Below, one piece after another: positions 1 to 40,025 of a stretch of 40,025 nucleotides of DNA. Location: positions 1-40,025 of the forward strand of contig CAMEJG010000017.1 in the NCBI GenBank assembly GCA_945919465.1. The letters are read 5' to 3'. This stretch comes from an uncultured Anaeroplasma sp. (lineage in GTDB: Bacteria; Bacillota_I; Bacilli_A; Acholeplasmatales; Anaeroplasmataceae). How positions within the stretch are numbered: position 1 is the stretch's first letter; the number at the start of each line of letters is the position of its first letter. The position numbers and the translations under genes were made by a program. Under the pieces are notes generated by a model. The model worked only from the letters and a program-made list of their open reading frames with translations. It searched no databases and was not told where the DNA came from.

Positions 1-1
1 T

Positions 2-3000
2 ACAGTAGTAGAAATTGGTACTCAAGCCTTCTATTATTCAGATATCACATCAGTAACATTTGAAGAAACACCAGAGGGTGTAGATGAGGTAGCATTAACA
101 TTAGGAGAAAGATGTTTTGCAAGCTGTTATGATTTAACAACAATAACACTACCAAAGAGACTTCAAAGCTTATCTACTGGTTACGATCCTAGCACATATA
201 GTCCAAAAAATTCATTTGCATATTGTAGCTATCTTGAAGAAATTAATATTGAGGATGGTTGTGAAGCATATAAGAGTGTTGAGGGTGTTGTATATGATAA
301 ATTAGGAACTGAACTTATTACTTGCCCTGCTGGTAGAAGTGGTGAATTCGTAATTCCTGCTGCAGTAACAACAGTTAAGGAATTTGCATTTAGAAGCTGT
401 TCAAAGATTACAAAGGTTGTTGTACCTGCATCAGTGACTTTAATAGAAAATAATGCCTTTGAATATTGTTATGATTTAGAAGAAGTAGTATTTGAAGAGG
501 CTGATAATCCAGAAATTGCTGATTTAACAATTAAAACTAAAGCATTCTATTCTGATGATTTATTAGAATTAACATTCCCTAAGCATTTACGTACAATTGA
601 ATCATATGCATTTGGTGGAAATTCAAGATTAAAGACTGTTACAGTTAATAGTGAAGGTAAATTAAGTTTTGGAACTGGTGTAACATCTGATGAATCATCA
701 TATGGCTATAGCTATAGCTATGTAACAACAGTAAATCTTTCAGATACTGCATCATTGTTTGACGTTGCAGGTGTATTCAATGGTTCAAATAATAAACTAG
801 CAACAATTAATGTATCAGCTAATAATCAATATTACTATATGAATCAAGATGATGGAGTATTATACAATAAGGAAGTAACAAAGATTTTATATTATCCATT
901 AAATAAGAAGGGTAACTTTACATTACCAGAAACTGTTACTGAAATTTCCGCTAACGTATTTACTGGTAGAGATTTTGTTACATTTACAGTAGGAAAGAAT
1001 GTAGAATTTATTGGTGAAAATGCCTTTGGAAAATGTTTATCATTAAAAGAAGTAGTATTTGAAGAGGGTAGAGAAAAGGATTTAGTAATTGATAAATTAG
1101 CATTTAATAATTGTTCAGCATTAGAAAAAGTACACTTACCTGAAAAAACAGTATCAGTTGGTGATAAGGCATTCTATTATTGTTCAGTATTAAATGACGT
1201 TGTATTACCTTCTACATTAGCTACAATGGGTAGTCAAGTATTCTATTATTGTAATGATCTAAAGTCTATTACACTACCTGCAGGATTAACTCAGGCTGGT
1301 TCTTATGTAGGAGCCGGTAGTCAATTTGATATTTTCTATTATTGTTATAATCTAGAGGAAGTTAATGTAGCTTCTGAAAATACTGCTTTTGCATCAGTTG
1401 ATGGAATCGTTTATGAAAAAGATGAAAATGGTGTTATGAAGACATTATGTTTTTCTCCATTCGGAAAAGCTGGTGAGGTTGTAATACCTAATACAGTTAA
1501 TTATATAGCTACAGAAGCCTTCTATTATAACCAAAATGTTACAAAGATTAGCTTTGAAGATGGCAAATCAGCTGTAAATGCTGAAGGCGTTGAAGGCACA
1601 TTAGAATTAGGAGATAACATTTTCTATTTATGTAATTCACTAGAAGAAATTAGTTTACCTAATATTACAACTGTTCCATCTTCAATCTTCCAAAATTGCT
1701 ATTCATTAAAAACATTTGAGGTTCCATATACAGTTACATCAATTGGAAATGAAGCATTCTATGGTTGTAAAGGATTACAAACTGTAACCTTTGAGGCAAC
1801 TCCTGAAGGTGTTGAAGAAGTTCCACTTACTATTGATTCTGCATCTGGTTCATGGTATTCACCATTTGCATATTCTGGAATTGAATCTATTATATTACCA
1901 GAAAGAACAGTAGAAATTGGTAATTATGCATTTGCTTATTGTGAAAATCTAAAAACAACAAATATTCCTTCAAAGATTACAACAATTAGCAAATATTTAT
2001 ATTATTATTGTTCATCTTTAGCAACTGTAGATATTAGTGAAAATGCAAAAATTACAGAAATTGGAATGTATGCTTTTGCATATTCAGGAATTACTTCATT
2101 AGCTGTTACTGATGATTTAACAACAATGGGAACTTATGTTTTCTATAGATCTAAGCTTCAATCATTTACATGGCCAAAGACTATTACAACAATTCCTAAT
2201 TATACATTTGCAGAGTGTGCAGAATTAACTTCATTTAATTTTGGAGAGTCTACTGTTGTTGCAATCGCTGATCATGCATTCCATGGTTGTACAGCATTAA
2301 CAAGCTTTACATTCCCTGAAACTTTAAAATCTTTAGGAAGTTTTGCTTTTGCATATTGTGAGAAAATCTCAAGCTTTGATTTTGATTCAAACTCTAAGGT
2401 TGCTACAATCGGTGATTCTTGCTTTAGCTCAACTGGTATTACTGAATTTGCATTCCCAGTTGTTCATGATGATGAAGGAAAGATTATTCCATTTGCTACT
2501 TTAGGCTCTAGTTTACTATCAGGTTGTGATAAGCTTGAAACAGTAACAATTTCTGAAAGTGTTGAATCAGTATCAGGAGTATTTACTGGTGCTTTATTCA
2601 AAAATTTAATAATTTCAGAAAATAATCATGAATTCTCTGTAGAAGAAGGAAAACCTGTTCTATATAATAGTGATAAAACAGCTTTAAGATATGTATATGG
2701 TAATACATTATCAGGCGAATATACTGTTCCTAGTACAGTATTATCAATTTCTGATTATGCATTTGAGGGACAAACAAATGTTACTAAGGTAAATATCCCA
2801 TCAAGTGTAGTAGATTTTGGTGAGGGAGTATTTGCACATTGTACTGCATTAACATCAGTTGTATTTGCAAATGATTCTAATTTAACAACAATGGGTAAAT
2901 ATGCATTCCAAGGATGTACATCTTTAACATCTGTTACTTTACCACAAGATCTTGATGCGTTTACTTCCTATATGTTTGAAGGATGTTCTTCATTAGCATC

Positions 3001-5572
3001 TGTTAGTGCACCAAAAGCTAAAGAGGTTGGTGATTATGCGTTCCAAGGCTGCACAAGCTTAAAGAAGGTTGAGTATTCTAAGCAAGTTACTTATCTTGGT
3101 AGTTATGCATTTAATAATTGTAAGTCATTAGAAAGTGCAGTAATTCCTAAGTCAGCAGAGTTAGATTATTCAGTATTTGCAAATTGTACAAAGCTATCTA
3201 ATGTAACAATTGAAGAGGGTGTTGAATTATTACCTTCTAATACATTCTATAATTGTACTAGTCTTGAGTATATTACTCTTCCTGAATCATTATTAACTAT
3301 TGATTACAATTGTTTCTATGGTTCTGGATTAGTTTCTATTGAATTACCTGAAAATGTCACTACAATTGGTAGTTATGCATTTGAAAATTGTGAAAAATTA
3401 GAATCAATTAAGATGGATTGTGCCGTTAATAACATTAACTATTATACATTTGCATATTGTCATAATTTGAAATCTGTTCAATTACCTTCTGATCTTGAAT
3501 TCTTAGGTGTTGGTGCCTTTAGAGAGTGTACATCATTAACATCAATTGAATTACCTGAATCATTAAAGGGCATAGGTTATAATACATTCCAAAATACTGG
3601 ATTAAAATCATTAACAATTCCTGTAAATGTTGAAAAGATTGGTGTTTATTCATTAACAAGTACAATTTCAGATTATACTACTTCTTATTTGGTAGATAGT
3701 TGTCCTGATCTAGAAGAAGTTAAGATTGAAAGTAGTAAGCTTGAGGTTATTACTGCATACTCATTCTCTAATTGTCCTAAGTTAAAGTCAATTGAAATTC
3801 CAAGTTCTGTAAAGACAATAGCTCAATACTCATTCTATAATTCAGGATTAGAGTCTATTGTTATTCCGGCATCAGTAACAACAATTGGTCAATCAACATT
3901 TGCAAATTGTACTAACTTAGCATCAGTCACTATTGATTCTATGCTTGAAACAATAGCTCCAAAAGCTTTTGCAGGCTGTACTTCATTAACAACAATTGAA
4001 TTGCCAGATACAGTTAAAACAATTGAAGTTAGTGCATTTGAAGGTTCTGGTTTAGAATATTTCGAATCATCTAGTGTCTCTTCATTTGGAAATAATGCAT
4101 TTAAGGATTGCGCTCTATTAGAGACAGTTTCAGTAACATCAAGTGAATTATCTGAATTATCATCTAATATGTTTGAGGGTTGTTCTTTATTAAGTACTGT
4201 AACATTATCAGAAAGCCTAACTAAGATTGGTTCAGAAGCATTTAAAGGCTGTAGTGCATTAGAATCTATTACAATTCCTTCATCAGTAAGTACAATTAGT
4301 GATTTAGCATTTGCAAATTCCGGATTAACTGGTGAATTTGAAATTGGAGAAAATGTTACATCATTAGGCTATAATCCATTTGTGGGTTGTGCTAGTCTTA
4401 ATTTGAAACTAAATAGTAATAATAAGGAATTCAAATTTAATGATGGTTCATTATTCTCTTCTGATAATACATTAATAATCTTTAATCCAACATATGTTGG
4501 TGAATTTACAGTCACAACAGATATGTCAGTTAATGGATATGCATTTGCAGGAGTTGAAGGATTAACAAAGATTATCTTAGCTGAAGGTGTTTCTTCAATT
4601 ACTCCATATCAATTTGGAGGTACAACAAATGTAGAAGAAATAGTATTACCATCTACAATTACTAAGATTCCTTCATATGCATTCTCAGGTGCATCAGTAC
4701 CTTCATTTGCAATACCATCAACTGTAACATCAATTGATCAATATTCATTCGCATATTGTAATATTAAGAGTGTTACTATTCCTACAACATTAACTGAAAT
4801 ACCTAATTATGCATTTATGGGTAGTTTAGGATTAGAAGAGGTTAAGTTTGTTGGTGAAGATACAAAATTAGAAAAAATTGGTTCAAGTGCTTTTGAAGAT
4901 TGTGAATCACTAGCTAAAATTAATTTACCATCATGTTTAAAAGTAATAGATGACAATGCATTTGGAAATACAGGATTTGTTAATTTTACATTCCCAGCAA
5001 ATGTTGAATTAGGATATTCAGTACTTTCAGCTTGTGAAAAATTAGAATATGCTGAATTTGAAGAAGGCTGTAAAACAACTGGTAGCTCTACATTCTATAA
5101 TTGTACTAACCTAAAAACAGTTAAATTTGCTGATTCAATTACAGAAGTAGGCTATGGAATTTTCTCTGGATGTACAGGAATTGAAACTTTAAGATATCCT
5201 GCTGGTGTTGATATAGTTGAGGAAATATTTGATAATGCAGTAATTCAAACATTAATTATTCCTGCATCAGTAAAAACAGTTGGAGGATTTGCATTCTATT
5301 ATGCAAATATCGGTAATATTGTATTTGAGGGTGAACCTGAAACTATTGAGTATTATGCATTCTATAATACGAAAACTGATAAGCTTGTTATTCCTTCAGG
5401 AAGCTTAAAGTCAATTGGATATTATGCATTCTATGGTTGGACATCAGAACAAACAATTTGCTTTACAACTAGTCAAACATCTGTGTATAAGGTTTCTGAT
5501 ATGGGATCATATGGAACATTCTATGGTTGTGATGCAAATATTGTATTTGATTACGTACCTGAAGCTGAATAA
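2..5572 (+). CDS. Giant BspA-type leucine-rich-repeat surface protein, 5'-partial
   Basis: The reading frame is open from the left edge (codons from base 2) to TAA at 5572, giving 1856 visible residues. The GTG at 434 is an internal codon, so the true start lies upstream of the window. The protein is almost entirely LRR_5 (BspA/TpLRR) repeats of about 22-25 residues with the pattern I-G-x-x-A-F-x-x-C-x-x-L-x-x-I-x-L-P; roughly 75-80 fit the length. Most repeats have one Cys. The C-terminus carries a non-LRR cap (GWTSEQTI, then F-Y-G-C-D-A-N-I-V). It aligns in register with residues 974-2903 of the next gene, so the missing N-terminus probably holds a lipoprotein signal and InlB/FN3-like modules. 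BspA-LRR proteins are typically surface adhesins; the ligand here is unknown. There is no LPXTG motif. A double hairpin follows. Confidence 0.93.
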   Translation, partial: TVVEIGTQAFYYSDITSVTFEETPEGVDEVALTLGERCFASCYDLTTITLPKRLQSLSTGYDPSTYSPKNSFAYCSYLEEINIEDGCEAYKSVEGVVYDKLGTELITCPAGRSGEFVIPAAVTTVKEFAFRSCSKITKVVVPASVTLIENNAFEYCYDLEEVVFEEADNPEIADLTIKTKAFYSDDLLELTFPKHLRTIESYAFGGNSRLKTVTVNSEGKLSFGTGVTSDESSYGYSYSYVTTVNLSDTASLFDVAGVFNGSNNKLATINVSANNQYYYMNQDDGVLYNKEVTKILYYPLNKKGNFTLPETVTEISANVFTGRDFVTFTVGKNVEFIGENAFGKCLSLKEVVFEEGREKDLVIDKLAFNNCSALEKVHLPEKTVSVGDKAFYYCSVLNDVVLPSTLATMGSQVFYYCNDLKSITLPAGLTQAGSYVGAGSQFDIFYYCYNLEEVNVASENTAFASVDGIVYEKDENGVMKTLCFSPFGKAGEVVIPNTVNYIATEAFYYNQNVTKISFEDGKSAVNAEGVEGTLELGDNIFYLCNSLEEISLPNITTVPSSIFQNCYSLKTFEVPYTVTSIGNEAFYGCKGLQTVTFEATPEGVEEVPLTIDSASGSWYSPFAYSGIESIILPERTVEIGNYAFAYCENLKTTNIPSKITTISKYLYYYCSSLATVDISENAKITEIGMYAFAYSGITSLAVTDDLTTMGTYVFYRSKLQSFTWPKTITTIPNYTFAECAELTSFNFGESTVVAIADHAFHGCTALTSFTFPETLKSLGSFAFAYCEKISSFDFDSNSKVATIGDSCFSSTGITEFAFPVVHDDEGKIIPFATLGSSLLSGCDKLETVTISESVESVSGVFTGALFKNLIISENNHEFSVEEGKPVLYNSDKTALRYVYGNTLSGEYTVPSTVLSISDYAFEGQTNVTKVNIPSSVVDFGEGVFAHCTALTSVVFANDSNLTTMGKYAFQGCTSLTSVTLPQDLDAFTSYMFEGCSSLASVSAPKAKEVGDYAFQGCTSLKKVEYSKQVTYLGSYAFNNCKSLESAVIPKSAELDYSVFANCTKLSNVTIEEGVELLPSNTFYNCTSLEYITLPESLLTIDYNCFYGSGLVSIELPENVTTIGSYAFENCEKLESIKMDCAVNNINYYTFAYCHNLKSVQLPSDLEFLGVGAFRECTSLTSIELPESLKGIGYNTFQNTGLKSLTIPVNVEKIGVYSLTSTISDYTTSYLVDSCPDLEEVKIESSKLEVITAYSFSNCPKLKSIEIPSSVKTIAQYSFYNSGLESIVIPASVTTIGQSTFANCTNLASVTIDSMLETIAPKAFAGCTSLTTIELPDTVKTIEVSAFEGSGLEYFESSSVSSFGNNAFKDCALLETVSVTSSELSELSSNMFEGCSLLSTVTLSESLTKIGSEAFKGCSALESITIPSSVSTISDLAFANSGLTGEFEIGENVTSLGYNPFVGCASLNLKLNSNNKEFKFNDGSLFSSDNTLIIFNPTYVGEFTVTTDMSVNGYAFAGVEGLTKIILAEGVSSITPYQFGGTTNVEEIVLPSTITKIPSYAFSGASVPSFAIPSTVTSIDQYSFAYCNIKSVTIPTTLTEIPNYAFMGSLGLEEVKFVGEDTKLEKIGSSAFEDCESLAKINLPSCLKVIDDNAFGNTGFVNFTFPANVELGYSVLSACEKLEYAEFEEGCKTTGSSTFYNCTNLKTVKFADSITEVGYGIFSGCTGIETLRYPAGVDIVEEIFDNAVIQTLIIPASVKTVGGFAFYYANIGNIVFEGEPETIEYYAFYNTKTDKLVIPSGSLKSIGYYAFYGWTSEQTICFTTSQTSVYKVSDMGSYGTFYGCDANIVFDYVPEAE

Positions 5573-5581
5573 TATTTTATT

Positions 5582-5635
5582 AAGGATAAGACTAAAGTTC
5601 TTATCCTTTCTTTCTTTATTAAGAAAGATTAATTT
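5582..5635 (+). terminator. Tandem hairpin terminator after first LRR gene
   Basis: A 9-bp perfect stem, AAGGATAAG (5582-5590) with CTTATCCTT (5600-5608), is followed by a T-rich run. A second stem, TCTTTCTT (5609-5616) with AAGAAAGA (5621-5628) and a TATT loop, abuts it and is followed by TTAATTTTT. Either could terminate transcription before the next promoter. Confidence 0.75.
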
Positions 5636-5668
5636 TTGATTAATTTTTATGAGATAACAAAAAATTTG

Positions 5669-5697
5669 TTGAATTGAAAAAAAATATGGAATATAAT
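5669..5697 (+). promoter_or_regulatory. Sigma-A-type promoter of the 2903-aa LRR lipoprotein gene
   Basis: TTGAAT (5669-5674), a 17-bp spacer and TATAAT (5692-5697). Transcription would begin near 5704, giving a leader of about 50 nt. The leader contains an 8-bp hairpin, ACATTTTT (5708-5715) with AAAAATGT (5728-5735), then the ribosome binding site AGGAGGG at 5742-5748. The start of the message is therefore structured but the binding site is left free. Confidence 0.8.
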
Positions 5698-5753
5698 TTT
5701 CCTATAAACATTTTTTTGATTTTACATAAAAATGTATTTACAGGAGGGGCAAT

Positions 5754-8700
5754 ATGAAGAAAAAATTATTTACATTCTTTGCTGGAATTTCTGTATTAGG
5801 AGCAATTACTTTAGCTAGCTGTGGGGGTCAAGAAGCAACTTCCACTACAAAGCCATCTACAGGTTCTTCGACTTCTGCTACGTCAAAACCAACAGAGGAT
5901 CAAACATCAGAACTATTCTATAGTAATATAGATAGTAGCTATATCTTTTCAAGATTTGGTTCTAGCTTTACTATGTCTATTAATGGTACTACTTATTCTG
6001 GAAAGTGTAGTGTAGCAAATGGAGTATATACACTTACAGCTTCAGGATTAGAAAATTGTACTGCACAATTGGTTGGAAATGTATTAGTAGTAACATTAAA
6101 TGGTACTTCTTATAATTTCTATAAGAATGTTCAATATTCAGTTACTTTACATATTAATGATGAAACAGAATTAGTTTCTGTTACAAATGGTCATCAATTA
6201 TCTAAACCTGAGGATCCAAAATTAAATGGATATGTATTTGTGGGTTGGTATAAAGATAGTTTGTATACTGAGATATTTGATTTTGATAATGAAATCGTAA
6301 CAGAAAATTTAGATTTATATGCAAGATTTGTTGAATCTGATGGTGATACAGTAGAATATACAGTAACATTCGCTGGCTGTGATTTATCACCAGTATCAAC
6401 ATTAGGCGGAGTAGTATATGATTTGCCAACTCTTGTTGATAAGGATGGAAAAAAATTTGTAGGCTGGTGGATTTCAGATACAAATAAAGCTGATATGTTA
6501 TCACGTCAATATGATGAAGATAAGCTTACAGCTGATACAACTTTATTCCCTGTTTATGATGATGGAGAGATTCATATATCAGTGAATGAGGGAAAAATTA
6601 GCTGGAATAGTATGGGTACAGCTAAACAATATGATGTTATAGTTAAAAATCCAAAGGGTGAAGAAATTTCAACAAAAGTAAATGTTACTTCATATGTCTA
6701 TAATTTTTCTAAGCTTGAAGCGGGACTATATGAAGTTACTGTTAAATGTGGAGATAAGAGCACAACTGCTTATTATGCTCATAATACCCTTTCAAGAGTA
6801 TCAAAATATGAGATTAAGGATTCAAGTATCTTAATGTTTGCTGAAGTTGAAAATGCAGAAGGATATAAGATTACAGTTGAATGTGGCAATGAAAATCATA
6901 ATCATACTGAATATGATTTAGGTAATAGCACATTCTTTGATTTCTCAAATTGTCCTATGAAAGAAGGAGGAATCAAATTTACTGTAACTGCATATGCTGA
7001 TGGTTTTGCATCTTCATATCCTACTACATATGTATTTGATAGAACCCTAGATAAGGTTACTAATGTTTTAGAAAAAGATGGATTTGTTACTTGGACTAAG
7101 GTTCCAGGTGCAACTTCATACATAGTTGTTGTTACAACAGGTGATGTTTCAAATACATATAAGCTTGGAGACGTTAATAGCTTAAGTGTAAAAGAATATA
7201 CTGGTGAAATTACTGTATCAGTAACTCCAGTATCAAATGGATATAATTCTCCAGAGGCTACTTTATATACATTTACAAAGACTGCTTTAGCAGCCCCTAC
7301 TAATGTTCAAATTAATAATACTACTGTAACATGGGATGAGGTAGCTAATGCTACAGGTTATGTTGTAAAGATTAATGATCAAGAATATACAACTACTACA
7401 AATTCATATACAATTGATATTTCATCATTAAGCTCTACTGAAAGCTATAAGGTTAGCGTAAAAGCAGTAGCTAGTGATGCAGCAAACAATTCATATTTTA
7501 GCGAAGAAATTCCATTTAATTATCTTCAATTATCTTCACTTGCATATTCAAATGGCTTATTCAGCTGGAATTCAGTTGTCGGAGCTTCTAAATATGGAGT
7601 AGTAGTTAATGATCAAGAAGAAGTATTTGTAACTACTTCTGAAGCTGAAGTTCTATTTACTAAAGCAGGTGTTAACACATTAACTGTTAAGCTATATGAT
7701 GCAAATGGTGAATATGTTTCAGAAAAGTCACTTGAAGTTACGGCATATGAATTAGCATTTAATACATGCACAGGTGATTCTTCTGATGTTATAGAGTCTT
7801 TATATTTAGCTAAGGGTGATGAATTAGTATTACCTACTCATTCATACTTAGGTTATGTATTTGCTGGTTGGTATAATTTACCTAACGGACCAGAATATAA
7901 TGGAAAATTATATGTTGATGGCGATAGTATGCCAGAATCTAATCTTACATTATATGCATATTGGACATCAGTAAAATATACAGTAACCTTAAATTGTGGT
8001 GATGGAGCTGAGATTGATGAAAATGAAGCACATTTAAGCTTAAATTCTTATTTCGTATTACCAGTACCAACTAGAACAGCTAATGATGCATTAACATTTG
8101 ATGGATGGTATACAGATGTAAATGGTAAGGGTGTAAAGATTACTTCTGCATCTGGTGTTTCATTAAATGCATGGGCTTACAAGAGTAATATAACTTTATA
8201 TGCATCATGGGTAAGATCTATTGCATATGAAGAAATATTAAATAATAATGACGAGGTTGTTGCTTATAGAGCTGTTAAGGGTAGTGATCTTGTTAATTGT
8301 ACAGAGGTTACTGTACCTGCATACTACAATGGACTTCCTGTAACAGAGTTAGGAAGCTTTAGTGGTTGCATGAATCTTGTTAAATTAAATATTCCTGATA
8401 CACTTACATTTATTGATACAATAACAAGCTTTGCAGGATGTTCAAGTCTAGAAGCTATTAATGTGTATGAGGTTGAAGAAAGACATGAAATATTCTACAC
8501 ATCATATGATGGTGTATTATATTATAATAATAGTGTTAGTGAAACTGCAGGCTGGGAGGTTAAATTTGTACCATCTAATAAATCTGGAAGATGTGAATTA
8601 ATGCCTGGCACAGTAAATATTCCTCAAAAGGTATTTGCTGATACAAAGGTTTCTAGTGTATTTATTCCAAAATCTGTTTCTACTATTGGTACTGAGGCAT

Positions 8701-11700
8701 TCTTCTATAGTAAAACATTAAAGGAAGTTAATTTTGAAAATACTCCTGAAAATGAAGAAGCAGTTGAATTATCTATTAATTCACGTGCATTTATCGGTTG
8801 TTATGGCCTTGAAACTATTACATTGCCTGCAAGAACAGTATATATTGCAGCAGGTGTTGATGAGTCTGGTGATGTCATTACTGCATTTACAAGATGTTAT
8901 GCTTTAGATGAAATTCTTGTTGAAGAGGGTAATGAAAATTATGCAAGCATCAATGGTATGCTATATGATGCTTCTAAGACTACTTTATTATTAGTAGGTG
9001 CTGGTACTGCAGGAGAATTAAATATTAAGCTTGGTGCTTCAGAAATTGCACCATATGCTGCAATGGAATGTAAATATATTACAAGTGTATTAATTCCAGG
9101 TTCAATAACTAAAATTGGTGAAAATGCATTTGCTAGTTGTACAAATTTAGCTACAGTTGAATTTGAAGATGAAGAAACCACATTATCCTTAACTATTTGT
9201 GAAAAAGCATTCTATCAATGTGATATTACTGAGCTTACCTTACCAGGATATGCTCGTGAAATAGAAGCACAAGCATTTGGTGGAAATAAGCGTTTAACCC
9301 AAGTAACAGTTAATGCTAATGGTACATTAAATTATGCAGATGGTATTACTGCTGATTCTAACAATAATAGTTTTGTAGAAAAAGTAATTATTGGAGATAA
9401 AGCATCTGAATTTAATGTTGCTGGTGCCTTTGGTGGATCTAATAATCTTTTAAGTAGTGTTGTTGCTACAAACAATCAATATTATTCTACAATTAATGGT
9501 GTTTTATATAATAAAGATGCCACAAAGATTTTATTCTATCCAGCATTAGCAAATACATCATTTACAGTTCCAGAAACTGTTGTTGAAATAACATCAGGAA
9601 CATTTAGAAATAGAGCTGATTTAGTGAGTATTGAAATTCCAGCTAGTGTTGAAGTAATTGGCGATGAAGCATTTGCTGGTTGTACAAAACTTAATACTAT
9701 AACATTTACAGGTGAAAGAACAAATTCTGAATTGACTGTAGGTAATTCAGCATTTAAGGGATGTTCATCATTAACTGAATTAGTGTTACCTAATGGTACT
9801 ACATCTATTGGAGATAATGCTTTTGAAGCAACTGGTATTAAAGATTTTACTGTACCAGAAGGTGTAGTATATTTAGGAGATTATGCATTTAAGAGTTCAA
9901 AACTTACTAAAATATCACTACCTGAATCATTAACTAATTTAGGTTCATTTGATGGAAGTGGAAAGCTAACTGTATTTGATTCTTGTACAACTTTAGATTC
10001 TATTACTGTAGCAGAAAACAATAGCGCTTTAGCCGCAATTGATAGCATATTATATCTAAAAGAAGATGGAATAGTAAGAACATTATGCTATTATCCACAA
10101 AATAAATCTGCTGAAGTTACAATTCCAAGTACTGTAAATAATATAGCTGAGGGTGTATTCTCTAAATCAAAAGTAAAAAAGGTTTCATTTGAAAATAACA
10201 AATCTGCATTAAATACAGATGGTACAGAAGGAGATTTAACTGTTGGTAAGAGTGCATTTGAAGGCTGTACTTCTTTAACTACTGTTAGTTTACCTAATTT
10301 AGTAATAGTTCCTAGCCGTTTATTCTATGGTTGTAAGGCATTAACTTCATTTGAGGTTGATAATAAAGTTACTACTATTGAAGGTGCTGCATTCTATCAA
10401 GCAGGTCAAACTAAGGGTACCTTAGCATTGACATTTGAAGAAGGAAATGATTCAAATCCATTAACAATTGTTGATTCTTCAGCTTATTCAAATCAATTCT
10501 TCTATGCTGGTATTACTTCGCTTGTATTACCAAAGAGATTAGAATATATTGGTAAGTCAGCATTCTATTATTGTACTAAATTAACATCTATTACAATTTC
10601 TGAGGGCTGTAAGACAATAGCTAATGATGCATTTAATTATTGTTCTAGTTTAGCTACTGTAACATTTGCTGAAAACTCAAAACTTGAAACAGTTGGTAGT
10701 GGCGCATTTACTAGAACAAAGATTAAAGCAATTAGCTTACCTGATAGTGTAATTTCATTAGGTGATTCAGCATTTGCATATTGTACTCAATTGACTTCAT
10801 TCACATTACCAAAACAAGTTACTTATGTTCCAAAATCATTATTGAATGGTTGTTCAAAGCTTGAAACATTTAGTTTTGGTGAAGCAGTTGTTACTGAAAT
10901 AAAAGATACAGCATTCTCTGGATGCACTAAATTAACATCATTTGAACTTCCATCATCTGTTACTGCAATTGGTAAAGAGGCATTTAAAAATGCAGGTATT
11001 ACTACATTTACATTTGCTGAAAAATCTCATTTATCGTCAATTGCTGAGGGCGCATTTACTGGAGCTAAATTTACAGAATTTGCATTCCCAACTGTATATG
11101 ATGCAGATGATAAGGTTACTACATTTGCTTCATTAGGTTCTAAATTATTTAATAATAGTAGTTCATTAACTAAGATTACTTTATCACAAAGTGTTAATTC
11201 GATTGTTGATGTATTTACAGGATGTACAAAATTATCTGAGGTTGTTATTGCAGAAGATAATAAATATTTTGCAATTGATGATGCTGCTCCAGTAATTTAT
11301 AGTGCAGATTATAAGACATTATATGCTGTATATGGTAATGCCTTAAGTGGTGAATATACAGTAAATTCTAATACAGTTACAATAAGTGATGGTGCATTTA
11401 GTAAGCAAAGTGGATTAACAGCAATTACAATTCCTGCATCAGTAACTACAATTGGTAATAGAGCATTTGATTCTTGTGAACTTTTAGAAGAAGTTAATTT
11501 TGCTGAAGGCTCAACATTATCTACATTTGGAGAATATGTATTTAATGCCTGTGAATCATTATTATCAATTAAATTACCTTCATCTGTAACTACTTTAGGA
11601 GAAAATATGTTCTCTGAATGTTATGGATTAGCTTCATTTGAAGGAACTGGTGTTACTTATGTTGCAGATGGTGCCTTTGCATATTGTATGGCACTAGAAA

Positions 11701-14465
11701 GTGTTAAATTTAATACAGGATTAGAATATATTGGTAGTAATGCATTTAATTATTGTAAAGCATTAACAAGTATTGATATTTATGCTAATACTGTTGTTGG
11801 TATGGCAGCATTTATGGACTGTAGTTCTCTTGAAACTGTTAATATTGCTGAGGGTGTTGAAGCATTTGAAATGTATACATTCTCTGGTTGCACAAGCTTA
11901 ACTAGTGTTACATTACCTTCTTCATTAACATATATTGGTGATATGTGCTTCTCAGGAACAGGACTAACATCAATTGTTATTCCTAATAAGGTTGCAACTA
12001 TTGGTGGTCAAGCATTCTCTGGTGACTATTCATTAAAAGAAGTAACAATTAAGGGAACAAATTATATTGATATGTCTGCATTTGAAGGATGTTCAGGTCT
12101 TGAGACATTAAATCTTGAAAATGTTAATGAAATTAGTGATCGTGCATTCTATGGTTGTTCAAAGCTTTCTGAGGTAACATTCCCTGATTCATTAACTGCT
12201 ATAGGAGCATGTGCATTTGCATCTACTGGTTTAACTAAGGTTACATTACCTAAAAATTTAGCTGTATTAGGTACTGAAGCTTCTGAATCAGCAGGTGGAT
12301 ATTGGTCTGTATCAGTTGGTGTATTCATGAACTGTACTGAATTAACTGAAGTTGTAATTGAAAGTAATGTTTTAGATACAATTGAAGGCGAAACATTCCA
12401 AGGCTGTACTTCATTAACTTCTATTGAACTTCCAGGAAATATTAAGAAGCTTGGTCATAGAGCATTTAAGAATTCTGGTTTAGTAGAAGCAAATATTTCT
12501 GGTATTACAGAGCTTGGTGTTGATGTATTTGCAGGTAATACAAAATTAACTACTGTTTATTTGAATTCTACATTGACTGAATTACCAAAGAATATGTTTA
12601 ATGGATGTTCAAGCTTAGCTTCTATTGATTTACCAGTCGCAGTAGTAAAGCTTGGTGATTATTCATTAGCTGGTACTGCAATTGAATCAGTTTCATTAGA
12701 TAATATTGAAACATTTGGCACTAATGTATTTGACAGCTGTACTAATTTATCAACATTTGTTGTTAATTCACCTAATTTAACAGCAATTCCTGCTGGAATG
12801 TTTAATGGATGTTCAAATTTAACAACAGTTGAATTATCTGATGCTCTAATTTCAATTGGAGAAAATGCATTTTCTGGTACTGCAATTTCATCATTTAAGA
12901 TTCCAGCTTCTCTTGAAGGTTTATCTGATGGAGTATTCAAGGGCTGTACAAGCTTAACAACAGTTGATTTTAGTGCATGTAATTCATTTAAGAAGTTAGG
13001 TTCTAGTGTATTTGAAGATTGTTCTAAATTAACTGCAGTATCATTACCTGATACATTACAAAGTATTGGAAACTTCGCATTTAAGAATAGTGGACTTTCT
13101 GGTGATTTTGTAATAGGTAAGAATGTAGCTAGTCTTGGATATAATCCATTTATAGGCTGTAAGGGTATTATATTATCTGTAGCAGATGGAAATGAGAATA
13201 TTAAGGCTGATGAAACAAATTCATTATTTGATTCACAAGGCTTATTATTAGTAGCTAGTCCAAGTCTATCTGGTACATTAACTATTCAATCTAGTGCAGC
13301 TCCTTATGCATTTGAGGGTTGTGATGGTATTACTAAGCTAGTATTTGTAGAAGGAATAGAAGAAATTGGTTCTAATATATTCTGTGGATTACCTAATCTT
13401 GAAGAAGTAGTACTTCCTTCAACATTAACTACTATTGCTGATAATGCATTTAATGATAATACTAAGCTTTCAACAATAAATATTCCACTTTCTGTAACTT
13501 CAATTGGAAATAATGCATTTAAGAATTGTGCATTAACTAGTGTTTCTGTATCATCATTAGCTAATATTGGTAAGTATGCATTTGCCGGTAATACTGCTTT
13601 AACATCATTGACATTTGTTGACCCAGAGGAAGAAGCTGAGGGCTCTCAAGTTGTAATTGGTGATTATGCATTTAATGGATGTAGTAGTTTATCAAGTGTA
13701 ACACTTTCTAAATATTTATATGAATTGGGTGCTTATGCATTCACTAATTGTGGATTAACTTCTGTAACAATTCCATCAACAATATCAAGATTCGGTTATG
13801 ATGGTAATCAATTTGCAAATAATACTTCATTATCTACAGTTACTGTTGAATCAGGTATTAGACTTGCTCAAAAAATGTTTGCAAATTGTTCTTCATTAAC
13901 AACATTGAATCTTCCTGAGACTATTGGATTAGATGATAGTTCTGAGTGGAACAGCTTCTTAGGCATTCGTACATTCTCTGGTTGTACAAGCTTAACTAAT
14001 GTAACACTTCCAACAGATCTTGGTGTATTTACTGATGCATTTACTGGAACAGGTATTATTTCTTTAGTACTTCCTGAATCTGTTACTATTATAGGTTCTA
14101 ATGCATTCTCTGGACTTAACAATTTAACTAGTCTAGAAATTAAGGGTGAATTAGATTCAATTGGTGATGAGGCCTTTGTAGGTTTAACTATTGAATCAAT
14201 ATTTATTAAGCTTAGTGGTAATTTTACTTCATGGAGTTATGGATGGCAAATGTTTAGTGGATGGACCTCATCTCAAACAATCTATTTGAATTTAACAGAA
14301 GAAGAGTTTGGCTTAATCGATGAATATGGTGAATTCTTCTCTGGCTGTAAAGCAAATATTGTATACGGCTATTCAGGAGAAACTGGTACTGGTGATAGTT
14401 CAACTGAAGATAATGGTTCTGGTGAAGAAAATCCAGATGCTGGAATCTCTCCATTTGCTTTATAA
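5754..14465 (+). CDS. Giant modular lipoprotein: InlB repeats, FN3-like modules, about 85 BspA LRRs
   Basis: A complete 2903-aa protein starting at ATG 5754 after AGGAGGG. Residues 1-23 are a lipoprotein signal ending in the lipobox L-A-S-C23, followed by a Ser/Thr-rich linker. Two InlB/Listeria-Bacteroides repeats (about 125-192 and 200-269) carry the GW(Y/W) and L-Y-A-R-F hallmarks. About five FN3-like modules (about 272-664) share the pattern W-x-x-V-x-x-A-x-x-Y. Two more InlB repeats follow (about 665-820), then BspA LRRs from about 822 to 2850, a cap (GWTSSQTI, then F-S-G-C-K-A-N-I-V) and a 30-residue Gly/Ser/Glu tail. Most LRRs have one Cys, so the mature protein has dozens. It is predicted to be lipid-anchored on the outer membrane face, with the LRR rod projecting outward. 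It is paralogous to the gene on its left. Function is inferred as adhesion or glycan/protein binding. Confidence 0.95.
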   Translation: MKKKLFTFFAGISVLGAITLASCGGQEATSTTKPSTGSSTSATSKPTEDQTSELFYSNIDSSYIFSRFGSSFTMSINGTTYSGKCSVANGVYTLTASGLENCTAQLVGNVLVVTLNGTSYNFYKNVQYSVTLHINDETELVSVTNGHQLSKPEDPKLNGYVFVGWYKDSLYTEIFDFDNEIVTENLDLYARFVESDGDTVEYTVTFAGCDLSPVSTLGGVVYDLPTLVDKDGKKFVGWWISDTNKADMLSRQYDEDKLTADTTLFPVYDDGEIHISVNEGKISWNSMGTAKQYDVIVKNPKGEEISTKVNVTSYVYNFSKLEAGLYEVTVKCGDKSTTAYYAHNTLSRVSKYEIKDSSILMFAEVENAEGYKITVECGNENHNHTEYDLGNSTFFDFSNCPMKEGGIKFTVTAYADGFASSYPTTYVFDRTLDKVTNVLEKDGFVTWTKVPGATSYIVVVTTGDVSNTYKLGDVNSLSVKEYTGEITVSVTPVSNGYNSPEATLYTFTKTALAAPTNVQINNTTVTWDEVANATGYVVKINDQEYTTTTNSYTIDISSLSSTESYKVSVKAVASDAANNSYFSEEIPFNYLQLSSLAYSNGLFSWNSVVGASKYGVVVNDQEEVFVTTSEAEVLFTKAGVNTLTVKLYDANGEYVSEKSLEVTAYELAFNTCTGDSSDVIESLYLAKGDELVLPTHSYLGYVFAGWYNLPNGPEYNGKLYVDGDSMPESNLTLYAYWTSVKYTVTLNCGDGAEIDENEAHLSLNSYFVLPVPTRTANDALTFDGWYTDVNGKGVKITSASGVSLNAWAYKSNITLYASWVRSIAYEEILNNNDEVVAYRAVKGSDLVNCTEVTVPAYYNGLPVTELGSFSGCMNLVKLNIPDTLTFIDTITSFAGCSSLEAINVYEVEERHEIFYTSYDGVLYYNNSVSETAGWEVKFVPSNKSGRCELMPGTVNIPQKVFADTKVSSVFIPKSVSTIGTEAFFYSKTLKEVNFENTPENEEAVELSINSRAFIGCYGLETITLPARTVYIAAGVDESGDVITAFTRCYALDEILVEEGNENYASINGMLYDASKTTLLLVGAGTAGELNIKLGASEIAPYAAMECKYITSVLIPGSITKIGENAFASCTNLATVEFEDEETTLSLTICEKAFYQCDITELTLPGYAREIEAQAFGGNKRLTQVTVNANGTLNYADGITADSNNNSFVEKVIIGDKASEFNVAGAFGGSNNLLSSVVATNNQYYSTINGVLYNKDATKILFYPALANTSFTVPETVVEITSGTFRNRADLVSIEIPASVEVIGDEAFAGCTKLNTITFTGERTNSELTVGNSAFKGCSSLTELVLPNGTTSIGDNAFEATGIKDFTVPEGVVYLGDYAFKSSKLTKISLPESLTNLGSFDGSGKLTVFDSCTTLDSITVAENNSALAAIDSILYLKEDGIVRTLCYYPQNKSAEVTIPSTVNNIAEGVFSKSKVKKVSFENNKSALNTDGTEGDLTVGKSAFEGCTSLTTVSLPNLVIVPSRLFYGCKALTSFEVDNKVTTIEGAAFYQAGQTKGTLALTFEEGNDSNPLTIVDSSAYSNQFFYAGITSLVLPKRLEYIGKSAFYYCTKLTSITISEGCKTIANDAFNYCSSLATVTFAENSKLETVGSGAFTRTKIKAISLPDSVISLGDSAFAYCTQLTSFTLPKQVTYVPKSLLNGCSKLETFSFGEAVVTEIKDTAFSGCTKLTSFELPSSVTAIGKEAFKNAGITTFTFAEKSHLSSIAEGAFTGAKFTEFAFPTVYDADDKVTTFASLGSKLFNNSSSLTKITLSQSVNSIVDVFTGCTKLSEVVIAEDNKYFAIDDAAPVIYSADYKTLYAVYGNALSGEYTVNSNTVTISDGAFSKQSGLTAITIPASVTTIGNRAFDSCELLEEVNFAEGSTLSTFGEYVFNACESLLSIKLPSSVTTLGENMFSECYGLASFEGTGVTYVADGAFAYCMALESVKFNTGLEYIGSNAFNYCKALTSIDIYANTVVGMAAFMDCSSLETVNIAEGVEAFEMYTFSGCTSLTSVTLPSSLTYIGDMCFSGTGLTSIVIPNKVATIGGQAFSGDYSLKEVTIKGTNYIDMSAFEGCSGLETLNLENVNEISDRAFYGCSKLSEVTFPDSLTAIGACAFASTGLTKVTLPKNLAVLGTEASESAGGYWSVSVGVFMNCTELTEVVIESNVLDTIEGETFQGCTSLTSIELPGNIKKLGHRAFKNSGLVEANISGITELGVDVFAGNTKLTTVYLNSTLTELPKNMFNGCSSLASIDLPVAVVKLGDYSLAGTAIESVSLDNIETFGTNVFDSCTNLSTFVVNSPNLTAIPAGMFNGCSNLTTVELSDALISIGENAFSGTAISSFKIPASLEGLSDGVFKGCTSLTTVDFSACNSFKKLGSSVFEDCSKLTAVSLPDTLQSIGNFAFKNSGLSGDFVIGKNVASLGYNPFIGCKGIILSVADGNENIKADETNSLFDSQGLLLVASPSLSGTLTIQSSAAPYAFEGCDGITKLVFVEGIEEIGSNIFCGLPNLEEVVLPSTLTTIADNAFNDNTKLSTINIPLSVTSIGNNAFKNCALTSVSVSSLANIGKYAFAGNTALTSLTFVDPEEEAEGSQVVIGDYAFNGCSSLSSVTLSKYLYELGAYAFTNCGLTSVTIPSTISRFGYDGNQFANNTSLSTVTVESGIRLAQKMFANCSSLTTLNLPETIGLDDSSEWNSFLGIRTFSGCTSLTNVTLPTDLGVFTDAFTGTGIISLVLPESVTIIGSNAFSGLNNLTSLEIKGELDSIGDEAFVGLTIESIFIKLSGNFTSWSYGWQMFSGWTSSQTIYLNLTEEEFGLIDEYGEFFSGCKANIVYGYSGETGTGDSSTEDNGSGEENPDAGISPFAL

Positions 14466-14502
14466 TTTTATAATAATAATTGCTTAAATAATTATTTTAT
14501 TT

Positions 14503-14550
14503 AAAAGGATATGTTATATATTTAAATTTAATGCAACATATCCTTTTTGT
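14503..14550 (+). terminator. Rho-independent terminator after the 2903-aa gene
   Basis: A perfect 13-bp stem, AAAAGGATATGTT (14503-14515) with AACATATCCTTTT (14535-14547). The loop is AT-rich and the 3' arm runs into a T-tract. Confidence 0.85.
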
Positions 14551-14588
14551 TATATATTCGTAAAACGCTATTTTTTTCAAAATAATAA

Positions 14589-14617
14589 TTGAATAAATAC
14601 TTTATTTGATGTATAAT
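14589..14617 (+). promoter_or_regulatory. Sigma-A-type promoter of the thioredoxin-like lipoprotein gene
   Basis: TTGAAT (14589-14594), a 17-bp spacer and TATAAT (14612-14617): the same hexamers and spacing as the promoter of the preceding giant gene. Expected transcription start is near 14624. An upstream in-frame ATG at 14606 overlaps this -10 region and cannot be the start. Confidence 0.8.
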
Positions 14618-14650
14618 AATCGTATATATTTATATTTGGGAGGATTAAAT

Positions 14651-15910
14651 ATGAAAAACAAAAAAATAATATATACATCTTTATTATTATGTAGTGCATT
14701 TGCACTAGCATCTTGTGGAAGTACAAATCCAAGTGATACTTCAACATCACAAAATTCTACTTCTCATACTACATCTACTCCAACTTCTACTGTAACTTCT
14801 ACTTCAACTCCAACAACTGCTACATCATATGTAAAAGAAATGAGCGTTGAAATGAAGGTATTATATCCAGAAGGAGACCCAGTGCCTAATCTTGAATTAC
14901 AACTTGTAGATACCGAAGGTAAATCAGTTGGTGAAGTAGTAAAGACAAATTCAAAAGGAATTGCTAAGGTTATTGTTCCTAGAGCAGAATATTATGTTAG
15001 TATTTTAAATTTATCTAGCGATTGTGCATTTAATCCATATGGGGTACAAATTAATGAGGACAATAAAAATGTGACATTAAATTTAGTTTACCTAAATTCA
15101 TTTAATGCAGTTGAAGCAACTAAAGATGCTCCATTTGATATCACTGAAGGCTTCTATTTATCAAAAAATAGCCAAGAAGTATTTTTCAAATCAACATTTA
15201 CTGAATCAGGTACACATATTTTAGGTTCTTATGATGATTCTGGAAAATCAACTCTTAAATTTTATGGCACAAGCTTATCTAATACACCAGAAGAAGTTAC
15301 ATTCGGTGGTGAAATGGCTACATCTAAATATGAATTCCAAGTTGCACCAAGCGATGTTGCTGCAGGAAATTCATATTATTTCTCAATCGATAGCAAAACA
15401 TCAAGCGATTTATTATTCTCTTTAAGTAGTCTTCATGATGGTAAAAAAATAGGAAAAAATATTGGTGATATTTGTCCAACAAGAACCTTCACTACTTTTA
15501 AAAAGAGTGGAACAAAAGGTAAATTTAATGTAAGCGATAATGCTGGTAAGAAAATTACTATCGTAAATTTCTGGGCTACATGGTGTACATATTGTATTCA
15601 AGAAATGCCAGATTTTGCTGATATTCAAGATGAATATTCAGATGATTTAGATGTTTTGGCAATTCACTTAAAATCTTCTTATAAGGAAGCTGAGGCATTA
15701 TCATTCATTAGCGAAAGTTCAAGAGCAAACTATAACTTTATTTGGGCTATTGGAGATAATGACGATCAATATTATAAGGACTTAGGTGGTGGAGATGGTA
15801 TTCCATATTCTGTTGTAGTTGATAAGGATGGAACTATTTTAGCTATATTCGCTGGGGCAACTAAATATGATGCATTAAAGACAGTTATTGATAATGCATT
15901 GACTAAATAA
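14651..15910 (+). CDS. Thioredoxin-fold (TlpA/ResA-like) lipoprotein
   Basis: A 419-aa protein from ATG 14651, preceded by GGGAGGA at 14638-14644. It has a lipoprotein signal with lipobox L-A-S-C, then a Ser/Thr-rich linker. A beta-sandwich-like region follows that resembles a carboxypeptidase regulatory (CarboxypepD_reg) domain (V-P-N-L-E-L-Q-L-V-D). The C-terminal third is a thioredoxin fold with the redox motif W311-C-T-Y-C315 and the cis-proline G-I-P385-Y. This is the TlpA/ResA/DsbE architecture of extracytoplasmic thiol reductases tethered by lipid. Own promoter and terminator. Its neighbours are giant LRR lipoproteins with about one Cys per repeat, so a role in keeping or setting their thiol state is plausible but inferred. 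The substrate and the electron donor are not visible; no CcdA/DsbD-type partner is nearby. Confidence 0.9.
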   Translation: MKNKKIIYTSLLLCSAFALASCGSTNPSDTSTSQNSTSHTTSTPTSTVTSTSTPTTATSYVKEMSVEMKVLYPEGDPVPNLELQLVDTEGKSVGEVVKTNSKGIAKVIVPRAEYYVSILNLSSDCAFNPYGVQINEDNKNVTLNLVYLNSFNAVEATKDAPFDITEGFYLSKNSQEVFFKSTFTESGTHILGSYDDSGKSTLKFYGTSLSNTPEEVTFGGEMATSKYEFQVAPSDVAAGNSYYFSIDSKTSSDLLFSLSSLHDGKKIGKNIGDICPTRTFTTFKKSGTKGKFNVSDNAGKKITIVNFWATWCTYCIQEMPDFADIQDEYSDDLDVLAIHLKSSYKEAEALSFISESSRANYNFIWAIGDNDDQYYKDLGGGDGIPYSVVVDKDGTILAIFAGATKYDALKTVIDNALTK

Positions 15911-15935
15911 TAATTTTAATAATTAATAAATTTTT

Positions 15936-15974
15936 AAGCATTTATACAAATTTAATTGTGTAAATGCTTTTTTT
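15936..15974 (+). terminator. Rho-independent terminator after the thioredoxin-like gene
   Basis: The stem AAGCATTTA (15936-15944) pairs with TAAATGCTT (15961-15969). It extends inward through TACAA/TTGTG with one G-T pair and is followed by a run of T. Confidence 0.85.
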
Positions 15975-16101
15975 TGTGAATTTTATTCAAAAACTAGCAT
16001 AAAATAAAACATAAATATTTTATTATAAATGTGCTTTTTAAAATAAAATTTTGATATAAGCGTTTTACATGAAAAATATATCGAATAAAAACAAAAAAGT
16101 C

Positions 16102-16130
16102 TTTACATTATTAGGAAAAAGTGATATTAT
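16102..16130 (+). promoter_or_regulatory. Promoter of the MoxR-vWA-lipoprotein operon
   Basis: TTTACA (16102-16107), a 17-bp spacer and TATTAT (16125-16130). It lies in the 337-bp gap 15911-16247, which otherwise holds the upstream terminator, AT-rich sequence with no convincing ORF, and the leader described separately. No second clear promoter was seen between here and the terminator at 32212, so this one may drive about 16 kb. Confidence 0.65.
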
Positions 16131-16136
16131 ATACGT

Positions 16137-16247
16137 ATTAAAAACAAATATAAGGGTATTTAGATGAATTTTGTTCGAAAATCTTCATCAAAATTTAATT
16201 TATAATTCACGTTATTTGTTTTGAAATATTTTAGGGAGGATATACAT
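16137..16247 (+). promoter_or_regulatory. Candidate structured 5' leader of the MoxR operon
   Basis: The predicted leader of about 110 nt can close with a perfect 10-bp helix, AAAACAAATA (16141-16150) with TATTTGTTTT (16213-16222). This encloses a bulged hairpin, GATGA (16163-16167) with TCATC (16185-16189) plus ATTTT/AAAAT around a GTTCG loop. The ribosome binding site GGGAGGA (16234-16240) lies just outside the closing helix. This resembles a cis-regulatory leader, but it matches no riboswitch class I know and the helices are AT-rich. Confidence 0.35.
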
Positions 16248-17327
16248 ATGGGTAAAAAGTTGTTTAGAAGATATTATATTAGATTAGCTTTTCATGGTTT
16301 ACTTAATGCATTATTCTTAGGATTAGTTACTGGCTTTTCAGGATTAATGATTTCCTCAATTGTATGTTGGATTTGTAGCTATAAAGCTTTATGGTTATGC
16401 TTTACAATTTTTGGTGCATTAATTTTAGTTTCCACTCCAATTTATTATTTTGTATTTTATAAACCAAATACAAAAGAAATTGCAAAGAGAATTGATGAAA
16501 CTGGTTTAGAAGAACGTATGATTACAATGAATGAATTACAAAATGATGATTCATTTATTGCTAGAAAACAAAGAGAAGATGCATTAAAATGTTTAAGTAT
16601 AGTTGATGCTAAGCTTTTAAAGTTCGTATTTTCTGTTCCTGTGTTGATTGCATTAGGATGTACATGTGTATTAGGTTCTGCTGCAGCAGTAACTGAAGGA
16701 TTATATCAAGCAGATGTAATTAAATCTGGTAAGGATTTTTTTGATGATGCAACTGGAGAAAATAAAGTAGTATTCTATACTATTGAATATGATGTTAATG
16801 GCGATGGTATGATTGATGGTGAAGTCGTTCAAATAGTTGAAGAGGGTAAAAGTACTACTTTAGTAGAAGCTATTGCTGATGACGGTTTTGTATTTGTTAA
16901 TTGGGTTGATAAGGATGGAACAGTTTATGGTGAAGAGCCTGCTAGACTTGAAACTCAAGTTAAAGATGATTTAAAGCTTTACGCTCAATTCCAAGAAGCT
17001 CAATCACAAGATGGTGATGGTGAAGGCGAAGGTGAAGGCGAAGGCGAAGGCGAAGGTGAAGGTGAAGGTGAAGGCGAAGGCCAACCAAATGATGGTGAAG
17101 GTGATGGAAAAGGTCAAGGAAAACCAAATCCTAATCCACAACCAGGAGGAGGAGCTGGATCTTCATATGAATCAAATAGCCAAGTTATAGATGGTAAGAC
17201 TGATTATAGCGATGTATATGGTGATTCTCGTAATGATGCTATGACTGATATGAGTACTAATGGTGATAATTACTCAGGTGATAATAAAGATATCGCATCA
17301 GATTATTTTGATACTATAAAGAATTAA
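16248..17327 (+). CDS. Three-TM operon membrane protein with InlB-like outer domain and (GE)10 tract
   Basis: A 359-aa protein; the start ATG 16248 is chosen because GGGAGGA lies 7 bases upstream, whereas the longer frame begins at a TTG with no binding site. Hydrophobic segments are at about 14-42, 48-69 and 125-148. The cytosolic loop between TM2 and TM3 holds A-K-R-I-D-E-T-G-L-E-E-R-M, reminiscent of DUF4175-type proteins found in MoxR/vWA operons. After TM3 comes a module ending L-Y-A-Q-F, like the InlB/Flg_new repeats of the surface lipoproteins nearby. It is followed by ten Gly-Glu dipeptides, a Gly/Pro-rich linker and an Asp/Asn/Ser-rich tail. First gene of the operon. Role unknown; a membrane scaffold or a contact point for surface proteins is inferred. 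Confidence 0.8.
   Translation: MGKKLFRRYYIRLAFHGLLNALFLGLVTGFSGLMISSIVCWICSYKALWLCFTIFGALILVSTPIYYFVFYKPNTKEIAKRIDETGLEERMITMNELQNDDSFIARKQREDALKCLSIVDAKLLKFVFSVPVLIALGCTCVLGSAAAVTEGLYQADVIKSGKDFFDDATGENKVVFYTIEYDVNGDGMIDGEVVQIVEEGKSTTLVEAIADDGFVFVNWVDKDGTVYGEEPARLETQVKDDLKLYAQFQEAQSQDGDGEGEGEGEGEGEGEGEGEGEGQPNDGEGDGKGQGKPNPNPQPGGGAGSSYESNSQVIDGKTDYSDVYGDSRNDAMTDMSTNGDNYSGDNKDIASDYFDTIKN
17019..17081 (+). repeat. Hexanucleotide tandem repeat encoding (Gly-Glu)10
   Basis: Ten consecutive GGYGAA hexamers (GGT or GGC then GAA), ending with an extra GGC. Copy-number change would keep the frame and only alter linker length. A second short Gly/Asp/Glu stretch follows at about 17091-17115. Confidence 0.9.
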
Positions 17328-17376
17328 TTTTTTACAATATATAGAATTAAACAATTGGGAAAGAGGTTATTTAAAA

Positions 17377-18384
17377 ATGTTAGAAGAAAAGATTGTAGAA
17401 AAAGATGTTGAACAATTCAGTACACAATGTGAGAATATTTTCAAGCAAATCTCACGTGACGTTATCGGACAAAAGGAAGTTGTAGAGCATACAATTATTG
17501 CTATGATTTCTGGTGGTAACGTATTACTAGAAGGTGTTCCAGGAGTTGGTAAAACTCGTTTAGTACGTACTTTAGGTAGAGTATTTGATCTACCATTCTC
17601 TCGTATTCAGTTTACACCAGACTTAATGCCTGCCGATGTTACTGGTACAAACATTATTGTTAAAGATGAAAATGGAAATTCAACTTTCCAATTCCAACCA
17701 GGTCCAGTATTTAGTAATATCATCCTTGCCGATGAAATTAACCGTGCTACTCCAAAGACACAATCAGCATTACTTGAGGCCATGCAAGAGCATACAGTTA
17801 CTGTAATGGGTGTTTCTAGAAAGTTAAGCGAGCCATTCTTCGTATTAGCTACTCAAAACCCAATTGAACAAGATGGTACTTATCCATTACCAGAAGCTCA
17901 AATGGACCGTTTCATGTTTAAGCTTTTAGTACCAGATCCAAGTCTTGATGAATTAATGCAAATTGTTGATATGACTCAAAAAACAATGGCTGAAGTATCA
18001 GAAGCAGCATGTACAGGTGAACAATTACTTCAAATGAGAAAAACTGCTAATGCAATTCCATGTGCACAAGATGTATTAAAGTATGCAATGGTTCTTACTG
18101 CAGCAACTAGACCTACTGGTGAATATGCTAGTGAGGCTGCAAAGAAGTATGTACGTGTAGGTGCTTCTCCACGTGCTGGTCAAGCAATGATTTCAGCTGC
18201 TAAGGTTAAAGCTTTAATTTATGGTAGATACAATGTTGCTTATTCTGATGTAGAAGAATTAGCATGTCCAGTATTAAGACATCGTTTAAAACTTAACTTC
18301 GAAGCAGTTGCTGAAGGTGTTTCAGCAGATGAAGTTATTAAAATGATTGTTGATGAGGTTAGTAAGAAATATAAAGGAAAATAG
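17377..18384 (+). CDS. MoxR-family AAA+ ATPase
   Basis: A 335-aa protein starting at ATG 17377 behind AAGAGGT. Walker A is G53-V-P-G-V-G-K59-T; Walker B is L-A-D119-E120-I-N-R; sensor 1 lies in A-T-Q-N-P-I-E-Q; and the sensor 2 region has G-A-S-P-R-A-G-Q. Length and motif order are typical of MoxR proteins. These are cytosolic hexameric ATPases that pair with vWA-domain proteins, analogous to Mg-chelatase I/D, and act as chaperones for protein maturation or metal insertion. The next three genes encode DUF58 and vWA proteins, the classic partners. It sits 49 bp after the upstream membrane gene, consistent with one transcript. Confidence 0.96.
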   Translation: MLEEKIVEKDVEQFSTQCENIFKQISRDVIGQKEVVEHTIIAMISGGNVLLEGVPGVGKTRLVRTLGRVFDLPFSRIQFTPDLMPADVTGTNIIVKDENGNSTFQFQPGPVFSNIILADEINRATPKTQSALLEAMQEHTVTVMGVSRKLSEPFFVLATQNPIEQDGTYPLPEAQMDRFMFKLLVPDPSLDELMQIVDMTQKTMAEVSEAACTGEQLLQMRKTANAIPCAQDVLKYAMVLTAATRPTGEYASEAAKKYVRVGASPRAGQAMISAAKVKALIYGRYNVAYSDVEELACPVLRHRLKLNFEAVAEGVSADEVIKMIVDEVSKKYKGK

Positions 18385-18392
18385 TCTTATAG

Positions 18393-18413
18393 ATGCCCAT
18401 TAAATGTGGGCAT
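18393..18413 (+). other. Intergenic hairpin between moxR and DUF58 genes
   Basis: ATGCCCA (18393-18399) pairs with TGGGCAT (18407-18413) around a 7-nt loop, unusually GC-rich for this window. The sequence after it (TTATAATTAAAAAA) is a poor U-tract, so it looks more like a processing, stability or partial-termination element than a full terminator. Confidence 0.5.
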
Positions 18414-18450
18414 TTATAATTAAAAAAATATTTAGTATTGGAGAGAGCTT

Positions 18451-19350
18451 ATGAAAAGTACATATTTAAATGATCGATTCTTTAGTCGACTTGAGACTTT
18501 ATCTCTTAATTTAAAGTCTAATCTAACTGGATATTTTGGTGGAAAGCATCTCGTAAATACATATGGTCAAACAGTTGAATTTGCGGACTTTAGAGAATAT
18601 CAACTTGGTGATGATATTCGTCGTATTGACTGGAACCTATATAGCCGTTTTGAAAAGTATTTCTTAAAATTATTTACTGATGAAAGACAAATGCAAGTTC
18701 AAATTTTCATTGACGTATCTGCTTCAATGGGAAAAGATAATCCAGAAAAAGCAGCATATACAATTGGTACTGCAGCTGCTTTAGGATTTTTAGCAGTACA
18801 AAATATGGATAGACTATCTATTCATATTTGCGGTGGAAATAAGGCTGAAAATCCTTTTGGTGTAATTGTAGGAAAAAATGCATTTTTCAGAGCTATGGGT
18901 CAATTTGACAATATTGAATTTACTGAAGAAACCGATTTAGAAGCATGTATTACTACTTGTCCTAATACAGGAACAAAGAATGGTATAACAATAATCATTT
19001 CAGATTTCTTAACTGATTCTAACTGGAAAAAAGCAGTTGATTATTTATGCTATAAGAAAAGACAAGTATTATTAATTCAAGTTTTATCACCTGATGAGGT
19101 AGACCCTTCATTTGAAGGACGTATTCATTTAATTGACTCTGAAGCAGGAGATCTTGAAGATTCAAAGAATATGAAATTAAAGGTCACAAGAGGAATGATT
19201 AAAGCATATTTAGATGCCTTAGCAGATTTCCAAAATGATATCAAGACATTCTGTAGAAAAAGGGATGTTGGATTCTTTACTGTTAGAACAGACATTCCTA
19301 TTGAAAAAGAATTATTTGGTGATCTATTGAAAGAAGGTATAATGGTATGA
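18451..19350 (+). CDS. DUF58 / vWA domain protein
   Basis: A 299-aa soluble protein from ATG 18451 behind GGAGAGAG. The DUF58 signature D46-F-R-E-Y-Q-L-G-D-D-I-R-R-I-D-W61 is intact. It is followed by a vWA fold with MIDAS residues D88-x-S90-x-S92. No signal peptide or TM segment, so it is cytosolic and placed to bind the MoxR ATPase encoded just upstream. Its TGA stop overlaps the next start in ATGA (19347-19350), indicating translational coupling. In known MoxR operons DUF58 proteins are thought to be adaptors or co-chaperones; the client here is not known. Confidence 0.95.
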   Translation: MKSTYLNDRFFSRLETLSLNLKSNLTGYFGGKHLVNTYGQTVEFADFREYQLGDDIRRIDWNLYSRFEKYFLKLFTDERQMQVQIFIDVSASMGKDNPEKAAYTIGTAAALGFLAVQNMDRLSIHICGGNKAENPFGVIVGKNAFFRAMGQFDNIEFTEETDLEACITTCPNTGTKNGITIIISDFLTDSNWKKAVDYLCYKKRQVLLIQVLSPDEVDPSFEGRIHLIDSEAGDLEDSKNMKLKVTRGMIKAYLDALADFQNDIKTFCRKRDVGFFTVRTDIPIEKELFGDLLKEGIMV

Positions 19351-21329
19351 GTTTATTATATCCTTTAGGCTTAATTGCATTAATTGGTATTATTGTTTTA
19401 ATTATTATTTATATAATTAAACCAAATTATCAAACAAAGTTTATTTCTTCTACTTTTGTTTGGAAGCTAAGTCTTAAATACAGAAAGAAAAAGCTACCAA
19501 CAAGTAGATTAAGAAATATATTATTAATAATTTGCCAAGTTCTAATTTTAACATTATTATCTTTAATTATTGCATATCCTATTTATAGATATCAACAAGA
19601 GAAGCAACAAGATGAGACTATTCTTGTTATTGATTCTTCATCTAGTATGAGAACAGAATATGATAATGTTACAAGATTTGAAAGAGCTATTGAAAAGGCA
19701 AAGCAACTTTCTGATCAAACTATTGCTGAGGGTGGAGTTATGACTATATTAATAGCATCAGAAAATCCATCTACTTTAGTTGAAAAGTATGGCGAAGAAA
19801 GAAAAAATGAAATTATTGAGGAACTAGATTTATTAGTTGAAAGTGCAGAAACAGATTGTTCTTATGCAAAAGCAGATGTTGATAAGGCATTTGATATGTG
19901 TGATGATTTATTAACAAAAAATCCTACTGCTAAGGTTATTTTCTATACTGATACAAAATATAGTTATGTTCCTAAAAATGTTACAGTTGAAAGAATTTTT
20001 GATGAAACTGAAAAGAATTTTGCAATTTTAGATGCATATGTTACTTTTACTGAAAACTATTATGATATCAGTGTTGAATTACAGGCTTATGGATATGAAG
20101 CAAATGCAGTTGCTAAAGAAGTTGAAGTAAGCATTGTTGTTGATGGTGCTAATGCTAAGGATAAGAATGATAATGGTCAAATTTTAAGATTCAGTAAAGC
20201 TATTCAAGTTGAACCTGGATACAAATCTAAATTAATTTTTAAAGGATCAGAATCTGGTTTAACTGTAAGTTCTAATACTGAAATTAAAGACTTATCAGAT
20301 GCAGAAAGATTTAGTTCTTTTAGTTCTATTACTGTAACAATTGATGAAGAAGATTCATATTCTTTAGATGATCATTTCTATATTTATGGTGGTCAAAAGG
20401 AAGTAATAAAGATTCAATATTCATCTGATAATCCAAATATATTCGTTAATGGTGTTTTATATACAATTCAAAATTACTATGCTGATACATATGATATTCA
20501 AATAACTGAAGAAAAACACGGAAAACCAGAATTAAAAGGTTTTGATTATTATATTTTTGAACATAAAATTCCTGATAAACTACCAACAGATGGTGTTTGT
20601 TTAATTTTTGATCCACTATCATCACCTACAAATGGTGGTTATAATGCTGAAGCATTATTAGGTGATAGTTCAACTGAGATTCATATGGAAATTGATGATG
20701 GTGCTGTAGATCATCCTTTAATAAAAGATATTAAAGTAGATAATCTTTTTGTAACAAGATATGTAAAGGTTAGTTATGATGAATCTTATACTCCACTTAT
20801 TAATGCTGCTGGTTCAGAAAATCCTTTATTATTATATAAGGATAATGGAAATTCAAAAATATTCTTAATGAATTTTAGTGTTCACTACTCTAATTTAGTT
20901 GTTAGTAAAGAATTCCCATTCTTATTAAATAATATTATTAAATATTATACTCCAAGTATAATTGAATCTAATGCATATGAAATTGGTGATACAGTTTCAT
21001 TTAATACAAGAGGACAAACTCTTGAATTAGTAGAACCAGATGGTACAAAAACATCATTTGAATCTTTCCCAGCTTCAATTGTTGTTAATAAGCCTGAAAG
21101 CTATACAATTTCACAAAATACTTATTTTGGCAAGGAAATTACTGAAACATTCTATGTTAGAACTCCTAAGAGTGAAAGTGATATTTTTGCAGTTGAAGAT
21201 GCATTAAAGGATTTATATTATGAAGATACAATTATTGATCTTTATGATGATTTAGTATTGTATTTTGCAGCAGCTTTAGTTGCCCTTGAATTCTTTGAGT
21301 GGTGGCTAAAGAATAGAGATCGAGTTTAG
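19347..21329 (+). CDS. BatA-like membrane protein with vWA domain
   Basis: A 660-aa protein starting at the ATG that overlaps the upstream stop. Two N-terminal TM segments (about 5-26 and 58-80) flank a basic stretch, as in the BatA / aerotolerance-regulator N-terminal domain. A vWA domain follows with MIDAS D96-S-S98-S-S100. A long beta-rich extracytoplasmic region reaches to about 630, then a C-terminal TM (about 632-655) ends in a short basic tail. vWA domain and beta region probably face outside. Coupled to the DUF58 gene and 17 bp before the next vWA gene, so the products are likely subunits of one membrane complex. Confidence 0.9.
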   Translation: MSLLYPLGLIALIGIIVLIIIYIIKPNYQTKFISSTFVWKLSLKYRKKKLPTSRLRNILLIICQVLILTLLSLIIAYPIYRYQQEKQQDETILVIDSSSSMRTEYDNVTRFERAIEKAKQLSDQTIAEGGVMTILIASENPSTLVEKYGEERKNEIIEELDLLVESAETDCSYAKADVDKAFDMCDDLLTKNPTAKVIFYTDTKYSYVPKNVTVERIFDETEKNFAILDAYVTFTENYYDISVELQAYGYEANAVAKEVEVSIVVDGANAKDKNDNGQILRFSKAIQVEPGYKSKLIFKGSESGLTVSSNTEIKDLSDAERFSSFSSITVTIDEEDSYSLDDHFYIYGGQKEVIKIQYSSDNPNIFVNGVLYTIQNYYADTYDIQITEEKHGKPELKGFDYYIFEHKIPDKLPTDGVCLIFDPLSSPTNGGYNAEALLGDSSTEIHMEIDDGAVDHPLIKDIKVDNLFVTRYVKVSYDESYTPLINAAGSENPLLLYKDNGNSKIFLMNFSVHYSNLVVSKEFPFLLNNIIKYYTPSIIESNAYEIGDTVSFNTRGQTLELVEPDGTKTSFESFPASIVVNKPESYTISQNTYFGKEITETFYVRTPKSESDIFAVEDALKDLYYEDTIIDLYDDLVLYFAAALVALEFFEWWLKNRDRV

Positions 21330-21346
21330 TTTGGGGGGATGAGATT

Positions 21347-24253
21347 ATGGGTAATTTTCGTATAAACTTCACTCATCCGTGGTTATTATTGTTGTTAGTA
21401 GCAGCAGTGTTACTTACAATGATTCCTCATTTGAGAATAGCAAAGAAATATAGAAGAAATAGAAATAGAATTACTTCTTTAGTATTACATATGATTGTTT
21501 TAGTTTTATCAATTCTTGTTTTATCAGGTATTTCATTTGACTATACCCAAAAGAATGATAAAAATGAAATCATTTTACTAGTCGATGTTTCTGACTCAAG
21601 TATAAAATATGAGGAAGAAAGAGATGAGGTTGTTGAAACAATTCTTGATTTTGGTAAATATGACGGATATAAAATTGGTATTGTAACTTTTGGTTTTGAT
21701 CAAGAGTATGCAGTTCCATTTACTAATGATGTTAGTAGTATTTATTCACGTTATAAAGCAGCAGAGTTACCTGATACAACAGCAACAGATATTGCTGCTG
21801 CATTAAATTATACAAAGTCATTATTTACAAATCTTGAGACATCTAAGATTGTATTAATAACAGATGCAAAAGAAACTGATGAGAATGCTATGAATGCTAT
21901 TCGTGCAGTTTCTGCTAATGGTACAAAGGTTGATATTTGTTATGTTACTGAATCTGAGGCTAATGCTGATGTTCAAGTTTATGATATTGTTCAACCTAAT
22001 ACACATATTAGTGTTGAAAATGAAGTTGAATTTACTTTTAAAGCAAAATCAACTGCTGAACAAGAAGTTGATTTTGAGATTTGGGATAATGGTATTAGAA
22101 AAGATCTTGTATCTTTAAAACTAATTGAAGGAACTGGTACATATTCTTTCAAGCATGTATTTTCTGAAACTGGTATACATGAATTAAAAGTAGTAGCTGT
22201 TGGAATAAATGATGAAGTTACAGAAAATGATGCATATCTTACTTATGTTAACATTGAAACATTCAATAAGCTATTGGTAATTGAAGGTTATGACGGACAA
22301 AGTGATGCTCTTGAGTCTTTATTAACAAATAAGGATGAATATGAGGTTACAGTTGTTGGACCAGATGAGTTTGATACTCTTCCAACTACAATTCATGATT
22401 TAAGAAAGTTTGACCAGGTAATTCTTAATAATATCGCTAATGAAGATTTACCTACAAATATTGTTCCAGGTGCTGAAAAGCAAGTTGATTTTGTAGATGT
22501 TTTATATGAATATGTAAATGTTTATGGAGGTGGTCTATTAACAGTAGGTGGTTTAGATGAAACTGGTGAAAAAGCACATGCTTATAATAGACAAGATATG
22601 GTTGATACTAAGCTTCAGGAAATGCTTCCAGTAGAGGCTATTAATTATAAGCCACCAGTTGGTATTATGATAGTAGTCGACGTTTCAGGATCAATGTCAG
22701 GTGATGCTGGAAATGGTAAAACCTTCCTAGAAGCAGCTATTATGGGTTGTCAAACACTTCTTGAAGGTCAAATTCTATCTGAAAGAGATATGGTTGGTGT
22801 AATGACACTTACTTCTTATGAAGAACAAAGAGTTGTTTTAGGTTTGACACCAAGAACTAAGGAAGCTAAAATTAGAGAAGCAATTGAGTCATTAATTGAT
22901 GAACCAGGAGGAGGAACAGACTTCTATCCTGCAATCGATAAAGCTGCTCAACTATTAAGAGCTCAGACCAATTTAGCATATAAGCATATTGTTGTTATTT
23001 CAGATGGTGGTGCTGGAGATCAAGATGGAGAAAGTGGTTATCAAGTTTTTGCTGAATTATGTAATAAAATAGCAATTGAAGATAATATTGTAACTGATAT
23101 TTTTACTTTAGGTAATACTTATTCTGATGGTAATAAAGATTCTTGTATTGCTGCATGTGAAGGTTATGGTGATAATGCTGGTTTATTAAAAGGTAGTGCT
23201 ATTTTCCTTGGAAATAAATCAGTAGAAAGTATTGGAAGTGAACTTAAAGAAATCTTTACTTCAAAAGAAGTTACAGAAGTAATGAATGAAGATTTTAAAG
23301 CATCTGTAGCAAATGAATTTGATTTTAAAAATATTTTTGCTAATGTTGATCTAGAAGTTTCACCATATGATAATACTACAAAAACTTTGCCATTTAAATT
23401 TTCTAAGTTCATTGGTGTAAAGGTAAAAAGTTCTGATTATCTTGTTTTAAAAGGAGAATATAATGTACCTATTTATGCTCAATGGAAATTTGGTGAAGGT
23501 ACTGTTGGAAGTCTAATGGTTGCATTAGATAATGTTATGGCTCCAGAATTATTAGATCCAAATTCTGAAGGTAGTACATTACTAAAGAATATTATAAATG
23601 AGCTAATGCCAATTAGAAATATTCATTCTTCTGAAATAGAAGTTAATTTAAGAGAAGATAATTATATTAATCAAATAAGTGTATATACTACTTTAGAAGA
23701 AGGCGAGAGACTAGAAGGTAAGATCACTAATTTATCTGATGACTCAGCTGAAGTAGTATCATTAAATAATCTTCCTGAGGAAGGAACAAGTTTAAGAAAT
23801 CTTTCAACTTATGTTACTTTAGCAATGACTGAAAATAATGATTATAGTAGAGCTAACTTTATTATAAAAGAACCTGGTATTTATTCTATTGAAATTACTA
23901 AATATAATAGTGCTGGTGAAAAGGTTGGAGATTCTACAACAGTTTATAAAGATTTAGCTTACTCAAAAGAATATGATACAAATCTATTAGCTAATGATTT
24001 CAATATTGAAGAATATCTTGAAAAATTAGCTGAAAGAGGTAAAGGTACTGTTATTGAAGATAATGAAGATCCACATGAGATTTTCGATACATTCGTACCT
24101 ATAATAAATAAATCTTTTGATCCTAGAATTCTATTCATGATTATAGCTATCGTATTATTCTTAACTGATATCGCTGTAAGAAAGTTCAAGTTCAAATGGC
24201 CTCATGAATTAATTAGAGAATATAAAAAGAAAAAAGAAGAAAGTAAAAAATAA
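21347..24253 (+). CDS. Large double-vWA membrane protein with glutamine-amidotransferase-like domain
   Basis: A 968-aa protein from ATG 21347 behind GGGGGGATGAG. Two N-terminal TM segments (about 11-27 and 43-62) precede a first vWA domain with a D80-V-S82-D-S84 MIDAS. A beta-sandwich region and a class I glutamine-amidotransferase-like fold follow (Y-G-G-G-L-L-T-V-G-G, then M-L-P-V-E-A). There is no Cys-His-Glu triad that I can identify, so it is probably non-catalytic. A second vWA domain has a complete MIDAS (D445-V-S447-G-S449-M, with T524-D). A C-terminal TM (about 930-948) ends in a Lys-rich tail. The GATase-like plus vWA pairing is known in large membrane vWA proteins near MoxR genes; the additional N-terminal vWA makes this two metal-binding sites per chain. 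Confidence 0.9.
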   Translation: MGNFRINFTHPWLLLLLVAAVLLTMIPHLRIAKKYRRNRNRITSLVLHMIVLVLSILVLSGISFDYTQKNDKNEIILLVDVSDSSIKYEEERDEVVETILDFGKYDGYKIGIVTFGFDQEYAVPFTNDVSSIYSRYKAAELPDTTATDIAAALNYTKSLFTNLETSKIVLITDAKETDENAMNAIRAVSANGTKVDICYVTESEANADVQVYDIVQPNTHISVENEVEFTFKAKSTAEQEVDFEIWDNGIRKDLVSLKLIEGTGTYSFKHVFSETGIHELKVVAVGINDEVTENDAYLTYVNIETFNKLLVIEGYDGQSDALESLLTNKDEYEVTVVGPDEFDTLPTTIHDLRKFDQVILNNIANEDLPTNIVPGAEKQVDFVDVLYEYVNVYGGGLLTVGGLDETGEKAHAYNRQDMVDTKLQEMLPVEAINYKPPVGIMIVVDVSGSMSGDAGNGKTFLEAAIMGCQTLLEGQILSERDMVGVMTLTSYEEQRVVLGLTPRTKEAKIREAIESLIDEPGGGTDFYPAIDKAAQLLRAQTNLAYKHIVVISDGGAGDQDGESGYQVFAELCNKIAIEDNIVTDIFTLGNTYSDGNKDSCIAACEGYGDNAGLLKGSAIFLGNKSVESIGSELKEIFTSKEVTEVMNEDFKASVANEFDFKNIFANVDLEVSPYDNTTKTLPFKFSKFIGVKVKSSDYLVLKGEYNVPIYAQWKFGEGTVGSLMVALDNVMAPELLDPNSEGSTLLKNIINELMPIRNIHSSEIEVNLREDNYINQISVYTTLEEGERLEGKITNLSDDSAEVVSLNNLPEEGTSLRNLSTYVTLAMTENNDYSRANFIIKEPGIYSIEITKYNSAGEKVGDSTTVYKDLAYSKEYDTNLLANDFNIEEYLEKLAERGKGTVIEDNEDPHEIFDTFVPIINKSFDPRILFMIIAIVLFLTDIAVRKFKFKWPHELIREYKKKKEESKK

Positions 24254-24290
24254 TATAGATTTATAAAATAAATTCTATAGGGGAGGGCGT

Positions 24291-27089
24291 ATGAAAAAGT
24301 TAAAATATTTTTCTTTGATGTGCTTATTGCTATTCGTAGGTATGTTTTTAGCATCATGCAATAACAATTCACTAATTAGCCCATCTAATTTACAGGTGGA
24401 TGTTGAAAATAGATTAACTTGGGATAAAGTTAAAGAAGCTAGAAGCTATGTTATCGAAGTGTCTGCTGTTGGTAGTACTGCAGAAGATGCTGTAAAAGAA
24501 TTCACAACTAGAAAAACATATTATTCTTTATCAAAGCTTGATGAGGGTGATTATGTAATTAGAATGAAATCTGTTGGAGATATTGAAGGTAATGTTGTTT
24601 CTAATTGGTCTGATACAATAGATTTTCATAGAGATTATGAATCAGGCTGTACTTATAAATTAATTAATAATAATACTGCTTATCAAATTACAAATGGTAG
24701 AGCTACAGTTGGTGATATTCATATTGATGCAATATATCGTGGTAAACCAGTAATTAGTATTGCTGATGGTGCTTTTAAGGGTAATACAAGTTTAACTAGT
24801 ATTACTCTAGCAGATAGTATCGTTTCAATTGGCAGTAATGCATTCTATAATTGTACTGCATTAACTTCTATAAAGCTTCCTTCTAAGCTTCAAAGCTTAG
24901 GGGAAGCAGCTTTCCAAAGATGTAAATTATTAACTTCAATTATAATTCCAGATACAGTAAAAACTATTGAAGCTAATACATTTGCATATTGTTATGGATT
25001 AAATGATATTAAAATTCCGAATACTGTTACAAGTATTGGTGAAAAGGCATTTTATAATTGTACTAGTATTACAAGTTTTACATTGCCTACTGAGCTTACA
25101 ACATTAGGCGCTTCTGCATTTGCTGGAAATGAGGCACTTAAGACAGTTAAGATTAATAGTAAATTGACTGCTATTCCTGATTATTCTTTCTATCAGAATA
25201 AAGCATTAACTACTGTTGAATTTGCTGAGGAAAATAATGTTTTATCTATAGGTACTTTTGCATTTAGTGAATGTTTATCATTAAAAGAGATAAATGTTCC
25301 TGAGGGAGTATTAAAAATTGATGCTGCTGCATTTGCCGCATCTACTGATTTAGAGAAAGTTTCTTTACCTAATACTTTAGTAAAATTAGGTCAAAGATGT
25401 TTTGATGGAACTGCCATTTATGATATTCAAGAAAAAGAAGGATATCAATTAATTTATGTTGATAATTGGATTGTAGGATATATTCCTGGTGAAAATCCAA
25501 TTGTAAAATTAAATAAAGATGTTGTTGTTTCAACAACAGAGGGTCTATGTGATTATTTATTCTTTGATCAACCAAACTTAGCAGTTGTTAATTTGCCAAA
25601 TTCTGTAAGAACAATTGGTGAATATTGTTTTTATGCTTGTCAAGCAGCATTATATTCAGTAACTTGTAATCCTGAATATGTTTGGAATAATGCTTTTGGT
25701 GAGTGCTCAGTATTAAGTTCTGTTTCTATTGGAGAAAGATTATTATATATTGGAAATTATGCATTCTATAACTGTAAAGCATTAGGTAAAACTACAGATA
25801 TTACATTGCCTGATACTGTACAAAAGATTGGTACACGTGCATATCAAGGTAGTGGATTATGGGAAAGAGAAGAAACAAAAGATGAAAATGGTGGTTTAAT
25901 TTATGCTGGAAATTGGTTAGTAGGTGTTGTAAAAGACAGTGTTTCTTATGAATTAAGATCAGGTACTATTGGTGTATGTGATTATTGCTTCTATAAAAAT
26001 GCTGCTGTATCTACTATCAGTGGATTTAGCAGTGTTAGATACATTGGATATGGTGCATTCTACAGCTGCTCAGCATTAACTTCTATTGCTTTAGGAAGAT
26101 ATATTAAGAGCCTAGATGATTTTGCATTCTATAAATGTGTTGCATTAAACTCTGTTGAATTACCATATAATTTTACTGAAATTGGATATAAATCTTTCTA
26201 TAAGTGTACTTCTCTTATTGAAATGGATTTTTCTGAAACTAAACTAAGTTATATTGATGATTATGCATTCTATGGATGTAGTGCATTACAAACTATTGTT
26301 TTCCCAGAAGAAACATTAGAGTATATTGGTGAGGCTGCATTCTATAAGAATGAGAATCTTTTAAGCTTAGATTTACCTAATAGCCTAACAACATTAGGTA
26401 ATAAAGCATTCTCTAAATGTACTAGATTAGAATCATTAACAATTGGTTCTGGTTTAACATACATTCCAGAGCATGCATTTAATGCTACTGGATTAACTGA
26501 AGTGGTTATTCCAGAAAATATTAAAACAATTGGAAAGTATGCTTTCTATAAAGCTACAGGTATAACAAATGTAGTATTTTCTGAAGGACTTGAAAATATT
26601 AGTGCTTATGCATTCTTAGGTCTAGAAAATATTACTGAGTTAAATCTTCCAAGCTCAATTGAGTATGTTGCTAGCTTTGCATTTAAGGGCTGTACAGGAT
26701 TGACATCAATTTTCTTAAGTAAAGAAATTGATGAGGTTGCTCAGCATGCATTCTATGGATGTTTAAATTTAACTATTTATACAGATGCAGAAAGTTTACC
26801 TGAAAATTGGCATAAGATGTATAATTCTTCATATCGTCCAGAAGTATTTGGATGTGTTATGGAGGATGGTTATGTAAAGGAATTAACAATTGTTGAAGGA
26901 ACCTTCGGCCATGTTAGTTCAAATTCAATATTAGCTGATCCATTAAGAGATGGTTATACTTTTGGTGGATGGCAAATGACTGTAGTGGATGAAAATGGGG
27001 TTGAATCTACTATAGTAGTAAAGACTGCTGATATTCCAGCATTAATAGTTGGAAATAAGCTTGTCGCAATTTGGAATGCTTTAAGTTAA
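24291..27089 (+). CDS. BspA-LRR lipoprotein (932 aa) in the MoxR operon
   Basis: ATG 24291 follows GGGGAGGG. The signal peptide ends in lipobox F-L-A-S-C23. One FN3-like module (about 30-115, with L-T-W-D-K-V-K-E-A-R-S-Y) precedes LRR_5 repeats from about 145 to 835. The repeats are broken twice by longer inserts with the motif N-W-(I/L)-V-G and then G-(L/V)-C-D-Y. The C-terminus (about 858-932) is an InlB-like module with G-Y-T-F-G-G-W. Thus it uses the same parts as the 2903-aa protein but in a different order, with the InlB module at the end. It starts 37 bp after the double-vWA gene with no obvious promoter or terminator between, so it is probably on the same transcript. It is likely a surface adhesin and a candidate client of the MoxR-vWA complex (inference). 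Confidence 0.92.
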   Translation: MKKLKYFSLMCLLLFVGMFLASCNNNSLISPSNLQVDVENRLTWDKVKEARSYVIEVSAVGSTAEDAVKEFTTRKTYYSLSKLDEGDYVIRMKSVGDIEGNVVSNWSDTIDFHRDYESGCTYKLINNNTAYQITNGRATVGDIHIDAIYRGKPVISIADGAFKGNTSLTSITLADSIVSIGSNAFYNCTALTSIKLPSKLQSLGEAAFQRCKLLTSIIIPDTVKTIEANTFAYCYGLNDIKIPNTVTSIGEKAFYNCTSITSFTLPTELTTLGASAFAGNEALKTVKINSKLTAIPDYSFYQNKALTTVEFAEENNVLSIGTFAFSECLSLKEINVPEGVLKIDAAAFAASTDLEKVSLPNTLVKLGQRCFDGTAIYDIQEKEGYQLIYVDNWIVGYIPGENPIVKLNKDVVVSTTEGLCDYLFFDQPNLAVVNLPNSVRTIGEYCFYACQAALYSVTCNPEYVWNNAFGECSVLSSVSIGERLLYIGNYAFYNCKALGKTTDITLPDTVQKIGTRAYQGSGLWEREETKDENGGLIYAGNWLVGVVKDSVSYELRSGTIGVCDYCFYKNAAVSTISGFSSVRYIGYGAFYSCSALTSIALGRYIKSLDDFAFYKCVALNSVELPYNFTEIGYKSFYKCTSLIEMDFSETKLSYIDDYAFYGCSALQTIVFPEETLEYIGEAAFYKNENLLSLDLPNSLTTLGNKAFSKCTRLESLTIGSGLTYIPEHAFNATGLTEVVIPENIKTIGKYAFYKATGITNVVFSEGLENISAYAFLGLENITELNLPSSIEYVASFAFKGCTGLTSIFLSKEIDEVAQHAFYGCLNLTIYTDAESLPENWHKMYNSSYRPEVFGCVMEDGYVKELTIVEGTFGHVSSNSILADPLRDGYTFGGWQMTVVDENGVESTIVVKTADIPALIVGNKLVAIWNALS

Positions 27090-27132
27090 AAAAATCGATA
27101 TAGATTTTTGTAATAAAAAGGAAGGTATTTTT

Positions 27133-30100
27133 ATGAAAAAATTAAAAAAAGGTTTATTTACATTTTTTGCTAGTACTTCCCTTGCTACAAGCTTGATGCT
27201 TGTTTCATGTGGAACACCTAAATATACTTATGCATTTGATGTAAATGGCGGTGAATCACAAGAAAATGTTGAGTTGGAGGAGGGTCAATCTTATAATTTA
27301 CCTAATCCAACAAAAGAAGGATATTTATTCTTAGGATGGTATGATAATGCATCATTCTCTGGAGATCCTATTACAAGTATTACAGCTTCAAAGGATATGA
27401 CATTCTACGCTAAATGGGTAAAATGTGCTACTTTAAAGTTAGATTTAAATGGAGCAACTTTATCATCAGGAGAGACTTCACTAACTGTTGCTGTAGGTGA
27501 AAAGCTATCTGATGCTTTAGCTTCATATACTCCAAAATTAGGAGAATTAGGTTTTGCTGGTTGGTATTTAAATGGTAAGCCACTAGCTGATAGCGACGTA
27601 ATGCCTGAAGGTGAAGTTACTGTTAAGGCTATGTTTGGTCAAAAGTATTTTATTGAATATTATATTAATAAGGTTGGTTCTACAACTGAATTTGAACTAT
27701 ATGATACTGTTGAAGAAGCAGCTATGATTGGAGATACTGTTACACCTGAACCAGATTTAGTTGGATGTACTTTTGATAGTAAGAATACAGGAAATGTCAC
27801 TTCAATTGTAGTTAGCAGCAATACAGATTCAAATGTAATAAAATTCTATTATTTAAGAAATGAAGTTAAATATACATTTAATGCTAATTATCCAGTTACA
27901 CCTGAAGATGAAGAAACAGCAACTAAAGAAGAATCAACTCTTCAATTTGGTCAAAAAATTAAATTCCCTAGCTTTGCTTGTAAGGGATATGAAATTGTTG
28001 GTTGGTCTAGAACCTTAAATGGTGGTATTGTTTATGAAAATAAAACATTATTAGAGTCTGCATATAATGGTGAAACTAAAGTTGAGCCATATACAGCTGA
28101 AAGAAACAGTGAATTATATGCTGTATGGAAAAAATGCCATACTGATATGCGTGGCGGAAGTGATGAAATTTATTTATTTAATAGTTCATCAGATACCATT
28201 TATATGAAGCGTGATGGTGTATATTTTGTTGGTAAATATGATGCATTAAAGGGTACATTTAGATTTACTGACCCAGATAATGAAGATCATTATTTATATG
28301 GTAAGATTATTGATGATTCCACATTTGCCTATGAGGATGAGAATAATATTGCAACATATAGTTATTATGATATGGCTCAAGGTGGTGTAAATACTAATAT
28401 CACAATTAGCTTCGATAAATTTGATGGTATTAAATATATCGATAAAACAGATCAAGTTCAAATTTCAAACGGTACATATACTGTTGATGCTGATGGATAT
28501 TATACAGCTACATTTACTGATGGACCTTTAGCAGGAACAACTATCGAATTTATGGTTGCAACCCTTGGTACTACAAATGCATTCCTTCAAAAGAATGAAG
28601 AAGATGTAGCATTAGGATCAATTCCTATCTATAGTGTTAATGAAAAATTTGAATTAGCTGATTCTAAATTAGCAATTGCATTAGATGGTTATGGAACAAC
28701 AACCTTCGGTGGAAATACTTATTTTTATTCATTCTTTACAGAAGATAATACAAAATATTTATCTTTAGAGGATGAATATGGTAATCGTGCATACTTATTT
28801 AAGTTAACTACAAATTCTAATAATGAACCAATTTATATTCTATTTAATTCTTCATTATCATTTGAAGCAACTTTAGAAGATGGTACTGATACTTTAACAC
28901 TTGATGGTTCTTATACTGCAACATTAACTAAGGGAACTACTGAAACTACAGGTAAGTTCTATTATGAAACAACAGCCTTAGGATATGTTGTAATTACAGC
29001 TAAATTTGGTGATACAACTCATAAATATTTTGTAAATCATTATCAAAATGAAGAAACATTTGAAGAAACATTTACATACAAAGAAATAGATATCAATTAC
29101 CATGAATATTATTATTATGGAGCTGATGGACAAATGTATAAAGCACCATTAATCGTTATTGAGGATGCAACTAATGCTACATTATATGGAATGACATCTG
29201 ATAATGAATTTGTTGTTGTATCAAAGGGTACATATACTGTTACTGATGGAGTATATACATATACAGCAGTTACTTTTGATGATGCTGGTATGAATGCAAT
29301 TTCAGATTTAATTAATCTTAAAGATGTTAAGTCTGTGACTTTCACTACTTTAACAAAAAATAATCATGATTTCACATTCTGGTCAACATATACTACAAAG
29401 AGTGGTAAGGTTGTTGAAGTAGGTAGAAAGTATTCAATTCTTGATGAAGAAGGAAATGCTACAGGTAAATATGTCCAAATAATTGGCGATTCAGCAGTTT
29501 ATTTTGATGGTACTAAGAAGTATGATTGCGAATATATGGAACAAGATGATATCTTAGGATTCGCTTATAGAACAGATGAAGCAAGCGAAGAATATGAAGT
29601 ATTCTATGTTTCATTTGATGATAAAACATCAACATGTGTATTCTGTGAATATCCATATGTAGTATATGCATATACTGATGGTGCTGCAGATAAAAATACT
29701 TATTTATCATTTGATAAATATGGTAATGTAACTTATAATGTCGTTACAACTGATGATAATAATAAGCAAGTTACAACAACATTAAATGGTACTGTTGAGA
29801 AGGTTTTTGAGGATGATGGATATACTCAGGCTACATCACCTACTGGAAATTATATTTTCCAATTTACATTCACAGATTCAACAGAATTAAAGAACTTTAA
29901 ATATATTCAAGCTTCAGATTCAAGTAATTATTATTTCTTTAAAGAAAATAATGATTATGTTGGAACATATTCAACTGGAAATATAAATATTACATTAGAT
30001 GGTTATGAGTATTACGCTGATGTATATGTTCAATCAAGTGGAAATGAAGAAGAATTTATGTATTATATTGATGAAGAAAATGAAGCTATCATTCTATATA

Positions 30101-32181
30101 ATTCAAGCTATTCAATGACATTTAATATTACTGATAAGGCTGAGAAGAGAGTTGAAATGCTTGGTGTTGAAAAGGGCGAATATTTAGTATTAGATAATCA
30201 ACAGGTTAAATATGCGGTTGAACTTGATGGAAAATATAATGCCAAGGTTTATAGCTATGATCCAGAAACTGATACTAAGACTTTAATTGATGGTAACGCA
30301 ACATATGACGTAACTCCTACAAACGATTACACTATTACATATAAGAATGGTAATGTCACAAATTATATAACTGGAAATATCTTTACATATAATACAGGTT
30401 CAAATTCAACAACTACTGTATTTGTAGTTTCACATGAAGATGTTTCTAACAAATATATTGACGCAACAGACTGGTCAATTCTTGATCTTGATGCTTATGG
30501 TAATGCTTCATTCTATCAAGCAGATGGTAAGGTTGTAACTGGTACTTATGTAATTATTAATGATTCATTATTATATTTTAGAGATTATGATCAAACTATA
30601 GAAGTGCTTTATGAATACGATATTGAAGGATTAATGACAAAGGTTTCATATAAAGAGAAGAGTTATTTCAGTGAAAATCTAGATTCAATTATTTTCTATG
30701 GTACTGGTACTGTTAGTATCAATGGAGAGGAAGGATTCTATTTTGTTGATTCAAATGGTGTTGTAACATTATATTTAATTTCTGAAAATGGAAATAAGTA
30801 TGGATTTGAAGAAGTTGAATTTGGTGAATTAACTCCTAATCTAGAATATAAGGGTATTACATATAATTATTATGCTGGTGTTGCTGTTCCATTTGAAAGA
30901 AATGAAACAAATACTGAAATTTATCCAGTATTATCAGAAGATGGATATTCAACATTTGGCACAGTCAACTTTACTCCATCAGGAGAAGAATTTGAAGTTG
31001 ATGGTCAAATTATTGTTAATACTTATACACAAAAATTAGATGCTGATAAGAATCCTGTTCTTGATGAAAATGGAAAGCCTGTTTATGAAGAAACATCTAA
31101 GCCATATTCTTGTACAGTTGTAAGAGAAAAGGATGGAGATAAATTTGTTGAATATGTTTTAGTTAATAACTTTAAGGTATTTATTGATTCTTCATTCTCA
31201 TTAAATTCTGATGGTGAAAGTACATCTACTTATAATGTAATTGGCTTAAGCTACATTGAAGCATGTTATGAAAGTGATATTCTTAATCAAATTCAAATGA
31301 TCTATGAATATTATGGAAAGGATTTATCTGATTTAGCTACTGAATATGGTGGAATAATCTTCTATCGTGATTTTGATGAAGAGGGTAATAAACTAACTGA
31401 TTACATTACTAATACAATTAATTCTGAAGTTTTCAATGTGTATACTGACTCTTTAGGTGCTCATTTAACTTTCGATAAAGCTTCTTATACTGAAGATGAA
31501 AGTGGATATATTATTACTGAAACTAAGGGTTCTGATGGATATACTTATAAATTCTATCTACAATCTTCTTATATTACAAAACCTAAGTACATGGTAGGTA
31601 TGAATATTGCATATCTAACAAGAGTTAATGAATTTACATTTGGTGAATATACAGTTGTTACTGAACAAGTTGTATCAAATAACTATTCAAATGAAGTAGC
31701 TGAGGGTACATTAATTGGTGAACTATTCAGCGCTGGTATTAAGCATAATGGTGAATTTGTAGAAATTAATGATTTAATCGTTGATGAAAATGGTGTTTAT
31801 TATGCTATTACAAGAGGAGATACAGAAACAACTTATTACAAGATTGATATTACTGGAATTCAAGATGTTACATTTGATAATGGTGAGAAAGTAGTTAATT
31901 TAGCTCCAATCTATACTAATGTTGAATTTGCTGTATCAACAGCTGTTACATATAAAAACACTGATGGCGATTATATTGAAGTTTTAGCTGATAATAACGC
32001 TAAATACTTATATTATAATGGTAAAACAGTATATTATGATTCAGTATCATATAACTCTGAAACAAATACATATACATTTACTGAAGAATTAACAAATGAA
32101 GTTAAAACTTATACAGTTGTTGTTGCTGAAGATAACACAATTACAGTTACTGCAGTTTCAACTCCAAAAGAAAGTGAATAA
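27133..32181 (+). CDS. Giant InlB-repeat / beta-repeat lipoprotein (1682 aa)
   Basis: ATG 27133 follows AAGGAAGG. The signal peptide ends L-V-S-C26. Without any linker come InlB/Flg_new repeats (about 30-95 and 97-170, with G-Y-L-F-L-G-W-Y and T-F-Y-A-K-W), a MucBP-like module (about 171-246, F-I-E-Y-Y-I-N to V-I-K-F-Y-Y-L-R-N), and another InlB repeat (about 247-335). The remaining 1350 residues are an unfamiliar, Tyr/Thr/Asp-rich beta repeat in which short blocks such as L-D-x-Y-G-N-A, G-T-Y or G-x-Y and Y-T-x-T-F-T-D-G recur. There is no C-terminal anchor. Last gene of the operon, 43 bp after the LRR lipoprotein and closed by a strong terminator. It is probably an extended surface stalk; ligand unknown. 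Confidence 0.92.
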   Translation: MKKLKKGLFTFFASTSLATSLMLVSCGTPKYTYAFDVNGGESQENVELEEGQSYNLPNPTKEGYLFLGWYDNASFSGDPITSITASKDMTFYAKWVKCATLKLDLNGATLSSGETSLTVAVGEKLSDALASYTPKLGELGFAGWYLNGKPLADSDVMPEGEVTVKAMFGQKYFIEYYINKVGSTTEFELYDTVEEAAMIGDTVTPEPDLVGCTFDSKNTGNVTSIVVSSNTDSNVIKFYYLRNEVKYTFNANYPVTPEDEETATKEESTLQFGQKIKFPSFACKGYEIVGWSRTLNGGIVYENKTLLESAYNGETKVEPYTAERNSELYAVWKKCHTDMRGGSDEIYLFNSSSDTIYMKRDGVYFVGKYDALKGTFRFTDPDNEDHYLYGKIIDDSTFAYEDENNIATYSYYDMAQGGVNTNITISFDKFDGIKYIDKTDQVQISNGTYTVDADGYYTATFTDGPLAGTTIEFMVATLGTTNAFLQKNEEDVALGSIPIYSVNEKFELADSKLAIALDGYGTTTFGGNTYFYSFFTEDNTKYLSLEDEYGNRAYLFKLTTNSNNEPIYILFNSSLSFEATLEDGTDTLTLDGSYTATLTKGTTETTGKFYYETTALGYVVITAKFGDTTHKYFVNHYQNEETFEETFTYKEIDINYHEYYYYGADGQMYKAPLIVIEDATNATLYGMTSDNEFVVVSKGTYTVTDGVYTYTAVTFDDAGMNAISDLINLKDVKSVTFTTLTKNNHDFTFWSTYTTKSGKVVEVGRKYSILDEEGNATGKYVQIIGDSAVYFDGTKKYDCEYMEQDDILGFAYRTDEASEEYEVFYVSFDDKTSTCVFCEYPYVVYAYTDGAADKNTYLSFDKYGNVTYNVVTTDDNNKQVTTTLNGTVEKVFEDDGYTQATSPTGNYIFQFTFTDSTELKNFKYIQASDSSNYYFFKENNDYVGTYSTGNINITLDGYEYYADVYVQSSGNEEEFMYYIDEENEAIILYNSSYSMTFNITDKAEKRVEMLGVEKGEYLVLDNQQVKYAVELDGKYNAKVYSYDPETDTKTLIDGNATYDVTPTNDYTITYKNGNVTNYITGNIFTYNTGSNSTTTVFVVSHEDVSNKYIDATDWSILDLDAYGNASFYQADGKVVTGTYVIINDSLLYFRDYDQTIEVLYEYDIEGLMTKVSYKEKSYFSENLDSIIFYGTGTVSINGEEGFYFVDSNGVVTLYLISENGNKYGFEEVEFGELTPNLEYKGITYNYYAGVAVPFERNETNTEIYPVLSEDGYSTFGTVNFTPSGEEFEVDGQIIVNTYTQKLDADKNPVLDENGKPVYEETSKPYSCTVVREKDGDKFVEYVLVNNFKVFIDSSFSLNSDGESTSTYNVIGLSYIEACYESDILNQIQMIYEYYGKDLSDLATEYGGIIFYRDFDEEGNKLTDYITNTINSEVFNVYTDSLGAHLTFDKASYTEDESGYIITETKGSDGYTYKFYLQSSYITKPKYMVGMNIAYLTRVNEFTFGEYTVVTEQVVSNNYSNEVAEGTLIGELFSAGIKHNGEFVEINDLIVDENGVYYAITRGDTETTYYKIDITGIQDVTFDNGEKVVNLAPIYTNVEFAVSTAVTYKNTDGDYIEVLADNNAKYLYYNGKTVYYDSVSYNSETNTYTFTEELTNEVKTYTVVVAEDNTITVTAVSTPKESE

Positions 32182-32211
32182 TTTTTAATTTTTCATAATA
32201 TACCCCAAATA

Positions 32212-32250
32212 AAAAGCACACGGTAGATAGTTTACTGTGTGCTTTTCTAA
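32212..32250. terminator. Bidirectional terminator between converging genes
   Basis: AAAAGCACAC (32212-32221) pairs with GTGTGCTTTT (32237-32246), extending inward by GGTA/TACT with one G-T pair. T-runs flank it on both strands, so it can end the operon on the plus strand and the DUF2752 gene on the minus strand. Confidence 0.88.
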
Positions 32251-32287
32251 TGGTTAAAAAAAATAAATTATTAAAAAAACTCATATA

Positions 32288-32707
32288 TTATATTTCGATT
32301 AACCAGTTATAGATAATTAGTATTAAATTATTATCATTATATGTAATAGGCTCATTAGGAAAAATAAATATCATTCTAATAATATAAATAGAAATTACAA
32401 TGATAATTAGTATTATCCATAATATTTTTGAATTATATAATGACCTAAAAAATGGCTTATTTTTAAATAAAATAATAACTAGAATAAATGGGAGGATAAA
32501 TATACAAGGTTGGTAATAAAAAGCTTCATAAAAGCGAAATTTAAATAATGAGATTGTGGCTCTTGTTATTCCGCAACCAGGACAAGGAAAACCAGTAATA
32601 AGCTTTATAGGACAACTTACAAAATCAAATATATAAGCCAATATTATATATATTAGCAACAAGAATACTATAAGATATTTTTTTAGAAATAATAATAATT
32701 TTTTCAT
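32288..32707 (-). CDS. DUF2752 family membrane protein
   Basis: A 139-aa protein with the DUF2752 signature C-P-x-C-G-x-T-R-A (G-F-P-C-P-G-C-G-I-T-R-A) just after the first TM, and two further hydrophobic segments. ATG 32707 is preferred; a longer frame starts at TTG 32743, exactly in the centre of a palindrome and without a binding site. No Shine-Dalgarno sequence precedes ATG 32707. Instead a promoter-like TTGAAT/TATATT ends 8 bases before it, so the message may be leaderless. It follows a DUF4234-family gene, a pairing often seen in Firmicutes. The molecular function of the family is unknown. Confidence 0.85.
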   Translation of the reverse strand: MKKLLLFLKKYLIVFLLLIYIILAYIFDFVSCPIKLITGFPCPGCGITRATISLFKFRFYEAFYYQPCIFILPFILVIILFKNKPFFRSLYNSKILWIILIIIVISIYIIRMIFIFPNEPITYNDNNLILIIYNWLIEI

Positions 32708-32715
32708 AGTAATAT

Positions 32716-32743
32716 AATATATAGATAAGAATAAGGAATTCAA
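32716..32743 (-). promoter_or_regulatory. Putative promoter of the DUF2752 gene, possibly leaderless
   Basis: Read on the minus strand: TTGAAT (32743-32738), a 16-bp spacer, then TATATT (32721-32716). The expected first transcribed base falls at about 32709-32707, the start codon itself. Confidence 0.4.
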
Positions 32744-32759
32744 TTGAATTCCTTATTCT
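32728..32759. terminator. Perfect 32-bp palindrome, probable terminator of the DUF4234 gene
   Basis: An uninterrupted inverted repeat centred between 32743 and 32744 (AGAATAAGGAATTCAA and its complement). It includes the stop codon of the DUF4234 gene (32753-32755). On the minus strand it is followed by a U-rich stretch. It also contains the -35-like box of the next gene, so a DNA-binding (operator) role is possible. Confidence 0.55.
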
Positions 32760-33076
32760 GCGTTATTAATGTTATCTTGTGCTAATGCCATACCTACAAG
32801 TGGTGTTAAGAATATTGATAATAAGAAATTGATTAAACAATTATCTCTACCAGTATAGGCATCTACTTTCTTAAAAAATTTATATTCCCAATAGATTGTA
32901 TAGATGCCACATGTTAACATTCCTAGAAGTATTGCAACAATATAGTTCGTTAAAGGCTCCTGAGTTCTTTCTTCCCCATTTAATTCCTCAGCAGTAACAT
33001 AGAACCAATAAATTGAATAGATACCACATGATAAAATAGAAAATAAAATTACATTAATTACTGATCTTTTTATCAT
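32753..33076 (-). CDS. DUF4234 family small membrane protein
   Basis: A 107-aa protein with ATG at 33076 preceded by GGGAGGT on the minus strand. It contains the family pattern I-L-S-C-G-I-Y-S-I-Y-W-F-Y near the start and a second copy, L-T-C-G-I-Y-T-I-Y-W-E-Y, in the next TM pair. Three to four hydrophobic segments occur. It is paired with the DUF2752 gene downstream (45 bp apart). The family is widespread in Firmicutes and of unknown function. Confidence 0.88.
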   Translation of the reverse strand: MIKRSVINVILFSILSCGIYSIYWFYVTAEELNGEERTQEPLTNYIVAILLGMLTCGIYTIYWEYKFFKKVDAYTGRDNCLINFLLSIFLTPLVGMALAQDNINNAE

Positions 33077-33098
33077 AACTATATACCTCCCTATAAAA

Positions 33099-33126
33099 AT
33101 TATACTATAAAAAAATATAAATACAA
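33099..33126 (-). promoter_or_regulatory. Promoter of the DUF4234 gene
   Basis: Minus strand TTGTAT (33126-33121), a 16-bp spacer and TATAAT (33104-33099), just upstream of the GGGAGGT binding site. Divergent from the promoter at 33168. Confidence 0.6.
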
Positions 33127-33167
33127 TAAATAATTATTATAATAGATATTAGCATTTTAATATTTAA

Positions 33168-33196
33168 TTGAAATAAAATGTATAAATTGTTATAAT
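33168..33196 (+). promoter_or_regulatory. Promoter of the 246-aa unknown gene
   Basis: TTGAAA (33168-33173), a 17-bp spacer and TATAAT (33191-33196), close to consensus. The leader to ATG 33230 is about 27 nt. Confidence 0.75.
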
Positions 33197-33229
33197 TAAT
33201 ATATAAATTATAGAAATGAAGGTTATTAT

Positions 33230-33970
33230 ATGGCACAAGAAATAACAATAGAGCTATTTGAAAGAAATGCAAAAATTTATAACAAAAAAGGCTTAAGAAG
33301 ACAATATTATTCTATTCCAGAAAAAAATAAAGAATATATTAATGTTTTACCATTGGGATTATCTAATAAACTCATTTTTGAATGCACAATAGATAAGGAT
33401 TATTATTTTGAATTTAATAAAATATTATTAGAAAACAATTATAAGTGTTTAGGAGATCAAAATATTTTAGGCTTAAAAAAAATATGTCAAGATTATGATT
33501 GTAATCCTGATATCTATGCTAGTTATAAAGAGCCTGTTGAAGCAATTAAAAAGGATTTAATTAATCTAGAAAAAGAAATTAAAGAATATAAAGAATTAGA
33601 AAATAATGATGTTTTATTTTATTTTGAAGCATTTAATGATGAGGTGAATGATTTAGAAACATTTATTAAATCGATGAAGGATAAAATACTAAATTACGCT
33701 AAAGAAAAGGATATTACTATAATGCTTAAAATTATAGGATTTTCATCTCAATTAAATGGCTTTTTAGGATTTAATTTTTTTGATGCAGATGAAAAGGAAA
33801 ATGAAATAGTTGTTGATTTTGCCTCAAATATAACTATTGGAGTAGATTTTAAGAATAAAGTAAATGTTGTAGCTGCTGCTTATTTATTAAGCTCAGTAGC
33901 AAAAACAAAGGAAGGCTTAGTTTATTGTAATACTCATATTGTAGCTGAAAATGCTAAATATTTAAATTAA
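33230..33970 (+). CDS. Conserved-looking cytosolic protein of unknown function (246 aa)
   Basis: ATG 33230 has a modest AAGG ribosome binding site 7 bases upstream and a near-consensus promoter. I do not recognise the family. There is no signal peptide or TM segment. The first third is mixed alpha/beta. The middle (about 105-165) is highly charged and helix-prone (K-E-I-K-E-Y-K-E-L-E), possibly a short coiled coil. The final third is less charged, with a small-residue helix V-V-A-A-A-Y-L-L-S-S-V-A. It is monocistronic, between a divergent DUF4234 gene and a bidirectional terminator, so context gives no functional clue. Confidence 0.85.
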   Translation: MAQEITIELFERNAKIYNKKGLRRQYYSIPEKNKEYINVLPLGLSNKLIFECTIDKDYYFEFNKILLENNYKCLGDQNILGLKKICQDYDCNPDIYASYKEPVEAIKKDLINLEKEIKEYKELENNDVLFYFEAFNDEVNDLETFIKSMKDKILNYAKEKDITIMLKIIGFSSQLNGFLGFNFFDADEKENEIVVDFASNITIGVDFKNKVNVVAAAYLLSSVAKTKEGLVYCNTHIVAENAKYLN

Positions 33971-33974
33971 TTAA

Positions 33975-34004
33975 AAAAATGCTGATTAATATCAGCATTT
34001 TTTA
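33975..34004. terminator. Terminator after the 246-aa unknown gene
   Basis: Perfect 12-bp stem AAAAATGCTGAT (33975-33986) with ATCAGCATTTTT (33991-34002) and a TAAT tetraloop. T-runs occur on both strands. Confidence 0.88.
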
Positions 34005-34035
34005 ATTAGATAATACTATCCCTTAATTTTTTTAA

Positions 34036-34063
34036 AAAAGAAAAAAGCGATATTTAAATCGCT
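34036..34063 (-). terminator. Terminator of the 243-aa membrane-anchored protein gene
   Basis: On the minus strand, AGCGAT (34063-34058) pairs with ATCGCT (34051-34046) and is followed by TTTTTTC. It lies 5 bases after the stop codon of the minus-strand gene. Confidence 0.75.
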
Positions 34064-34067
34064 CATT

Positions 34068-34799
34068 TTAAACTGTAATCCACTTGAAATTAGTGTTGTC
34101 TGTCTTTGAATTATAATAATAATCGAATGGAGTAAATTCAATTGAATATTTCTTTGTTACAATTGAACCACCCTCAGTTTGATATTGATATTTAACATAA
34201 ACATATAAATTAGGCATTTCAATTGTTTTTATTACAGGGAAGGAATTAATTTTAATTGGGTATTTCATACTAGAAAATGTAAATGAGTAATAATTTGAAG
34301 TATATGAAGAACCACCATTCTTTTGATAAAACTTAAAACCGGTATTTAACACATTATTTGAATTTGCATAGGCAAGATTATCTGCATATTCAGCAGTAGC
34401 ACAAATTGTAGATTTTCTAGTAGTAAAGTTTAGCTTATTAATATTTAATTCTTGAGTTTTTTCATTCTCCTCAAATTTTAATTTTACTGTTAATGTTTTT
34501 GCTAAATATATTACTGAAGTAAAGGTAATATTAAAATCCTCAAATTGACTACAAGTAATATATTCAATTCCATCAGCATCAATTGATGAAGGAACTGATA
34601 CTGTTCTTGTTGAATCTTCTTCACCATCACTTGTATATCTAACATTATGTGCATATGGAGTATATGTTGTATCATTATATATTTCTACTGCAGTGACTGG
34701 TAAATATATTCCGAATGCAATTAAGCATATACCTACTACTCCACCTATAATAATTAAAAGTGAAAGAAGATTTCTTCCAAACTTGAATTTCTTTTTCAT
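34068..34799 (-). CDS. Membrane-anchored extracytoplasmic protein, unknown function (243 aa)
   Basis: ATG 34799 is chosen over the in-frame GTG 34808 because GAGGTG lies about 8 bases upstream of the ATG and overlaps the GTG. A basic start (K-K-K-F-K-F-G-R) leads into one TM segment at about 12-35. About 205 outward-facing residues follow, rich in Thr, Ser, Tyr and Asn and in alternating beta patterns. There is no lipobox and no known domain that I recognise. The C-terminal half contains several Y-x-Y blocks like those of surface beta proteins. It is probably a small surface or cell-wall-facing protein. A -10 box (TATAAT, 34823-34818 on the minus strand) precedes it, with only a weak -35. Confidence 0.82.
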   Translation of the reverse strand: MKKKFKFGRNLLSLLIIIGGVVGICLIAFGIYLPVTAVEIYNDTTYTPYAHNVRYTSDGEEDSTRTVSVPSSIDADGIEYITCSQFEDFNITFTSVIYLAKTLTVKLKFEENEKTQELNINKLNFTTRKSTICATAEYADNLAYANSNNVLNTGFKFYQKNGGSSYTSNYYSFTFSSMKYPIKINSFPVIKTIEMPNLYVYVKYQYQTEGGSIVTKKYSIEFTPFDYYYNSKTDNTNFKWITV

Positions 34800-34868
34800 A
34801 AATAACACCTCGAAAAGATTATATCAAAAATAAAAAAAAATGGAATAGGTATTGTAAAAAACATTAAT

Positions 34869-34897
34869 AAAATGTCTCTTTATTAGACATTTTTTTT
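34869..34897 (+). terminator. Terminator-like hairpin upstream of the rny promoter
   Basis: AAAATGTCT (34869-34877) pairs with AGACATTTT (34885-34893), then T-run. It sits between the divergent starts at 34799 and 34986, before the rny promoter, so no annotated plus-strand gene ends here. Confidence 0.6.
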
Positions 34898-34908
34898 CAA
34901 CTATTTGA

Positions 34909-34937
34909 TTGACTATAGTTATGAAAATAGTTATAAT
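34909..34937 (+). promoter_or_regulatory. Promoter of rny
   Basis: TTGACT (34909-34914), a 17-bp spacer and TATAAT (34932-34937), the nearest to consensus in the window. Transcription would start near 34944, making the upstream in-frame start at 34950 unusable for initiation because it has no room for a binding site. Confidence 0.82.
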
Positions 34938-34985
34938 AATAAATGAAGTTTGAAAACTTTAAAACAAAAAAACAGGGAGGTAAAT

Positions 34986-36554
34986 ATGACAACATTAGAA
35001 ATCATATTGCTTTGTCTTGTTATTTTGGGTATAATTGGTGGAATTTTTATTGGATACTTTTATAGAGTAAAAACTCATGATAAAAGTGTTAGTGCTGCAA
35101 GACAAGAAATAGAAAAAATTTTGTCAGATGCAGAACTAGAGGCTGAAAATAAGAAAAAGGAAGCAATTGCTGAAGCAAAGACTGAAATTTCTAGTCTTAA
35201 GCAAGAGGCTGAACAAGATATTAAGGAAAGAAAGAGCGTAGTAGTTGAATTAGAAAATAAACTTAATCAACGTGAAGATACTTTAGATCGACGTTCTTCT
35301 AATCTTGATAGACGTGAAGAAATGCTTAATGCTAAAGAAAACAAAATTGATGAAAAGAAAGCTGAATTAGAACAACAAAATAATAAGGTTGAGGCGATTC
35401 TTAAACAACAGGAACAAAAATTAATTGAAATTGCTGGCTTAGATAGAGAAGAAGCAAAGAAAATAATTATGGATTCTGTTAAAGAGAAAATGAAAACTGA
35501 AATTGCAGTTTACATTAAAGAAGAGGAAGAAAAGGCCAGACTTGAGGTTAAGGCAAAGGCTAAAAATATTTTAGCTTTAGCTATTCAAAAATATGCTGGT
35601 GAAACATCAGGAGAAACAACCGTGTCTACTGTTTCATTACCAGTTGAAGAAATGAAAGGTAGAATTATTGGTAGAGAGGGAAGAAATATAAGAACTATTG
35701 AATCCCTTACTGGTGTAGATTTAATTATTGATGATACACCTGAAGCAGTAGTATTATCTGGATTTGATCCAGTAAGAAGAGAAATAGCTAAAAAATCTCT
35801 TGAAATTTTAGTGTCAGATGGAAGAATTCATCCTGCTAGAATTGAAGAGGTTGTTGAACGTTGCCGCGGTGAGGTTGAAATGGCTATTCGTGAAATGGGC
35901 GAGGAAGCTATTTTCAAAACTGGTATTGGAAAGATTCATCCTGATTTAGTTAAGCTTTTAGGTAGATTACATTACCGTACAAGCTATGGACAAAATGTAT
36001 TAAAGCATTCTATTGAAACAGCTATGATTGCTGGAAAGCTAGCATCTGAAATAGGCGAAAATGAAGTATTAGCAAGAAGAGCTGGATTACTTCATGATAT
36101 TGGAAAAGCAGTTGACCATGAAATTGAAGGTTCTCATGTTGAGATAGGAGTAGAACTCGCAAATAAATATCATGAGCCTAAAGAGGTTATTGATGCAATA
36201 GCTTCACATCATGAGGATGTAGCTCCAAAAACAATTATTGCAGTATTAGTTGCTGCAGCTGATGCTTTATCAAGTGCTAGACCTGGTGCTAGATCAGATT
36301 CTTTAGAAAATTATGTTAAGCGATTAAAGAATCTTGAAGAAATATCTAATAATGTCAAAGGTGTTTCTTCATCTTATGCAATTCAAGCTGGTCGTGAGGT
36401 TAGAGTAATTGTTGATCCTGATTCAGTTGATGATTTATCTACAATTTCTATTGCTAGACAAATAAAAGAAGAAATTGAAAATAAACTATCTTATCCTGGT
36501 ACTATCAAAGTTACTGTTATTCGTGAAACAAGAGCTGTTGATGTTGCAAAATAG
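34986..36554 (+). CDS. rny: Ribonuclease Y
   Basis: A 522-aa protein (B. subtilis RNase Y is about 520) from ATG 34986 behind AGGGAGG. The N-terminal TM (about 4-26) is followed by a long charged coiled coil to about 200. A KH domain has G225-R-I-I-G-R-E-G-R-N. The HD phosphohydrolase domain has the catalytic pair in L-L-H370-D371-I-G-K-A. It is a membrane-tethered endoribonuclease that initiates bulk mRNA decay and operon processing in Firmicutes. It has its own promoter and a hairpin terminator directly after the stop. ymdB follows, as in Bacillus, and a YmcA-like protein (RNase Y partner family) lies 3 kb downstream. Confidence 0.98.
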
Positions 36555-36560
36555 TAATTA

Positions 36561-36586
36561 AAAGAGTGAGTAATCACTCTTTTTCT
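36561..36586 (+). terminator. Terminator/attenuator between rny and ymdB
   Basis: AAAGAGTGA (36561-36569) pairs with TCACTCTTT (36574-36582) with a GTAA tetraloop, then a T-run. Only about 8 bases separate it from the ymdB ribosome binding site and no promoter is visible in between, so ymdB expression may depend on readthrough. Confidence 0.75.
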
Positions 36587-36602
36587 AATAATGGAGGTAT
36601 TT

Positions 36603-37358
36603 ATGAAGATATTATATCTAGGTGATATTGTTGGTGAATCATCATTAAGAGCAGTAAGTCAAGCTATTAAGCAAATAAAAGCTGAATATGGTATTAATTT
36701 AGTATTTGTAAACGCCGAAAATGTTTCTGGTGGCAAAGGACTATATGAGCGTCATTACAAAGAATTAAAAAAAATGGGTGTAGCTGCAATATCTATGGGA
36801 AACCATACCTTCTCTAAATCTGAAATTATTAATTATATGGATGATGCTACAATTGTAAGACCTGCAAATTTAAATACTAATCATGGAAAAGAAGTATTAT
36901 ATATAAATTACAATAACGAAACTATTGCATTAGTAAATTTATTAGGAAGAGTATTTTCTAATACTCCCCTAGATTGCCCATTTAAGACAATGGATAGATT
37001 GCTAGAAGAAATTAATGCTGATTATATTATTGTAGATTTTCATGGTGATGCAACAAGCGAGAAAAAAGCCTTTTTATATGATTTTGCAGGGAAAGTAGAT
37101 GTGGTAGTTGGAAGTCATACTCATACTCAAACAAGTGATGCTACTGTATATAATAATACTTGCTTTATAACTGATATGGGAATGTGTGGAGGCTATAATA
37201 GCGTAATAGGAGATGATCCTGATATGGTTATTGAACGCTTTAGAACAGGTGTATTTACCCCACTTAAAGTGTCAAATGACTCATCTATTTTAATTCAGGG
37301 TGTTGTTATTGATTTAGGAGTAAAAAGAGGTATTACAAGAATTTCTAAGATTATTTAG
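36603..37358 (+). CDS. ymdB: YmdB-family metallophosphoesterase (cyclic nucleotide phosphodiesterase)
   Basis: A 251-aa protein. ATG 36603 is used because the in-frame ATG 36591 overlaps the GGAGGT ribosome binding site. Metal-site motifs of the TIGR00282/YmdB family are present in order: G-D8-I-V-G, V-N-A-E-N, G66-N-H68-T-F, D145-F-H147-G-D-A-T-S-E-K, G-S-H172-T-H174-T-Q-T and T-D-M-G-M. B. subtilis YmdB hydrolyses 2',3'-cyclic nucleotides and affects mRNA turnover and motility/biofilm choice. It lies between rny and spoVS, the conserved Bacilli order. A small variation is D-F-H-G-D where many homologues have D-F-H-A-E. Confidence 0.95.
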   Translation: MKILYLGDIVGESSLRAVSQAIKQIKAEYGINLVFVNAENVSGGKGLYERHYKELKKMGVAAISMGNHTFSKSEIINYMDDATIVRPANLNTNHGKEVLYINYNNETIALVNLLGRVFSNTPLDCPFKTMDRLLEEINADYIIVDFHGDATSEKKAFLYDFAGKVDVVVGSHTHTQTSDATVYNNTCFITDMGMCGGYNSVIGDDPDMVIERFRTGVFTPLKVSNDSSILIQGVVIDLGVKRGITRISKII

Positions 37359-37402
37359 TATATTTTTATTATCTTCTCATATATTATTATTGGGAGGACA
37401 AC

Positions 37403-37663
37403 ATGGAAATTTTAAAAATATCAACAAAATCAAAACCAAGTAGTATAGCTGGAGCATTAGCTAATGCATTTAAAACCAGAAATATTGTAGAGATGCAAGC
37501 AGTAGGTGCTGGTGCTATTAATCAGGGAATAAAGGGAATTGCAATTGCTAGAGGATTTGTAGCTCCTACTGGTAAGGATTTAATAGTCGTACCTGCATTT
37601 TCAGATATCCTAATTGATGGTAAGGAAAAAACAGCTATAAAGCTTATTGTAAAGGCTGTATAG
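37403..37663 (+). CDS. spoVS: SpoVS-family DNA/RNA-binding-like protein
   Basis: An 86-aa protein, exactly the length of B. subtilis SpoVS, from ATG 37403 behind GGGAGGA. It has the family signature L-K-I-S-T-K-S-K-P-S-S-I-A-G-A-L-A and then A-V-G-A-G-A-I-N-Q-G-I-K-G-I-A-I-A-R. SpoVS forms Alba-like dimers and affects septation and spore coat/cortex development in Bacillus. Homologues also occur in non-sporulating bacteria, so presence does not prove sporulation. It is 44 bp after ymdB and is probably co-transcribed with it. Confidence 0.97.
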   Translation: MEILKISTKSKPSSIAGALANAFKTRNIVEMQAVGAGAINQGIKGIAIARGFVAPTGKDLIVVPAFSDILIDGKEKTAIKLIVKAV

Positions 37664-37670
37664 ATAAAAT

Positions 37671-37711
37671 AATGGTTATTTTCATTTTTTGAAACTAACC
37701 ATTTTCTTTTT
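37671..37711 (+). terminator. Terminator after spoVS
   Basis: AATGGTTA (37671-37678) pairs with TAACCATT (37696-37703), with an inner TTTC/GAAA extension, followed by TTCTTTTTCTTT. Confidence 0.8.
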
Positions 37712-37713
37712 CT

Positions 37714-37742
37714 TTGCAAAATTTATATTATTATAGTATAAT
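37714..37742 (+). promoter_or_regulatory. Promoter of miaB
   Basis: TTGCAA (37714-37719), a 17-bp spacer and TATAAT (37737-37742), directly after the spoVS terminator. The leader is about 15 nt and contains GTAGGTGA as ribosome binding site. Confidence 0.7.
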
Positions 37743-37763
37743 GTCTTGGAGTAGGTGATTTAA

Positions 37764-39197
37764 ATGAAAAATATAAAGCTTGCAATGCCATCCTTAAAGG
37801 ATGCAAAGCTAAGAAGAAAGCTAGATGTAGAAACAATTAGATATAAAGAAAATAATAAATATATAAATCTTGGTAAGGGTAAAACTTACTATATTTTTAC
37901 CTATGGATGCCAAGGAAATGAAGCTGATAGTGAGGTTATGGCTGGAATCTTAGAGGGAGTAGGATATACTTTATCTCAAGATCCAATGAATTCTGATGTT
38001 GTATTACTAAATACTTGTGCAATTAGAGAAAATGCCGAACAAAGAATATGGGGAGTTTTAGGACAATTAAAGGGTCGTAAAAGAGAAAAACCAGATATGA
38101 TAGTTGGAATATGTGGTTGTATGCCTCAAGAGGAAAATGCTACTAATAAAATATTAGAATCTTATGATTTTATTGATTTAGTATTTGGTACTCATAATAG
38201 AGATCATTTACCTGAATTAATATATCAAGCATATTTAACTAAAGCTAAAGTAGTAGAAGTATTATCGAATGAAGGCACAATATTAGAGGATGCCCCAAAG
38301 GTAAGACAATCTCATCATAAGGCATGGGTTAATATTATGTATGGCTGTGATGAATTTTGCACTTATTGTATAGTTCCTTATACAAGAGGAAGAGAACGTT
38401 CTAGGTCTAAAGAGGATATAATTAATGAAGTTAATGAGCTTGTAAAAGAAGGATATAAAGAAATTACTTTATTAGGTCAAAATGTTAATGCCTATGGTAA
38501 GGATTTAGGTACTGATTATACTTTCGGTGATTTACTATATGATTTAGATAAAACAGGTATAGAAAGAATTAGATATACTACCTCACATCCGAGAGATTTA
38601 GATGAAAAAACAATGCTTGCGATGAGAGATTGTAAATCTGTAATGCCTCATTTACATTTACCAGTTCAATCTGGAGATAATGATGTTTTAAAGATTATGA
38701 ATCGTAAATATACTTATGAAGAATATATGTCCAAAATTAATAGATTAAAGGAGTTAGTTCCTGATATTGCTATTACAACTGATATTATTGTTGGATTTCC
38801 AAATGAAACAGAAGAACAATTTCAAAATACTATTAAACTAGTTCAAAATGCTAAATTTGAAGGAGCTTATACTTTTATTTATTCTAAAAGAGAAGGAACT
38901 CCAGCAGCAAAGATGCCAGATTCAGTATCAGATAAAGAAAAGCATGAGCGTCTTGAACGCTTAAATGTATATGTAAATGAAGGCTATAAGAAAGGTCATG
39001 AGCGTTTCTTAAATCAGGTTGTAGAAGTATTAGTTGATGGTGAGAGTAAGAATGGAGAGGGAATGATGTGTGGTTATTCTAAGCATCTTAAGCTTACTCA
39101 TTTCAAATCAAATGATTTATCATTAATTGGAAAAACAGTCAAAGTAAAAATAACAGAAGCAAAAACATGGTTTATGATAGGAGAACTTTGTGAGTAG
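37764..39197 (+). CDS. miaB: MiaB, tRNA-2-methylthio-N6-dimethylallyladenosine synthase
   Basis: A 477-aa radical-SAM methylthiotransferase that adds the 2-methylthio group to i6A37 of tRNAs reading UNN codons. The N-terminal UPF0004 domain has cluster cysteines C49 (T-Y-G-C-Q), C85 (N-T-C-A-I-R-E-N-A-E) and C119 (C-G-C-M-P-Q-E). The radical-SAM triad is C195-x3-C199-x2-C202 in Y-G-C-D-E-F-C-T-Y-C. A C-terminal TRAM domain ends at about 475. The motif usually read as T-Y-G-C-Q-M-N is T-Y-G-C-Q-G-N here. Its stop overlaps the GTG start of the next gene, so the two are translationally coupled. Confidence 0.97.
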   Translation: MKNIKLAMPSLKDAKLRRKLDVETIRYKENNKYINLGKGKTYYIFTYGCQGNEADSEVMAGILEGVGYTLSQDPMNSDVVLLNTCAIRENAEQRIWGVLGQLKGRKREKPDMIVGICGCMPQEENATNKILESYDFIDLVFGTHNRDHLPELIYQAYLTKAKVVEVLSNEGTILEDAPKVRQSHHKAWVNIMYGCDEFCTYCIVPYTRGRERSRSKEDIINEVNELVKEGYKEITLLGQNVNAYGKDLGTDYTFGDLLYDLDKTGIERIRYTTSHPRDLDEKTMLAMRDCKSVMPHLHLPVQSGDNDVLKIMNRKYTYEEYMSKINRLKELVPDIAITTDIIVGFPNETEEQFQNTIKLVQNAKFEGAYTFIYSKREGTPAAKMPDSVSDKEKHERLERLNVYVNEGYKKGHERFLNQVVEVLVDGESKNGEGMMCGYSKHLKLTHFKSNDLSLIGKTVKVKITEAKTWFMIGELCE

Positions 39198-39525
39198 AAC
39201 AAAGATAATAATTGATTATTTTAATTCGCTACCTGAGGTAAAAAGAATCCATGAGCTTGAACCATTTATTGATAATAATATTGAAATAAGAAAATTGTTT
39301 TCAAATATAAAAAAATTACAAAAACAAATGGTTAATTCTAAAGAATATAATCAAATAAATCAATATGAAATACAGCTTAATGAATATAATAAATTAAAGG
39401 AAGATTTAATAAATTATCCTTTTGTTGAGGAATATTTAGATGCACTAGATGTTGCTTATAATGAATTGAGTATGTTTATTAATGGGGTAGAGGATTTATT
39501 TGATAAATTATTGAATGGTGATTAG
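39190..39525 (+). CDS. YlbF/YmcA (RicA/RicF-type) family protein
   Basis: A 111-aa, mostly helical acidic/basic protein of the Com_YlbF family. GTG 39190 overlaps the last 8 bases of miaB. Position after miaB matches ymcA (ricA) of B. subtilis. In that species YmcA, YlbF and YaaT form a complex that binds RNase Y and promotes processing of operon mRNAs; rny is 3 kb upstream here. This copy is shorter than the roughly 140-aa Bacillus proteins and has no Cys at all, so it cannot supply the Fe-S-ligating cysteines reported for the Bacillus complex. Assignment to YmcA rather than YlbF rests on gene order. Confidence 0.82.
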   Translation: MSRTKIIIDYFNSLPEVKRIHELEPFIDNNIEIRKLFSNIKKLQKQMVNSKEYNQINQYEIQLNEYNKLKEDLINYPFVEEYLDALDVAYNELSMFINGVEDLFDKLLNGD

Positions 39526-39526
39526 A

Positions 39527-39796
39527 ATGAATATTATAAGAGAAGAATCTAAGGTATCTTTATATATTAATAATAATGAACTTGCATACATGAAATATGA
39601 TTTAAATGATAATATATTAAAAATAACTCATACTTATGTATCTGATGCTCTAAGAGGTCAAGGAATAGCAGGTAAGCTTATCAATGAAGTAATTAATATC
39701 TGTAAGGAAAATAATTATAAAATAGTACCGATATGTAGCTATGCAGTGAAATTTTTTGAGAAAAATACTCAATATAATAATTTGTTAAAAAAATAA
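39527..39796 (+). CDS. Small GNAT acetyltransferase, YjdJ-like
   Basis: An 89-aa protein. ATG 39527 is preferred over ATG 39515 because GGTGAT lies just upstream and the upstream gene ends at 39525. It is a minimal GNAT fold of the YjdJ / Acetyltransf_CG type. The acetyl-CoA loop is A-L-R-G-Q-G-I-A-G-K-L, and the C-terminal motif is I-C-S-Y-A-V-K-F-F-E-K with the family's characteristic C-x-Y-x3-F. The substrate is unknown. It is coupled to the YmcA-like gene and probably is the last gene of the miaB transcript. Confidence 0.88.
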   Translation: MNIIREESKVSLYINNNELAYMKYDLNDNILKITHTYVSDALRGQGIAGKLINEVINICKENNYKIVPICSYAVKFFEKNTQYNNLLKK

Positions 39797-39827
39797 TAGC
39801 ATAAAAATATACCATATATATTTAGTT

Positions 39828-39862
39828 ATAGGAGGGAAAATAATATCTCTCCTATTTTTTTG
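39828..39862 (+). terminator. Terminator of the miaB operon
   Basis: ATAGGAGGGA (39828-39837) pairs with TCTCTCCTAT (39846-39855), with one G-T pair, then a run of T. The AT-rich stretch from here to 39998 contains no ORF; a clear -35/-10 pair for the next gene was not found, though TATTAT occurs at 39940-39948. Confidence 0.82.
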
Positions 39863-39998
39863 ATTTAATTATTTACACTAAAAATTTTAATTTTTTTTTA
39901 AAAATTAGAAAAAAAACAAAAACTTTTGTAAAAACTTACTATTATTATATGAAGGGTGAAAAAAACTCCAAAAAAATTTTAAGTAAGAGGTGATAAAA

Positions 39999-40025
39999 AT
40001 GGATGAAAAAATCCTAAATGACTTT
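39999..40025 (+). CDS. Start of a gene cut by the right edge
   Basis: ATG 39999 follows a good AAGAGGTGAT ribosome binding site; nine codons (M-D-E-K-I-L-N-D-F) are visible before the window ends. In Bacillus, cotE and mutS lie beyond ymcA, but these nine residues do not allow identification. Confidence 0.6.

Follow-up and report, generated by a model that had tools for sequence, protein, structure and literature searches.

Full-register duplication and apparent sequence exchange in a family of giant BspA-type leucine-rich repeat genes of an uncultured Anaeroplasma

Background

Two giant genes rich in leucine-rich repeats (LRRs) stand one behind the other at the start of the DNA stretch analysed here (the window), which is the complete 40,025-bp contig C17, one of the 89 contigs that make up a 2.1-Mb genome. 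The bacterium is low in GC, and its gene content, with the order of recA, rny, ymdB and miaB, points to the Bacilli. They raise the question of whether a whole gene was duplicated or two repeat arrays grew independently and came to look alike, and whether their divergence reflects different ligands or antigenic variation, as a preliminary description of the locus had suggested. We refer to the two genes as A and B, and to a third copy, found on contig C69 (5.7 kb) of the same genome, as copy C.

Results and discussion

Organization of A and B

The features of the two genes are collected in Table 1. The LRR_5 profile (PF13306, cut-off 27.7 bits) covers all of A and copy C and most of B, scoring 1023, 986 and 1027 bits for A, B and copy C, respectively, with 16-17 stretches in each. 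The repeat units are spaced mostly by 22-24 residues, as estimated with a rough pattern. We modelled residues 1-550 of A and obtained an LRR solenoid with a pLDDT of 89. Its best matches in the PDB are PcpA, 4gt6, 4h09, 4fs7 and the TpLRR protein of T. pallidum, with 6mlx also found, and each of the 13 top-ranking PDB rows is a BspA-type LRR protein of bacteria. The TpLRR fold of A is thus shown at the level of the predicted structure.

Table 1. Features of the A-B locus; positions are those of the window
Feature	Coordinates	Strand	Remarks
ORF A	2..5572	+	1856 aa, open at the 5' end (the contig start cuts the gene)
Repeats of ORF A			~60-80 BspA/TpLRR (LRR_5) repeats, colinear with B 974-2876
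ORF B	5754..14465	+	2903 aa, same strand as A, downstream of A
Layout of ORF B			lipoprotein signal (lipobox LASC), InlB-type repeats, FN3/Ig-like stretch, LRR_5 solenoid, C-terminal tail
LRR_5 solenoid and tail of B			solenoid starts at ~residue 845; C-terminal tail short and acidic
Best InlB B-repeat (Flg_new/List_Bact_rpt) of B	6135..6323	+	residues 128-190; two more stretches in B
Segment of B colinear with A and with copy C	8673..14381	+	residues 974-2876
Contig edge identical to the start of C69	1..55	.	first mismatch at base 56
Gene-conversion tract	500..1068	+	569 bp, 100% identical to copy C (C69:494-1062)
Intrinsic-terminator-like hairpin downstream of A	5582..5608	+	1 found, 0.1 expected in shuffles
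Promoter-like TTGAAT-17-TATAAT upstream of B	5669..5697	+	consensus match only; equally frequent in shuffles

The N-terminal part of B is of a different composition. It opens with a lipoprotein signal (MKKKLFTFFAGISVLGAITLASCGG), whose lipobox was read from the sequence, followed by three InlB-type repeats with a weak match to internalin B (2y5p) and by an FN3/Ig-like stretch with weak Pfam matches only; a single-sequence model of this N-terminus reached a pLDDT of 34 and was unusable. Lipid anchoring is predicted from the signal in B, and A and copy C may be anchored to the surface likewise.

Further genes are encoded downstream. Directly 3' of B lies a lipoprotein gene with a C-terminal thioredoxin/redoxin (TlpA-like) domain (window 14606-15910). 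A Bat-like operon follows (window 16221-24253), in which the genes for a MoxR ATPase, a DUF58 protein, a BatA-type VWA protein and a double-VWA protein are consecutive. Ahead of them is the gene for a membrane protein that carries an InlB repeat and a GEGEGE run, and all of these genes sit inside a block of surface lipoprotein genes. Two more lipoproteins are encoded at window 24291-32181, one of 1682 aa in which an InlB repeat is followed by an unassigned region, the other of 932 aa with LRR_5 repeats but outside the family of A, B and copy C.

A and B are duplicates in full register

BLASTP aligns A and B in a single colinear alignment (A 1-1854 on B 974-2876, 37% identity, 1174 bits), while the best off-register match reaches 379 bits. 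The offset along this alignment stays between -14 and +51 residues, which agrees with the earlier claim that the two genes keep one register and the same order of landmarks with a drift of tens of residues. Five segments interrupting the LRRs correspond one to one between A and B (GVVYDK, GVLYNK, GIVYEK, PVLYNS...YGNTLSGEYTV and GSLFSS), and GYNPF and the C-terminal QTI motif (QTICF) map likewise. The matching range had been given as B 974-2903; its start holds, but the match stops at B 2876, where B carries an extra tail of 27 residues.

Since BspA-type proteins all look alike, we ran controls on the register. The global A-B score is 3066. Mid-range circular rotations of B average 1273 and reach 2178 at most, and shuffles of its LRR units score 1273 +/- 142 (maximum 1545). 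The best unrelated BspA-type protein among those fetched scores at most 357 bits, and another LRR protein in the same window 241 bits. These numbers bear on the alternative that the LRR arrays grew independently from a short common ancestor and resemble each other through the repeat consensus alone. The DNA repeats inside A and B do have a common unit, and BspA-type arrays of other phyla align to long parts of A at 24-29% identity, but no BLAST match off register or to an unrelated protein exceeds a third of the in-register score, and the five interrupting segments correspond one to one. Because the in-register score exceeds those of the rotation, shuffle and unrelated-protein controls, the duplication is real; independent growth is refuted, and we give it next to no probability. 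A and B are true full-register duplicates, confirming a duplication of the whole domain. They are also tandem neighbours as described, with the terminator-like hairpin between them. As an account of the history of the locus, duplication of A and B stands but is incomplete, the closest relative of A being copy C.

A third copy and the age of the split

Copy C encodes 1853 aa and is 67% identical to A over the full length in a single colinear match (2514 bits); it is 35% identical to B in the same register (1056 bits). The nucleotide identity between A and copy C is ~74% overall, i.e. 26% divergence over 5.5 kb. Nei-Gojobori counts give pS 0.42 and pN 0.21 for A and copy C, and dS ~0.98 and dN 0.63 for A and B, by which A and copy C are sisters and B is the older branch. 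Copy C presumably belongs to the tandem as well.

We searched the 26 other genomes of the genus with a profile of A, B and copy C. Each copy scores over 2400 bits in its own genome, while the scores in the 26 congeners are at most 209 bits and no in-register homologue was found among them, most of these genomes being rich in LRR_5 proteins. A search of the genus for orthologues with the N-terminus of B gave only partial matches, in the InlB and FN3 regions. Among the contigs of named genomes only distant LRR proteins were found (24-37% identity), most of them from Bacteroidales and Clostridia. Judged by these searches, the family appears restricted to one lineage among the genomes compared.

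Sequence exchange between A and copy C

The 569 bp that are identical in A and copy C (Table 1) lie in a sharply bounded, near-identical zone (window ~455-1107) that contains five differences, the flanks of the tract being 86% and 76% identical. Inside the identical tract pS is 0, versus 0.42 overall. Because the synonymous differences vanish there too, the tract reflects a recent exchange of DNA by gene conversion and not selection on the protein, and A and copy C are mosaics. The exchange makes the copies more alike, i.e. it homogenises rather than diversifies. No similar tract links A or copy C to B, the longest exact match being 20 bp.

The missing N-termini

The window and contig C69 start at the same base of the same codon and are identical over exactly 55 bases; among the binned contigs, the first 130 bases of the window match C69 only. 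The shared edge is probably an assembly branch point at k=55, and we infer that A and copy C probably share an identical N-terminal coding region, collapsed into a common upstream node outside the bin. That ~970 residues are missing upstream of A, as predicted from the alignment with B, is plausible.

A putative upstream end is found on a single binned contig, C1. This contig holds the first 34 codons of a gene that begins just past recA, and the signal peptide of this gene (MKKKLFKFFTAVSVLGATATLASCGG) is 74% identical to the lipoprotein signal of B. With the shared contig edge, it lends the predicted N-terminus indirect support; A and copy C may have the same kind of lipoprotein head. The ends of C1 and C69 have no match to any other binned contig. 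In many genomes of the order recA and rny lie close together, and a link between C1 (with recA) and the window (with rny) is plausible. It is only plausible because in the congeners, wherever both genes were found, they are on separate contigs with other neighbours and flank no common interval. Around recA and rny the conserved gene order is broken in the genus, with variable genes on either side (loci L076-L115).

The main rival to a paralogous copy C is that C69 carries the allele of A from another strain, binned together with it, so that the shared 5' edge and the identical tract would mark allelic identity and the LRR region would be hypervariable. The common first base of the two contigs, the small size of C69, a contamination of the bin of 1.7% and the presence of a single binned contig with a putative upstream end would all suit this reading. 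However, a divergence of 26% with pS 0.42 over 5.5 kb is far above what is usual between strains, an allele of A ought to run into B, and the 3' flank of copy C, with its own hairpin and T-run, is by eye unlike the A-B spacer. We consider a strain allele unlikely.

Selection and the case for variation

The overall dN/dS of A and copy C is 0.41, and none of the 60-codon windows reaches 1. In A and B (window 1-14600) we found neither simple-sequence repeats nor inverted repeats of at least 30 bases; short imperfect palindromes would escape the latter search. Neither positive selection nor a switch element, the marks of phase or antigenic variation, was thus seen in this region. The suggestion that the diverged repeats serve antigenic variation or new ligands is not supported, because dN/dS is below 1 in each window; no switch elements were found either, and the lone recent exchange homogenises.

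A variable-antigen system would keep a constant, identical N-terminal module and recombine the repeat regions between copies to alter the exposed surface. It could draw on the apparently identical 5' region of A and copy C, the sharp-edged internal conversion tract, the strong lineage restriction of the family and the known case of Ca. Mycoplasma girerdii, in which dinucleotide repeats make BspA-like genes phase-variable (PMC5476646). Such a system would be at odds with dN/dS below 1 throughout, with the lack of simple-sequence and long inverted repeats in A and B, and with the one exchange seen, by which the copies became more alike; besides, there are no more silent copies, only A and copy C matching C69 lengthwise. 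We hold it to be very unlikely. In a related arrangement of constant head and variable shaft, at least three giant LRR lipoproteins would share an N-terminal module homogenised by recombination while their LRR blocks are moved by ectopic conversion. If true, this could give the population combinatorial adhesin variants, and we regard it as quite unlikely.

A proposed model for the family

The likely explanation in our judgement is that A, B and copy C are lipid-anchored TpLRR adhesin paralogues, duplicated as whole genes and partly homogenised by gene conversion. Each protein would be held by a lipidated cysteine at its N-terminus, which is seen in B and would extend to A and copy C, and the InlB-type and FN3/Ig-like modules would raise a TpLRR solenoid of ~60-80 repeats off the surface. 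By analogy the solenoid is most likely an adhesin or ligand-binding fibre. Within this lineage, an older whole-gene duplication would have given B and the ancestor of A and copy C, and a younger one A and copy C themselves. Ectopic gene conversion between A and copy C, which would remain recombinogenic, would then have homogenised ~570-650 bp; the N-terminal coding region was probably homogenised as well, while the remaining repeats would drift under purifying or relaxed selection.

The suggested adhesin role is modelled on BspA of Tannerella forsythia and LrrA of Treponema denticola, both surface adhesins, and BspA has been described to bind fibronectin/fibrinogen, other bacteria and TLR2 (PMC2843621). 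Together with the TpLRR protein of T. pallidum, these proteins are like A, B and copy C in their LRR_5 repeats, fold matches and, as predicted from the signal in B, export, and families of paralogues are usual among them. BspA-like proteins of up to 1865 residues (PMC2843621) and 1481 residues (PMC4206474) have been described; B is longer than those of both studies and differs by its N-terminal InlB and FN3-like modules. We see here the ordinary growth of a known type of adhesin family and no new class of system.

Ca. Mycoplasma girerdii encodes 26-28 BspA-like genes (26 in PMC4206474), and gaps in its assembly often fall inside them (PMC4206474). Both cases have many BspA-like paralogues in a small genome. 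Most of its BspA-like proteins have a C-terminal transmembrane helix (PMC4206474), whereas B has an N-terminal lipoprotein signal, and the phase-variable dinucleotide repeats that some of them carry (PMC5476646) have no counterpart of this type in A and B.

The PARCEL/DUF285/TIGR02167 lipoproteins of Mollicutes and Listeria also have tandem repeats in surface lipoproteins, as is the case here. PARCEL units comprise 25 residues encoded by palindromic DNA (PMC2996958), whereas the units here are mostly shorter and lack 30-base inverted repeats, LRR_5 being dominant and DUF285 not reported. TIGR02167 (cut-off 30) scores 58.7 bits in B and 27.3 bits in copy C, with no match in A. Membership of the three proteins in PARCEL is unlikely. 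The LRR part of A, B and copy C also matches the streptococcal HupY/LrrG model (NF047961), in the repeats only; with 288, 298 and 341 bits against a cut-off of 1250, we rejected this equivalog.

The family illustrates how giant BspA-type genes can expand in an uncultured lineage by whole-gene duplication with continuing sequence exchange, and how exchange between copies breaks assemblies and conceals the part that the family has in common. It also offers a tidy case for weighing drift plus conversion against selection for variation in LRR lipoprotein arrays.

Other giant surface genes in the genus and the genome

A congeneric genome has a single open frame of 17,173 aa (G011:C1:6876-58394 (+), loci L117-L119), in which slices taken at the start and in the middle contain LRR_5 and the end is formed by a type I dockerin. 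Another frame of the same genome (G011:C26) encodes 12,865 aa and has LRR-type repeats; its C-terminus is hydrophobic and has a basic tail. These two frames dwarf A and B. In a genome of the same family, four giant frames of 2105, 16,208, 5592 and >1661 aa lie in a run (G047:C8:2705-80000 (+), loci L124-L127), and the frame of 16,208 aa has LRR_5 and, by eye, a dockerin-like end. The genome of A and B itself encodes further large lipoproteins at L019 (G000:C1, ~96-104 kb, - strand) and L020:1216-4881, with long PTSAPTST-type linkers after the signal and InlB repeats, one of them having an open frame of 3416 aa.

Follow-up and report, generated by a model that had tools for sequence, protein, structure and literature searches.

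Genes and signals at the locus

The analysed window is a stretch of 40,025 nucleotides from an uncultured Anaeroplasma sp. (contig CAMEJG010000017.1). It holds seven plus-strand open reading frames (16221-17327, 17377-18384, 18451-19350, 19347-21329, 21347-24253, 24291-27089 and 27133-32181) separated by 49, 66, -4, 17, 37 and 43 bp, in agreement with an earlier sequence-only reading of seven same-strand genes with gaps of -4 to 66 bp. This seven-gene run is real and non-random.

Gene 1 encodes a membrane protein with a cytosolic helical part (GLEERMITM...) and an outer Flg_new domain (residues 186-256, Pfam). Its start, judged from the sequence, is probably ATG 16248 behind AGGGAGG (16248-17327) rather than TTG 16221. 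The InlB-like domain proposed earlier for this protein was thus recovered; it is kept in 51 of the 52 loci of the clade called type A below and was not seen in gene 1 of type B loci. No named family was found for gene 1 in Pfam, and DUF4175, matching only at E 0.25 at the corresponding position, was dropped as a candidate. The second gene (17377-18384) encodes a MoxR-type AAA+ ATPase, assigned from AAA_3 (2.2e-62), the Walker motifs and its vWA neighbours (DUF58, BatA-type and double-vWA proteins). It also carries AAA_lid_2, matches PDB 2r44 at 6.8e-75 and is the sole AAA_3 match in its own genome; among type A proteins, the Walker A pattern (GxPGxGKT) is present in 53 of 54 and ADEINRA in 54 of 54.

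The DUF58 protein (18451-19350; Pfam DUF58, 2.6e-31) has an intact MIDAS DxSxS motif, gave no PDB sequence match at E 0.1 and is the only vWA candidate in which no membrane span was found. It is followed by a BatA-type membrane vWA protein (19347-21329; Pfam BatA and VWA_2) with three hydrophobic spans, whose vWA domain is placed outside by the positive-inside rule. In the BatA-like protein BB0173, the vWA domain is described as periplasmic, on three TM helices (PMC5700661). The fifth gene (21347-24253) encodes a membrane protein with two Pfam VWA domains, a GATase1-like stretch below its Pfam cut-off, three TM spans and a cytosolic RKFKFKWPHE tail. This double-vWA protein resembles BatB, both by NCBIfam NF047506 (6e-9, below cut-off) and by structure (PDB 3ibs_B, 140 columns, 2.4 A), and its structure matches include adhesin vWA domains such as those of LapA and SpaC. 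MIDAS residues are conserved across 78 double-vWA proteins, in each of the two vWA domains, and likewise across 61 DUF58 proteins; the third MIDAS position of BatA is Ser in only 62 of 76. Conserved cytosolic stretches comprise the RKFKFKWPHE tail, a BatA loop and the GLEERMITM segment of gene 1. The near-invariance of the tail is inflated because KFKFKWPH was one of the six peptide patterns that found the 80 loci surveyed below, and copies found without patterns vary (RKFRFKWLHE, RKFRFTSFTK).

Both last genes carry a lipobox, as read from the sequence. The first of them (24291-27089) encodes a 932 aa leucine-rich repeat (LRR) lipoprotein of BspA type, with a lipoprotein signal, an N-terminal domain and LRR_5 repeats (3.1e-150); it matches TpLRR 6mlx at 7.8e-28, resembles the adhesin HupY/LrrG below cut-off and has a divergent C-terminal end that appears Flg_new-like by eye. 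The second (27133-32181) encodes a 1682 aa lipoprotein with Flg_new (InlB B-repeat; 4.7e-15) and all-beta repeats, and with an InlB match to 2y5p at 0.0012. A model of its residues 333-1100 (pLDDT 89.6) is nearly all beta; query TM was at most 0.14 among the Foldseek matches listed, and the best VIA-align match was to pieces of OspA (58 residues, Z 5.3), so this body was left unassigned to any fold.

With regard to transcription, a candidate promoter (TTTACA-17-TATTAT, with TG before the second hexamer) lies at 16102-16130 (+) and is not better than chance. The promoter scan was uninformative as a guide, since the region has 108 promoter-like sites where shuffles have 125 +/- 12. Within the unit, the sites at 22844 and 29711 (11 of 12 each) outscore the one at 16102. 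Of the claim of one promoter at 16102 with no clear internal promoter, therefore, the site itself stands and its uniqueness is unsupported. The strong terminator placed at 32212 holds up: the hairpin at 32212-32246 (+), common to the convergent genes, reaches -22.1 kcal/mol when folded together with its flanks (z -6.1), a value equalled by 0 of 200 shuffles, though its Ts are part of the stem and it is absent from the output of the terminator scan. An intrinsic terminator at 15936-15969 (+; z -4.8) parts gene 1 from the preceding gene for a thioredoxin/TlpA-like lipoprotein (14606-15910, +; Redoxin, 1.2e-14), which supports a new unit starting at gene 1; the thioredoxin-like gene, with this terminator behind it, is probably a unit of its own. 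A strong RNA hairpin without a T run, not mentioned in the earlier reading, lies between the MoxR and DUF58 genes (18382-18453, +; z -3.38, 0 of 200 shuffles).

The related gene set also reaches further left than had been described, with two more giant LRR genes on the plus strand. One (2-5572; LRR_5 in 16 stretches) encodes a BspA-type protein, its 5' end cut by the contig end, with a C-terminal 'AF.GWTS.QT...' pattern that by eye resembles the giant LRR protein upstream of gene 1 in several relatives. The other (5754-14465) encodes a 2903 aa lipoprotein with a lipobox, Flg_new repeats (3 stretches) and BspA-type LRRs (LRR_5 in 17 stretches).

Conservation of the gene order among relatives

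Relatives were located by a scan with the double-vWA protein only, which was blind to LRR genes and relied on six peptide patterns. The best 80 of 120 confirmed stretches were taken as loci, two of which were dropped as too short; genes were simple ORF calls, profiles were built from the window's proteins, and the lipobox pattern was a loose one made for the survey. Apart from one in Anaeroplasma, these 80 loci come almost entirely from gut Clostridia. The next same-strand gene after the double-vWA gene encodes a BspA-type LRR protein in 76 of the 77 usable loci, at a gap of at most 144 bp in all 76 and with a 4-bp overlap in 15 of them, against an LRR background of 4 in 138 surrounding genes. 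Seventy-two relatives of the LRR lipoprotein in this slot have a similar length, and 61 of the 76 show the loose lipobox pattern. Ahead of gene 1, moreover, 47 of 48 loci have a giant LRR gene. Within the type A clade, the LRR lipoprotein behind and the giant LRR protein in front are almost fixed parts of the unit. Farther out, gene neighbours show no conservation, the most frequent family reaching 11 of 65 loci. The double-vWA proteins have a median identity of 42%, the 78 proteins forming 67 clusters at 70% identity. Two type A loci from a pattern-free search (L190, L191) both show the same order of LRR gene, core, LRR lipoprotein and Flg/beta-repeat lipoprotein. Distances between double-vWA proteins correlate with those between LRR proteins (Spearman 0.63, 73 loci), which indicates co-inheritance, not contact.

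The Flg/beta-repeat (InlB) lipoprotein is a looser partner than the LRR lipoprotein, its slot being filled in 44 of 69 loci and empty of this family in 25. Its model matched in 120 of the 160 genomes of the order, those matches listed lying mostly in the Flg part; among them, a full-length match occurred in its own genome only, and the next best cover the first ~310 of 1649 model positions. In 45 type A genomes, 24 of the 26 matches with E = 0 share a contig with a double-vWA match, and the remaining two adjoin an LRR lipoprotein at a contig end. Lower-scoring paralogues occur elsewhere, and the three inspected all adjoin a thioredoxin-like lipoprotein (two of three confirmed by Pfam). Exclusivity of this lipoprotein to the machine is weakened by the empty slots and these paralogues.

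A sister clade, type B, keeps the core and holds a different lipoprotein family, of 467-586 aa, in the same slot (10 of 10 loci grouped). The core tree, from which one type B locus with a split gene (L006) was left out, places type A and type B in distinct clades. The core also occurs without such a partner at locus L148, where the gene in question encodes 362 aa and lacks a lipobox. Eleven more distant Bacilli loci (L179-L189) also keep the core, and in none of the 11 does an LRR gene follow the vWA block: the next gene lies on the other strand in four; in another four it has the same orientation but is short (up to 227 aa), and only three have a larger gene in this orientation, with lipobox genes behind it. 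A pairing general to all loci with this core is thereby rejected, and LRR pairing marks one clade. The expectation that lipoprotein genes adjoin this block in relatives was accordingly borne out within the clade, more weakly for the InlB type, and failed in the distant Bacilli.

One genome (G544) contains seven diverged membrane-vWA modules (BatA identity 37-57%), each with its own LRR gene, and two MoxR genes were found in it versus these seven modules. In two other genomes (G507, G521), the MoxR genes missing from two modules may sit in assembly gaps.

Host genome and origin of the cluster

RNase Y, encoded on the same contig and single-copy in the genome, is 77-86% identical in 24 same-genus genomes; of further genomes of the genus, one gave a 66% partial match and one none. 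Of 12 sister stretches, 8 carry a homologue of the gene at 33230 ahead of RNase Y; two of the remaining four are shorter than 5 kb. Both observations counter a misbinned contig and indicate that its right part belongs to the genus; left of 33230, there may be an assembly chimaera. Beside the RNase Y block, the 12 sister stretches (four shorter than 5 kb) gave no match to any of the cluster proteins. MoxR proteins of this kind are rare in the order (11 of 160), and the window's core is nested among Clostridia loci in the core tree. From these sequence comparisons, the cluster looks acquired in the window's lineage.

Interpretation and comparison with known systems

We favour, with a probability of about one half, the reading that MoxR, DUF58 and the vWA proteins form a Bat-like envelope machine dedicated to surface lipoproteins of BspA type, which it would mature or assemble. 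In such a machine, a MoxR hexamer would work, via DUF58, on the parts of the membrane proteins that face the cytosol, with the RKFKFKWPHE tail, the loop of BatA and the GLEERMITM segment as putative contact stretches. The ATP-driven change would be passed to the outer vWA domains, whose MIDAS sites would hold acidic sites on the lipoproteins; at the cell surface, the lipoproteins would thereby be helped to fold, bind metal or assemble. The choice of LRR protein would lie with the vWA pair, several such pairs in one cell could share MoxR and, in part, DUF58, and the Flg/beta-repeat lipoprotein would act as an optional further partner. We infer that the lipoproteins are clients of a machine of the chaperone type and that the step is one of maturation or assembly; the data fit permanent outer subunits equally.

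On a broader and tentative view, one or two MoxR motors might drive many membrane vWA cartridges, each specifying its own surface lipoprotein (LRR, or another in the sister clade), and a repertoire of ATP-actuated or matured receptors would grow by duplication of cartridges with the motor unduplicated.

A standing envelope complex, in which the membrane vWA proteins permanently bear the LRR and Flg lipoproteins as outer subunits (adhesin or sensor heads) and MoxR/DUF58 cycles grip, release or signalling, strikes us as somewhat doubtful. It is suggested by the single LRR gene per membrane-vWA module in the seven modules of one genome, by the same Flg domain on gene 1 itself, by the adhesin vWA domains among the double-vWA structure matches and by the likeness of the LRR protein to HupY/LrrG; the MoxR/vWA pairs that have been studied, such as NorQD, act instead on a client enzyme. 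We regard as unlikely that the genes form merely a co-expressed or co-transferred island of envelope genes in which MoxR does not act on the lipoproteins. The apparent acquisition of the cluster, the lack of matches to it beside the RNase Y block of the 12 sister stretches, the rarity of this kind of MoxR in the order and the distant cores without adjacent LRR genes are consistent with such an island, but the gene order has been held at a median identity of 42% while outer neighbours were not, and the slot is filled by a single lipoprotein family in type A and by a single other one in type B. BspA and InlB-repeat genes are multi-copy in gut Firmicutes, and Flg/beta-repeat matches are frequent in the order, but chance adjacency is refuted by the 76 of 77 loci against 4 of 138 background genes, by the unconserved outer neighbours and by only about 8 reading frames with LRR_5 matches in the window's own genome (three on this contig), and is extremely improbable.

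MoxR/DUF58/BatA loci are widespread and, to our knowledge, few targets have been identified for the membrane vWA proteins that they encode. A machine of this kind fixed beside one surface protein family offers a concrete partner for these proteins, and the other lipoprotein family in the type B slot predicts a second one. If the maturation reading is true, it describes one way in which giant LRR surface proteins, which may contact the host or other microbes, might be made in uncultured gut Clostridia, and it would mean that many surface modules can run on a single ATP motor.

The LRR_5 repeats and the TpLRR match relate the LRR lipoprotein to BspA/TpLRR surface proteins, none of which we found described with a MoxR machine. 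In line with the earlier remark that no such system was known to its author, no description of MoxR with BspA, leucine-rich repeat or InlB proteins was found in the literature, in which few subscription journals were covered.

MoxR-vWA ternary conflict systems are described as a MoxR-vWA core with a variable third component (VMAP, iSTAND, FtsH or beta-propeller; PMC7159879). The bpMoxR profile matches the window's MoxR above cut-off (38.7 versus 27 bits), AAA_3 scoring much better at 209 bits; its three PADLOC matches are weak (best DolB, 1.4e-7). The other six genes gave no PADLOC match, and no effector or beta-propeller was found among the seven by Pfam or PADLOC, surface lipoproteins being present instead.

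NorQ/NorD and CbbQ/CbbO likewise join a MoxR-class ATPase to a vWA partner. NorQ is described as acting through the vWA protein NorD (PMC13036017), whose MIDAS is reported to be needed for client activity and dispensable for NorQ binding (PMC9976466). Those systems rely on one vWA protein and act on an enzyme, whereas the window has two membrane vWA proteins with their domains outside, a DUF58 protein and surface lipoproteins. In methanol dehydrogenase maturation, MxaL/MxaC and MoxR act on an extracytoplasmic enzyme, and we know of no LRR protein in that system. MxaL and MxaC are vWA proteins thought to act with an MRP-type MoxR (PMC11432383). Their pairing with MoxR is shared with the window, and the client class differs.

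The Bacteroides aerotolerance (Bat) operon, with the order MoxR-DUF58-BatA-BatB-BatC/D/E, likewise has MoxR, DUF58 and a BatA N-terminal domain with vWA in one run, as well as BatB, which the double-vWA protein resembles with a profile score below cut-off. BatC/BatE TPR and BatD had no Pfam match among the window's seven genes; the unit described here, found in gut Clostridia and Bacilli, has LRR and Flg lipoproteins and gene 1.

Gene run and transcription signals in the window

Seven closely spaced same-strand genes, as proposed in the sequence-only reading, were recovered as plus-strand open reading frames at 16221-32181, with intergenic gaps of -4 to 66 bp. By Pfam, this interval encodes MoxR, DUF58 and two vWA proteins, one of BatA type and one (double-vWA) that combines two vWA domains with a GATase1-like stretch. 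Two lipoproteins follow, one of the BspA-type LRR class and the other of the Flg_new (InlB B-repeat) class, referred to here as the Flg/β-repeat lipoprotein. For gene 1, the first of the seven, Pfam and hydropathy gave membrane spans and a Flg_new domain placed outside, in agreement with the InlB-like outer domain previously read there. Upstream of the run are two giant LRR genes, as well as one for a thioredoxin-like lipoprotein (14606-15910), from which gene 1 is set apart by a terminator at 15936.

The strong terminator claimed to close the run at 32212 was confirmed as a strong hairpin. Promoter-like sites in the region were fewer than in its shuffled versions, and two of those inside the run outscored the candidate site at 16102 that the sequence-only reading took as the single promoter. 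A stable RNA hairpin between MoxR and DUF58 (18382-18453; 13-14 bp, z -3.4), lacking a T run, may serve in RNA processing or as a partial stop, and so adjust the level of MoxR relative to that of DUF58.

The window is one complete 40 kb contig of an assembly of 2.1 Mb in 89 contigs. Across this assembly, about eight frames matched LRR_5, three of them in the window, and about nine matched Flg_new, of which three again lie in the window. The first giant LRR gene has a further copy on a second contig of this genome (G000:C69, L176), 78% identical over approximately 4.1 kb (window 1-4060).

Gene order around the double-vWA gene

A scan of the genome collection, with the double-vWA protein as the only query, yielded 120 confirmed stretches, the best 80 of which were analyzed. 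These loci, from draft genomes, were annotated by simple ORF calls and profiles made from the window proteins, and 78 of the 80 were long enough. The next same-strand gene after double-vWA (the slot) was an LRR gene in 76 of 77 loci, the sole exception (L132) having DUF58 there, against a background of 4/138 for LRR genes elsewhere in the same loci; 15 of the 76 vWA-LRR junctions were 4 bp stop/start overlaps. Ahead of gene 1, an LRR gene was present in 47/48 loci (exception, L121), and 44 of these 47 genes, mostly longer than 1,400 aa as visible, ran past the 10 kb flank. Since outer neighbours were not shared, with the most widespread family occurring in just 11 of 65 loci, and the median pairwise identity of the double-vWA proteins was 42% (67 clusters at 70% identity), gene order has been held despite strong divergence.

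In 44 of 69 loci, the second downstream gene encoded a Flg/β-repeat lipoprotein; in 15 it encoded another large same-strand protein (at least 986 aa), and in 10 neither kind was there. The one large alternative scanned (L108) contained Big_3. Both lipoproteins had been proposed as clients of the MoxR core. Judged from gene order, the link of the LRR lipoprotein to the core is real, stronger than the sequence-only reading could know and confined to one clade, whereas the Flg/β-repeat lipoprotein is a looser partner. A secreted-looking family downstream of the Flg/β-repeat gene (L056, L057, L058, L062, L065, L068), the largest among outer neighbours, is possibly one more optional component. Away from MoxR loci, Flg/β-repeat paralogues directly adjoined a thioredoxin-like lipoprotein of AhpC-TSA/TlpA type (about 550 aa) in 3/3 cases (L173, L174, L175); such a gene is also found in the window.

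Among the 45 genomes with such loci, several had more than one double-vWA gene. One of them (G544) contained seven, or eight if the end fragments on contigs C28 and C73 are separate genes, together with two MoxR genes. The seven modules read each had their own LRR gene, located 3-49 bp ahead of gene 1 in six and behind the double-vWA gene in one, while DUF58 was present in 5/7 and MoxR in 2/7. Identity between the copies was 37-57% for BatA and 24-40% for the LRR proteins, so the modules look like old paralogues rather than strain mixtures. Three further modules (L060, L114, L147) had neither MoxR nor DUF58 between gene 1 and BatA: the genome of L147 (G540) has one MoxR elsewhere, that of L060 (G507) has MoxR pieces at contig ends only, and in the draft genome of L114 (G521) no MoxR gene was found. 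At the end of L060 (20689-20801), where the contig stops, a MoxR gene begins directly behind the Flg/β-repeat gene, a hint that modules may be arrayed in tandem in this genome.

Clades and history of the cluster

In a midpoint-rooted tree of MoxR, DUF58 and double-vWA from 64 loci, types A (LRR gene in the slot; 53 loci), B (9) and C (2) each formed one clade (supports 0.996, 1.0 and 0.998, respectively). Type B, comprising 8/9 MoxR loci from the family to which the window belongs plus two from Clostridia genomes, each a second locus there, keeps the order gene 1-MoxR-DUF58-BatA-double-vWA, and its slot holds a single lipoprotein family of 467-586 aa (10/10), most members ending in 'WLFAC'. 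In three type B loci (L007, L016, L019), a thioredoxin-like lipoprotein lies downstream of the slot lipoprotein. The two type C loci, from another family, share a CotH/Flg_new lipoprotein, found in the slot in L031 (4010-5881; Flg_new repeats together with a CotH kinase domain) and ahead of gene 1 in L029 (4430-6394; by homology to the L031 protein).

Thirteen further loci were taken from a class-wide search (Bacilli in GTDB terms) free of peptide patterns. The two close ones (L190, L191) had the complete type A arrangement. All 11 distant loci kept MoxR-DUF58-BatA-double-vWA, with gene 1 inserted behind DUF58 in L180 and BatA split over two frames in L183, and none had an LRR gene in the slot (0/11). 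Instead, the type B lipoprotein was present in L185, other same-strand lipobox genes (480-1652 aa) in L186 and L189, and only short same-strand genes next in L181, L182, L187 and L188, while in L179, L180, L183 and L184 the next gene was on the opposite strand. L148, which lies in a type A genome as a distant second locus, had a 362 aa gene without a lipobox. Conservation of lipoprotein genes beside the MoxR block, the absence of which would have counted against the earlier proposal, was thus upheld within type A but not across the 11 distant loci, and this survey indicates that lipoprotein pairing is a trait of some clades and LRR pairing one of type A. Behind the core of L189 (10880-19505) stand three same-strand lipobox genes of 650, 1652 and 495 aa, the first with a Flg domain, a possible further lipoprotein-paired type.

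MoxR of the window kind (E <= 1e-60) was present in 9/55 genomes of the family and 11/160 of the order, own genome counted, and in 3/27 of the genus, where a fourth match was weak. The window core lies inside type A beside L093 (support 0.967), and this nesting among Clostridia loci makes horizontal acquisition likely. The right flank (33230, RNase Y), a hyp-hyp-RNase Y-YmdB-SpoVS-MiaB-YlbF-GNAT run at 33230-39796, is conserved across the genus; its first hypothetical gene precedes RNase Y in 8/12 sister stretches and the second was matched in 2. Cluster proteins were matched beside this flank in 0/12 stretches, four of them shorter than 5 kb.

Topology and comparison with known MoxR/vWA systems

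Hydropathy and charge predicted three spans each for BatA and the double-vWA protein, with the vWA domains outside, and hydropathy gave no spans for MoxR or DUF58. For the BatA-like BB0173, a three-span topology with vWA outside has been shown experimentally (PMC5700661). The double-vWA MIDAS residues D80, D173, D178, D445, S447, S449, T524 and D553 were kept in 78/78 proteins, S82 in 77/78 and T147 in 76/78; in DUF58, D88, S90 and S92 were kept in 61/61, and in BatA, D96 in 74/76, S98 in 76/76 and S100 in 62/76. Next to the last double-vWA span, on its cytosolic side, RKFKFKWPHE was a near-invariant stretch, but KFKFKWPH was among the locus-search patterns, and the stretch varied in copies found independently of these. 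Correlations of component distances were confounded by shared ancestry.

In NorQD, the vWA partner inserts into the MoxR ring, a linker is remodelled by the ATPase (PMC13036017), and the MIDAS serves the client (PMC9976466). By analogy, MoxR-DUF58 would act on the cytosolic faces of the core membrane proteins, whose outer vWA domains may hold the lipoproteins, either as proteins being matured or as parts of a standing complex. By sequence comparison, the core is of the Bat-like MoxR/vWA kind, and its LRR-paired form is a new variant.
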